Of a stretch of 64,000 bases of DNA, positions 1-64,000 are shown one piece after another; within the stretch, counting starts at the first letter, position 1; each line of letters starts with the position of its first letter. The translations under genes and the position numbers were made by a program. Source of the DNA: Cymodocea nodosa (taxonomy: Eukaryota > Streptophyta > Magnoliopsida > Alismatales > Cymodoceaceae); assembly GCA_036874045.1 (NCBI GenBank), contig CM072340.1:7765001-7829000 (forward strand), given 5' to 3'. A model generated the notes under the pieces. The model was not told the DNA's origin. It worked only from the letters and a program-made list of their open reading frames with translations, and made no database searches.

Positions 1-243
1 TGTAATCTAAAAGATATTTATATGGTTATTATAATCTAAAAGATACTTATGTAATTATTGATACCTGAAAGTTTTATTTCTAGAGGTGAATTTTACACAA
101 ACAATAGAAATAAGCTTAAGTGAACTTACGTCAACAAACTTGTTTGTTGAATTAAAAGTTAACCCAACGAAGGTGCTTTATTGAGTTAAATATATTTCAA
201 AATTGATGTAATATGGTTTTGTCATCATCAAAAAGGGGGAGAT
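1..243 (+). mobile_element. 3' internal tail of Copia-1 (family A) with purine tract
   Basis: This is the non-coding end of a SIRE-like copia element whose body lies left of the window. It aligns along its length with the tails of Copia-2 (7790-8072) and Copia-B (about 24780-25022). It ends in a polypurine tract at 230-243 (five A, five G, then AGAT), which would prime plus-strand DNA, directly before the TG of the LTR. A GTTGAGTTA-type motif occurs near 180. No ORF is seen. Confidence 0.85.
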
Positions 244-577
244 TGTTGAATATTTTGTTTGGATGATGTGTGCTAAATGAAAGTAATCATATTTGCTCAA
301 TTACTATTGCTTGTGAAAGGAAATTAAGTACATCAATTAATACAGAAAAAGTTTACTGATATAAATACTTGTCTGTATTGGATTTGAAATTATACTAAGT
401 TAAATAGCTAATCGTTTCATTGCATTAATTTCTCATTTAACTAAATGTTAAGATAACGTGTGTTTTTATTGAAAAGCATGATATGTTTTAAAGTTATATC
501 TTCTGTATCATGAATAGTGCACGTTTAGACAACTCGTTAAATTAGAGTGTTATTTGTATAGAGGTCACGTGAGAACT

Positions 578-1077
578 CGTTAAGTTAGAGGCTTAAAGGT
601 TAAAATAGGTCACGTCAGAACTCGTTAAGTTAGTGAGTAAAAGAAAAGACGAACTCGTTAAGTTAGTGTTGTACACGTGGTGAAATTAAAGGTTACGAAT
701 GTTATATTGTATCACATGAGGTGCACATGTTTAACTCGTTAAGTTAAAATAACTAAAACGCGTTGAGTTGCAATATTGAACACTAAGGAACCGCGTTAGG
801 TTAGCGTTATAAAACTTAAGTTATTATTTTTGCACGTGGTAAAATTCTTATTATAAAAACATTTATTTATTACCGGTTTGTTGAGTTATTTGTAACACAA
901 CGGAGATGGTTCATTGAGTTATCATAACACCACGGAGATGGTTCGTTGAGTTAGCGTAACACCACGGACTTAGTTCATTGAGTTAGCTATAGTACTTGTC
1001 ACGTGAGTTGGCACATGAGGAACTCGTTAAGTTAGAAACGTTAAGTTATATATCTACTTGTTTTACTCGTTTAGTTA
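578..1077 (+). promoter_or_regulatory. CGNNNAGTTA array in family A LTR
   Basis: Eight exact plus-strand copies of CGNNNAGTTA start at 578, 623, 655, 737, 944, 1024, 1039 and 1068. The middle triplet is mostly TTA (CGTTAAGTTA), with one TTG and one TTT. Near-matches such as CGTTGAGTTG and CGTTAGGTTA lie between them. Spacing is irregular. CACGTG and CACGTC boxes are interspersed. The array lies upstream of the LTR TATA box at 1303, where enhancer or silencer sites would be. Function is inferred. Confidence 0.7.
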
Positions 1078-1302
1078 ACATCAAAGTAATGACTTCTAAT
1101 TACACTTAATGAAAAATTTTGGACGAGAAAGTTTATTTTGCAGGAAAGTTTTCAGAGATCCAAGATTCATGATTAAAGAAAATTCGAAATGTAAACGTAG
1201 GTCAGAACGTGTGTATTTCGATGAAGGAAAAAGAGAAGACGTGAAGAAGTGGAAGATTGATAGTGATTAAACGTGGAGGATATGCATGAAATGAAGATAC
1301 AA

Positions 1303-1309
1303 TATAAAA
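1303..1309 (+). promoter_or_regulatory. TATA box of family A LTR
   Basis: TATAAAA followed by GGCATAG. The same box is at 14529-14535 in the 5' LTR of Copia-B, where it would start the genomic transcript about 770 bases before gag. Confidence 0.65.
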
Positions 1310-1824
1310 GGCATAGAATTCTCGTTGATCAGTTATCCCTGCACATCAAACGAAAAATCTTTTTAGGGATCAAAAACACCTTTCGGGGAAAAGCTCTCAG
1401 ATGAAAGAAAATTCAGTAAAGCAGAAAATGTCAAATTTATGTCACTAAAGATTTGAAGTATTAGGAGAAAGTAAATTCGTTGAAGTAGAGAAAGACTAGA
1501 TATTCGTCACTAAAGAATTGCTGAAGAAGAAAAAGAAGAAGAAGAAGAAAGATCTCAAATAGGGAGAAATGTTTTAAATTCCGTAAATTAGTTTTCTCTA
1601 TTTGTAGTTATGAAATTGTATAGATGAAACATGATATCGATATATAATTGCATCTACAATTTATGAGGAGAATTGAATTGTATATTGCAATTGAAACCTT
1701 GAATAAAAATGATTCTATGAAAATAGTGTCTCGACTTGTTTTTAATTTTTGAAGTTTCAATTATAATCGAAAAATGTTGAAAAACACAATTCACCCCCCT
1801 CTTGTGTAGCCATACGATCTTACA

Positions 1825-3678
1825 ATTGAAGAAACCCTCCATGTAAGCTTCAATGAAAATTCTTTTAGAGAATCTCAATCTAAAGCTGATAATGATGATA
1901 TGATCAATTTCCCAAAAGAATTAGAGATCAATAGAGAGATTGAAGATTTATCTGAGAAAATAAAAAATATGAACTTAAATGATCAAACTAATGATCAAAG
2001 TGATGTACCTCTCGATGTTGATGAGAATATTGAGGAAAATCAGAGAAATTGGTGTTATTCTTCATCACATCCCATCACTCAAGTCATTGGTAATATTAAT
2101 GAGGGAGTTAAAACTAGAGCTTCAGTTAAGTTAAATAGCATATGTATGTTTGTTTCTATAGTGGAACCAAAGAATATAGAAGAAGCATTATCTGATGAAA
2201 ATTGGATAGTAGCAATGCAAGAAGAACTAAATCAATTCATCAGAATGATGTTTGGGAATTAGTTTCTCTACCCGAAAATCAATCCTTAATAGGTACAAAG
2301 TGGATCTTAAGAAACAAAACTAATGAGGCTAGTCAAGTTATAAGGAACAAAGCTAGATTAGTTGCACAAGGTTATACACAGGAAGAAGGACTAGATTATG
2401 ATGAAACATTTGCTCCTGTGGCTAGGTTAGAAAGTAGTAGAATATTATTGGCCTATGCTTGTTATATGGACTTTAAACTATATCAAATGGATGTTAAAAG
2501 CGCTTTTCTAAATGGTTTAATTAATGAAGAAGTTTATGTTAAACAACCACTTGGATTTGAAGATATTAAAAATCCTAACTATGTGTATAAATTGAAGAAA
2601 GCCTTATATGGTTTGAAGTAAGCACCTAGATCATGGTATGAAAGGTTATCTACTTTTTTAAAAGAGTAAGGATATATCATGGGAAAAGTAGATCATACTC
2701 TATTTATCAAGAGAGATGATAAAGATCAAATTGTTGTTCAAATATATGTAGATGATATAATCTTTGGAGCAACTTCTGATAAACTGATAAAAATATTTTT
2801 TGAAGAGATGACCAATCAATTTGAAATGAGTATGATAGGAGAACTTTCATATTTTCTAGGACTTCAAATTAAGCAAAGGGATAAATATGGAAAAATATGT
2901 AGATGAAATGCTTAAGAAATTTAATTTTAATGGTACAAGGATTCGAGGAACTCCTATGAGTATTTTTTTAAAGTTAGATATTGACAACATAGGAAAATCA
3001 ATAGATCAAAGAAAATACAGAAGTATGATTGGTTTTTTACTTTATTTGATAGATAGTAGACTTGATATTATGTTTGTTGTGTGTGCTTATGCTAGATTTC
3101 AATCTAATCCTAAAGAATCACACTCAATTACTATTAAAAGAATATTTAGATATATACAAGGAACAAAAAAATTTGGACTGTATTATTCTAAGGATAGTTC
3201 AATAGATCTTATAGGATATACTAATGCTAATTACGCAAAATCTAAATCTGATAGAAAAGTACAAGTGGCACATGTCAATTATTGGGAAATAACTTAGTGT
3301 CATGGTTTAGTAAAAGGCAAAACTATGTAGCACTTTCAACTACAAAAGTTGAATATGTTGCTGCTGCACTGTGTTGTACTCAGATTCTATAGATAAAGCA
3401 AACTTTAGAAGATTTTGGATTATCTTGTGATACAATTGAGATTTATTGTGACAGTAGTTCTGCAATAAATCTTTCCAAAAATCCTATATTACATTCTAGA
3501 GCAAAGCATATAGAGGTTAGACATCATTTTCTAAGAGATAATGTAATTAAAGGAAAAATTAAATTAGGATTGGTGTCTTAAAAATCAATTAGCTGATATT
3601 TTTACAAAACCTTTAGATGAAACTACTTTCTACAACATAAGATTAAATTTAGGTATTTGTAGGCTATGTGATGTGTAA
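1825..3678 (+). pseudogene. Copia-2 pol remnant (end of integrase, RT, RNase H)
   Basis: This is a decayed copia Pol. It starts inside the integrase C-terminal region because Copia-1 is inserted there. It continues through RT, with the YVDD box near 2747-2758, to RNase H, and ends at the TAA equivalent to the Copia-B pol stop. Compared with Copia-B it has a one-base deletion near 2245, CAA to TAA at about 2619, a further stop near 2667, a deletion of about 20 bases near 2890 and TGG to TAG near 3390. RT and RNase H remain easy to recognise. The 5' part of the element lies left of the window. Confidence 0.9.
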
Positions 3679-5275
3679 AATGCTTAAACTCCACACAAAA
3701 AGATAAATTTTGTTGATGATGTTGTTTACCTCATAGATATTATATACGTATTATAAATATCTAAGTAATATCTAATCTGCTGCATAAGATACTATGTATT
3801 TATTGTAATATTATAGTAGTATCTTATTGATTTTAAGTATTTTGTCAAGTTTAATGGTTTTCAAAATTTTAAGTGGAAGTGTAAATGAAAAACATTAAAT
3901 ACCTCTGAAATCCTGAAATTTTGATTAAGTAATTTTCATTGGATCAATAAAAGCGCATATGATCAAGAATGAGTTTGACTTGATTGATTAAACTTGTAGA
4001 ATAATTTATATGTAAATCATCTTAAACTACTAATCAAAAGAATGAGCTTATTGATAGTGATTCATATTTTCAGTAAAATCATAGACATAAAAATTCTATA
4101 AGATTTGTGTTTTATTGCATCTGTATTAATGGGATACATATATACTGTGTTTAAAATGAAAAGTGCTTACAAAGTAAAAATCTTTGAGAGTTTATTGATC
4201 AGTTTGATCACGAACCTTTTGTACTTGAGCAAATAGGTATGTAAGGATTGTTGTTCTAAAAAAGGACTCTTTAAATCTAGCAACCTAAGGTCCTGATCAG
4301 ACTTGGGATTGTTGATTGAAAGCTCATTACACGGGTACATTAGAAAGCTCTTGTATGATTCAAGCTTTTCAAACTAACTATTAAAGAGAATTATCAATAT
4401 TTACTGTTTTAAAAAGATAAAAGTTGTTTCATTAATTATAGAGATCTTTGAGTCGAATATAGTTTCTACCAATATGACTACTGATTTATTGAATCAATAT
4501 TAGTACTTTTGAAAAAGTTTATTTGAGTTACATTCTTTTATTCTCCTTGAGTTAATCATATTAAGTTTAAAGTTATGTTTTGATTCATATACAGTTGGAG
4601 TTGATTCTTGAGATTATTTGTGATGAATTCAGGATGACAAAAATCTTCTTAAAAGAAATTTAAAGTGTAGCTATAATTAACATCTATTTTATACAAATAT
4701 ATTTTGTATGTTATTGAATATATCTGAAGTATATTTGTAGGGGAAGGAATTACAATGTCCAAAACAGATTAATATAATTCAGAATATAAATCTTGGTTAA
4801 TCTAAGTTTAGTCCTCTTAAGATCTTGATGAAACAATTTAAAAGACAAACAAACTATTTTAGATTCATAAAAAGAGAATATTAGAATAGTTTACAATGTT
4901 CTCAAGATGATCTTATATATGTTAAGTTTTAGCTTGTGTGTTGTCTTCAGAAGGTTTCAGTAGAAAGCATCCGAAACTTGTTTTTGGTAAAGTATACTAA
5001 CTGAATGTTATGTTATGTAAGGTAACGTGTAAAACTACCTCTGGACAGCATTTTACTCGTTAGGTTAGTTAACTCAACGAGTTATGCTTAAATATTTTGG
5101 GTACATTGATTGAATAAACTATATTCAATATTCATTTAAAATCTAAACCTGACTACTATACACATTGAGTTAGTTTCCTAAAACCCTATTTAAACACTTA
5201 TTACACGGGCACTTAGGTTATTCGTAAACTTTGTCTGAAAATCTTTCCCACTTGTTGCTATTACATCCTACAACG
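3679..5275 (+). other. Copia-2 pol-ORF3 spacer with internal promoter-like region
   Basis: The spacer is non-coding and aligns with 20671-22258 of Copia-B. The stretch of about 3770-4760 is also clearly homologous to the 3' region of Gypsy-2 (about 42600-43700) and, inverted, to Gypsy-3 (about 62160-63300). A conserved core at 4195-4380 includes a segment reading GATCACGAACCTTTTGTACT. At 5055-5085 there is a CGTTAGGTTA, TAACTCAACG, CGAGTTA cluster. A TATA-like CTATTTAAAC lies at 5186-5195, about 80 bases before the ORF3 start codon. This suggests that ORF3 has its own promoter. Confidence 0.7.
5186..5195 (+). promoter_or_regulatory. TATA-like box ahead of Copia-2 ORF3
   Basis: CTATTTAAAC, identical in Copia-B at 22168-22177 and at the same distance from the ORF3 ATG. 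A motif cluster lies 110-130 bases upstream. No transcript evidence is available. Confidence 0.4.
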
Positions 5276-7540
5276 ATGGTCTCCAAGTTCTACAAAGGTC
5301 ATGGTAGAGGAAAAGGAAAAGGTAGAGGAGATGGAAAAGGAAAAGAAATAGATAATGATGAAGTTCCACGAGCTTGGTTTAAGAAAATACTTCAAGTGGA
5401 CAAAAGGTTAGCAAAAATTTATAGTGAATACTACTTTCTTGAAGGAATACTGAATGAAGTTAAACTCGAACTTCATAACACTGATGAAAGTATTAAATAC
5501 ATGGGTATTCGAAGCAAGTTTGATAGAGAATACAGAATGAAGTGTGTCGAAATTGCATTTTTGGAATAGTATGCAAAATATATGGAAAAATGTGTAGGTT
5601 CATCAACTAGAATTCCTCAAACACCCATAAACAGTACAAGATTACATGCATTTGAGGAAGAACATAAATCTGCTATTCCTACTCCTTTGTATTCAAAAGA
5701 AAAACAAACAAATATTGTTGTGGATAAAAGAAAAGTTGAAGGTCTTTGAAAGACAGTCGCAATAGAAAGTACCTTAGAAGAATTGAACTAGAAAACTTTT
5801 ATGGAACAATTTCAAAAGAAAACAGCAATACTTGAAGAAGAGAGATTGACTTGTCATAAAAGAAGAAAAGTTAGGAAAATTATGTCTAAGGAAACAAAGT
5901 CTGCTGGAAAAGAAAAATCAGATGAGCATTTATTTCCAAAGGACAATGTATGTCTAGACATTGTTCCTTTTAGTGCATCTAAAAAACTCATCAATTCTGA
6001 ACATACTGAAATTGATGAAGATAGTGAGACTTTATTTTCTCTTGCTAGAAAACTTGAAAAGAAATCCAAGTCAAATATAAGTTCAAGTTTTTCTATTAGT
6101 TTAAGCCCTGATGATGCAAAAATTGAACAATCAAAGCATCAGGCAATTGACATAGAACAAGTTATTGTAGATATAATTCAAAATGTTGAGGTAGTAACTA
6201 GTTCACAGGCTGAATTATCTAGAGTAGTGGATATTGAAAAAGTTAAGACTTCAGAAGAGCTTAATGTTAATCAGCCTTCTTCAAAATCTAAAGAAGCAGA
6301 GTCTGAGAATTCATAGCATGTATCAATGGAGATATCTATTGAACAAAATGAACAATTACAAACAGATACACCAGCTATAGAATTTGTAGAAAAATTGAAC
6401 TCTGACCATTCTATGGAGACTGAACACATGAATGTTGAGCATATTGAAGATGTTCCTTACACTATTGAAGTTGGAGAATCAAGCTTACATACGTAGCTTC
6501 AAGAAAATAATTTCTCAAAGGAACAAAATGACATTCATTTTGAAGAAGAGGTTCCTAAAGATGAATTAAATTTTGAATCAAGGCTTCAGGTATCGCTTTC
6601 TTTGTATGAAGTATTACACATTCAAGGTAATTCAATTCATTTTAGATCTGAGGAAGCATTGTAGAAATACAATAATCTGATTACATGTTAGATTCTGCAT
6701 GCTCGACCAATAAAGTTCAGAAATTTGATGGAGATACGAGATCTATTTGAGTTTCAAGGCTTAATTCAATTCTTGCCAATTGGAACAAAATGGAAACAAT
6801 ATAAAGAGCTCATTGCAGCCTTTTACAGTAATCTGGTCAAGAATGACAATATATTAACAACTCAAATAAATCAACAGGAGTTCACATTATCTCCTGAATT
6901 AATGTTTGAAGTTTTGGGATTAAAAAATGAAGGTGTTGTTGTTACAAATAGATTTGACATGATCAAACAACTGGAATGGGACATCCACTCGCTATCAAAG
7001 ATTCCAGATGTATATAGTGAAATGTGGTTAATGGAAAATCTAAATGTAGAGGCAAGGTTTATTGCAAATATCCTATATGCCAATTTATTTCAAAGAGTTG
7101 GACACAATCTGGAAGTCAACAGAAGTTGTTTATATGCAAATTATGGCCTCCTAAATAGAATTCAAATCAATTGGTTTGATGTTTTCATTTCTCAACTACA
7201 ACATATGAGTTCAAATTTATTTTTTGGTAATGTTGTATGTAGACTCCTCGCAAACCAATTGAATTTATCCGATTGGCCCTCTAAAACAAAAGGCATGAGA
7301 GTTTTTAGTATAAAAGATTTGCAAAAATTCCAAGCCATGCATCAATCTCAACAACAACAACTAGAATGTACATAACAGATACAACCACCAATATAGCCAA
7401 GTTATTCAATTCGAGCAGAACAACAACCCCAACTGCCTCCTTCCCTAGATGATGTGCTTAACGAAATTAGAAATGATATTAGGCATCTAGGAGATAAAAT
7501 ATGTAATGCTATAAGTGATATACTTAGGAGGGATAGATAA
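5276..7540 (+). pseudogene. Copia-2 ORF3, plant transposon protein-like (broken)
   Basis: This is a third ORF in the place where SIRE-type elements carry 'env'. It holds 755 codons from ATG 5276 to TAA 7538 with no frameshift, but with nine earlier in-frame stops (5567, 5747, 5789, 6314, 6494, 6662, 6689, 7373, 7394). Six of the stops can be compared with Copia-B: five are CAG to TAG and one is CGA to TGA. The stop at 6662 is also present in Copia-B. The N-terminus is Gly/Arg/Lys-rich (GHGRGKGKGRG). A basic KRRKVRK patch follows, then an acidic middle. The C-terminal domain has LFEFQGL, FYSNL, VLGLKNEGV and QRVGHN, resembling the Pfam 'putative plant transposon protein' family (PF20167, named from memory). 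I see no signal peptide or membrane segment, so it is not a typical envelope protein. Confidence 0.75.
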
Positions 7541-8072
7541 ATGTCTATTTGCTTGATTCTGAATACAAAATGTAATGTTTGTATTTATTGTTTGATTCTT
7601 TGAACAATACATTTTTCTGTAAATGATTCAACTTCTTATTAATGTTTACAGAAAGGTTTGCTGTAAATATGTCTCTTATTTATGTACTATGTATTCATCT
7701 TTTTGATTAATGACAAAAAGGGGGAGATGTTATAAATTCAAAAGAAGAAGATGATTATGATTTTAATTGCATATATTATAAAGGGAGATGATATTTATGT
7801 GGTTATTGTAATCTGACAGATGATAATATAATCTGAAAGAAAATTATATGGTTATTAAAATCTGAAAGATACTTATGTAATTATCGACATCTAAAAATTT
7901 TATTTCTGAAAGGTGAAAATTTTACACAAACAATAGAAATAAGCTTAAGTGAACTTAAGTCAACAAACTTGTTTGTTGAATTAAAAGTTAACCCAACGAA
8001 GGTGCTTTGTTGAGTTAAATACATTTCATAATTGATTTAATATGGTTTTTTCATCATCAAAAAGGGGGAGAT
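7541..8072 (+). other. Copia-2 3' tail with two purine tracts
   Basis: Non-coding region after ORF3. The sequence A5G5AGA occurs twice, at 7715-7727 and at 8059-8071, and only the second abuts the LTR. Copia-B has the same pair (24703-24715 and 25009-25021). The first may be a relic or an extra plus-strand start site. Confidence 0.75.
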
Positions 8073-8554
8073 TGTTGAGTATTTTGTTTTGATGATGTGT
8101 GCTGAATGAAGTAATTATATTTGCTCAATTATTATTATTTGTAAAATTAAATTAAGAACATCAATTAATACAGAAAAAGTTTACTGATATAAATACTTGT
8201 CTATAATGGATTTGAAATTATACTATGTTAAATAACTAGTCGTTACGTTATACTAACTTTTCATTTAACTAAATGTTAAGTTAACGTGTGTTTTTTATCG
8301 CAAAGCATGATATGTTTTAAAGTTATATTTTCTGTATCATGAACAGTGTACATTTAAACAACTCGTTGAGTTAGTGAGTTATTTGTATAAAGGTCACGTG
8401 AGAACTCGTTAAGTTAGAAGCTTAAAGGTTAAAATAGGTCACGTGAAAACTCATTAAGTTAGTGAGTAAAAAAAGAGACGAACTTGTTAAGTTGGTATTG
8501 TACACGTGGTGAAATTAAAGGTTACGAATATTATATTGTATCACTTGAGATACA
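8073..8554 (+). repeat. Copia-2 3' LTR, left part
   Basis: Begins TGTTGAGTATTTTG directly after the purine tract and matches Copia-1 LTR positions 244-728. Similarity stops at 8554, where Gypsy-0 begins. The right-hand remainder of this LTR is probably 28079-28674. It retains CGTTGAGTTA and CGTTAAGTTA motifs. Confidence 0.8.
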
Positions 8555-10810
8555 TGTAGAGTCATAATTTATGCATATTTTATATAGTTAAGTGATGCAT
8601 TTTAGGTGCTTAAAGCCATATACTCATAAGTGTTTAATGAAGATTTAAGTTATAATGCATTTTGGGCAAATAATGTAGTTATGGGCTTACATGAAGAAAG
8701 TAATGCATAAATGAGACTCTATTTGTTATTTTGCATTTCATGAAAACACATTTGCATCTTGGTGGCAATACAATTGCATTTTATTAAGTAGATTAAATTT
8801 ACTTTAGCACTTAGGATTAATTATGTAAATAAGTACATAGGTATTTTTGGAATTCAATGAAAAATATGATTTTTGCCCCTTTTGAAGTATCCATGTTTAG
8901 GAATATATCTTATCTTATTTCTTTAGTGTTTTGATGTATTTTTTTGAGTTTTATAGGTTGAAAAATAAGAAGAATAAAGCAAATAAGTTAGGAGGAATCT
9001 TGGCCCTTGGATTGAAGATCAAAGATGGAGATCAAGCTCTACCACTTGGAGCCTCTATAAAAGGAGAGGCAAGACCACCAATTCCCCTCTCTCTCTCATT
9101 AGGCTGCCCTTTCTAATCCTGAAAAGTCGTCAACTCCAGCCCTCCCTCAAGCCCTCATGAATGGTGGTGGCCTCCCCCCTCTCGTGAAGCTCCAAGAAGG
9201 AAGTTGCAAGGTTCGGCCAATCTCTTCTTCTCCTATCTTGGTGGTTGCTGGTAGGAGGACGGCTAGGGCAGCATTTCTAAACCTTGTGGGTGTTGTGTGG
9301 AGCACATTTCCAGCCATGCAACTATCTCCCTTCTTCTGTGGATCATTCCTTGTAGAAGAAAGGCAAGGGTTGTGGACTTGAGGTGGATGACTCCTTGTTC
9401 TTGGTGTTTGGTGGTACTTGAAGACCTCCTGCTTCTGGAAGAGAACTCGTGTGGTGACAGCCACGAATTTCTTGGCTAGGAGCACATCTCTTGCATCATT
9501 CTTGTCCAAAACAAGCTTGGACTTCAAGGTAAAAAGGATTGAAGTGGTTGAGCTCTCTAGGTTTTCATTTCTTTGTGAAAGTTGTGTTTGTTATAATTTC
9601 AGTAGGTTAATAATAGTTTTAGATGTTGTAGTTGTATTTTTAGATGTAGTTATAATGTTACATTGTAGTTTAATCATAGAACTTTAATTTCAGTAGCATA
9701 TTATGTTTAGTTTGAATGAATGAAAGCAAATTTTGGTTGAATCTTATGAATGTGTGAATAAATGTACATAGTTCTTTTTGTTTATATATGATATTACTAA
9801 TCTGATGATTAACCCCATTTGTATATTTGTAAATGTTGTAAATACATGTGTGTTAGATGTGTCTATTCTTTACTTCAAGTTATTTTGAGGTGATTCAATA
9901 AAATACCATGGTGGTAGTGTAGATCTTAATGTTGTGAGTGAAAAAATGATAACTGTTCTCGGATTTACTGTTTTACAATTTTTATGTGAATGTTCAGAGG
10001 GTTTTTGATATCAGTTTTTCACGTTTTTTGGATGCCCAGACAATCTCTCGAAGAGTAGGTTGCATTCATAAGTTTTAAAGAATTTTTCAGAGATGTTTCA
10101 GATGAGTTATTGATTTTATTCAATGGATGTGCAACTGCTCTATTTTCCTGTCGGAATCTAGGTTTTGCTGTAGTTTGTGAAATGAATTTGAAGGGGTTAT
10201 GAATTAAATCTCCGCATGAAATTTCATGAGTTTTTAGATCGAGAAGTTATTTGTAAAAGCCCTTTTAGTTCGGGCAATTTCATCAAGTATTGAGAAAGTT
10301 ATGGTAGTTTTAGTTACCATATGCAATTCTGTATTGTTAAACTCCCGAATGCACGTCTGTGTTAATCTTGGTGTTTACAGAGATGTACTTAATTTTTTTG
10401 AATGAAATCAATTCAGCTTTCTATTTGATCCATATATGTTTCAATCCGTAATTTTTATGTGATTTTATATGCAATAGGATGAAGTGGGAGTTCGAAGGAA
10501 ATGATGTAAAATCCTGTGTTTTCAGCCAGAATTTATAGCACAATATTCTTATGTAAGGATGAATGAATCATGTGTAAAGAGTATTTTGAATCACACTTTG
10601 ATCATATTTTCAAATCCCTATTTTGGGCTTCTTAGAAATATTTTGTAAAAGCTAAATCCTTGTGGATTCGACCCGTACTCACCAGAGTATGTTACAATTG
10701 CACCGTGCACTTGTGGTTATTTTAAAATGAGTTTTGAGTTTAATGTGTTATCATTTTGATTCCTTTGTGAGTTTTAAGATCTTATTTTGGGGACAACAAA
10801 AACTTCAACA
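8555..10810 (+). repeat. 5' LTR of Gypsy-0 (Athila/Tat-like)
   Basis: About 2256 bp, from TGTAGAGTC to AACTTCAACA, followed six bases later by a tRNA-Asp-like primer site. A TATA box (TATAAAA) lies at 9056-9062. A block of higher GC follows at about 9060-9540 and contains only spurious short ORFs. Near the end, at about 10660-10720, is the phrase CTTGTGGATTCGACCCGTAC, of a kind common in plant gypsy LTRs. The LTR has almost no CGNNNAGTTA motifs (I found one, at 10240), unlike the family A, C and G elements. Confidence 0.75.
9056..9062 (+). promoter_or_regulatory. TATA box of Gypsy-0 LTR
   Basis: CTCTATAAAAGGAGAGG in the middle of the LTR, at the start of the GC-richer R-like block. The spacing suits transcription start near 9090. 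Confidence 0.5.
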
Positions 10811-10816
10811 AGTTTT

Positions 10817-10835
10817 TGACGCCGTTGCCAAGGAT
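10817..10835 (+). other. Gypsy-0 primer binding site, tRNA-Asp-like
   Basis: TGACGCCGTTGCCAAGGAT matches the usual Athila-type site complementary to the 3' end of tRNA-Asp (TGGCGCCGTTGCC...), with G to A changes. It lies six bases after the LTR end. Confidence 0.75.
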
Positions 10836-11588
10836 TTGGTTATGTTTTTACCAAATTTCTTTGGTGCTTTTAAAGGATTTTTGAAAAGTGATGATTGTTT
10901 GTTGTGAATATTCTTTTGTGTTGTGTATTTACTTGTTTTAATGTGTAGTTCAATTTGTTTTCTTTGTAATGTAAATTCTTGATATACCATATTATTACTT
11001 CACATTCAGATAGGTTTTGTCCATAAGATGTGTTGGTTTAAAATCAGTGATCAATAGGACATAACTTCTACACAAAAGTTTAAGTGTATAGTAATTGTAA
11101 TTATTTTGAAATGCAAACTTGTAACCGGAAAATTAAATTCTGCTGTTTGCAAGACTTGCTACGAATTTTTTCTATATTTTTCCTGTAAATTTCAGGTTAA
11201 GATGTTTCTGTAGAGTATTTGTATGCTTGATTTGGAGTTGTATGCAAGAAGTTATGATTTTTCAAAGTCAGACTAGCATGCAGTTTCAATTTGAAAATAG
11301 ATTCATTAGTTAATCTGGAATGAATTGGGAAATTGTTGTATAGGTAATCTTGTATTTATACTGCATTATTCTTTAATTTTCTTCATTTAATTATTATTTA
11401 TTCTTTCATTGTGTAGTCATTCTTTTATTAAAATGGATTAAGGTTACTCACTTGGTTGCTACCTTTTGCAAATTTGACTAATAGTGAATTACTTGAAGAG
11501 TTAGAAAAATTAAAAACAAAGGTTGGTAAAGATTAACTTAGTCGTTGATTCTTTATTTTCTTTTTATCTGATTTAGAACTTATTTGCC
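10836..11588 (+). other. Gypsy-0 leader; Gag core missing
   Basis: AT-rich leader between the primer site and the first recognisable coding remnant. No retrotransposon Gag core can be read here in any frame, although an Athila-type element should carry one of several hundred codons at this point. Either Gag has been deleted or Gypsy-0 belongs to a gag-less, non-autonomous subfamily. Confidence 0.5.
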
Positions 11589-12385
11589 ATGGATGATTGG
11601 TCAAGCCAGGTTGATGACTATTATGGCTATGATGAAAATGACTTTATGCCATCTTGCTTTTCTTGTTTTGCAAGTGATCATGTTACTAGTGAATGCCCAA
11701 ATGATATGCTTCATGAACAAATTTCTAGCATGCCATATAATGTATTAGAATATGAAAGTAATCATCTTCCATGCATGAAATATGATTCATATATTCACTA
11801 TGATTTACCTAATCATGCATATGCATCTACTAGTAAATCTGAAAATTCTTATCATGCACTAGTATAGATCTAAGTGAAGATATAGATAAATTTAATGCAA
11901 TTATGGACAGCATTGCTAAAGAGAAATCTGTTAGTAGTTATAGTAAGAGTGTTTTTCATGCTGATCCAATTGATGTGGATGCAACATTTGATAACCTTGG
12001 AAAACAAATGGATGCATTTGTTACTTTAAGGTCAGGTAAGGAAGTGAGTAGGACTAGTGGTGAAATTCCTTTATCTGTAAGTCCTCTAGAGCTGTGCTGC
12101 AATCCATCTAGAGTAGAAATTCCTAAAGATCCTATAGTTATCTCTAGAAGTGACAAGGGTAAGCAAGTAGCCAATGCCCCATTAGAATCATCTATTAGTG
12201 CTCCTTACCCCACTAGACTTAGAGTTGAATCAAGAGGAGACAAGTTAGATAAGATTAGAGAAACCTTTGAGCAAGTGAGAGTGAACATACCTTTATTGGA
12301 ATTAATTCAACAAGTTCCCTCACATGCTAAGTTCTTAAAAGATCTATGTACTAAGAAGAGAGCTAGGAAGATACCAAGTGCGTGA
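11589..12385 (+). pseudogene. Gypsy-0 Gag zinc knuckle and Gag-protease linker
   Basis: The first piece (11589-11867) contains a CX2CX4HX4C zinc knuckle (CFSCFASDHVTSEC), the nucleic-acid-binding motif of nucleocapsid. A stop and a frame change follow. The second piece, from ATG 11903, carries the pre-protease linker typical of Athila-type Gag-Pol: LRSGKEV, then a basic stretch, then VNIPLLELI and HAKFLKDLCTKKR. It ends in a stop at 12383, just before protease. The Gag core upstream is absent. Confidence 0.75.
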
Positions 12386-13226
12386 GCTTAGCGGAAGCAA
12401 GCAATTCTTATTTTTATGATTATATCCTAGAAAGTATAGTGATCCTGGGACTCCTACTATTTCATGCATTATAGGAAAAACTACTTTTAAAGGAGCCTTA
12501 TTAGACCTAGGAGCCATAGTGAATGTTATGTCTTCTAGCATTTATGAAGAATTAGGGTTAAATTGCTTGCAACCAACTAGGATAGTAATCCGCCTAGCTG
12601 ATAGATCTTTTAGAACACCTCTTGGAGTAGTGGAAGACCTCTTGATTAAGGTTCAATATTTTATATATCCTATAAACTTCATACTTATAGAAAACTGTCC
12701 CGTCATAGACCTTAAGAATAGCACCTCATTAATTTTAGGTCGACCCTTTTTAGCAACAATTGACGCTTACATTGGTTGCAGGGAAGGTATTATGCAAATC
12801 ACCTATGGAGATCAGAAGTCGCAACTAAATGTTTTTAATGTGGAAAGTGGCATGCAAGGCCAATTAGAGGAAAAGTTTGAAGTTAACCTGGTTGATGTGT
12901 TTGAAGAAGTTAAAGATTCTTTTGAAGAGGATGAAGCCAGCCTTAATGTTGAAAATGATGAAGACTACTTTTCGGTATCAAGTGATTTTGAAGATGACAC
13001 TTTCATGGAGATCAATGAAGCTAACCAAGTGGAAGTGGCTGAATCAAATGAAGTTGAGTTGGAAGAGCAAGCTCAAATAGAATTGAAACCGCTGCCTGCA
13101 GATCTTAAGTACGTATTCTTGGGAGAATGTGAGAAGTGGCCTGTTATTATCTCTGCCCATCTGACTAAGAATCAAGAAGTTCAGTTAGTTGAAGTGCTTA
13201 AGGAAAATAGAAGAGCCATTAGATGA
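12386..13226 (+). pseudogene. Gypsy-0 aspartic protease and connector to RT
   Basis: The retropepsin region reads SDPGTPTISC, then LLDLGAIVNVMSS (the DLGA active site used by Athila-type proteases), ADRSFRTPLG and LILGRPFLAT, which is the conserved flap and end of the domain. An acidic connector follows. The frame stops at 13224-13226, where AIGWT is expected. Two G to A changes give AIR-stop-T, consistent with TGG to TGA. Confidence 0.8.
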
Positions 13227-13516
13227 ACTATGGTGGATATTAAAGGAATAAGCCCTTCTATTTGTACTCATAGAATTCATTTGGATCCTAGTTATGCTCC
13301 ATCTAGAAAACCTCAGAGAAGACTAAATGTAAATATTAAGGAGGTAGTAAGAAAAGAAATTTTAAAATGGTTAGATCATGATATTATCTATCCTATTTCT
13401 GATAGTCCTTGGGTCAGCCCTATTCAGGTTGTTCCCAAGAAATCTGGTATTATAGTGGTTAGGAACGCTAATGATGAGTTGGTTCCCACCAGAATGCAGC
13501 CCGGGTGGAGAGTATG
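13227..13516 (+). pseudogene. Gypsy-0 reverse transcriptase, N-terminal part
   Basis: Start of gypsy RT: HRIHLD, RRLNVNIKEVVRKEI, WVSPIQVVPKKSG and PGWRVCVE. It is cut within the VCIDYRKLN motif by insertion of Copia-B and resumes at 26652. The last five bases, GTATG, are the target duplication. Confidence 0.9.
13512..13516 (+). other. Target site duplication of Copia-B (left)
   Basis: GTATG, repeated exactly at 26647-26651. The gypsy reading frame continues across the pair (VC|IDYRKLN), so the limits of Copia-B are certain. Confidence 0.95.
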
Positions 13517-15094
13517 TGTTGAGTATTTTTTTGATGATGTGTGCTGAATGAAAATAATCATATTTCCTCAATTACTATTGCTTGTGAAAAGAAATTAAAA
13601 TCATCTATTAATACAGAAAAAGCTTACTGATATAAATACTTGTCTGTATTGGATCTGAAGTTAATATCTAATCGTTTCGTTGCATTAATTTCTCATTTAG
13701 CTAAACGTTAAGTTAACGTGTGTTTTTATTGAAAAGCATGATATGTTTTAATGTTATATCTTATGTATCATGAACAGTGCACGTTTAGACAACTCGTTAA
13801 GTTAGAGTTTTGTTTGTATAGAGGTCACGTGAGAACTCGTTAAGTTAGAGGCTTAAAGGTTAAAATAGGTCACGTGATAACTTGTTAAGTTAGTGAGTAA
13901 AAGAAGAGACGAACTTGTTAAGTTAGTGTTATACACGTGGTGAAATTATAAGTTACGAATGTTGTATTGTATCACGTGAGGTGCACATGTTTAACTCGTT
14001 AAGTTAACATAAATAAACGCGTTGAGTTGCTATATTGAACACTAAGGCAACGCGTTAGGTTAGAGTTATAAACTTAAGTTGTTATTTTTTGCACGTGGTA
14101 AAATTCTTATTATAAAAACATTTGTTTATTACTGGTTCGTTGAGTTATCATAACACAATGGAGAAGGTTCGTTGAGATAGCATAACACCATAGACTTAGT
14201 TCGTTGAGTTAGCTACAGTACTTGTCATGTGAAATGGCACATGAGGAACTCATTAAGTTAGAAACGTTAAGTTATATATATACTTGTGTTACTCGTTTAG
14301 TTAACATTAAAGTAACGACTTCTTATTACACTGATGAAAAACTTTTGGACGAGAAAGTTTATTTTGTAGGAAATTTTTCAGAGATCTAAGACTAATGATT
14401 AAAGGAAATTCGAAATATAAACATGGGTTAGAACGTGTGTGTTTCGATGAAGGAAAAAGAAAAGACGTGGAGAAGTGGAAAACTGGTAGTGGTTAAACGT
14501 GAAGGATATGCATGAAATGAAGATACAGTATAAAAGGCATAGAATTCTCGTTGATCAATTTATCCTTGCACACAAAACGAAAAATCTTTTCAAGGATCAA
14601 ACCATCCCTACACACCAAAAGAAAAATCTTTTTCAGGGATCAAAAACACATTCTCGGGGAAAATCTCTCAAGTGGAAGAAAGTTCAGTGAAGCATAAAAA
14701 GGTAAGATTTTCGTCACTTAAGATTTGAAGTATCAGAAGAAAGCAAATTCGGTGAAGCATGAAAAGACAAGATATTCGTCACTGAAGAATTGCTGAAGAA
14801 GAAAAATAAGAAGAAGAAATATCTCAAATAGGGAGAAAAGTTTTAAATTCCGCAAATTAGTTTTCTCTGTTTGTAGTTATGAAATTGTTTAGATGATACA
14901 TGGTATCGAAATATAATTGCATCTACAATTTCTGAGGAGAATTGAATTGTATATTGTAATTGAAACCTTGAATAAAAATGATTTTATGAAAACAATGTCT
15001 CGACTTTTTTTGAGTTTTAAAGTTTCAATTATATTATAGAAAATATTAAAAATACACAATTCACCCCCCTCTTGTGTAGCCATACGATCCTACA
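13517..15094 (+). repeat. 5' LTR of Copia-B
   Basis: 1578 bp, TGTTGAG to GATCCTACA. The motif array occupies about 13790-14310, with many CGTTAAGTTA copies. A TATA box (TATAAAA) is at 14529-14535. CACGTG boxes lie in the array. The end has the family signature CAATTCACCCCCCTCTTGTG followed by TAGCCATACGATCCTACA. Confidence 0.95.
14529..14535 (+). promoter_or_regulatory. TATA box of Copia-B 5' LTR
   Basis: CAGTATAAAAGGCATAG, about 220 bases downstream of the last motifs of the array. It is conserved in all copies of this LTR that include the region. Confidence 0.65.
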
Positions 15095-15096
15095 AG

Positions 15097-15108
15097 TGGT
15101 ATCAGAGC
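15097..15108 (+). other. Copia-B primer binding site (tRNA-iMet)
   Basis: TGGTATCAGAGC, the standard plant copia site complementary to initiator tRNA-Met. It lies two bases after the LTR end. Confidence 0.95.
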
Positions 15109-15294
15109 TTTGTGAATAATCTTTGATATAAAATCGATACCAACTTATTTAATATCATTGCTTATTCTACCTTCCTTGTTTTTAAACGGAAATTAATATC
15201 TGAGCATACGTTTAACTCTATTGATTTAAGGCTCAAGTTGTTTTAAAGTTTTTAGACTATTTAAAATCAAATAGGTTGAAAAATCTAAGGTAAG

Positions 15295-16569
15295 ATGGCT
15301 ACTGGAAATGGTAATTTTTCTTTATATGAAGGCCAAAATCTTAATCGTCCTCCTTTATTTGATGGAATACATTTTGAATTTTGGAAATATAGGAAGACTG
15401 TTTTTCTTCAAAGTATAGATCATAAGTTGTGGTTCATGATTTCTAAATCATATACTCCGTTAACTACTCCTTATAATACTTGGACAATTACTGAAAAAGA
15501 AAATGAAACTCTGAATGCTAAGGGCTTAAATATTTTATTTTGTGCATTGAGTTATGAGCAGTTCAGTAAAGTGTCGGCATATAAATTTGCTTATGAGGTG
15601 TGGCATGCATTAGAAGTTTCACATGAAGGTACTTCTCAAGTTAAAGAGACAAAAATAAACATGTTGATTCATAAGTATGAACTCTTTAAGATGCATGAAG
15701 ACGAAAATATTTCTGAGATGTTTTCCAGATTTCTTGATATCATAAACTCTTTAAAATGTTTAGGAAAGAATTTTGAACAGAAGGATTTGGTGAGGAAAAT
15801 TCTTAGATCCCTAAGTTCTAAATGGTCTCAGAAAGTAACATCAATTGAGGAATCACGAGATTTAAATGTTTATACTATGAATGAACTTATAGGAAATTTA
15901 ACAACTTATGAAGTTCAATTAAATGAATCACTAAGTCACAACAAACTAAAAATGAAGAAAGAAATAGCCTTCGAAATTAATTCAGATTCTGATATATCTA
16001 CTGATTCTGACGAGGATTTGATTTTGCTGACTAGGAAATTCAAGAAAGCATGGAAAGCTAGGAAACAGCAAAGGAACAAAAATGATAAACCCTCAACGTC
16101 AAAATCATTGAATAACAAGAATTCTTCATCTAAAAAGTATGTATGTTACAACTGTACGAAACCTGGACATCTTTCTCCAGATTGTCCTATGAGGAAAAAT
16201 GAAAAGCAAAGTAGGACAAATCAGAAGAAGACGGCTCAGAAAACTCAGAAAAAGTTTTACAAGAAAAAGGCTTTGAAGGTCACTTGGGATGACACGTCTG
16301 AAGAGTTTGAATCTGAGGAATCAGCATCAAAATCTTCACATTCAGAAGGAGAACAAGAGTTAGAAGACGTTGCTCATGTGTGCTTCATGGCAGATGAGTC
16401 TGAGGTAATATCTGATCCTGAAAGTCATTCAAATTTCAACTTTGATGAATTATTATGTGCTTATCATGCATTATTACAAAAACTTAAAGTATGTAAACTG
16501 GAAAATAAGAATATTAGAAAATCTTCATCCATTATGGAAGAAGAAAATTGTTTCCTGTCTACTACTTGA
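15295..16569 (+). CDS. gag: Copia-B Gag
   Basis: A 424-residue capsid/nucleocapsid precursor. The N-terminus reads RPPLFDGIHFEFWKYR, the usual start of plant copia Gag, and a UBN2-like capsid region follows (KYELFKMHEDENISEMFSRF, LVRKILRSL). A CX2CX4HX4C zinc knuckle (CYNCTKPGHLSPDC) lies at about residues 283-296. The C-terminal part contains VTWDD and is acidic. ATG 15295 is the first start after the primer site. The frame closes at TGA 16567-16569 but stays open beyond it in the same frame into pol. The TGA may be a CGA to TGA mutation or a read-through stop. Confidence 0.85.
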   Translation: MATGNGNFSLYEGQNLNRPPLFDGIHFEFWKYRKTVFLQSIDHKLWFMISKSYTPLTTPYNTWTITEKENETLNAKGLNILFCALSYEQFSKVSAYKFAYEVWHALEVSHEGTSQVKETKINMLIHKYELFKMHEDENISEMFSRFLDIINSLKCLGKNFEQKDLVRKILRSLSSKWSQKVTSIEESRDLNVYTMNELIGNLTTYEVQLNESLSHNKLKMKKEIAFEINSDSDISTDSDEDLILLTRKFKKAWKARKQQRNKNDKPSTSKSLNNKNSSSKKYVCYNCTKPGHLSPDCPMRKNEKQSRTNQKKTAQKTQKKFYKKKALKVTWDDTSEEFESEESASKSSHSEGEQELEDVAHVCFMADESEVISDPESHSNFNFDELLCAYHALLQKLKVCKLENKNIRKSSSIMEEENCFLSTT

Positions 16570-19500
16570 GAAAAGTTTAAATGTGATAATGAAAATCATG
16601 CTAGAGATTTGCAAAAATTTAGATTTAATGAATGTATCTTGCATGAACAAATACATAATATAAATGGTGAAAAATTAAAGATAGAATCTGAAAATGAAAT
16701 GTTGAGAAACAATATAAATAAACTTCAATTAGAGATAGATAAATTAAAACTAAGAGAGCAAGATTTAAATTCTACCATTGAGAAATGGAATTTAAGTCAA
16801 ACTAAGTTAGACAAACTAACTAGTAACCCTGCGGTGTCTTATAAATTTGGCTTAGGATTTGATTATCCTGAATATCCTCAATCTCAAGCCAATAAAGGAT
16901 TTATTAGTTGCAGTTCAAGTAAATCTAAGACTAAAATTCCTTTTATTATGAAACAAGGTAATAAATATGTAGAAGTAGGTACTTCAAGGGATGAATCATG
17001 TAGTAATAATATAAATCAATGTGATTTGTCAAATTGTACTTCTAACATGACTATAAATGTTTCTAAAAATCTTGTTTCTTGTTCTGGAAATTCAGTTTCT
17101 AATGTTTCTAAAATTTCAGACAATTGTAGTAAACTGAAAATTCAGAAACCTAAGCATGTAATTCAATACACTAGTATTAGACCAAATACTCATTCTACAT
17201 GTGATAAAACAAAAAATTCTTGTGTAGAAAAAGATTTTGTATGTACAAAAAATTTTAATACAAGTACAAAATCTTGGTATGAACTTACTGAAATGTATAA
17301 GCATGACCAAAATAAATTAACAACTAATAAAAATATGTTTGGCCTTGATTATACTACATCTGAAAACAAAAAGAATAATTGCAAAAGCAATAATGCTATA
17401 TGTGAGTATGAAGCTAATGATAAATCAATAGTACTTACAACTAATAAGAATATAAATGATAATGTTAAACTATTTTTAAACAAAAGAAGAAATATGCGTT
17501 TAATGAACTTGGTCCTCAACAACATTGGGTACCAAGAAAAAGTTTTTCTTAATTTGTTGCAAGAGGAAACAACATCAAAATGGATCTTGGACAGTGGAGC
17601 GTCGAGTCACATGACCGGACAAAAAAGTCTATTACAAAATTTTACAAATACCATGAAAGGAAGTGTAACATTTGGAAACAAAAGCAAAGATAAAATCATA
17701 GGTATGAGCAATGTTCAAATAACTCCTACTTGTGTTATTTCGAATGTACTATATGTAGAAAACCTAAGATTTAATTTGCTAAGTGTCATAAAACTAACTG
17801 AAAATGGATATTATATAGTGTTTGAAGATAATGTATGCAAAATAATTGATAAAAATACAGATGAAATTAAGTTTATTGCTAAAAGAAAAGGTTCTGTATG
17901 TATTTTATCTTTACCTTCTCGTGCAGTTGATTTAAATTCATGTTTGCTAGCTGAAACTAGTGATGCATATCTATGGCATAGAAGGATTGGGCATATAAAT
18001 ATGAGACTATTACATAAACTATATAGAAAACATTTAGTGAGAGGTTTACCAAAGATTAAATACTCAAAGAACTTTATGTGTGATGCATATGAGTTAGGTA
18101 AACTTCACAAAAACTCTTTTAAATCCAAAACTGATATTTCAAGCAAGAGAGTCTTAGAACTTATACATATGGATCTATTTGGACCAACAAGAATCATGAG
18201 TCTTGGTGGTAAACGATATATATTTGTTTTAGTAGATGACTTCTCTAGATACACTTGGGTATATTTTGTAGCATCTAAGACAGAAGTTTTTGAAAAATTT
18301 AAAATGTTTTGCAATTTTGTTCAAAATGAGAAAAGTGTCTCTATTCAAAAACTTAGGAGTGATCATGGAACTGAATTTGATAATGATCAAATGGATAACT
18401 ATTGTAATGAGCATGGCATTGATCACAGATTTTCTTTTCCAAGAGCACCGTGTCAAAATGGTGTTGTTGAGAGAAAGAATAGATCACTTCAAGAAATGGC
18501 CAGAACTATGTTGAATGAACATAAGTTACCTCAAAATCTTTGGACTGAAGCAGTAAATACAGCTTGTTATGTTATTAACAGAAGTCATTTAAGACCTTAT
18601 GTTAATAAAACTCCTTTTGAAATTATGTTTATTAGGGTTCCAAAAATTTCCTATATGAAACCATTTGGCTGCAAGTGTTTTATTCTTAATACTAAGGATA
18701 AAAGGGATAAATTTCAAGCCAAATCGGATGAAGGAATTTTTGTAGGTTACTCTACTAGAAGTAAAGCCTATAGAGTATATAACAAGACCTCTAGGACTAT
18801 TGAAGAAACCCTCCATGTAAGCTTCAATGAAAATTCTCTTAGAGAATCTCAATCTAAAGCTGATAATGATGATATGATCAATTTTCCAAATGAGTTAGAG
18901 ATCAATAGAGAGATTGATGATTTATCTGAGAAAATCAAAAATATGAACTTAAATGATCAAACTAATGATGAAAGTGATGAACTTTCAGATGTTGATGAGA
19001 ATATTGAGGAAAATCAGAGAAATTGGCGTTATTCTTCATCACATCTCATTACTCAAGTCATTGGTAATATTAATGAGGGAGTTAAAACTAGAGCCTCAGT
19101 AAATTTAAATAGTATGTGTATGTTTGTTTCTATGGTGGAACCAAGGAATATACAAGAAGCATTATCTGAAGAAAATTGGATAGTGGCAATGCAAGAAGAA
19201 CTAAATCAATTCATCAGAAATGATGTATGGGAATTAGTCTCTCCACCAGAAAATCAGTCCATAATAGGTACAAAGTGGATCTTTAGAAACAAAACTAACA
19301 AAACTGGTCAAATTATAAGGAATAAAGCTAGATTAGTTGCACAATGGTATACACAGGAAGAAGGATTAGATTATGATAAAACATTTGCTCCTGTGGCTAG
19401 GTTAGAAAGTATTAGAATATTATTGGCCTATGCTTGTTATATGGATTTTAAATTATATCAAATGGATGTAAAGAGTGCATTTCTAAATGGTTTAATTAAT

Positions 19501-20670
19501 GAAAAAGTCTATGTAAGACAACCACCTGGATTTGAAGATATTAAAAATCCTGACTTTGTGTATAAATTGAAGAAAGCCTTATATGGTTTGAAGCAAGCAC
19601 CTAGATCATGGTATGAAAAATTGTCTACTTTTTTAATAGAAAAAGGCTATATCATGGGAAAAATGGATCATACTCTATTTATTAAGAGAGATGGTAAAGA
19701 TCAGATTATTGTTCAAATATACGTGGATGATATAATCTTTGGAGCAACCTCTGATAAGTTGATAGAAATATTCTTTGAAGAGATGACTAATCAGTTTGAA
19801 ATGAGTATGATAGGAGAACTTTCATATTTTCTAGGACTTCAAATTAAGCAAATGGATAAAGGTATATTTTTAAATCAGGAAAAATATGCAGTTGAAATGC
19901 TTAAGAAATTTAATTTTAATGATACAAGGATTTGAGGAACTCCTATGAGTACTACTTTAAAGTTAGATATTGATGACATAGGAAAATCTATAGATCAAAG
20001 AAAATACAGAAGTATGATTGGTTCTTTACTTTATTTGACAGCTAGTAGACCTGATATTATGTTTGCTGTGTGTGTTTGTGCTAGATTTCAATCTAATCCT
20101 AAGGAATCACACTTAATTGCAGTTAAAAGAATATTTAGATATATACAAGGAACTAAAAATTTCGGATTGTATTATTCTAAGGATAGTTCAATAGATCTTA
20201 TAGGATATACTGATGTTAATTATGCAGGATCTAAATCTGATAGAAAGAGTACTAGTGGCACATGTCAATTATTTGGAAACAATTTGGTGTCATGGTTTAG
20301 TAAAAAGAAAAACTGTGTAGCACTTTCTACTACAGAAGCTGAATATGTTGCTGCTGCACTATGTTGCACTCAGATTCTGTGGATAAGGCAAACTTTAGAA
20401 GATTTTGGATTATCTTATGATACAACTGAGATTTATTATGACAGTAGTTCTGCAATAAATCTTTCCAAAAATCCTATATTACATTCAAGAGCAAAGCATA
20501 TAGAGGTTAGACATCATTTTCTAAGAGATAACATAATTAAAGGAAAAATTAAATTAGAATTTGTGTCTAGTAAAAATCAATTAGCTGATATATTTACAAA
20601 ACCTTTAGACGAAAATACATTCTGCAACATTAGATTAAATTTAGGTATTTGTAGGCTATGTGATGTGTAA
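16570..20670 (+). pseudogene. pol: Copia-B Pol (protease, integrase, RT, RNase H), nearly intact
   Basis: Continuous with gag in frame 1. Protease active site WILDSGASSHMTG (Asp codon 17590). In the integrase zinc finger the two His are present, but the CX2C pair reads CDAY: Cys 18079-18081, and Tyr instead of Cys at 18088-18090. The catalytic D, D and E contexts are present (HMDLFGP, SDHGTEF, NGVVERKNRS). RT has YVDD at 19720-19731. RNase H ends with KHIEVRHHF and LADIFTKPL. One stop, TGA at 19933, corresponds to CGA in Copia-2 near 2943. Pol ends at TAA 20668. The zinc-finger change and the stop codons make this copy probably non-autonomous. Confidence 0.9.
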
Positions 20671-22258
20671 AATGCTTAAACTCCACATAAAAAGATAAAT
20701 ATTATTGATGATGTTGTTCACCTTATAGATATTATATACTTATTATAAATATCTAAAGTAATATCTAAACCGTTGCTTAAGATACTATGTATTTATTGTA
20801 AAATCATAGTAGTATCTTATTGATTTTAAGTAGTTTATCAATTTTAATGGTTTTTACGATTTTAAGTGGAAATGTAAATGAAAAACATTAAATACTTCTG
20901 ACATTCTGAAATTTTGATTAAATGTTTTCTTTGAATCAAGGAAAATGCATATGATCATGCATAAATTTGACTTAATTGATTAAACTTGTAGAATAAGTTA
21001 TATGTAACTCATCTTAAACTGTTAATCAAAAGTATAAGCTTATTGAAACTAATTCATATTCTCAGTACAATCATAGAAGTAAAAATTGTATGAGATTTGT
21101 GTTTTATTGCATCTATATTAATGGAATACATATATACTGTGCTTAAAATGAAAAGTGCTTACAAAGTGAAAATCTTTGAGAGTTTATTGATCAGTTTGAT
21201 CACGAGCCTTTTGTACTTGAGCAGATAGGTATGCAAGGATTGTTGTCCTAAAAAAGGATTCTTTAAATCTAGCAACCTAAGGTCCTGATCAGATCTGGGA
21301 TTGTTAACTGAAAGCTCATTACACGGGTACATTAGAAAGCTCTTGTATGATTCAAGCTTTTCAAACTAACTTTTAAAGAAAATTATCAATATTTACTGTT
21401 TTGAAAAGAAAAAGTTGTTTCATTAATTACAGATATCTTTGAATCGCATATAGTTTATACCAATATGACTACTAATTTATTAAATCAACATTAGTACTTT
21501 TGAAAACGTTTATTTGAGATACATTCTTTTATTCTCCTTGAATTAATCGAATTGAGTTCAAAGTTGTGTTTTGATTCATATACAGTAGGAATTGATTTTG
21601 GAAATCATTTTTGATGATGTCAGGATAACGGAAGTCTCTAAAAAGAAAATGTAAATGTATAGTTATACTTAACATCTATTGTCACTACAAGTATATTTTG
21701 TATTTTGATTGATTATATTTGAAGTATATTTGTAGGGGGAGCATTAACAATGTCAAAAATAGATTAATATAATTTAAAATACAAATCTTAGTTAATCTGA
21801 ATTAATGTCCTTTTAAAATCTTGATGAAATAATTAAAAAGACAAATAAACTATTTTAGATTCAAAGGACAAAATGTTCAAATAGTTTACTATGTTCTCAA
21901 GATAATGTTAAGTTTTAGCACGTGTGTTGTTTTCGGAACGTTTCAATTGGAAGCATCCGAAAATTGTTTTAAGTGTACTAACTAGACGTTATGTTAGATA
22001 AGGTAACGTGTAAAACTGCCTCTAGATAGCGTTTTACTCGTTAGGTTAGTTAACTCAACGAGTTATACTTGAATATTTCGGGTACTTTGATTGAATAAGC
22101 TTTATTCAATATTTATTTTATTTCTAAACCCAACTTCTCTTCACGTTGAGTTATACACCTAAAAACCCTATTTAAACACTTATTACATGGGCACTTAGGT
22201 TATTTGTAAACTTTGTCAAGAAAATCTTTCCCGCTTGTTGCTGTTACAACCTGCGACG
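20671..22258 (+). other. Copia-B pol-ORF3 spacer with promoter-like end
   Basis: Non-coding. It matches Copia-2 3679-5275 throughout, and about 20770-21760 matches the Gypsy-2 3' region. A purine-rich GTAGGGGGAGCA lies near 21734, resembling the purine tract in the gypsy copies. The last 250 bases look like a short U3: CGTTAGGTTA, TAACTCAACG, CGTTGAGTTA (22144), then CTATTTAAAC at 22168-22177. The ORF3 ATG follows 82 bases later. Confidence 0.7.
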
Positions 22259-24526
22259 ATGGTCTCCAAGTTCTACAAAGGTCATGGCAGAGGAAAAGGA
22301 AAAAGCAGAAGAGATGCAAAAGGAAAAGAAATAGAGAATGATGAAGTTCTACGTACTTGGTTCAAGAAAATATTTCGAGTGGACAAAAGGTTAGAAGAAC
22401 TTTATAGAGATTACTTCTTTTCTCAAGATATATTAGATGAAGTTAGACAAGAACTTCAACATACTAATGCAAGTATCACATACATGGGTATTCGAAGTAA
22501 ATATGATAGAGAATACAGAATGAAATGTGCTGAGATTGCATTTTTGGAACAGTATGCAAAATATTTGGAAAAAGGTGTAGGTTCATCAAATAGAACTCCT
22601 CAAACTCCTATAAACAGTACAAGACTACATGTATTTGAGGAAGAGCATGAATCAGCTATCCCTACTCCTTTTTATTCAAAACAAGTAGAATCAGATATTG
22701 CTGTAGACAAAACAAAAGTTGACAGTCTTCGAAAGGCCGTTGCAATAGAAAGTGCCTTAGAAGAATTAAAGCAGAAAACTTTTATGGAGCAATTTGAAAA
22801 GAAAACAGCAATACTTGAAAAGGAGAAACAGAAATATTATAGAAGAAGGAAAGTTAGAAAAATTATGTCTAAGGAAACAAAGTCTTTTGAAAAAGGAAAA
22901 TCAGATGAAAATTTATTTCCAAAGGACAATGTATGTCTAGACATTGTACCTTATTGTGCATCTGATAAACTCATCAATTCCGAACACACTGAAACTGATG
23001 AAGATAATGAGACTTTATTTTCCCTTGCTAGAAAACTTGAGAAGAAATCCACGTCAAATATGAGCTCAAGTTTTTCTATTAGTACAAGTCCTGATGATGC
23101 AGAAATTGACAAATCAGAGCATCAGGCACCTGACATTAAACAAGTTATTGCAGATATAATTGACAATGTTGAGGCAGTAACTAGTTCAAAGGCTGACTTG
23201 TCTAGAGTAGCAGATATTGAAAATGTTAAGACTCCAGAAGAGCTAAAAGTTAACCAGCCTTCTACAAAATCTATAGAAGCAGAGTTTGAGAATTCACAGC
23301 ATGAATCAATGGAAATATCTGTTGAACAAAATGAACAATTACAGACAGATACACCGGTTGTAGAATTTGTGGAAAAATTATATTCTGAACATTCTATAGA
23401 GACTGAACAGATGAATGTTGAGCATATTGACAATGTTCCTAATACTGTTGAAGCTGAAGAATCAAGCTTACCTGAGCAGCTTCAAGATAATATTTTGGAA
23501 GAGGAACAACATGACATTCATTTTGAAGAAGAGGTTCCTGAAGATGAATTAAACTCTGAATCACGGCTTCAGGTATCACCTTCTTTGTGTACAATATTAA
23601 AAATTCAAGGTAATGCAATTCATTTTAGATCTGAAGAAGCATTGTAGAAATACAATAATCTGATTACATGTCAGATTCTACATACTCGTCCAATAAAATT
23701 CAGAAATTTGATGGAAATAAGAGATTTGTTTGAGTTTCAAGGCCTCATTAAATTCTTGCTAGTAGGAACGAAATGGAAGCAATACACAGAGCTTATTGCA
23801 GCTTTTTATAGCAATATGGACAAGAATGGAAATTTTCTGAAAACTCAAATAAATGAACAGGAGTTTATATTATCTCCTGAGTTAATTTTTGAAGTTTTAG
23901 GATTAAAGAATGAAGGTGTTGTTGTTACCAACAGATTTGACATAATAAAACAACAGGAATGGAACATTCAATCTTTATCAAAAATTCCAGATGTATATTC
24001 TGAAATGAGATTAATGGAAAATCTGAATGTAGAGGCAAGGTTTATTGTAAATATATTGCATGCAAATTTTTTTCAGAGAGTTGGACACAATATGGATGTC
24101 AGCAGAAGTTGTTTATATGCAACTTATAGCTTGCTGAATAGAATTCAAATAAATTGGTTTGATGTTTTCACTTCTCAACTACAGCATATGAGTTCAAAGT
24201 TATTTTATGGTGATGTTGTATGTAGAATCCTTGCAAGCCAATTGACTTTATCTGACTGGCCCTCTGAAACTAAAGGCATGAGAGCATTTAGTGTCAAAGA
24301 TTTGTAAAAATTTCAGGCCATGCATAAACCTCAACGACAACAACAACAACAACCTGATACAGACCATATACAACAACAACAACAAAGTTATTCAGTTCAA
24401 GCAGAACAGCAAACCCAGCTACCTCTTGACTTAGATGTAGTGCTTAACGACATCAGAAATGATATTAGGCATCTAGGAGATAAAATATGTAATGCTATAA
24501 GTGATATACTTAGGAGGGGTCGATAA
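22259..24526 (+). pseudogene. Copia-B ORF3, plant transposon protein-like
   Basis: 756 codons in one frame from ATG 22259 to TAA 24524, with two internal stops. TAG 23645 is shared with Copia-2. TAA 24305 corresponds to CAA in Copia-2. Layout: basic RG-like N-terminus (GHGRGKGKSRR); a conserved LYRDYFFSQDILDEV motif; a basic YRRRKVRK patch that could be a nuclear signal; an acidic low-complexity middle (about residues 220-460); then the globular domain from about residue 484 with MEIRDLFEFQGL, LIAAFYSNM, FEVLGLKNEGV, FFQRVGHN and LLNRIQINW; a poly-Gln linker; and a short helix ending ISDILRRGR. No signal peptide or membrane span is visible. A nuclear or DNA-binding role is inference only. Confidence 0.8.
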
Positions 24527-25022
24527 CTGTTTTTGTTTGTTTCTGAATACAAAATGTAATGTTTGTATTACTTGTTTGATTCATTGAACAATACATTTTT
24601 CTGTAAATGTCTTCAATTATTATTCTTGTTTACAGAAATCATTGTTGTAATTCTCTTATATACATATATATATTCTTTGTAATTATCTTTTTGATTAATG
24701 ACAAAAAGGGGGAGAAATATTATAAAAAGATGATTATGATCTTAATTGCATATATATATTATAAAAGGAGATGTTATTTAAATGGTTATTGTAATCTGAC
24801 AGATGATAATTAGAAAACTGATACTTATATAATTATTGACATTTGAGAGTTTTAGTTCTAAGAGGTAAAATTTACACAAACAATAGAAATAAGCTTAAAT
24901 GAACTTAAGTCAACAAACAAGTTTGTTGAATTAAAAGTTAACCCAATGAAGGTGCTTTGTTGAGTTAAACATATTTCATAATTGATTTAATATGGTTTTC
25001 TCATCATCAAAAAGGGGGAGAT
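24527..25022 (+). other. Copia-B 3' tail with two purine tracts
   Basis: Non-coding. A5G5AGA occurs at 24703-24715 and again at 25009-25021, directly before the 3' LTR. Between them is a conserved segment with AACTTAAGTCAAC and GTTAACCCAATGAAGG. Confidence 0.8.
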
Positions 25023-26646
25023 TGTTGAGTATTTTTTTGATGATGTGTGCTGAATGAAAATAATCATATTTCCTCAATTACTATTGCTTGTGAAAAGAAA
25101 TTAAAATCATCAATTAATACAGAAAAAGCTTGCTGATATAAATACTTGTCTGTATTGGATCTGAAGTTAATATCTAGTCGTTTCGTTGCAATAATTTCTC
25201 ATTTAGCTAAACGTTAAGTTAACGTGTGTTTTTATTGAAAAGCATGATATGTTTTAATGTTATATCTTCTGTATCATGAACAGTGCACGTTTAGACAACT
25301 CGTTAAGTTAGAGTTTTGTTTGTATAGAGGTCACGGGAGAACTCGTTAAGTTAGAGGCTTAAAGGTTAAAATAGGTCACGTGATAACTCGTTAAGTTAGA
25401 GGCTTAAAGGTTAAAATAGGTCACGTGATAACTCGTTAAGTTAGTGAGTAAAAGAAGAGACGAACTCGTTAAGTTAATGTTATACACGTGGTGAAATTAT
25501 AAGTTGCGAATGTTGTATTGTATCACGTGAGGTGCACATGTTTAACTCGTTAAGTTAACATAACTAAACGCGTTGAGTTGCTATATTGAATACTAAGGCA
25601 ACGCGTTAGGTTAGAGTTATAAACTTAAGTTGTTATTTTTTGTACGTGGTAAAATTCTTATTATAAAAACATTTGTTTATTACAGATTCGTTGAGTTATC
25701 ATAACACAACGGAGATGGTTCGTTGAGATAGCATAACACCATAGACTTAGTTCGTTGAGTTAGCTACAATACTTGTCACGTGAAATGGCACATGAGGAAC
25801 TCGTTAAGTTAGAAACGTTAAGTTATATATATACTTGTGTTACTCGTTTAGTTAACATTAAAGTAACGACTTCTTATTACACTGATGAAAAACTTTTGGA
25901 CGAGAAAGTTTATTTTGCAGGAAATTTTTCAGAGATCCAAGACTAATGATTAAAGGAAATTCGAAATATAAACGTGGGTTAGAACGTGTGTGTTTCGATG
26001 AAGGAAAAAGAAAAGACGTGGAGAAGTGGAAAACTGGTAGTGGTTAAACGTGAAGGATATGCATGAAATGAAGATACAGTATAAAAGGCATAGAATTCTC
26101 GTTGATCAATTTATCCTTACACACAAAACGAAAAATCTTTTCAAGGATCAAACCATCCCTGCACACCAAAAGAAAAATCTTTTTCAGGGATCAAAAACAC
26201 CTTCTCGGGGAAAATCTCTCAAGTGGAAGAAAGTTCAGTGAAGCATAAAAAGGTAAGATTTTCGTCACTGAAGATTTGAAGTATCAGAAGAAAGCAAATT
26301 CGGTGAAGTATGAAAAGACAAGATATTCCTCACTGAAGAATTGCTGAAGAAGAAAAAGAAGAAGAAGAAATATCTCAAACAGGGAGAAAAGTTTTAAATT
26401 TCGCAAATTAGATTTCTCTATTTGTAGTTATCAAATTGTTTAGATGATACATGGTATCAAAATATAATTGCATCTACAATTTCTGAGGAGAATTGAATTG
26501 TATATTGTAATTGAAACCTTAAATAAAAATGATTTTATGAAAACAATGTCTCGACTTGTTTTTGAGTTTTGAAGTTTCAATTATATTACAAAAAATATTA
26601 AAAATACACAATTCACCCCCCTCTTGTGTAGCCATACGATCCTATA
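25023..26646 (+). repeat. 3' LTR of Copia-B
   Basis: 1624 bp, TGTTGAG to GATCCTATA (CA changed to TA at the very end). It is about 46 bases longer than the 5' LTR, mainly because a 45-bp unit within the motif array is duplicated in tandem (25341-25385 and 25386-25430). The extra unit adds one CGTTAAGTTA. Target duplication GTATG follows at 26647. Confidence 0.95.
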
Positions 26647-28078
26647 GTATGCATTGATTATAGGAAATTGAACAATGCCACCCATAAGGATCATTTTCCA
26701 TTGCCCTTTATGGATCAAATGTTGGAGAAATTAGCAGGGCAAAAATTTTATTGCTTTCTGGATGGCTATTCTGGTTACAACCAAATTCATGTTGCTTTAA
26801 AGAACCAAGAAAAAACAACATTTACTTGTCCTTTTGGAACTTTTGCATTCCAACGTATGCCTTTTGGATTGTGTAATGTGCCTGCAACATTTCAACAATG
26901 TATGATGGGTATTTTCTCAAATATGATTGAAAGATTCTTGGAAGTATTCATGGATAATTTCTCCGGGATCTTTCTTTGAATCATGCTTGAAAAATTTGAG
27001 AATGGTTTTGGAGAGATATATAGAGAAAGATTTAGTGCTAAACTGGGAAAAGTGCCACTTTATGGTAAAACGAGGAATTATTTTAGGGCACATAGTTTCT
27101 AGTAAAGGATTAGAGGTGGATAAAGCAAAAGTGGATTTAATAGCAAACCTGCCTCCACCTAAGATTGTTAGAGATGTAAGAGCATTTCTTGGCCATGCTA
27201 GATTTTATCAAAGATTTATTAAGGATTTTAGCAAGATTGTTCAACTATTAAGTCGATTGTTAGCAAAGGACACCAAATTTGATTTTTCTATAGATTGTGA
27301 AAAGGCGTTTGTTAAGTTGAAAGAGGCTCTATCCTCAGCTCCTGTTGTTCATGCACTAGATTAGTCCCATCCTTTTGAGCTGATGTGTGATGCCTCTGAT
27401 TATGCTTTAGGTGCAGTTCTTAGGCAAAAGATTGATAAGCTTCCTAGAGTTATCTATTATGCAAGTACAACATTGAGTGATGCCTAGAAAAATTATACAA
27501 TAATAGAGAAGGAATTTTTAGCAATAGTGTTTGCCTTGGAAAAATTTAGACCTTATTTGGTTGGCTCACACACTATTATCTATACTGATCATAGTGCTTT
27601 AAAGTATTTGTTGGCAAAACAAGATGCAAAACCCCGACTTATGAGATGGATCTTATTGTTACAAGAATTTGATTTGGTAATTAAGGACAAAAGGGGTTGT
27701 GAAAATGTAGTTGCCGACCATCTATCAAGGCTATCTATTGGAGATTCTTCTAAGATACCCATCAGTGATATTTTTTCAACTGAGCAGGTATTATCTATTA
27801 GTACTGAACCTTGGTATGTCGATATAGTAAATTATTTGGTCACAAAGAGAATACCACCCCATTGGTCTTCTATTGACAAGAAGAGATTTATATTGAAATG
27901 TAAAGATTATTATTGGGATGACCTAGACCTTTTTAAAGCATATTCGGATTTAATTGTGAGAAGGTGCATCCCAGATTCTGAAGTGCTTAGTGTTCTCTCT
28001 TTTTATCATGATCAACCTGGGGAAGGGCATTTTGGTCCTGCATAGACTGCTGCCAAGGTATTGCAATGTGGTTTCATG
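26647..28078 (+). pseudogene. Gypsy-0 RT, RNase H and start of integrase
   Basis: Continues the RT interrupted at 13516: IDYRKLN, DGYSGYNQI, RMPFGLCN. The catalytic box reads FMDN where FMDD is expected, and a frame change follows at about 26970. RNase H is recognisable ([27 protein letters not shown]). The integrase zinc region begins (FYHDQPGEGHFG) and is cut at about 28078, where family A LTR sequence starts. The rest of integrase, any third ORF and the 3' LTR are deleted. Confidence 0.85.
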
Positions 28079-28674
28079 AAAAACACTTTCAATATAAAAG
28101 GCATAGAATTCTCGTTGATCAGTTATCCCAACACACCAAATGAAAAATCTTTTTAGGGATCAAAAACACCTTTCGAGGAAAAGCTCTCAGATGGAAGAAA
28201 ATTCAGTGAAGTAGAAAAAGGTAAAATTTATGTCACTGAAGATCTGAAGTCTCGGATGAAAAAAAATTCAATGAAACAAAAAAAGGTAATATTTATGTCA
28301 TTGAAGATCTAAAGTATCAAGAGAAAGCAAATTCGGTGAAGTAGAGAAAGACAAGATATTCATCACTGAAGAATTGCTGAAGAAAAAGAAGAAGAAGAAA
28401 GATCTCAAACAGGGAGAAATGTTTTAAATTCCACAAATTAGTTTTCTCTGTTTGTAGTTATGAAATTATTTAGATGAAACATGGTATCGATATATAATTA
28501 CATCTATAATTTCATAGGAGAATTGAATTGTATATTGTAATTGAAACCTTGAATAAAATGATTTGATGAAAATAATGTCTCAACTTGTTTTTAATTTTGA
28601 AGTTTCAATTATAATCGAAAATGTTGAAAAACACAATTCACCCCCCTTTTGTGTAGCCATATGATCCTACATTA
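28079..28674 (+). repeat. Right part of a family A LTR (probably Copia-2 3' LTR)
   Basis: Matches Copia-1 LTR positions of about 1285-1824, including the TATA region, GAA-rich stretch and terminal GATCCTACA. No primer site follows, so it is not a 5' LTR. The simplest reading is that it completes the Copia-2 LTR begun at 8073, after a deletion that removed about 556 bp of LTR and the 3' half of Gypsy-0. Confidence 0.7.
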
Positions 28675-29475
28675 GAACGTGTAATATATTGAGAGACAAG
28701 GAAGTTTGGGATAGGTATGACAAACTTGAGTGTAGCTTAGAGAAAAATATGGACAAACTAGAATAATACATGTGTCAACAACAAGAAGTCAACCAATTAA
28801 ACTATAGGGAAGAATATTCAGAACCTAAAATTGATATTATATACGAAATTGAAAAAACCATAATAAAAATTGATCAAAAATTGAATGAAATGAGATTAGA
28901 TGATTTGGAAAGAAAACTAAAAGCATTGGACAAATGTACAATGAAATTACAAGTTATGTAACAGGAAAATACAAATGAAAACTTTAATGTTATAGATTTG
29001 CATAATTTGCAAGATATACAGACAAAAGAAAATACCAATGAATAGAATTTAAAGAATGTAAGTTAAAATTAAAAACAATTGAAGATCGAAATTATGAAAA
29101 TGAAATACAAGAACATCATGAAAGTAATGAAAATCTGAAAGATGTATGTATAACATTAAGATTTGGAACTGATATACTACCAAGAATTCAAAAAGAAAGT
29201 AATATGAAGGTGGATAAGAACAAAATTCAAAAGGATAATGAAAATGTAATATTTGAAAATGTAGAAATCAATAAAGAAAAAATTGAATCTGAAAATGAGA
29301 CTAAAAATGATCAAACAAATGAAATGAAATGAAAGACAAAGAATCTTGTAAATCACAATCATTAGCACCCTATCCTGAAAGATTACAACTAACATTTCTT
29401 GAAAAACAAGAAAAAATTAGAGAAATTTTTGAAAAAGTACAAGTTAACATTCCTTTGTTAGACTTATTGTAGAAA
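28675..29475 (+). pseudogene. Gypsy-1 Gag-protease linker region
   Basis: Decayed coding sequence ahead of protease. A 63-codon piece (28770-28961) is rich in Lys, Glu and Ile and looks coiled-coil. Closer to protease the linker motif VNIPLLDLL is readable. No Gag core or zinc knuckle is seen. The left edge abuts the LTR end at 28674, so the true start is lost beyond Copia-2. Confidence 0.55.
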
Positions 29476-29793
29476 ATGCCACCTTGTGCTAAATTTCTTA
29501 AGGATTGGTACACTAAGAAAAGAGAGCGAAAAGTTTTAAAGAAAGTCTTTTTAGCTGAGCAAAGTAGTTCCCTATTTCTGCTACAAATTCCTAAAAAGTT
29601 ATCTGATCCTGGAATCCCTGTTATATCATGCACTATAGGAAATACCATTCTAAAAAGAACCTTAATAGACTTAGGTGCAAGTATAAATGTTATGTCAAGT
29701 AATATATTTGCATCCTTAAGATTAGAAGGCTTAATCCCTACTAGGATTGTTATTCAATTAGCTAATAGAAGTACAAGATACCCTTTGAGTTAA
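29476..29793 (+). pseudogene. Gypsy-1 aspartic protease (truncated)
   Basis: CAKFLKDWYTKKRER, then SDPGIPVISCTIGN, then LIDLGASINVMSS (DLGA active site) and ANRSTRYPLS, then a stop. The second half of the domain (the ILGRPFLA part seen in Gypsy-0) is missing, so a deletion joins protease to the connector. Confidence 0.8.
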
Positions 29794-31009
29794 AAATGTC
29801 CTTACATACTATAGACTTTTTAGAGGATGAAAGAGATATGTTAGATGATGTGATTCAAGAAGAACTAAATAGTCAACTAAATTCTGAAACTTTAGAAGTA
29901 AGTGAAAGCATAAGTGTAGAAGGAGATCAAGAAGAGATTTATATAGAAAATGATAATGTTCAATTAGAAGCTCTAGCTTATAACAGTCAACATTTAGATT
30001 TAAAACTTTTACCTCCTGAATTATCCTATATATTTCTGGAAGAAAAACAAACATGTCCAATCATTATTGCTTCAAATTTAAAAGAGGATCAAATTGCTAA
30101 ATTAAAAGTAGTAAAAACTTATAAAGAGGCAATAGGATGGACTACGACTGATATAAAAGGGTTAAGTAAAACTTTATGCTGTCACCACATATATTTAGAA
30201 GAGAATGCTAAACCAGTTAGAATTCCTGAGAGGAGATTAAATCCAAACCTTAAAGATGTAGTTAGGAAAGAAATAGTGAAATGGTTAGATAATGACATAA
30301 TATATCCGATTTCTAATAGCTCATGGGTTAGTCCAATCATGTGGTTCCCAAAAAATCAGGATTAACAGTTATTAGGAATGAAAGTCAAAACTTGATACCT
30401 ACTAGAATTCAATTCGGCTGGAGAGTGTGTATAGATTATAGAAAGCTGAATGTTGTGACTAGGAAAGATCATTTTACCTTACCTTTTATAGATCAATTGC
30501 TAAAGAAATTAGCAGGGCAAGAATATTTTTGTTTCCTAGATGGGTATTCAGGATATAACCAAGTGCCAGTAGCATTAGAGGATCAAGAGAAAATAACTTT
30601 CACATGTCCTAATGGAACTTATGCTTTTAAGAGAATGCCATTCAGATTATGCAATGCACTAGCCACCTTTCAAAGGTGTATGTAGGGCATATTCACTGGA
30701 ATGACTGAGGATTTTTTAGAAATATTTATGGATGATTTTACTGTATATGGAACTTCATATGAAGTGTGTTTAAACAATTTAGACCAAGTATTAAAACGTT
30801 ATGTGGAAAAAAGTCTGGTTCTAAATTGGGAAAAATGTCACTTCATGGTTAAACAAGGAATAGTCTTAGGACATGTTGTTTCAAAGAAGGGGTTGGAAGT
30901 AGATAAAGCTAAAATAGAAGTAATTTCTAATCTACTTGAACCTAAATCAGTAAAAGATATTAGATCATTTCTAGGACATGTAATATTTTATAGAAGATTC
31001 ATTAAGATT
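29794..31009 (+). pseudogene. Gypsy-1 reverse transcriptase (left part)
   Basis: Acidic connector, then RT: RRLNPNLKDVVRKEI, VCIDYRKLN, LDGYSGYNQV, and an intact FMDDF box at about 30725-30739. A one-base loss near 30345 shifts the frame, and a stop lies at 30683-30685. The gene is interrupted in [16 protein letters not shown] by Copia-C and continues at 52682. Confidence 0.9.
31005..31009 (+). other. Target site duplication of Copia-C (left)
   Basis: AGATT, repeated exactly at 52682-52686. The gypsy Pol frame reads through once one copy is removed. Confidence 0.95.
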
Positions 31010-32179
31010 TGTTAGGTATTTAATTTTGATGATATATGCTTTATTAACGTATTTAAATAAGTCTACATAATATTCTCTAAGTATATTTCTCTAAGTATAA
31101 TAGTTAACAGATTATCGGAAAGTTTCATTTTTATGTCGGATAAATTAAAGATTTCCGAAGAGTTAGATTTGCAATAGTTAAACTTTCAGATAGTTAACGT
31201 TTCGGATAGTTAAACTTTCAGATGGTTAACGTCTCATTTTTGTCGAATACTTTATGTTAAAAACTCGTATAGTTAAGTTATCTGCAAGTGTATTTTTAAT
31301 GTTTTAAGTTGTCACGTGTTTTCCATGTGCATTCGATAATGAAAAATCGAATAGTTAGATACCTTTTTGAGTTTTATAAAAGGACTAACGAATAGATAAG
31401 TTTCTTTGTTTAGTCATGTGTTTTGCAGGTGCAAAAACTTGACGAGTTAAAGAATAAGTGTTCGAGTTTTTACAGGACTTAAAGGATAAATGTTCGACTA
31501 AATCAAAGACTTAGAAGATATTCTACAAGACTCCAGGAAGATAAAGTTTCGATGTATCTACGAGTGGAGATCGTGGAAACTCAAAAAGATAGTAATTTGG
31601 ATTAAAGAGAAAATTAGTACGTGGATTATGGATTGTGGATCAAGTGGATGAACATGCTGAACGTGAAAGACAACAGAGTTCGACTACAAATAGAGAGTAC
31701 GAGCTACATTACAGTAGGGGATCCTAATCTCAAAAACCAAGTCTGAATATTCAATCTAGATCCCTAACTAAAAAGTTAAGTTTGAATATTCATATTCTGA
31801 AAAGTTCTCCAACATCAGAAGAAGTTCGAAATTCCAAGCAATTTCAGAAAAGGAGTTGCAAACGTAAGAAGTCTAAAAATTCGATAGTTGGAGAAGAAGA
31901 GATATAGAAGCAGAGCAAAGACAAAGAAAGATCAGGTTTTATACAATTCGAAATTAATTTTCAATAAGAGCTTTATTGTTATATTCGAATTGTATATCGA
32001 ACATTTCTGTATCAAAACCGTCAAGAAGGGAATTGAGATGAATAGATATTGTAAATTCTATCTTGAAATAAAAGAATAGAATTTCATTTACGAGTGTTTT
32101 GTGCTCTTGTTTTATCCACTAGTATTTAATTACAAAAGACACAATTCACCCCCCCTCTTGTGATACAGATGATCCTACA
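31010..32179 (+). repeat. 5' LTR of Copia-C (family C)
   Basis: 1170 bp. The motif array differs from family A: CGAAGAGTTA 31156, CGGATAGTTA 31203, CGTATAGTTA 31266, CGAATAGTTA 31348. All keep CG-three bases-AGTTA. A TATA box (TATAAAA) is at 31375-31381. The end resembles family A (CAATTCACCCCCCC...GATCCTACA), so the two families are related. Confidence 0.9.
31375..31381 (+). promoter_or_regulatory. TATA box of family C LTR
   Basis: GTTTTATAAAAGGAC, just downstream of the motif array. It is repeated in the 3' LTR near 50131. Confidence 0.6.
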
Positions 32180-32182
32180 AAC

Positions 32183-32194
32183 TAGTATCAGAGC
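32183..32194 (+). other. Copia-C primer binding site (tRNA-iMet)
   Basis: TAGTATCAGAGC, one change from the usual TGGTATCAGAGC, three bases after the LTR end. A second ACTAGTATCAG occurs near 32241. Confidence 0.8.
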
Positions 32195-32345
32195 ATCTAT
32201 TTTTCACTTTTTTTTTTTCAGATTTACTACGCTCTGCTACAACTAGTATCAGTGCACTTAAACAGTTTAAAGCATCCGGAAAGCCTTCATTTCTCTATTT
32301 AGGAATCGATTTTTCCTATCATTTACTTCAGATCATCTATTTAAA

Positions 32346-33303
32346 ATGGATAATTCTAAAATCTTAGTTATGACTGAATGATAGACCACTAATCGTCCTC
32401 CTATGTTCAAAGGTAGCAATTATGGCTACTAGAAATATAGAATGAAAGTATTCTTTCAGTTAATTGATTTCAAACTATGGCATATAATTAGCAATCCTAT
32501 AGTGTTCCTTACGACTCCATATGATACTTGGACTTTTGATGAAAAGGAGCGAATGACACTGAATGCTAAAGGTTTAAACATCTTGTTTTGTGCTTTATCT
32601 CATGATCAATTTAATAAAGTTTCTACATATTAAACTACATATGAGATATGGCATGCATTAAAAGTTGCCAATGAAGGTACTAATCAGGTCAAGGAATCTA
32701 AGATCAATATGTTAGTACATAAATATGAGCTTTTTAAAATGCACGAAAATGAATGTATCTCTAACATGTTTTCCCGTTTTCTTGAGATTGTAAATTCATT
32801 AAAATCTTTAGCCAAGAAATTCGAGGAAAAAGACTTGGTAAGAAAGATCCTTAGATCTTTAACTAAAATTTGGGCTCAAAAGACAACATCTATTGAAGAG
32901 TCCAAAGACTTAAATACATATACTCTCGATGATCTCATAGGAAATCTAACAGTCTATGAAGTACAACATTTAGATCCAAAAGGGAAAAATCCTAGAAGGG
33001 ATCTGGCTTTTGAGGCTGATAAAGTCTCAGAAGTCACTAGTGATTCTAACGATGATTTATTATTGTTGACCAGAAAATTTAGAAATTTATTGAAGAAACG
33101 TAGGAACTTCAAGTCAGCAAAGACATCTAGAGATATGGAGAAAAAGTCATTCACGAAAGACAAAAGTATATGCTACAAGTGCAATAGGCCGAGTCACTTT
33201 CAAACTGATTGTCCTCTCAACAAAGATAAGAAGAATTCAAGGAGGAATTTCCGAAATAAGAAATTCAGAAAGAGAAGAGCGCTTAAAGTGACATGGGATG
33301 ACA
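32346..33303 (+). pseudogene. Copia-C Gag (broken, joined to gypsy RT)
   Basis: Homologous to Copia-B Gag: RPPMFKGSNYG, MTLNAKGLNILFCALSHDQF, YELFKMHE, LVRKILRSL and a zinc knuckle CYKCNRPSHFQTDC, in which the usual Gly before His is Ser. Early stops follow the ATG (near 32375) and occur at about 32631. At VTWDD the sequence changes to gypsy RT without losing frame, giving an open chimera to 33455. Confidence 0.85.
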
Positions 33304-35910
33304 TAATAGTAAAATGGTTAGATAATGACATAATTTATCCGATTTCTGATAGCTCGTGGGTTAGCCCAATCCATGTAGTTCCCAAGAAATCAGGATTAAC
33401 AGTTATTAGGAATGAAAGTCAAGACTTGATACCTACTAGAATTCAATCAGGCTAGAGAGTATGTATAGACTATAGAAAGCTGAATACTATGACTAGGAAA
33501 GATCATTTTCCCTTACCTTTTATAGATTAAATGCTGGAAAGATTAGCAGGGTAAGAATATTTTTGTTTCCTAGACGAGTATTCAGGTTATAATCAAATTC
33601 CAGTAGCATTAGAAGATCAAGAGAAAACAACTTTCACCTATCCTAATGGAACTTATGCTTTTAAGAGAATGCCATTCGGATTATGCAATGCATCAGCCAC
33701 CTTTCAAAGGTGTATGCAAGGCATATTTACTAGAATGATAGAAGATTTCTTAGAAATATTTATGGATGATTTTACTGTATATGGCAACTCATATGAAGTT
33801 TGTTTAAAAAATTTAGACCAAATATTAAAACGCTGTGTGGAAAAAAATCTAGTTCTAAATTGGGAAAAATGTCACTTCATGGTTAAACAAGGAATAGTCT
33901 TAAGGCATGTTGTTTCAAAGAAAGGGTTGGAAGTAGATAAAGCTAAAATAGAAGTAATTTCTAATCTACCAGAACCTAAATCAATAAAAGATATTAGACC
34001 ATTTCTAGGACATGCTAGTTTTTATAGAAGATTTATTAAAGACTTTAGCAAAATAGCTAGACCTTTAACTAATCTATTAAAAGATGTCCTATTTAACTTT
34101 GATAAAAATTACAAGGAAGAATTTTTCAGACTTAAAACTAGCTTAATTTCAACTCCTATAATTCAAGCACCTAATTGGAGTCATACATTTGAATTAATGT
34201 GTGATGCATCTGATTTTGCTTTTGGAGCAGTGTTGGGATAGAAGACAGAAAAATCTCCTAGAGTGATTCATTATGCAAGCAAAACCTTAAATGATGCTCA
34301 AGTTAATTACACAACTACTGAAAAAGAACTATTAGTTGTAGTGTTTGCCTTGGAAAAGTTTAGATCATATCTAATTAAAGCTAAAGTAATAGTATACACG
34401 GATCATTCAGCTTTAAAACACCTAATAGCAAAAAAAGAAACTAAGCCTAGATTGATCTGATGGATATTATTATTACAAGAATTTGATCTAGAAATTAAAG
34501 ATAAAAAAGGTTGTGAGAATGTATTAGCAAATCATTTATCAAGATTACAAATAGAAAAATCAAATATTGAAATTAAGGATAATTTTCCTGATGAACAATT
34601 AATGACCATCAACACAATACCTTAGTATGTAGACATAGTTAATTACTTAGTTACTAGTTTAACACCTAAGGATTGGAATAGACAAGATAAGAAATTGTTT
34701 TTCTCAAGAGTAAAATATTACTATTGGGAAGACCCATACTTATTTAAGAAATGTCTTGATCTGGTTTTAAGGAGGTGTGTTCTAGAAACTGAATATTAGA
34801 GCATATTGTCTTTCTGTCATGACCAAGCTTGTGGAGGACATTTTGGTTTAGGGAAAACTACTAACAAAATTTTGCAATGTGGATTTTATTGGCCAACACT
34901 ATTCAAAGATGCTCATAAATATTGCTTAAGTTGTTTAAGATGTCGACAAATAGGAAGAATATCAAAGAGGAATATGATGTCTCTTAATCCTATTGTTGAG
35001 GTTGAAATCTTTGATGTGTGGGGAATATATTTTATAGGTCCATTTCGTATGTCTAATCAATTTAATTACATATTGTTGGGGGTGGATTATGTATCTAAAT
35101 GGATAGAAGCTATTCCTACAAAACTAATGACAACAAAGTGGTAATACAATTTATAAGAACCAATATATTTGCCAGATTTGGAATACCTAGAGCTATATCA
35201 ATGATAGAGAAACTCAATTCTGTAATAGAAGTTTTGAAGCCTTAATGAAGAAATATGGGGTAAACCACAATATTGCAATATCATATCATCCGCAAACAAG
35301 TGGACAAGTAGAAAGTGCTAACAAACAAATTAAGTTAATCTTAGAAAAAGTAGTAAATCCTACTAGAACAGATAGGGCTAATAGATTGATAGATGCACTT
35401 TGGGCTTATAAGACAAGCTTAGGTATGTCACCTTTTAGGCTAGTATATGGAAAAAGTTGTCATTTACCAACTGAAACAGAACATAAAGCTTATTGGGCAT
35501 TAAAAACTCTGAACATTAATTTAAATCAAGCTGCTGAAAATAGGAAAATGCAATTAATTGAATTAGAAGAATTTAAAAATGAAGCTTATTCGAAGACTAT
35601 AAGAGAAAGAGAGAAAATGAAATTCTGGCATGATAGGATAATTATTCCAAAAAGCTTTGAAATAGGACAAGAAGTATATCTTTACATGGCTAGACTCCAT
35701 AACCATCCAGGAAAATTAAAATCTAGATGGGCAAGTCCTTACATAGTTCGAAATATTTATCCCTATGGAGCTATTGAGATTGAAAATCCTAAAAATCAGA
35801 ATATATTTAAAGTAAATGGACAAAGACTTAGACCTATTTTGAAAATACCAAAAAGTTCTTTTGGAATTATAGAAGAAGTAAGAGTAGAGGACTACTCGAG
35901 CTTTACTTAG
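33304..35910 (+). pseudogene. Gypsy-2 Pol (RT, RNase H, integrase)
   Basis: Begins inside RT at VKWLDNDIIYPIS. RT has FMDDF near 33763. RNase H follows ([21 protein letters not shown]). The integrase zinc region reads [11 protein letters not shown] and CLSCLRC. The integrase core and C-terminal region end at YSSFT-stop 35908. There are many TAG and TAA stops where Gypsy-1 has CAA, CAG or TGG (near 33453, 33545, 34239, 34623, 34797), and a one-base deletion near 35120. No chromodomain is seen. [19 protein letters not shown] is typical of Athila/Tat integrase tails. Protease and the start of RT are absent. Confidence 0.9.
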
Positions 35911-36339
35911 TAAGAAATCATATTTTTCTTTTTCTTTAAAAAAAAAAAGAAAAAAGAAAAAAAAATTATAAAATTATAAAATATAAAAAAATCGTTGCGA
36001 TTCAACCGACTGGATCCATCAATATGACCGAAACATAAAAAAATCTATATTAATTTTTAGTAAAAAAAAAATTTGGTTTTACCGAAACATAGTATCGGTT
36101 CAATCAGAAAAAAAAAGTCGGTCTAACCGAAACATAGTATCGGTTAAATTGGTAAAAACTGAAAAAAAGAAAAGAAAACTATTATCTTAAGTTTTTTTTA
36201 TATATATATATGTTTGTACGGGAGGTCCGTTGAGTTACGCTTAACTCAGCAAGCTTACTCCGTTGAGTTACAGTTAACTCAACAAAGTACTGTAGTTAAG
36301 TCCACGGACTTAGTCCGTGGAGTTATCTGTAATTCCACG
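35911..36339 (+). promoter_or_regulatory. Gypsy-2 pol-ORF3 gap: poly-A, CGGTT repeats and motif array
   Basis: After a poly-A/AAAAG stretch (35935-35965) come several inverted-repeat-like elements (TTCAACCGAC, TTTTACCGAAACATAG, TATCGGTTCAA, TCTAACCGAAACATAG, TATCGGTTAAA) at about 36000-36155. CGTTGAGTTA and CGTGGAGTTA motifs follow at about 36229-36335, immediately before the ORF3 ATG. Gypsy-1 has the same order at 54564-55275 but with about 170 more bases, including a TATA-like box. Confidence 0.55.
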
Positions 36340-38550
36340 ATGAGGAAGATGACACTCGAGTTTTAGGAAGATGTTGTTGACACATCAGAATTTCTGAAAG
36401 AGTTAGAGGAATGGCACATGCGATAGAAAATTCGAAATACAACAAGAGAAAAAGAGTTGAAGGTAGAATCTGAACTTTTCAACTTAAGAAGAGTTTTAGT
36501 AGATTTGGGTATACAAATACCTCAGATAATGGAAACAAGAATCAGAGTAGCAACAAAAATTGTTGTCAATAAAGAAAGAAAAATCAGGCCAAACAACGAA
36601 GTAGCCCTAGAGTTAATCTAGTGCAAGGCCAGATTATGGTTCAAAAGGCGCATTACTAATCGTGCAAGGGGTGAAATGAGGTGGCAGCAACAAGTAGAAG
36701 AAGAACAAGAGGAGCCGACTGTTGAAAGACCTGTTCCTAAGGAACAGTAGCTAGGACCTTCAGTTCTACCATTCAGGTTGTTGGCACGAGTAGCAATGTT
36801 GGGGCCTTCAACTAAAGAGGAATTAAGAGAATTCCAAGGACTGGTTCAAGTTGGGAAAAACTAAGGAGAACTAGAAGATGTGGTACTAGCTAAAGCAAAC
36901 CTGGTATTTGATGCACTTTGCAAGAAGAGGGTTGCAAAAAAATTGAAAGCCCAATACAAAATTAAAGTTGAATAGCATCAAAGAACCATTGTCAGATTTG
37001 CTGCAAGAGGAGAAGCTGAAGCTGGTCCTTCAAGACCAACAAATATTGAAAAAATTAAACAGGAAGAGCTAGTACCTGTGGCTCAAAGGCATGTAGAGCC
37101 TTTGTTTATGGATTTAATCTCAAAAGTTGAAGAGGAAAACTAGGCACAATTAATCAAACGAAGGAAAGGAAAAGAGATAGTTCCTGAATGTCAAAAGGAG
37201 ATTAAATCTGAAGTACCAACATCAACAAGGCCTATAGAGCCAATTTTGGTGAACCTGCTATCCGACTCTGAGGAGGAGCAAGAGCAGCTGCAGCAAGAGC
37301 AAAGAAAAGAAGAAAATCAGACTAGAATTAGTCTACAACCTGTACAAAAAGAAGAAATAGAAAATAGGGTAGAAACTGAATTGCCCGTGACTCCATCCCA
37401 ATCTACCAAAGAATCAAAAAGAACAGTGACAATGTAGATTGGTAGTTAGGAGGAAGAAGAAAGAACAGATAATGAACAAGAAGCTGAACAAAGTCATATG
37501 GACAAAAATGACTTTGCAGATTCGACTGAATTTAATGAAACACTTCAAGACAGAGTGGAGAGTTCTGTCGGCTTACCACCACGAACAAAAGTAGAAGCAA
37601 ATGTTCAAGAATCTGCAGAACATTTTCAACAAGTTCAAGTTCAGCCTATGGAAGAGGAAGATCAAGAACAAACCCCTCTGGAACAATAAAGTCACATTCC
37701 TAACCCGACTGAAGCAACAGTTCTAAATGAAGTACACTTTTAGAGTTAGGAAGCTTATAATAAATACCAAGAGATTAGGGGTTATGATATCATATACAGT
37801 AGACTAGTAAATTGGGACGGAATGCAAGAAATTAAGGAATTATTTGAGTTACAAGGTCTACTACAATTTATTTCTCAACAGAAAGGGCATGCAATATATG
37901 AAAATCTAGTGCCCTACTTTTATGCTAATTTAAGAGAAGAAGAAGGACAATTAATTTCCAACGTGGAGGAAGCTGATGTACAGATAACACCAGAGCTTCT
38001 CCACAACATTTTTGGATTGAAGAATGAAGCAAAAGAAATTTTGGAAAGCACAACTGTCGTTGAATGGACAGAGTAGGAAATCAAGGATAGTTTGGCTATC
38101 AATCCTAGTGTGCCATTATTAAATAGACTGAAGCATTTAAATGGTAAAGCACACATGATAGCTAACATTTTGATTAAAAATGTCTACCAACGACAAGGCC
38201 ATGATATTGAACTGAGTCAATTTGTCAAGTGGGCCACTTATGCAGTTGTGAACAGAATTCAAGTTAATTGGTGTCAAGTCTTCCTATCCAAAATGAAGTC
38301 TGCAAAGAAGAAATTATTTTATGGAGATTTGATACCTATATTGATAGTAGACTATATTGATTTTACGAAATAGACATCCAAAAGGATAAGATCAAGAACC
38401 ATTTCAGTGAAAGAATATAGAAATTATGCTGCAACTGAAGTATTTGTACCTTCTAAAGGCATTATTGGAGTTGTAGAAAGGATAGAACAATTAGAGCAAC
38501 AAATAGAAAAACTCTAGAAGGAAGTAGATGAACTTAGGAATAGAGGCTAA
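36340..38550 (+). pseudogene. Gypsy-2 ORF3, plant transposon protein-like (broken)
   Basis: 737 codons in one frame from ATG 36340 to TAA 38548, with no frameshift but more than a dozen stops, nearly all TAG. Where Gypsy-1 can be compared, several are CAG or CAA (36862, 37141, 37447) and one is TGG (38371). The N-terminal part is charged and differs from the copia copies. The middle is acidic and Gln-rich (about 37246-37690). The C-terminal domain matches copia ORF3: MQEIKELFELQGL, LVPYFYANL, ELLHNIFGLKNEA, VYQRQGHDIELSQF, VNRIQVNW and KKLFYGDLIP. A closing Leu-rich helix lies near 38470-38545. A homologous ORF in gypsy and copia elements is unexpected. Confidence 0.8.
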
Positions 38551-39979
38551 TTGTATAGTTCGTCTACTTGTACTTGTATATATTTGTATGAAAAATATCT
38601 GATTTGATTGCACTGTAATTTATTCATATGAATGAATATATGTTTTTCAGATATATTTTTCATGCGTGTTTAGAATGGATGAACTATATTGAATGTTATA
38701 TAATTTGTGGAACATTATGCATGAATGTTTAAAAAGATTTACAGTTTGCTGAATGATAGGATTAAATAATAGATGATTGAAAATATCTACATGCTACAAG
38801 GTAAAATGTAAATTCTACATAACATGAAATGAACTGCAAGTTAAATATTTATATAATGTTCAGATTTAAACAAATTTTGATTAGAATGCTGCATTAATGA
38901 CATGTATTTAACTTTATTTCAGTTAGCAGAGTGTAGGAGAAAGAAAAAAAAAAAACATAGAAGTACTTACGAGGAATAGACTTAGAGGTTGCCAAGTGTT
39001 AACTCAACGAAGTAAGTTCGTTGAGTTAAACTTAACTCCATGAGGCAGTAATATAATATAAGGTCACTCCGTTGATAGTTAAACTTTCGGATAGTTAACG
39101 TCTCATTTTTGTTGAATACTTTATGTTAAAAACTCGTATAATTAAGTTATCTGCACGTGTGTTTTTAATGTTTTAAGTTGTCACGTGTTTTCCAGGTGCA
39201 TTTAGTAATTAAAAATCGAATAGTTAGATAACTGTTCGAGTTTTGATATGCATGGATAGATAACTGTTCAAGTTTTATAAAAGGACTAACGAACAGATAA
39301 ATTTCTTTGTTAAGTCACGTGTTTTGCAGGTGCTAAAACTTGAAGAGTTAAAGGATAAGTGTTTGAGTTTTTACGAGACTTAAAGGATAAATGTTCGACT
39401 AAATCGAAGTTAGTCTGTGGAGTTAGCAATAGTATCTGACGCTGTTCCGTTGAGTTATCTGTAACTCAATGAGGTTAGTTCGTGGATTAAGCAGAACGGT
39501 TATTCTTTTAACCACAAACGAAACTTCGTCGGCTTAGCAGTTACCAAAATTTGAAATTAGTAGTGGTACACGTACCCATAAAAATAGGAACCACACTGCA
39601 CGTTACAAGACACGTTCTTGCAACGAGATTTATTTACTTTATGGATGTGCATTATATATATAGAACAGAATGTTATTTACGAGTTACCAGCACTTTTGAA
39701 AGAAAGGAGAATGCATTGGGGAACTAGAAGGAGAAGCAGCTGATTCAACTTCATCCATCAACAAATATTTACTAAATGGAAAGCTTCAAATTGGTATGTA
39801 ATTAATCGTCTGCTATTTTATTTATGAGCATATGGACTTGTTCTCTTAGCACTAAATGATTAGTAAGAACACCTACCTAGGAGTATTCAACACAGAGGCG
39901 TACTGAAACATTTTCTGAACTGGACTTTAACGAAATCCTTAGGGGTGTAGCTAACCTTTCTTTAAAAGAGAATGTAGAT
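38551..39979 (+). promoter_or_regulatory. Gypsy-2 ORF3-gag spacer with motif array and TATA box
   Basis: An AT-rich 3' untranslated-like stretch (38551-38995) is followed by a motif array (about 38998-39530) with CGTTGAGTTA and TAACTCAACG types, interrupted by a family C LTR fragment. A TATA-like ATTATATATATAGAAC is at 39651-39666, then a leader of about 310 bases to the gag ATG. A GTATGT...CTTAG pair at 39794-39849 recalls an intron but would be only 56 bases. Gypsy-1 has the same layout at 57498-58640. Confidence 0.5.
39074..39418 (+). repeat. Family C LTR fragment inside the gypsy gag promoter
   Basis: About 345 bp matching the family C LTR from about 31190 to 31515, including its CGGATAGTTA motifs and TATAAAA. 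In Gypsy-1 the same place (about 58030-58050) has only GTTATCTGTAACTTAACGA. The fragment has no LTR ends and no target duplication. It replaces about 20 bases and is flanked by short shared words (CGTTGA, CGAAGTTAG), which suggests template switching or gene conversion. Confidence 0.75.
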
Positions 39980-41167
39980 ATGGCTACTCCAGTAGAAAAA
40001 CCATTAAGAGAAATTCTATACCCTGAATTAGTTGATGAACATTCATGTATTCGATTGCCAAACTTTGAGAGAGATAGGTTTAAATTGAAATATAATTATA
40101 TTAGTCAATTGCCACATTTTCATGGATTAGAAAGAGAGGATGCCTATTATTTCCTTAGAGAATTTAACGAAGTTTGTCAAATGATGAAAATGTCGAACAT
40201 GAGTATAGATGCTATTAAACTTAGATATATCCATTTTGCTTTAAAAGACACAGCTAAGAGATGGTTATATACTCTATCACCTGATTCAATTTCTACATGG
40301 ACTGAATTTTGCTTTGTTTTTCTAGAAAAATATTATCCAACACAACAAATGATTAAAAAGAAAAAAGAAATATTAATGTGTAGTCAAAAACAGGGTGAAT
40401 CATTTTGGAAATATTTTGAAAGATTTAAAGATTTACTGACTCAATGTCCACATCATGCAATGAGTAAAGCACAATTAATAGGTATAATTTATGAAGGCAT
40501 AGATGTTTCAACAAAATCTTTATTAGAATCTACTTGTCAAAATGGATTTCTGAAACTATGTAGTGAAGAAGCATGGGCATATTTAGAAAACTTTGCAAAA
40601 AGAACTGCATAGTGGGAAAATTCGGCTAAAGTTGTTATAGATAAAAGAATATTGCCAAGAGGAATGTATGAAATAGATTCAAGTACTATGCTTGAAGTGA
40701 AATTAACTGAATTAACAAAGAAAATAGAAGAGTTATCATTAAATCCAAAGCTAGCAGAAAAGAATGCAAACATTAATGATCTAGATATTATTTATGTTAG
40801 AAACCAGAAAGATAACTTTGGAAATTCTTATAATCCTAATTGGAGAAATCACTCGAATTTATCTTGGAGAAACAACAATTTCCAAGGAGGAGAAAATGTA
40901 AATGAAAAGAATATAAGTTATGAAGCATTAATTGAACAAGGATCTAGAATAGAGAAATTAGAAAAGATAATCCAACAATTAAACAATCGTCTGGATCTTG
41001 TATTTGGAAATGCTACAATTCAAAATTAGAATAGAAACATATCGCTTAGACAGAAGGAATCAATGGAAGTTAGACCTACTGGAGGATTGCTAATACAAGC
41101 AATACCTAACCCTGTCAATAGAACTGTTAATGAAATTGATACCTCCTTTAGAAGGGTAGTTGAATGA
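39980..41167 (+). pseudogene. Gypsy-2 Gag, separate ORF downstream of pol
   Basis: Athila/Tat-type retrotransposon Gag core: FHGLEREDAYYFLREF, IHFALKDTAKRWLYTL, WTEFCFVFLEKYYP, ESFWKYFERFKDLL, CPHHAMSKAQ, then NPNWRNHSNLSW, a motif typical of this lineage. The CX2CX4HX4C knuckle that usually precedes that motif is absent. Two stops (40610 and 41027, both TAG) break the frame, which otherwise runs to TGA 41165. The frame is also open upstream of ATG 39980 to about 39890, where a TAG corresponds to CAG in Gypsy-1. It sits after pol and ORF3, not before pol. Confidence 0.8.
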
Positions 41168-41261
41168 AGCAGTATAACTGAAGTAACATATATATATATA
41201 TAAGTTTATTTATAGTTAATAGTATCGTAGAGTTATTACGTAACTCAACGAACTTAATCCG
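41168..41261 (+). promoter_or_regulatory. Short motif cluster between gag and F-box-like ORF
   Basis: A TA repeat (about 41192-41206), then CGTAGAGTTA and TAACTCAACG, with CGTTGAGTTA overlapping the start of the next ORF. It looks like a small version of the arrays ahead of ORF3 and gag. Confidence 0.4.
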
Positions 41262-41969
41262 TTGAGTTATGACCTAACGACCATTCCTGAAAAATTATAT
41301 TATTGGAGTCCTACAAGAAAATGGGATGAAGATTTATGCTTGAGTGTGTATAATTTTCTAAATAGATCTTGGACTGAAAACACTATGATATATCTAGGAC
41401 AGAAATCATTAATTAACAGCATGCATGTCATACTTGATGGATATATATATCTAGTCACAGATATATTAGTTGCATTTAGATCTGATTTATACATAGTAAG
41501 CATAGATAGTTATGATGAATATATAGAAATTTTGCGTATACCGAGAGAAATAGCTAAACCACCATCTACAGAATATGATAAAATTCAAATAGGGATGTGG
41601 TATAATGAATATGATGATCCTAGTTTTTGTCTGTTAAGATGGTGGGATGACTTGATGAAATTTCAAATATGGATTATGAAAGACATAAATGAATGGAAGT
41701 GGGAAGAGGAATATATTGAAATAGATGTAGAAATAGAAACTACTACATTATCTTGGAACCGAAAAGGATCCCTTTCTGCATTTCATTTCATTAATGGTAA
41801 TACACTTGCATTTAGTATTGATAACATACTACAAGTTTACAAATTAAGAAGGAACATGAACTGCATTAAAATAGAATTAATAGCAAGAAGAATTATGCCT
41901 AAAAGTTTACTTAGACTGACACGTTTATTCCATTTGTTACTACTTTTCAATCATGTTCTTAAATTGTGA
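41262..41969 (+). CDS. F-box-associated-domain-like ORF, probably captured from the host
   Basis: An uninterrupted 235-codon frame. Its first codon is TTG, and the first in-frame ATG is at 41385 (residue 42). It is not a retrotransposon protein that I recognise. The pattern resembles the F-box-associated or kelch-like region of plant F-box proteins: VYNFLNRSWTE, HVILDGYIYLVTD, IVSIDSYDEYIEILRIP, CLLRW, FQIWIMKDINEWKWEEEY and FHFINGNTLAF. No F-box is present upstream, so it would be a 3' fragment. Unlike nearby coding regions it has no internal stop. Its last codons and stop recur, inverted, at 63962-64000. Assignment to the domain is by eye and moderate. Confidence 0.45.
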   Translation: MSYDLTTIPEKLYYWSPTRKWDEDLCLSVYNFLNRSWTENTMIYLGQKSLINSMHVILDGYIYLVTDILVAFRSDLYIVSIDSYDEYIEILRIPREIAKPPSTEYDKIQIGMWYNEYDDPSFCLLRWWDDLMKFQIWIMKDINEWKWEEEYIEIDVEIETTTLSWNRKGSLSAFHFINGNTLAFSIDNILQVYKLRRNMNCIKIELIARRIMPKSLLRLTRLFHLLLLFNHVLKL

Positions 41970-43738
41970 TTTTGTGTGTTTAATGTTGTGTGTATTCTAC
42001 ATTTATTTTTAGAAGAAAAAAAAAATAGTTTTAATTTTATTTTATAAAAAAAAATATATATATCAATCCAATTTGTTGGTATCTATTCTGGGAAACCAAC
42101 TGGCTTGCTTGTGAGCCACCAAAGGCATAGAAGCCTAGGTTCCACACAAGACATTGATTTATCAATATCTGTTAAATGTTATTTTGTTATATATTCTGCT
42201 TTTATATGTGAATGAAAAGTTTTTCAAAATCAAAAATCGGAATATGCAGAAGGAGATACAAACGAAACAAGGTATGTAACTGATTACTTATCCTTAATTT
42301 AGATTTAAACCCATTCGTTGAGTTAAGTGTTAAATCAACGAAACTGTATTCATGCTTGCTACAATTACTTTATTTATTGTCAAATCTTTTACATTGAAGA
42401 CAATGCAAAATGTAGGTATGGGGGGGAGGTAATTAAAGTAACAGTCATGTAAGTTTGTTAATTAAAGGAATTAGAATAGTACTGCAAAGTTTTGAGGAAA
42501 TTGAAAATTTTTTATGAATTTGCTGTAACTATCCGATAATTGAGACTGTAAAATTTTTACGAACGGTAACTACTTGAATGTTATATTTAGAAAGCTATAT
42601 AAGATGCTATAGAATTTACTATTTATGCAAATCTAGATATAATATCTTATGTTTTTTCTGAATTTTATGAGTTTAACAGTTTCATGATTTTAAAATAAAA
42701 TCAGAATGCTTAATTGAAAATCAGTAAATTATCTGAACTCCTGAAAGAGCTGAAATGTGAATTCTAGATTAAATGAAATACATATGATTAAAGATACATT
42801 TAATTTGACTGATTAAACTTGTAGAATGATTTATGTGTAGATCTTACTAAACTACAGAAAAAGTATGAGCTTATTGTTATGGATTCATATTTTCAGTAAA
42901 TGATAGAAGCAGGATTATATGAGATTGGTGTTTTATTGCATCTGTATTAATGAAATACATACATATACAATGTTGTGAAAAAAAAAAAAGAGAAAAAAAA
43001 AAAAACTTAGAGGGTTTATTGACATGTTTGATCACGAGCCTTTTGTACTTGAGCAGATAGGTATGTAAGGATTGTTGACCTGAAAAAGGACTCTTGAAAT
43101 CTGGCAACCTAAGATCCTGATCAGATCTGGGATTGTTGACTAAAAGCTCGTTACATGGGTACATTAGAAAGCTCTTGTATGATTCAAGCTTGTCAAATTA
43201 ACTTTTAAAGTACAAAAATACATATACTGTTCTGAAAAGATACAAGTGTTTTGTGAAATACAGATATCTTTTGAATCAAGTATATTTTCTGTTATCTAGA
43301 ATTCCTAAAATATGAATCTAAGAATTGACCTTTGAAGTTGTTTAATGGAGATACAATTCTTTATTCTACTTGTCTTAATCATATTGAAATGGATTGTATT
43401 TTGATTTGTATGTTGTTGAAATTTATTCTAGAAATCTTATTGGAAAATTCAGGATGACAAATGATGAAAAAAAGAACAAACGATAATATAATTAACCCCT
43501 ATGTGATGATGATATACTTTGTATGTAATTTGCATATATTCTAAGTATATTTGCAGGTTGAAGAGGAGAAAACAATGTTAAAACAGATTTCTGAAACATA
43601 CAGAATATCTATATAATAATACAAGTTCTTAGGCTGAACAGAAGAAAAAAGGAAGAATTAATTCTAGCACTTTTAGAAAGACCAATTAATTAGATCTTAG
43701 TTTGCTAAGGGACTAGCAAAATTTAGGTATGGGGGGAG
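41970..43738 (+). other. Gypsy-2 3' region with two purine tracts
   Basis: Non-coding, and present inverted in Gypsy-3 (62099-63961). A first tract, GTAGGTATG then seven G and AGG, ends near 42430 after CATTGAAGACAATGCAAAAT. A second, TTAGGTATGGGGGGAG, ends at 43738 at the LTR. Both are preceded by GCAAAAT. Between them, from about 42600 to 43700, lies sequence homologous to the copia pol-ORF3 spacer, including the GATCACGAGCCTTTTGTACT segment at about 43030. Confidence 0.75.
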
Positions 43739-44996
43739 TGTTTAGAATGAAAAAGTGCATAATATTAACGGTTAAATGATGATTAATTGCATAATATTTA
43801 GCTTATCATATGAGAATTAAGCCATTTGTTTATAATTGCACTGTTATATGCGTTAATGAAAGAATCTATTTAATTTCAGGGAATTAATGTTAATTTAGTA
43901 GATTTCTGAACTATCGGTAAATTGCAGGCTGTGAAATTCTTAAGTATCCGAATTTTCTGTTATTTCGGATAGTTATGCTTAATGTACCAAACAATTATGC
44001 TTAATGTACCGAAGAGTTATGTTTAAATTACCGAACAGTTATGTTTTAAAAGAATATTTTATTATTTCCTAAAGTACATGTGTCGAAACCATAATGCATG
44101 ACTTAAGTGGATTTTCGGTGAGTTATCTCTAACTATCCGAAATGCATTTGGGCATCGGATAGTGAGACTTGTAACTCTCTGAAATATTTCTTTATTATAA
44201 AACTGCTGATGACACGTGTCGTGATCTAGAAGATTGACTTAAGTTATATATCGATGAGTTATCTGTAACTATCTGAAATGCATCTGAGCATCGGATAGTT
44301 AAGTCTGTAACTATCCGAAATGCATCTAGGCATCAGATAGTTAAGTCTATAACTATCCGAAACGCATCTAGGCATTGGATAGTTAAGTTTGTAACTATCC
44401 GATGCTCAAGTGCATTTCGGATACTTACAAACTTAACCATCCAATGCTCAAATGCATTTCGGATAGTTACAGATAACTCACCAATATATAACTTAAGTCA
44501 ATCTTCCAGATCACGACATGTGTCATTAGTAGTTTTATAATAAAGAAATATTTCGGAGAGTTACAAGTCTAACTATCCGATGCCTAGATGCATTTCGGAT
44601 AGTTAGAGATAACTCACCAAAAATCCACTTAAGTCATGCATTATGGTTTCGACACGTGTACTTCAGGAAATAATAAAATATTCTTTTAAAACATAACTGT
44701 TCGGTAATTTAAACATAACTCTTCGGTACAATAAGCATAATTGTTCGGTACATTAAACATAACTGTCCGAAATAACAAAAAATTCAGATACTTAAGAATT
44801 TTATAGCCTGCAATTTACCGACAGTTCAGAAATGTACTAAATTAATATTAATTCCCTGAAATTAAGTAGATTCTTTCATTAACGCATATAACAGTGCAAT
44901 TATAACAAAATGGCTTAATTCTCATATGATAAGCTAAATATTATGCAATTAACCATCATTTAATCGTTAATATTATGCACTTTTTCATTCTAAACA
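43739..44996. repeat. 1.26-kb palindrome of gypsy family G LTR starts
   Basis: The left arm (43739 to about 44395) is the beginning of the family G LTR, TGTTTAGAATGAAAAAGTGC onward, directly after the purine tract. The right arm (about 44405-44996) is the same sequence inverted, ending CATTCTAAACA. The arms match along their length, but the left arm has extra 42-bp repeats near the centre (starting at 44291, 44333 and 44375), each with CGGATAGTTA and TAACTATCCG-type motifs. It looks like two LTR fragments joined head to head. Single-stranded, it would fold into a very long hairpin. Confidence 0.85.
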
Positions 44997-46791
44997 AGTG
45001 TCAACTATATTTTTGTTACTTATGTATATGCTATTACAGAGATTTTAATAGGAAAATACATAGAAAGTATGTAGTTTTTATTAAAGGAAAGTTATTAACA
45101 TTCTGTTAGAAAAATTAAGTCTTGAGGTTGCCTCTAATTTAATTTACTGTCTTGTTTTATTTTTTATTTGTTTTTGTTTGTAATTACTTGAGTAATTAAG
45201 TCCATTGGGGGATCTTAAACCCTAGTCACTTAAACCAACTGGTTAGGGATGTGCTGACTGAAAACTCATTTTGCAAGTAATTCAGATTATATTTAAAAAC
45301 AAAAACAAAAGATTATTACCTATTCTCACTTGTCATTGAGTAACTGGTTATCTTTCCCCTAAGCAAGGGATTGTGATCACGTAAAAAGTTGATATTGTGG
45401 GAGGTAATACATAATATATATATATGAATATAAACAAAAAAAAAGGGGGCAATGTACTCAGGCTTAATTTATCTTTCAAAGTATTATAACAATCCTACCA
45501 TAATCTGTGCATATATTCCTTGTTATTTTTTGTTATTATCTACTCTTTACACATAATGTACGATAATTATTGTCTTAAGTTTATGTACTCATTATTGAAT
45601 TCTTTTTAAGTTTCTGAAGGTATATCTTTATGAATTATCTTTTGTAAACTGAATAAGATAAAAGCAAGAAAGTCTAAATTGTTAACTCTACTACTTATTT
45701 CTGTATTTAATTCAAATTCAATTAAAAAAAAAAAAAGGAGAGACTCAAATCTATTTAAGGCTTAACATCCTCTTTAAGTAAGCTATTTGACCTTTTAAAG
45801 CCAAATCTACTTAGGGCTTGGCAACCCAGATTAAGTAAGCCATAGATTCTTTACACTACATTTATGTAGGGGGAGCAATTTCTCGTATAATAATTCATCT
45901 CTTATGAACTATTATATGTTTTCATGAAAGAATTTACATAATTTCAGGAAATACACTTTAATTAAGTACATTTCTGAACTATCGATGACTTGCAAGTTTT
46001 TTTAATTCTTAAGTATCCGAATTTTCTATTGTTTCGGCAAGTTATATTGCAAGTATCAGACAATTGTGTTTTAAAACATTCAATAGACAATTTTATTATT
46101 TCCTGAAGTACACATGTCGAAACCATAACGCATGACTTAAGTGGATTTTTGGTAAGTTATCTGTAACTCTCTGAAATGCGTCTGGGCATCGGAAAGTTAG
46201 ATTTGTAACTGTCTGAAACATCTCTTTATTATAAAATTGCTTAAGTACACATGTCGTGATCTGGAAGATTGACTTAAGTTATCTTTTGGAAGGTTATCTG
46301 TAACTCTCCGAAATGCACCTGAGCATCGCATAGTTAGGTTTATAAGTCTCCAAAACTTTTTGAACACCTTAAGTTCAAATTGTGCACGTGTTGAATTTCA
46401 CTACTTTATAATGTCTCAGTCGAAACTCAAATAGTTATGTTTAACTCTTCGACTTTTCACACCTATTCCTTCGAGAAACTCGAACAATTATCATAAGTCT
46501 TCGAGTTTTCTCACTTTTCACTTAGCCTGAAGTTATTTTTTTCATACGAATAGTTACGCCAAGTATTCTACAATTGTTGGTTGTAAAACTTGTACAGTTA
46601 TTGCAAGCACTCGAGTTATTTATCGGTAATGGATCTTATATTTATGATTTCAATGATTGAATCTATTTATAAACTCGAAGAGTTATAAATGTTTTACTAA
46701 CAACCTTTCGTGTTTCTACCTTGGTAAAACCCTAGCTTCACAATCTTTACTTCTACTAAGTTCTACAGTGCAAAGCGAAGATTAATCGACA
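44997..46791 (+). other. Copia-C spacer ahead of ORF3, with gypsy-LTR-like part
   Basis: 44997-45860 is a non-coding spacer of Copia-C. A purine run GTAGGGGGAGCA lies at 45866-45877. From about 45900 to 46350 the sequence is clearly similar to the start of the family G gypsy LTR (compare 43850-44300). A cluster of CGAATAGTTA, CGAAGAGTTA and related motifs follows at about 46410-46690, with a TATA-like CTTATATTTATG near 46634. ORF3 starts at 46792. A gypsy-like LTR promoter therefore seems to sit in front of a copia ORF. Confidence 0.6.
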
Positions 46792-49407
46792 ATGTCAAGA
46801 CGTGGAAGAGGACATGGTAGAATGACAAAAGTGCAGAAAAGAGAGTTGGAAATTCAGAAAATACAAAGTGAAATCAACGACATCTACTCCAGGTACACTT
46901 TTTCAAACGAAGTACTACACAAAATAAGAAAAGCTGTTCAAGATGAGAAAAATTTCTATTGGAAATTTATTTGAAATTATGCTGAAACACGTTTTAGTCT
47001 AAAACAGACTGAACTTTCCGCATTGCATTTATGGAAAAGAAATTTACAACCTAACCCTGCGGTTGTAAGTTTTGGACATGTACTAGAGACATCGGTACAG
47101 TCTATCACCTACTATAGAAAGAAGTGGGGACCAATGATCGAAAATGCAAACAAGGAATTACAATCCTTGTATTCCCAACATCATTTTCCCCTAGCTGTTT
47201 TAGATAATATTAAATAGTGTATAGATGAACAAAAAACTACCATTAGGAAAATGGGCCTTTGAAGTGAAAGACAAAGAGTTTATCAACTCAAAATGGCAGA
47301 GGTTGAGAGCTTAAAACTCTATATTCCATTATTACAACCTAAGCATCATGGTGAAGGACCATCAAGACCCTAGGTGCCTTTAACAAGAGAAATTAAGACA
47401 ATTTTAGAACCTCCTGAACAACCTGAAACACTGCAGACATATAGTCAGAAAAAGAAAAAGACAATTGAATATTTTGGACTAACTGTAGGTGCACAAGGAA
47501 TATTGCAGCAAAAAGAAGAATCAGTGAAAAATGGAAAACTATGCTCCATTGCAGAAGCTGGACAGACATTTTTGTCAGGAATCCCAGCAGATGTGACAAA
47601 TATTAGCTTACAAGCATATACTCTAAGGTATTGTGTCACATTAGTGCATAATGTATCTTTTCATACAATGGACAGTTTTTTACACAATGCTGCAAGCACA
47701 CATTCTTTTCCTATGGAAAGAGAGCATGTAGGAAATTTTGATGATACACATACAGATGATATCCAATTTGATGATATTTTTGATGACATAGACATTGAGT
47801 CTATGAATTTTGAAGATATTTCATCTAAAGAGGAATGTACAGATATTCTTCCTCTATCTTGAACAAAGACTTTTGAATTTTGATACAGTTGCTTATACTA
47901 CACTTTATATATATGGTTATGTCTGTTATAGTATATAGTATACTTGTTGATAAATGTATATAATCAACAATATACACAGTTACAAATAGAATATGATACT
48001 ACCAATGTCTTACATATACAAATTTCAGAAATACAGGATGATTCTATTCCACAAACAGATATAGAACATTCTTTCATACAAAGACAGTTGTATAGATCAA
48101 ATATAGATATACATGTTGCTGATATACAGATTGCTACAGAGACTGTTATTACTGAAATGTTTCCAGAAGAACAAACAGAAGAAATTTAGCAGATTATTGA
48201 TACGACAATAACAGATATTTTAGACATTTATACTAGTTTTGATGGCAATTCCACCAGTTCTGAAAGATCTGAAAATATAGATGCTGCTGATAATATTGAA
48301 ACAAGTCCCAGATCAGAACACCATGACAGGAAAATACCTAATCCTGAACAGAGTTTAGATGAACATACACTATTATGGTTCAGAAATAATTCCTATTATG
48401 ACAAATTTCAGACATATAAAACTTTTACAGTTTTATATTGAAGACTAGTTAAGTTTGAAGGGATGGCACACATACGAGAACTGTTTGAATTTCAAGGCTT
48501 GTTGACTCTACTTCCACAACAGCCAGGCCATCTTGCTATACTTGAACTTATTAGTTGTTTTTACTCAAACTTAACAATGGAAGAAGGTATTCCTGTTTCT
48601 AATATACAAAACAATGACATATATTTAACTCTAGATTTACTTCATCAGGTACTTAGTCTAAAAAATGGAGGAGTTAAATTATCAAAAAGAAAATAGGTTT
48701 ATCGATTGGGATGGGATATTACAAGTTTAGCCAAAGATCCAACTGCCAACAAACCATTGACATTACTAAATGACTTAAATGGCCAAGCACATTTTATTAC
48801 AAAAATATTGCATGCTACATTGTTTCAAAGGTTTGGTCATGGGGCAAAAGTTGGCAGATGTTGTCTTTATGCTACATATGCATTAATAAACCATATACAG
48901 GTGAACTAGTATGATATTTTTGTTTCTCATATCTTACATTTGCAGAGTAAATTATTTTATGTTGATACGATTTTGAGAATTGTGGCAAGTCAAACAGATA
49001 TTACACCTTGGCCACAGAAAAGATTAATGTCAAGATCTTTCTCTTCAAAGGAACTCCAAAAATACCAGGAAGTAGATACACCTATCCTCAAACGACAACA
49101 ACAACAACAGGATCGGCAAACACAGTCACAGCCACAACAGCAACAATCCACACAATTTACAGAAACACAGCAACATACAGATATACAACAAGATATACAT
49201 ACAGATATACAACAAGGTATACATACAGAAATACATACAGGTATAGATACAGACATACATACTGAATTTTTACAGCAACCATCACAAGTTTCTCAAAATG
49301 ATTTAGATCAAGCATTACTTGATTAGATAAACAGAGTTAGTACAGAAATTGCAAAGAAAATTTCAGATACTCTGATTGATATTTTTCGAAGACAAAGAGG
49401 CTTGTGA
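46792..49407 (+). pseudogene. Copia-C ORF3, plant transposon protein-like (broken)
   Basis: 872 codons in a single frame from ATG 46792 to TGA 49405, with no frameshift and about seven or more internal stops (46972 TGA, 47215 TAG, 47860 TGA, 48187 TAG, 48439 TGA and others). The N-terminus MSRRGRGHGR is basic, as in family A. A motif of the type INDIYSRYTFSNEVLHKI occurs twice (near 46880 and 47155), whereas family A has it once. The C-terminal domain has MAHIRELFEFQGL, LISCFYSNL, VLSLKNGGV and QRFGHG. A Gln-rich tail with ACATACAGATATACAACAAG repeats lies at 49100-49260. It ends in a helix IAKKISDTLIDIF, like Copia-B. Confidence 0.75.
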
Positions 49408-49731
49408 TTATACAAATTTTGTATTACATGATTTATTTTTTGTAATTTTAACCAAAACTATTATGTCAACTGTTTACTAATTTTAATGCTAGGTGATTAT
49501 TTTTCACAATTTATGATATTAAACAGTTTATGCTTAATCCATAAATCCTATGTATGTTTGAAACTATCGTTTTGATTAATATATACTTAGTAAGATTTCC
49601 TTCCTTACATTTAACTTGCTTAACTTCCTAAAGGGGGAGAAAATGGTTTGTTTACTTTTTTATAATGCCAAAAAGGGGAGATATAAATTATGTGACTTAT
49701 TAGGTTTTGACATCATCAAAAAGGGGGAGAT
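49408..49731 (+). other. Copia-C 3' tail with purine tracts
   Basis: Non-coding. Three purine runs are seen: AAAGGGGGAGAAAA near 49632, AAAAAGGGGAGA near 49669, and the true tract A5G5AGA at 49718-49730, next to the LTR. Confidence 0.75.
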
Positions 49732-50308
49732 TGTTAGGTATTTAATTTTGATGATATATGCTTTATTAACGTATTTAAATAAGTCTACATAATAATCTCT
49801 AAGTATATTTTTCTAAGTATAATAGTTAACAGATTATCGGAAAGTTTCATTTTTATGTCGGATAAATTAAAGATTTCTGAAGAGTTAGATTTGCAATAGT
49901 TAAACTTTCGAATAGTTAATGTTTCGGATAGTTAAACTTTTGGATAGTTAACGTCTCATTTTTGTCGAATACTTTATGTTAAAAACTCATATAGTTAAGT
50001 TATCTACACGTGTGTTTTTAATGTTTTAAGTTGTCACATGTTTTCCATGTGCGTTCGGTAATGAAAAATTGAATAGTTAGATAACTGTTCGAGTTTTTAT
50101 ATGCATAGATAGATAACTGTTCGAGTTTTATAAAAGGACTAACGAACAGATAAGTTTCTTTGTTTAGTCACATGTTTTGCAGGTGCAAAAACTCGAAGAG
50201 TTAAAGGATAAGTGTTCGAGTTTTTACAAGACTTAAAGGATAAATGTTCGACTAAATCAAAGACTTAGAAGATATTCTATAAGACTCCAGGAAGATAAAG
50301 TTTCGATG
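49732..50308 (+). repeat. 3' LTR of Copia-C, left part
   Basis: Starts TGTTAGGTATTTAATTTTG after the purine tract and matches the 5' LTR at 31010. It is interrupted after TTTCGATG by solo LTR D and continues at 52051. CGATG at 50304-50308 is the left target duplication. Confidence 0.95.
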
Positions 50309-52045
50309 TGTTGAGTATTTTGTTTTGATGATGTGTGTTGAATGAAAATAATCATATTTGCTCAATTACTATTGCTTGTGAAAAGAAATGAAAATCATCA
50401 ATTAATACAGAAAAAGCTTACTAATATAAATACTTGTCTGTATTGGATCTAAAATTATACTAAGTTAATAACTAGTCATTTCATTGCATTAATTTCTCAT
50501 TTAACTAAACGTTAAGTTAACATGTGTTTTTATTGAAAAGCATGATATGTTTTAAAGTTATATCTTATGTATCATGAACAGTGCACGTTTAGACAACTCG
50601 TTAAGTTAGAGTTTTGTTTGTATAGAGGTCACGTGACAACTCGTTAAGTTAGAGGCTTAAAGGTTAAAATAGGTCACGTGATAACTCGTTAAGTTAGTAA
50701 GTAAAAGAAGAGACGAACTCGTTAAGTTAGTGTTATACACGTGGTGATATTATAAGTTACGAATGTTGTATTGTATCACGTGAGGTGCACATGTTTAACT
50801 CGTTAAGTTAACATAACTAAACGCATTGAATTGCTATATTGAACACTAAGGCAACGCGTTAGGTTAGCATTATAAACTTAAGTTGTTATTTTTGCACATG
50901 GTAAAATTCTTATTATAAAAACATTTGTTTATTATTGAATCAGTGAGTTAAAGCTTTTTTCGGAGACTTATAGTCGTAACTATCCGAAAGGTAACTTAAG
51001 TCATGTTTTCAGGTCTTGACACGTGTCTCACTAGTTTTATAATATAAAGAGTTTTTCGGTGACTTACATCCGTAACTATCCGAAACTTAAACTGTTTTCG
51101 GTGAGTTATCGTTTAACCTTCCGAAAGAAAGGTTAAGCTGGTTCGTTGAGTTAGCATAACACCCGGACTTAGTTCGTTGAGTTAGCTACAGTACTTGTCA
51201 CGTGTAATGGCACATGAGGAACTCGTTAAGTTATATATATATAGTTGTGTTACTCGTTTAGATAACATTAAAGTAATGACTTCTTATTACACTGTTGAAA
51301 AATTTTTGGACGAGAAAGTTTATTTTGCAGGAAATTTTTCAAAGATCTAGGACTGATGATTAAAGAAAATTCAAAATATAAACGTGGGTTAGAACGTGTG
51401 TGTTTGTTTCGATGAAGGAAAAAGAAAAGACGTGGAGAAGTAGAAAACTGGTAGTGGTTAAACGTGAAGGATATGCATAAAATGAAGATACAGTATAAAA
51501 GCATAGAATTCTCGTTAATCAAACCATCCTTGCACACAAAAAGAAAAATCTTTTCAAGGATCAAACCATCCCTACACACCAAAAGAAAAATCCTTTTCAG
51601 GGATCAAAAACACCTCTTTGGGCAAAATCTCTCAAGTGGAAGAAAATTCAGTGAAGCATAAAAAGATAAGATTTTCGTCACTGAAGATTTGAAGTATCAG
51701 AAGAAAGCAAATTCGGTGAAGCATAAAAAGACAAGATATTCGTCACTAAAGAATTGCTGAAGAAGAAAGATCTCAAATATGGAGAAATGTTTTAAATTCC
51801 GTAAATTAGTTTTCTCTGTTTGTAGTTATGAAATTGTATAGATGAAACATGGTATCAAAATATAATTGCATCTACAATTTCTGAGGAGAATTGAATTATA
51901 TATTGTAATTGAAACCTTGAATAAAAATGATTTTATGAAAACAATGTCTCGACTTGTTTTTTGAGTTTTAAAGTTTCAATTATAATTTAGAAAATATTAA
52001 AAATACACAATTCACCCCCCTCTTGTGTAGCCATACGATCCTACA
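50309..52045 (+). repeat. Solo LTR D (family A), recombinant
   Basis: 1737 bp, TGTTGAG to GATCCTACA, with exact duplication CGATG (50304-50308 and 52046-52050) and no internal region, so it is a solo LTR left by LTR-LTR recombination. Compared with other family A LTRs it carries an extra segment of about 200 bp at 50937-51139 holding motifs of the other type (TAACTATCCG at 50977 and 51073, CGGTGAGTTA at 51099). That segment resembles family G LTR sequence near 44130-44240. Confidence 0.95.
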
Positions 52046-52050
52046 CGATG

Positions 52051-52681
52051 TATCTACGAGTGGAGATCGTGGAAACTCAAAAAGATAGTAATTTGGATTA
52101 AAGAGAAAATTAGTACGTGGGTTATGGATTATGGATTGTGGATCAAGTGGATGAACATGCTGAACGTGAAAGACAACAGAGTTTGACTACAAATAGAGAG
52201 TACGAGCAACATTACAGTAGGGGATCCCAATCTCAAAAACCAAGTCTGAATATTCAATCCGGATCCCTAACTAAAAAGTTAAGTTTAAATATTCATATTC
52301 TAAAAAGTTCTCCAACATCAAAAGAAGTTCGAAATTCCAAGCAATTTCAGAAAAGGAGCTACAAACGTAAGAAGTCTGGAAGTTCGACAATTGGAGAAGA
52401 AGAGATATAGAAGCTGAGTAAAGACAAAGAAAGATCAGGTTTTATACAATTCAAAATTAATTTTCAATAAGAGCTTTATTGTTATATTCGAATTGTATAT
52501 CGAACATTTTTGTATCAAAACTGTCAAGAAGGGAATTGAGCTGAAAAGATATTGTAAATTCTGTCTTGAAATAAAAGAATAGAATTTCATTTACAAGTGT
52601 TTTGTACTGTTGTTTTATCTACTAGTATTTAATTACTAAAGACACAATTCACCCCCCTCTTGTGATACAGAGGATCCTACA
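52051..52681 (+). repeat. 3' LTR of Copia-C, right part
   Basis: Completes the LTR interrupted at 50308. It matches 31559-32179 of the 5' LTR and ends GATCCTACA. The AGATT duplication follows at 52682-52686. Confidence 0.95.
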
Positions 52682-54563
52682 AGATTTTAGCAAAATAGCC
52701 AGACCTTTAACTAATCTATTAAAAGATGTCCCATTCAACTTTGATAAAAGTTGCAAAGAAGCATTTTTCAAGCTAAAAACAAGCTTAATTTCAACTCCTA
52801 TAATTCAAGCACATGATTGGAGCCATCCATTTGAATTAATGTGCGATGCATCTGATTTTACTATAGGAGCAGTGTTGGGACAAAAGATAGAGAAATCTCT
52901 TACAGTGATTCATTATGCAAGCAAAACATTAAATGATGCTCAAGTAAATTATACAACTACTAAAAAAGAACTGTTAGCTGTTGTGTTTGCTTTAGAACAA
53001 TTTAGATCATATCTGATTAGAGCTAAAGTGATAGTATACACAGATCATTCAGCTTTAAAACACATAATAGCAAAGAAAGAGACTAAACCTAGATTGATCC
53101 AATGGATATTATTATTACAAGAATTTGATCTAGAAATTAAAGATAAAAAAGGTTGTGAGAATGTAGTAGTAGATCATTTATCAAGATTACAAATAGAAAA
53201 ATCAAATATTGAAATTAAGGATAATTTTCCTGATGAACAATTAATGACCATCAACACAATGCCTTGGTATGCAGACATAGTTAATTACTTAGTTACTGGT
53301 TTAACACATAAGGATTGGAATAGACAGGATAAGAAATTGTTCTTTTTAAGAGTAAAATATTACTATTGGGAAGACCCATACTTATTTAAGAAATATCCTG
53401 ATCTAGTTTTGAGAATGTGTGTTCCAAAGATTGAATATCAAAGTATATTGTCTTTCTACCATGACCAAGCATGTGGAGGGCATTTTGGTTCATGGAAAAC
53501 TACTACTAAAATTCTACACTATGGATTTTATTGGCCAACACTATTCAAAGATGCTCATATATATTGCTTAAGTTGTTTAAGATGCCAACAAATAGGAAGA
53601 TTGTCAAAGAGGAATATGATGCCTCTAATTCCTATTGTTGAAGTTGAAATGTTTGATGTGTGAGGAATAGATTTTATGGGTCCATTTCCTACGTCTAATC
53701 AATTTAATTATATATTATTGGGGGTGAATTATGTATCTAAATGGATTGAAGCTATTCCTACAAAAACTAATGACAACAAAGTGATAATAAATTTTATAAG
53801 AATTAATATAATTGCTAGATTTGGAATACCTAAAGCTATTAGTGATAGAGGAACTCATTTCTGTAATAGAAGTTTTGAAGCCTTAACGAAGAAATATGGA
53901 GTAAAACACAAAATTGCAACATCATATCACCTACAAACAAGTGGACAAGTAGAAAGTGAAAATAAACAAATTAAATTAATCTTAGAAAAAGTAGTAAATC
54001 CTACTAGAAAAGATTGGGCTAATAGATTAATCGATGCACTTCGGGCTTATAGAACTGTTTATAAGACAAGCTTAGGTATGTCACCTTTTAGGCTAGTATA
54101 TGGAAAAAGTTGTCATTTACCTACTAAAATTGAACATAAAGCTTATTGGGCATTAAAAACTCTAAACACTAATTTAAATCAAGCTGCTAAAAATAGAAAA
54201 ATGTAATTCATTGAATTAGAAGAATTTAGGAATGAAGCTTATTCGAAAACAATAAGAGAAAAAGAGAAAATGAAGTTCTAGCATGACAAGAAAATTATTC
54301 CAAAAACCTTTGAAATAGGACAAGAAGTAAATCTTTACATGACTAGACTACATAACCATCTAGGAAAATTGAGATCTAGATGGGCAAGACCTTATATAAT
54401 TCGAAATATTTATTCTTATAGAGCTATTGAAATTGAAAATCCTAAAAATCAGAACATATTTAAAGTAAATGGACAAAGACTTAAACCTATTTTGAAAATT
54501 CCAACAAGTTCCTTTGGAATTATGGAAGAAGTAAGAGTAGAGGACTACTCGAGCTTTACTTAG
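52682..54563 (+). pseudogene. Gypsy-1 RNase H and integrase
   Basis: Resumes at DFSKIARPL. RNase H has [17 protein letters not shown] and VVDHLSRL. In the integrase, the zinc region is [12 protein letters not shown] and CLSCLRCQQ. The catalytic core has Asp in IDFMGPF, Asp in SDRGTHF and Glu in GQVESENKQ, so D, D and E are all in place. Stops: TGA at 53661 (TGG to TGA), TAA near 54204 (CAA in Gypsy-2) and TAG near 54278. It ends YSSFT at 54561. It is better preserved than Gypsy-2 and serves as its reference. Confidence 0.9.
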
Positions 54564-55275
54564 TAAGAAATTTTCTATGTACTATTTAAAATAAAAAAAA
54601 ACTTAGTTAAAAAAATTAGTCACGGTTCAACTGACAAAAGTTATCGGTTTGATCGAACATATAAAAAAAAAAAAATTGTTGCAGTTCAATCGATAGGATT
54701 CATCAGTCAAAACTGGAACAAAAAACATAAAAAATATCTATATATTATATTAAGTAAAATGTCAGTTTTACCGAAGATAGTATCGGTTAAATCGGTAAAA
54801 AAAAAAGTATTTAATTTTGGTTCGATTGAGGAATATAATGGTTTGACCAAAATTCTAAGAGGTTGAATTAATTAAGAGTCGGTTAAACAGAAAATTCTTC
54901 AGTCTTGACCGAAGTAAAATTATTATTATAAGTATTTTTATTAGTTATAACTTTATGGGAAGTCCGTTGAGTTACACTTAACGAACTTACTCCGTTGAGT
55001 CTAGGATAAGACAACAAACTTACTCTGTTGAGTTAACTATAACTCAACGGAGTACTATAGTTAAGTCCACAAACTTAGTCCGTGGAGTTAACCCTAACTC
55101 CACGAAGCAATAAGAGAGAGAGCGAGAGTTTGCGTGGGAAAATGACCCGATTACCCGTTTAAAACTTTGGGCTTATTTATACTAAAACTTAGATTTGGGG
55201 GCATTATCCGCAGAATCATTTAGAACTTATAACAGTAGAGATCAGAGCGATTCCATTTCGTTCCATTACTCCACG
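54564..55275 (+). promoter_or_regulatory. Gypsy-1 pol-ORF3 gap: CGGTT repeats, motif array, TATA-like box
   Basis: CGGTT/AACCG-type repeats at about 54620-54920 (GTCACGGTTCAAC, TTATCGGTTTGA, TTTTACCGAAGATAG, TATCGGTTAAATCGG). The array follows: CGTTGAGTTA 54965, TAACTCAACG 55040, CGTGGAGTTA 55081, TAACTCCACG 55095. An AGAGAGAGAGCGAGAG run comes next, then TTATTTATACTAAA near 55165-55180, and ORF3 ATG 55276. In Gypsy-2 the part between two CTCCACGA-like words is deleted together with the TATA-like box. Confidence 0.55.
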
Positions 55276-57497
55276 ATGACGAAGATGATGCCAGAGTTCT
55301 GGGAGGAAGCAATTGATATGACAAGATTTCTCAAAGAATCTGAAGAATGGCATACGAGACAGAAGATCAGAAATACAACACAGGAAAAAGAACTCGAAAA
55401 GGTAGAATCTGACATTTTCTACTAGAGAAAGGTTTTAGTAGATTTAGACATAAAAATACCCTAGATTATGGAAACGAGAATTAAAGTAGCTGCAGAAGTT
55501 GCATTAAATAAAGAGAGAAAAATCATGCCACATAATGAAGTTGCCCTAGAATTGATCCAACGTAAGTCCCGACTATGGTTTAAAAGATGCATTGGTGGAC
55601 ATGCTCAGTGGTCAATCTAGGAGCAAAAAGGAAAGGAAATGAAGAACGTGCAATTGAAGAACAAGAGGAACCAACTGTTGAAAGACTTGTCCCTAAGGCA
55701 TAGCAACTAGGACCTTTAGTTCTGCCAATAGAGCTTTTACAGAGAGTAACATTTGCTTGGCTGAGAACTGAAGAAGAGGATAAAGAGTTTGCCAGCTTGG
55801 TCAAAATAGGAAAAGACCAAGGGGATGATGAGCAAATGGCTATGGCTAAGGCACATATTTTGTATGATGCCATGAAGAAAAGAAGGGCCGAAGAAAAGTT
55901 TAAGGCCCAATATAAGATTAAGGTGGAGCAACACCAAGCAGCTAGATCAAAAGTTAAAAGAGAACCTAAAGCTGGTCCTTCGAGACCAGTAATTACAGAA
56001 AAAGTTAAACAGGAAGAGCCAGTACTTGTGGCTCGAGGGCCTATAGAGCCTATTTTAGTAGATTTAATCTTAGAAGAGGAAGAGGAATATCAGGCACAGT
56101 TAATTAGAAGAAGGAAAGGAAAAGAGATAGTGCCTAAACATCAAAAAGAGATTAAACCTGAGCTAATAATATCAGTAAGGCCTACAAAGCCAATTTTTGT
56201 AAGCTTGCTATCGAATTTGAGGAGGAGCAACAGCAACAGCAAGAGCAAAGAGAAGAAGAAAAATAGGCTGAAACTAGTCTGCAGCAAGTTGATTAGGGCA
56301 GAAGTTGATTTGCCCGTAACTCCATCCCAATCTGCCATTGAATCAAAAAGAACAATGACAATGCAAATTGGTAGTCAGGAGGAAAAAGAAGAAGAAACTG
56401 AACAAAGAGCTGAACAAGAGCATATAAAACAACAAGGAAATGTCTTAACAGATTCCACAAAAGAGCATGAGACTCTTTAGCAAATTTTAGAAAGAATTAA
56501 AGATAGAAGAGTGGAGAGTTCTATCGGCTCTCCACCATAGACAGAAGTAGAAGCAAAAGGGCTGGAATCTCCGGGTCATTTTCAACAAAGTCAAGTTCAA
56601 CACATGGAAGAGGAAATTCAAGAACAAACCCCTCTAGAGCAACAAATTCAACTTCTTGACTCGACTAAAGCAACAGTTCTGAATGAAGTACACTTTTGGA
56701 GTTAATAAGCATACAATAAATACCAAGAGATTAGGGGTTATGATGTTATTTACAGTAGACTAGTAAACTGGGACGGTATGTAGGAAATCAAAGAATTATT
56801 TGAGTTCCAAGGTCTACTGCAATTTATTTCTCAACAGAAAGGGCATGCAATATATGAAAATTTAGTGCCCTATTTCTATGCAAATTTGAGAGGACAATTA
56901 ATTTCCAACATGGAGCAAGCTGATGTACAGATAACACTAGAGCTTTTTCACAACATTTTAGGATTGAGAAGTGAAGGAAAAGAAATTTTGGAAAGTACAA
57001 CTGCCATTGAGTGGACAGAACATGAAATCAACGACAGTTTAGCTATGAATCCTAGTGTGCCATTATTAAACAGACTAAAGCACTTAAATGGTAAAGCACA
57101 CATGGTAGCTAACATTTTGATTAAAAATGTCTACAAATGACAAGGTCATGATATTGAACTAAGTCAATTTGTCAAATGGGCCACATATGTAGTTGTGAAT
57201 AGAATTCAAATCAACTAGTGTCAAGTCTTCCTATCCAAGTTAAGAGAAGCAAAGAAGAAATTATTTTATGGAGATCTGATTCCACTATTGATGGTAGATA
57301 GTATTGATTTCACGAAATGGGCATCCAAAAGGATTAGATCAAGAGCCATTTCAATGAAAGAATATAGAAATTATGCTACTGTTGAGATTGCTAAACCTTC
57401 TAGAGGCATTATAAGGGTTGTTGAGCGGATAAATCAATTAGAGCAACAACTAGAAAAACTCTAGAAGGAAGTAGATGAACTTAGGAAGAAAGATTAA
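55276..57497 (+). pseudogene. Gypsy-1 ORF3, plant transposon protein-like (broken)
   Basis: Homologous to Gypsy-2 ORF3. The frame from ATG 55276 is lost between about 55580 and 55700 by small length changes. It is then open as frame 55797-56480 and recovers to TAA 57495. This is the only one of the five ORF3 copies with a frameshift. The C-terminal domain is clear: EIKELFEFQGL, LVPYFYANL, HNILGLRSEG, EHEINDSLAMNPSVPLLNRL, then KKLFYGDLIPLL. A closing Leu-rich helix follows. The acidic, Lys/Arg-rich middle includes RRRKGKEIV. Confidence 0.75.
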
Positions 57498-58579
57498 ATT
57501 GTATTATTCGTCTACTTATACTTGTATTAAAAATATCTGATTGATTGTAATGTAAAACAATATTTATATAAATGAAGGTTTTTCAGTTGTTTTTGCATTT
57601 GTGTTTGAGAATGACTGATGTAATTGAGAATTATATTGAATATTATATAGCTATTTAAAGATGTGCAAGACTGTTTAAAAGATTTACAAATTTTATGAAT
57701 GACAGGATAAAATGCATGATGATTGGTTAATGCTTGAATATATCTACATACTGGAAAGTAAAATGTAAAACTCTGCATAAAAGGAAATGAATTGTAAGTT
57801 AAATATACATATAATGTTCAGATTTAAATGAATTTAAGTTAGAACATCACATTAATGACATGTATTTAACTTTATTCAAGTTTACAAAATGTAGAGGAAA
57901 AATATATAAAAGTTAATACGGAGAGTGAGTATTAGAAAAAATTTTGCTAAGTTTTAACTCAACGAACTTAGTCCGTTGAGTTACACTTAACTCCATGAGG
58001 TCAATACTAATATATAGGTCACTCCGTTGAGTTATCTGTAACTTAACGAAGTTAGTCCGTGGAGTTAGCAAATAGTAACCTAAGCTAGTTCGTTGAGTTA
58101 TTTGTAACTCAACGAGGTTAGTTTGTGGATTAAGCTGAACGGTTATTTTTTTTCAGCCACGAACGAAACTTCGTGGGTTTGGCGATTACTAAAATTTGAA
58201 ATTAGAAGTAGAACACGTAACGTTAAAAATAGGAACTATACTACACATTACAAGACACGTTCTTGCAACGAGATTCATTTACTTTATGGATGTCCATTAT
58301 AAATATAAAACAGAATGTTATTTACGAGTTACCAGCACTTAAGGAAAGAAAAGCATTTCGTTGGGGAACTGGAAGGAGAAGCAGTTGATTCTACTTCATC
58401 CGTCAACCACCATTTACCAAAAACAAAGCTTCAGACTGGTATGTAATTAATCTTCTACTATCTTATTTTATGATTAAGAGTTTATGAGCACATGGATTTG
58501 TTCTCCTAGCACTAAATGATTAGTAAGAACACCTACACAGGATTATTCAACACAGAGGTGTATTGAAATATTTTCTGAA
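57498..58579 (+). promoter_or_regulatory. Gypsy-1 ORF3-gag spacer with motif array and TATA box
   Basis: The array at 57955-58114 holds eight exact motifs: TAACTCAACG 57955, CGTTGAGTTA 57974 and 58025, TAACTTAACG 58039, CGTGGAGTTA 58058, CGTTGAGTTA 58091 and TAACTCAACG 58105, plus related words. A TATA-like ATTATAAATATAAAAC lies near 58300, about 330 bases before the gag core. A possible small intron (GTATGT at 58439, CTCCTAG at 58503-58509, 71 bases) lies in the leader. Confidence 0.5.
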
Positions 58580-58786
58580 TTGGACTTTAACGAAATCCTT
58601 AGGGGTGTAGCTAACCTTTCTTTAAAAGAGAACGAAGATATGGCTGCTCTAGTAGAAAAACCATTAGGGGAAATTCTATATCTTGAATTAGTTGATGAAC
58701 CTTCATGTATTCGATCGCCATACTTTGAGGGAGATAGGTTTGAACTGAAATCTAATTATATTAGTCAATTGCCACACTTTCATGTA
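58580..58786 (+). pseudogene. Gypsy-1 Gag, N-terminal fragment
   Basis: Aligns with Gypsy-2 Gag from DFNEILRGVANLSLKEN through ISQLPHFH. It is cut at about 58784 by minus-strand LTR sequence, and the rest is not found in the window. It confirms that gag follows ORF3 in two copies of this gypsy family. Confidence 0.8.
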
Positions 58787-59633
58787 TGTAAGATCATATG
58801 GCTACACAAGACGGGGGTGAATTGTGTTTTTCAACATTTTCGATTATAATTGAAACTTCAAACTTAAAAACAATTCGAGACATTATTTTCATAAAATCAT
58901 TTTTATTCGAGGTTTCAATTACAAAGTACAATTCAATTCTCCTCAGAAATTGTAGATGCAATTATATCAATACCATGTTTCATCTATACAATTTCATAAC
59001 TACAAATATAGAAAACTAATGTGCGAAATTTAAAATGTTTCTCCCTATTTGAGATCTTTCTTCTTCTTCTTCTTCTTTTTCTTCTTCAGCAATTCTTTAG
59101 TGACGAATATCTTGTCTTTCTCTACTTCACTGAATTTATTTTCTCCGGATACTTCAGATCTTCAGTGACATAAATCTTACCTTTTTCTGCTTCACTAAAT
59201 TTTCTTCCATCTGAGAGCTTTTTCCCAAAAGGTGTTTTTGATCCCTAAAAAGATTTTTTGTTTGATGTGCAGGGATAACTGTTCAACGAGAATTCTATGC
59301 CTTTTATATTGTAGTTTCATTTAATGCATATCCTCCACGTTTAATCACTATTAGTCTTCCACTTCTTCACGTCTTTTCTTTTTCCTTCATCCAAATACAA
59401 ATGTTCTGACCCATGTTTTCTTTTCGAATTTACATTAATCATCAATCCTGGATCTTTGAAAAATCTCCTGCAAAATAAACTTTCTCGTCTAAAATTTTTC
59501 ATCAAGTGTAATAAGAAATCGTTACTTCAATGTTAACTAAACGAGTAACACAAGTAGATATATACTTAATGTTTCTAACTTAACGAGTTCCTCATGTGCC
59601 AACTCACGTGACAAGTACTGTAGCTAACTCAAC
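58787..59633 (-). repeat. Family A copia LTR, 3' part, minus strand
   Basis: Reverse complement of family A LTR positions equivalent to about 975-1824 of Copia-1. It starts TGTAAGATCATATGG (the LTR end) and includes the (CTT)n-rich stretch at about 59060-59085. It is cut in the motif array at CTAACTCAAC, where Gypsy-3 LTR sequence begins. No target duplication can be shown. Confidence 0.85.
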
Positions 59634-60546
59634 AAATGTTTGGGGTTGTTAAGTTAAATCAAAAAAACTTGTATATCAATAATTACTTTTAGAAATAAAC
59701 AAACAACCTTTCACACAAATTAGCTATTAAATCCAATTTGTGTTTTTAACTACAAGTGCACAGTGTATATTGTATTAGTGTTCAAGTACAGGTCGAACCC
59801 ATAGAGATTGAGTAAGAATTGTATACTATTTCAATTTTTATACTAGAGTTTATGTGTGTATAGTAAACACTCCATTGAGTTACAGTTAACTCAATGGGCC
59901 TAGTTCGTGGAGTTAAGGCTAACTCAATAGACTAACCTCGTGGACTTATAGTTAGCTCCACGAGCCTATCTTTCAAGTTAAATACTACTATTTACAGAGG
60001 AATATGGTCAACCATTGGGCAGTTCCATAGAGTGTAAACATTCATTAAGTGTAAATAACATCAAAATATATACTTAATGTTTCTAACTTCACGAGTTCCT
60101 CATGTGCCAACTCACATGACAAGTATTGTAGCTAACTCAACAAATGTTTGGGGTTGTTAAGTTCAATCAAAAAAACATGTATATCAATAATTACTTTTAG
60201 AAATAAACAAACAACCTTTCACACAAATTAGCTATTAAATCCAATTTGTGTTTTTAACTACAAGTGCACAGTGTATATTGTATTAGTGTGCAAGTACAAG
60301 TCGAACCCATAGAGATTGAGTAAGACTTGTGTACTATTTCAATTTTTATACTAGAGTTTATGTGTGTATAGTAAACACTCCGTTGAGTTATAGTTAACTC
60401 AATGGGCCTAGTTCGTGGAGTTATGGCTAACTCAACAGACTAACCTCGTGGACTTACAGTTAACTCCACGAGCCTATCTTTCAAGTTAAATACTGCTATT
60501 TACAAAGGAATATGGCCAACCATTGGGCGGTTCCATAGAGTGTAAA
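59561..60546. repeat. 508-bp tandem duplication across a copia/gypsy LTR junction
   Basis: Copy one starts at 59561 and copy two at 60069. Each begins with about 73 bases of family A LTR and continues through the junction at CTCAAC|AAATG into gypsy LTR, up to GGTTCCATAGAGTGTAAA. The junction existed before the duplication. The copies differ by scattered substitutions. Confidence 0.85.
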
Positions 60547-62098
60547 TAACATTAATTAAGCTCTTTAATGTTAGTTAATATTAGATTTATCATTAAGCAA
60601 CACTAACATTCAGATATTTCAGATAGTAACCATTAAAATCTTTAAGTATCTAGAACGAATCAATTTCTGTAAATAGTAAACTATTTTCTATTTTTTGAAT
60701 CAAACTGACATAAAACATTCACAATACTGACAATTATAACATTGATCACGATACAAAACAAACAATACAACACTGTAATGCTAAATACTAGCACAGATAA
60801 GTTGTTGTTTTTGGTATTTTTGTTTTGATATGTTCTTGAAGATGAGCGAAGCTGAAATGTAAAAATCTCTATCGATAGTAAAAACTTCTGTCACTACATG
60901 CGACGCGATTACACCATTGAAAACTTAACCACTTACAATCTTGTCTCCTCTCCCTATAGAATCGCAAGTCCAAAATTGCAAGATAATCTCCTCTTCAGCA
61001 TATTAGCATCAACCTGAAACCAAGGCTAGAAGCTTTACGATCTCCTGAGATATGAGTCGGTGCTTGGTGAAAATGGCTTCCCTTCCCGCAACGCGATTAC
61101 TCCTCACAATGGTTGTCAGGCACCGTGTTTTGCTCGGAATCAACCTGACATCAACAAAGTATCCTCATAGACCTCCGATGGTTGGTGATTATGGTGGTGG
61201 TGTGGAGCATTAGGAAACTTCTGATGCCTCCTGTAGTTAGCACGATTCTCCAACACACTTTGCACACACTTTTTCTTCGTCTTTTATATTTATTTCAATG
61301 GTAACTGCTTCTACTTAAATGATCGGTTGGATTTCCTTCGTTCATATCAATGATGGTGATTTCTCCTTCATTCCACAAGTGAATTCCTACATGATATGTG
61401 CAATCATGGTTGTCCTTTGAATTTCCTGTTTCTGCAACTCCTACAATGGCATATTAGAAAATAAATGGTCTGTGGAGTTACAGATAACTCAGCGGACTTA
61501 CTTCGTTAATTTAACTATAAAACACGTGCAATAAAGAAATAAACTACTAACACAATGCATTACCTTAGTGTGTATTCATGTAACTCAACGCGTACAGTAA
61601 TGCTAACTTAACGAGTTATACACGTGCAGCTCACGTGACATAATAAAGCATATAAATTCAACATGTGCATAAATCTAACTTAAAGAGTTCAGATATTTCA
61701 GATACTTATGAACCTAACTATCCGATGCCCACATGCATTTCGGATAGTTAGCAGATAACTCACTAAAAATCCACTTAAGTCATGCATTCAGGTTTCAACA
61801 TATGTATTCCAAGAAATAATAAAATATTCGTTTTAAAACATAACTATCTAGTACATTAAACATAACTCTTCAAAATAATAAAAAATTCAGATACTAAAGA
61901 ATTAAAAACCTGTAATTTACCGATAGTTTAGAAATGTACTTAATTAATGCTAATTCCTGGAAATTATGTAGATTCTTTCATTAAAGCATATAATAGTGCA
62001 ATTATAACATAACAGCTTAATTCTCATATGATAAGCTAAATATTTTACAATTAACCATCATTTAATCGTTAATATTATGCACTTTTTCATTCTAAACA
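59647..62098 (-). repeat. Gypsy-3 LTR (family G), minus strand
   Basis: Read on the minus strand it runs from TGTTTAGAATG (ending at 62098) to CTTAACA (59647), about 2.45 kb including the internal duplication. U3 is homologous to 43739-44350. A minus-strand TATA (AATATAAAAG) lies at 61281-61290, followed by a GC-richer block (about 61020-61260). Near the end is GGGTTCGACTTGTACTTGCA, like the end of the Gypsy-0 LTR. CGTTGAGTTA and CGTGGAGTTA motifs lie in the last 400 bases and CGGATAGTTA types near the start. No primer site is readable beyond the end. Confidence 0.75.
61281..61290 (-). promoter_or_regulatory. TATA box of Gypsy-3 LTR
   Basis: Minus-strand AATATAAAAGACG, about 800 bases inside the LTR, before the GC-richer R-like block. 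Confidence 0.45.
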
Positions 62099-63961
62099 CT
62101 TCCCCCATACTTAAATTTTGCTAGTCCCTTAGCAAACTACTAAGATCTAGCTAGTTGGTCTTTCTACAGTGCTAGAATTAATTCTTCTTCTTCCTTTTTT
62201 ATCTTCAGAATACATAAATTAGATTACTATAAAGATATTCTATATTTTTAAGTAATCTGTTTAACATTGTTCTCTCCTCTTAATCCTACAAATATATTTA
62301 AAACATATGTAAATTACATACAAAATATATTAGCATCATCTAGGCGGTACTTATATTATCAATTTTTCTTCTTTCCAAACATCTTTATCTTGAATTTTTC
62401 AAATATGATTTCCAGAATAAATTTCAACTACACACGAATCAAAACATAATCCAATTCAATATAATTAAAACAAGTAGAATAAGGAATTGTATCTCAAATA
62501 AACAACTTCAAAAGTCTATTCTAGATTCATACTTCAATAATCCTAGATAACAAAAAATATACTTGATTCAAAAAAATATTTGTATTTCACAAAACACTTT
62601 TATCTTTTCAAAACAGTATATGCATATTTGTACTTTAAAAGTTAATTTGAAAAACTTGAAGTATACAAGAGCTTTCTAATGTACCCATGTATCGAGCTTT
62701 CAGTCAACAATCCCAGATCTGATCAGGATCTTAGGTTGCTAGATTTAAAGAGTCCTTTTTCAGGTCAACAATCCTTACATACCAATCTGCTCAAGTACAA
62801 AAGGCTTGTGACCAAACAAGTCAATAAACTCTCAAAGTTTTTCTCTTTTTTTCCTCTTTTTTTCATTTCAACACAGTATATATATGTATTTCATTAATAT
62901 AGATGCAATAAAAAACAAATCTCATATAGTCTTGCATTTATTCTTTATTGAAAATATGAATCCATATCAATAAGCTCATACTTTTTTTGTAGTTTAATAA
63001 GATCTACACATAAATCATTCTACAAGTTTAATCAATCAAATTAAATATATCATTGATCATATGTATTTCATTTAATCTGAAAATCAACATTTCAGCTCTT
63101 TTAGGAATTCAGATCATTTATTGAGTTTCAGTTAAATATCTTGTTACTTCTTTAAAATCGTGAAACTATTAAACTCATAAAATTCAGTAAAAACATAAAG
63201 TACTATATCAGATTTGTATTGATAGTAAAATTTGTAGCATCTTATATAAGATTATAAATATAACATTCAAGTAGTTACAGTGCTAAAAAAATTTTTAACA
63301 GTTCTAATTATTGGATAGTTACAAGAAATTTCGGTTAGTTACAACATATTCATAAAAAAAAAATTTCAATTTCCACAAGAATTTGCAGTACCATTCTAAT
63401 TCCTCTAATAAACAAAATTACTTGGCTGCTAACCTAATTACCTCCCCCTCATACCTACATTTTGCATTGTCTTCAATGTAAAAGATTTTACAGTAAATAC
63501 AGTAAATGTTAGCAGGCATGAATATTGTTTCGTTGACTTAGTACCTAACTCAATGAACTTAATTCGTTGAGTTAATGAATAACTCCACGAACTGAGTTTA
63601 AATGTAAATTCAGGATAAGTAATCAAGTATATACCTTGTTCTTTGTATCTCTTTCAATATCCTTCGACTTTTGATTTTGAAAAACATTTCATTCACACAT
63701 AAAAGCAAAATATATAGCAAAATAACAATTAACAACAAAATAGATATTGTTAATTCAGTGTCTTGTGTGGAACCCAGGCTCCTATGTCTTTGGTGGCTCA
63801 CAAGCAAGCCAGTTGGTTTCCCAGAATAGATACCAACAAACTGGATTGATATTTTGTGTTTTTTTCTTCTAGTAAATAAAATAAAACATAACTAAAGTTT
63901 TTTTTTCCTTTTTTTTCTTTAAAAATAAATGTAGATTACACATAATAGTAAAAGCACAGAA
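62099..63961 (-). other. Gypsy-3 3' region, minus strand
   Basis: Inverted copy of the Gypsy-2 3' region (41970-43738). The purine tract lies next to the LTR at 62099-62110 (CTTCCCCCATAC), the second tract at about 63441-63456 (CCTCCCCCTCATACC), and the copia-spacer-like part at about 62160-63300. The copies differ by substitutions and small indels. No ORF is seen. Confidence 0.8.
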
Positions 63962-64000
63962 TCACACTTTAAGAACATGATTGAAAAGTAGTAACAAATG
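63962..64000 (-). CDS. End of second F-box-associated-like ORF (partial)
   Basis: Thirteen codons with stop, reading HLLLLFNHVLKV on the minus strand. They match the last codons of 41262-41969 with one change (Leu to Val) and the same stop position. The body lies beyond the window. The captured ORF is therefore part of the element family and not a one-off. Confidence 0.5.
   Translation of the reverse strand, partial: HLLLLFNHVLKV

What the first reader, a model, noticed from the sequence alone, without database searches (positions are those of the whole stretch)
578..58114. A shared degenerate 10-mer, CGNNNAGTTA, forms dense arrays in copia and gypsy elements of one nest
Seen: exact CGNNNAGTTA (or TAACTNNNCG) clusters in family A LTRs (eight at 578-1077), family C LTRs (31156, 31203, 31266, 31348), family G LTRs (43966, 44010, 44032, 44116, 44130) and internal gypsy gaps (four at 54965-55104, eight at 57955-58114). 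The fixed ends are the same everywhere, while the middle triplet is family-typical: TTA in family A, GAT/AAG/AAT/GTG in families C and G LTRs, TTG/TGG in gypsy internal arrays. Seven fixed bases should occur well under once per 500 bp by chance. The Gypsy-0 LTR has only one in 2.26 kb, which serves as an internal control. Inference: recognition sites for a DNA-binding protein with family-specific variants, either host (a MYB-like factor is conceivable) or element-encoded.
Basis: partly seen in the sequence, partly recalled or inferred. Interest (0 to 1): 0.88.

Follow-up and report, generated by a model that had tools for sequence, protein, structure and literature searches.

The report
Retrotransposon promoter arrays and partner gene
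Two unrelated kinds of plant retrotransposon carry dense clusters of the same short DNA word outside their genes and also share a third gene of unknown function, which suggests, without yet proving it, that the gene's product recognises the word and controls the elements.

Summary
The motif is real: 124 exact CGNNNAGTTA sites in 64 kb against about 3 expected. It ranks first among over-represented two-block 7-mers. It is not one tandem repeat copied: flanks fall into about 35 groups, and between diverged copies the fixed bases are kept while the spacer is not. I found none in 25.8 kb of gag, pol and ORF3 compartments. Sites are half-sites: 69 of 124 have a tail-to-tail partner, CGNNNAGTTA-N2..6-TAACTNNNCG.

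New here: the three array-bearing families that I could delimit (copia A, copia C, one gypsy) each encode a third ORF after pol with a homologous C-terminal domain, weakly Pfam PF20167, known from Athila extra ORFs, with dN/dS about 0.16. Arrays lie upstream of ORF3 and in the LTR, or in front of gag. Best explanation: operator sites for the element-encoded ORF3 protein, a VANC-like cis/trans system in LTR retrotransposons. Binding is inferred; a host factor is the main rival.

The parts
13517..15094 (+). 5' LTR of copia A2, 8 exact sites; TSD GTATG; followed by TGGTATCAGAGC (initiator-Met primer site, recalled)
   Evidence: ends read by eye
15289..20667 (+). gag (PF14223, zinc knuckle) and pol (integrase core, RVT_2) of copia A2; last ORF 19936-20667 judged RNase H by eye (no Pfam hit); no site in 15095-20667
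21979..22153 (.). three sites (21979, 22051, 22144) in the pol-ORF3 spacer of copia A2, upstream of ORF3 (first ATG at 22259)
22199..24304 (+). ORF3 of copia A2 (one in-frame stop); basic N-terminus; C-terminal domain 23648-24304
25023..26646 (+). 3' LTR of copia A2, 13 exact sites
5237..7321 (+). ORF3 of copia A1 (broken); one site (5070) upstream; C-domain 6665-7321
50309..52045 (+). solo family A LTR (TSD CGATG), 14 exact sites, with a C-spacer-type stretch at about 50958-51083
31010..32179 (+). 5' LTR of copia C, 4 exact sites
46792..49056 (+). ORF3 of copia C, broken by several stops; C-domain 48403-49056; N-terminus MSRRGRGHGRM
49732..50308 (+). first part of the 3' LTR of copia C, 5 exact sites (rest at about 52048-52680, none; element TSD AGATT)
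36228..36333 (.). gypsy g1 array between pol and ORF3, three exact sites
36334..38514 (+). gypsy g1 ORF3 (broken), C-domain 37762-38415; no site
39000..39520 (.). gypsy g1 array upstream of a gag ORF (39881-40612); six exact sites, three of them in a copia C LTR fragment at 39074-39409
54965..55104 (.). gypsy g2 array between pol and ORF3, four exact sites
55276..57461 (+). gypsy g2 ORF3 (broken), C-domain 56718-57362; no site
57955..58114 (.). gypsy g2 array after ORF3 and before a TATA-like word and a gag-like stretch, seven exact sites, two steps of 33 bp

Best explanation
CGNNNAGTTA is a half-site of a sequence-specific DNA-binding protein. Pairs of half-sites face each other (CGNNNAGTTA-N2..6-TAACTNNNCG), so the protein probably binds as a dimer or in multiples. 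Arrays sit in two places of each element: in the LTR (copia) or in front of a gag ORF (gypsy), and upstream of a third gene, ORF3, that follows pol. The most likely reader is the ORF3 product itself: made from its own promoter, nuclear, binding both arrays and keeping both promoters active, most plausibly by counteracting silencing as VANC does for VANDAL transposons, or by direct activation. Shown: the motif, its conservation between diverged copies, its pairing, its absence from coding compartments, and the shared, selected ORF3 domain in the three array-bearing families I could delimit. Inferred: that the array regions are promoters, that ORF3 has its own transcript and is nuclear, that it binds the site, and that it activates or protects rather than represses.
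For: Motif: 124 sites against about 3, first among two-block 7-mers. Flanks fall into 35 groups. Pairs under 80% identity: fixed bases kept 0.94, spacer 0.70, right flank 0.71, left flank 0.80 (57 comparisons); all seven fixed bases intact in 36 of 65 comparisons (22 of 38 distinct sites at least once) against 784 of 4470 neighbouring windows with the same mask; motif CG kept in 44 of 61, other CG in 72 of 214. 69 of 124 exact sites have a tail-to-tail partner (up to 2 mismatches) at offsets 12-16, none at 17-21, 9-18 in each further 5-bp bin up to 61. 0 sites in 12 gag, pol and ORF3 compartments, 25,752 bp. ORF3 C-domain: tblastn within the window from copia A to C E 5e-51, to gypsy 4e-37 and 5e-32; PF20167 matched at the same place in A1, A2 and g1; profile match to seven Cuscuta/Colocasia PF20167 proteins, E 9e-9. 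dN/dS of the domain 0.165 (A1/A2) and 0.161 (g1/g2), pol parts 0.22-0.38. An array or a few sites lie upstream of each ORF3 copy. Basic N-termini in copia A and C.
Against: No binding data. Fold unresolved: mean pLDDT 38.8, no solved relative. PF20167 scores of 23-30 bits are under the curated 45 and copia C gave no hit (g2 not scanned). Spacers do not follow ORF3 relatedness: A and gypsy share TTG although their domains are about 30% identical, while A and C (about 40%) differ. Three families from one nest, and no array-free family with a readable ORF3 region as a negative control. Copia A has only 3 and 1 exact sites upstream of ORF3. A TATA-like word was found in seven of nine regions scanned but not in the A2 spacer or the g2 spacer, and in the g1 spacer it precedes the array. 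In close copies motif CG is kept no better than other CG (71 of 93 against 239 of 312 at 90% and more). VANC's domain and motifs are absent. In Cuscuta PF20167 occurs in gag-bearing proteins, which could mean another role. Comparisons overlap and are not independent.
Confidence: 0.5

Rival explanations
1. A host transcription factor (for example MYB-like, recognising TAACT with a CG three bases on) binds the sites, and unrelated retrotransposons have converged on it or swapped the enhancer module; the shared ORF3 has another role.
For: LTRs that use host stress factors are well known (recalled; Tto1 and MYB). Five family A LTR copies hold 23 CACGTG in 7.0 kb (no shuffle control), and 19 of their 46 sites have CACRTG within 40 bp upstream, 14 of 28 such distances being 6-7 bp. 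Array stretches look moved between families (39074-39409; 50958-51083).
Against: The consensus is not a standard plant MYB core as I recall it (YAACKG), since a CG after three free bases is required. Sites recur upstream of ORF3 in three families. Gypsy arrays hold no CACRTG, so the G-box is not part of the shared system. Family-typical spacers are easier to explain with diverging element-encoded readers (inference).
Confidence: 0.33
2. The sites serve repression: ORF3 as a self-limiting repressor, or a host repressor or methylation reader, binds them.
For: Placement and pairing data fit equally; paired operators upstream of its own gene are also the layout of a self-repressor.
Against: Sites are kept between lineages, which elements should lose if a host repressor were the only reader. 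This does not touch a self-repressor.
Confidence: 0.1
3. The palindromic pairs work as RNA or single-stranded hairpins (10-bp stem, 2-6 nt loop), not as protein-binding DNA.
For: Many pairs could fold; the first spacer position is more alike in partners (0.89) than in other neighbours (0.67).
Against: The second and third spacer positions could pair in only 60% and 62% of 55 pairs; fixed positions in 76-100%, though these are raised by the choice of pairs with at most one mismatch per half. Spacers are identical in 17 of 55 pairs, and 55 of 124 exact sites have no tail partner within two mismatches.
Confidence: 0.03
4. Plain descent of one tandem repeat, or a composition artefact.
For: Some arrays are tandem (units of 42, 45, 33 bp), and some of the 35 flank groups are surely related (for instance 36228 and 54965).
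Against: Flank diversity, fixed bases kept over spacer in diverged pairs, exact gap dependence.
Confidence: 0.04

Closest known systems
VANC proteins and their target motif arrays in Arabidopsis VANDAL transposons (Hosaka 2017, PMC5735166; passages read)
   Same: Short motif in arrays in non-coding parts of the element, motif variants between families, element-encoded extra protein with conserved domains and variable regions.
   Different: VANDALs are Mutator-type DNA transposons (recalled); motifs YAGTATTAY and AGTTGTMC (0 and 1 in this window); VANC has DUF1985, which ORF3 did not match; here LTR retrotransposons of two superfamilies share one motif.
Athila-type 3' extra ORF / PF20167 Transposase_32 (PMC11728184; passages read)
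   Same: Sense ORF downstream of pol with a PF20167-like domain; nuclear localisation predicted there for the sunflower protein.
   Different: No target sequence in the passages read; here the domain is also in copia elements and goes with CGNNNAGTTA arrays; scores here are below Pfam's cut-off.
Retand elements: antisense TRP28 ORF and tandem repeats between pol and 3' LTR (PMC11963269; abstract and passages read)
   Same: Extra ORF with predicted DNA binding plus repeat arrays in the same region; regulatory role suggested.
   Different: Antisense ORF, other domain (PF04195), repeats called family-specific.
LTR enhancers read by host factors (Tto1 and MYB, ONSEN and heat-shock factors; recalled, nothing read)
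   Same: Short repeated motif in an LTR promoter.
   Different: As recalled, not tied to an element-encoded partner or to a second array in front of an extra gene.

Membership tests
VANC/VANDAL anti-silencing system | Short motif in arrays in non-coding regions of the element | tested here: met
VANC/VANDAL anti-silencing system | Element-encoded extra protein beside the transposition genes | tested here: met
   ORF3 in three families
VANC/VANDAL anti-silencing system | DUF1985 domain in that protein | tested here: not met
   Pfam scans of the pieces given show no DUF1985, only weak PF20167 and chance-level rows; g2 C-domain not scanned
VANC/VANDAL anti-silencing system | VANC motifs YAGTATTAY or AGTTGTMC | tested here: not met
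   0 and 1 match in 64 kb
VANC/VANDAL anti-silencing system | Protein binds the motif and removes DNA methylation | not testable with these tools
   needs bench data
PF20167 Transposase_32 extra-ORF family | Match above Pfam's gathering score (45 bits) | tested here: not met
   23.3, 26.7 and 29.8 bits for A2, A1, g1; none for copia C
PF20167 Transposase_32 extra-ORF family | Homology to accepted members over the domain | tested here: met
   hhalign to seven Cuscuta/Colocasia PF20167 proteins, probability 95.7, E 9.4e-9, 186 columns
PF20167 Transposase_32 extra-ORF family | Sense ORF between pol and 3' LTR | tested here: met
   copia A2; for gypsy the 3' LTR was not delimited
Host MYB site array | Canonical MYB core with host binding | tested here: inconclusive
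   TAACT is shared; TAACTG occurs 38 times, YAACGG 19 times in the window, without a shuffle control; binding not testable

The most novel reading that the evidence does not exclude
LTR retrotransposons of both superfamilies share an exchangeable cis/trans module: a PF20167-like ORF3 protein and arrays of its CGNNNAGTTA half-sites in the LTR or gag leader and in front of ORF3. It works as a sequence-specific anti-silencing or self-activation system with family-specific spacer codes. This would be the retrotransposon counterpart of VANC and would give the Athila-type extra ORF a function.
Probability: 0.32. Interest if true: 0.9.

Novelty: new variant of a known kind. Interest (0 to 1): 0.74.

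Why it matters
Extra ORFs of plant LTR retrotransposons are widespread, and the passages I read call their functions unknown. A concrete target word, with paired half-sites and a place in front of the extra gene itself, turns 'what does this ORF do' into a direct binding test. If right, sequence-specific self-protection or self-activation is not a VANDAL peculiarity but also exists in LTR retrotransposons and can be shared between superfamilies.

Tried and rejected
RNA hairpin reading: disfavoured. Tandem-repeat descent: rejected for the set as a whole. Rfam at gathering scores and tRNAs: none. VANC motifs: 0 and 1. Structure of the ORF3 C-domain: one AlphaFold job, mean pLDDT 38.8, not used, so no fold search was made. 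Solved structures by profile: one row, E 0.25. NCBIfam: only chance-level rows. Homologous proteins: ORF3 C-domain, 46 candidates, none at 0.001; ORF3 alignment, 4482 candidates, none at 0.01; copia gag 233 hits, best 120 listed, best one 40% identical; the named ones seen in the list are plants, many have no name, so I take the host to be a plant that I cannot name. IMG/VR contigs: no match to the array pattern; 70 and 19 pattern matches for ORF3 and gag, none confirmed. Literature (open-licence PMC only): no paper found that ties PF20167 to a DNA target. One search found the 10-mers in 64 papers, 20 listed, none of those on retrotransposons by title.

I could not settle why a gag ORF follows ORF3 and the second array in both gypsy copies, nor delimit the gypsy LTRs.

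Full report
OBSERVATION. The window holds 124 exact CGNNNAGTTA sites, 85 on the + strand and 39 on the - strand. Ten order-2 Markov sequences of the same length hold 1-4, mean 2.9. The 630 distinct orders of the seven fixed letters in the same 2-3-5 layout, the motif included, average 6.3, the next best having 37; other gaps from 0 to 11 give 0-14. Among two-block 7-mers seen at least 25 times, with gaps 0-8, this one ranks first by excess (124 against 3.0).

NOT ONE REPEAT COPIED. Grouping the sites by their 20+20 flanking bases (single linkage, above the maximum of 3000 shuffled comparisons) leaves 35 groups, 18 of them single sites. This is approximate: some split groups are surely homologous, and partner half-sites in the flanks join others. 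In pairs of copies under 80% identical the seven fixed bases match in 0.94, the three spacer bases in 0.70, the right flank in 0.71 and the left flank in 0.80 (57 comparisons). All seven fixed bases are intact in 36 of 65 comparisons, covering 38 distinct sites of which 22 are intact at least once, against 784 of 4470 control windows with the same mask within 60 bp. The motif's CG is kept in 44 of 61 and other CG in 72 of 214. These comparisons overlap and are not independent. In close copies the contrast turns round: fixed 0.935 and spacer 0.959 at 80-90% identity, 0.945 and 0.975 at 90% and more, motif CG kept in 88 of 129 and 71 of 93, other CG in 370 of 589 and 239 of 312. The commonest one-base departures from the motif are C>T (35) and G>A (33) at its CG. 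I read this as decay of dead, methylated copies after insertion; the window is CpG-depleted (observed/expected 0.50). Kept between lineages and lost in dead copies is what a working site of active elements should show.

GRAMMAR. With up to one mismatch per half there are 55 tail-to-tail pairs at offsets 12-16 (25 at 14, a 4-bp gap); five simulated sequences average 0.4 over those offsets. 69 of 124 exact sites have such a partner with up to two mismatches, none at offsets 17-21, and 9-18 in each further 5-bp bin up to 61. Head-to-head pairs favour offsets 19, 26 and 8 (16, 10 and 10 pairs; 0.2, 0 and 1.0 in simulations). Seven same-strand pairs are 33 bp apart, four in gypsy-type arrays and three in family A LTRs. 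The second and third spacer positions of the two halves could base-pair in 60% and 62% of the 55 pairs, the first in 95%, the fixed ones in 76-100% (raised by the way pairs were chosen); the spacers are identical in 17 of 55. That speaks for two protein half-sites more than for an RNA stem.

PLACE. One of 124 exact sites (41260) lies in 21 of the 22 ORFs of 150 aa or more, 18.2 kb (one overlapping minus-strand ORF was left out). In twelve gag, pol and ORF3 compartments that I drew, 25,752 bp, there is none. LTR copies, partial ones included, hold 3-14; the copia C pol-ORF3 spacer 26; those of copia A2 and A1 3 and 1; the four gypsy arrays 3, 6, 4 and 7. 120 sites could be put in a group; four (10240, 41226, 41241, 41260) could not.

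ANATOMY. Copia A2 looks like a full element: LTR 13517-15094, TGGTATCAGAGC, gag and pol, ORF3 22199-24304, polypurine tract, LTR 25023-26646, TSD GTATG (ends read by eye). Copia C runs from an LTR at 31010 to one ending near 52680 with TSD AGATT, is packed with insertions, and has ORF3 from an ATG at 46792 to 49056. Two gypsy copies (RNase H and H2C2 integrase domains in g2) have the order pol, array, ORF3, array, gag ORF.

THE SHARED GENE. The C-terminal domain of copia A ORF3 finds four other places in the window: the second A copy, copia C (41%, E 5e-51) and both gypsy copies (31% and 32%, E 4e-37 and 5e-32) (alignment). PF20167, 'putative plant transposon protein', matches A2 (E 7e-5), A1 (6e-6) and g1 (7e-7), below its curated score, and not copia C; g2 was not scanned. 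Profile comparison with seven PF20167 proteins of Cuscuta and Colocasia gives probability 95.7, E 9e-9 over 186 columns. dN/dS of the domain is 0.165 between A1 and A2 and 0.161 between g1 and g2; other parts of ORF3 0.53 (470 codons) and 0.80 (155 codons); pol parts 0.22-0.38 (codons with stops skipped, drift after insertion included). So the domain was under selection in two superfamilies while the rest changed faster, as the passages I read of PMC5735166 say of VANC. Both copia ORF3 start with a basic stretch.

MECHANISM. Each of the three families has sites in front of ORF3 and a second array, in the LTR (copia) or before gag (gypsy). That these are promoters is inferred: a TATA-like word occurs in seven of nine regions looked at, without a control, and is missing in the A2 and g2 spacers. 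The economical reading is that the ORF3 protein binds the arrays as a dimer and acts on both transcripts in the manner of VANC. I put it at one half. The main alternative, a host factor, gains support from G-boxes beside family A sites (23 CACGTG in 7.0 kb; 19 of 46 sites with CACRTG within 40 bp), but gypsy arrays have none, so they are not part of the common system. A self-repressor would fit the layout as well. A binding test and a reporter would decide; no tool here can replace them.

KNOWN OR NEW. PF20167 appears in one paper of the library, PMC11728184, of which I read passages: an Athila extra ORF in sunflower with predicted nuclear localisation and no known function. PMC11963269 (abstract and passages) proposes DNA binding for a different, antisense ORF of Retand elements. 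VANC (passages) is the one experimentally shown element-encoded reader of element motif arrays that I found. A motif and an extra gene shared by copia and gypsy elements was not found described in the searches listed under Tried and rejected.

LIMITS. One 64-kb nest of one unnamed plant; three families; overlapping comparisons; no structure; no genome-wide count because the genome service did not answer in 16 tries.

Noticed in passing
43739-44996: 620-nt arms, 93% complementary, 18 nt apart, inside the copia C pol-ORF3 spacer; a transcript across it would be a long hairpin and possible small-RNA source.
   Followed up: partly
39074-39409 and 50958-51083: Array stretches look moved between families: a copia C LTR fragment sits inside a gypsy array, and a family A solo LTR carries a stretch 73% identical to the C spacer.
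   Followed up: partly
36334-40612 and 55276-58786: In both gypsy copies a gag ORF or its start follows ORF3 and the second array, as if elements were joined in tandem through one LTR; not resolved.
   Followed up: partly
family A LTRs, e.g. 25328-25444: CACGTG or CACATG lies within 40 bp before 19 of 46 family A LTR sites, often 6-7 bp away; no CACRTG in gypsy arrays.
   Followed up: partly
36063-36149 and about 54765-54790: Another short inverted word (ACCGAAACATAGTATCGGTTA-like) is repeated before the first gypsy array.
   Followed up: no
P0092, P0099, P0104, P0109, P0113, P0115 (Cuscuta) and P0040 (Colocasia): Predicted plant proteins that join copia gag to a PF20167 domain, perhaps non-autonomous elements or gene-model fusions.
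   Followed up: partly
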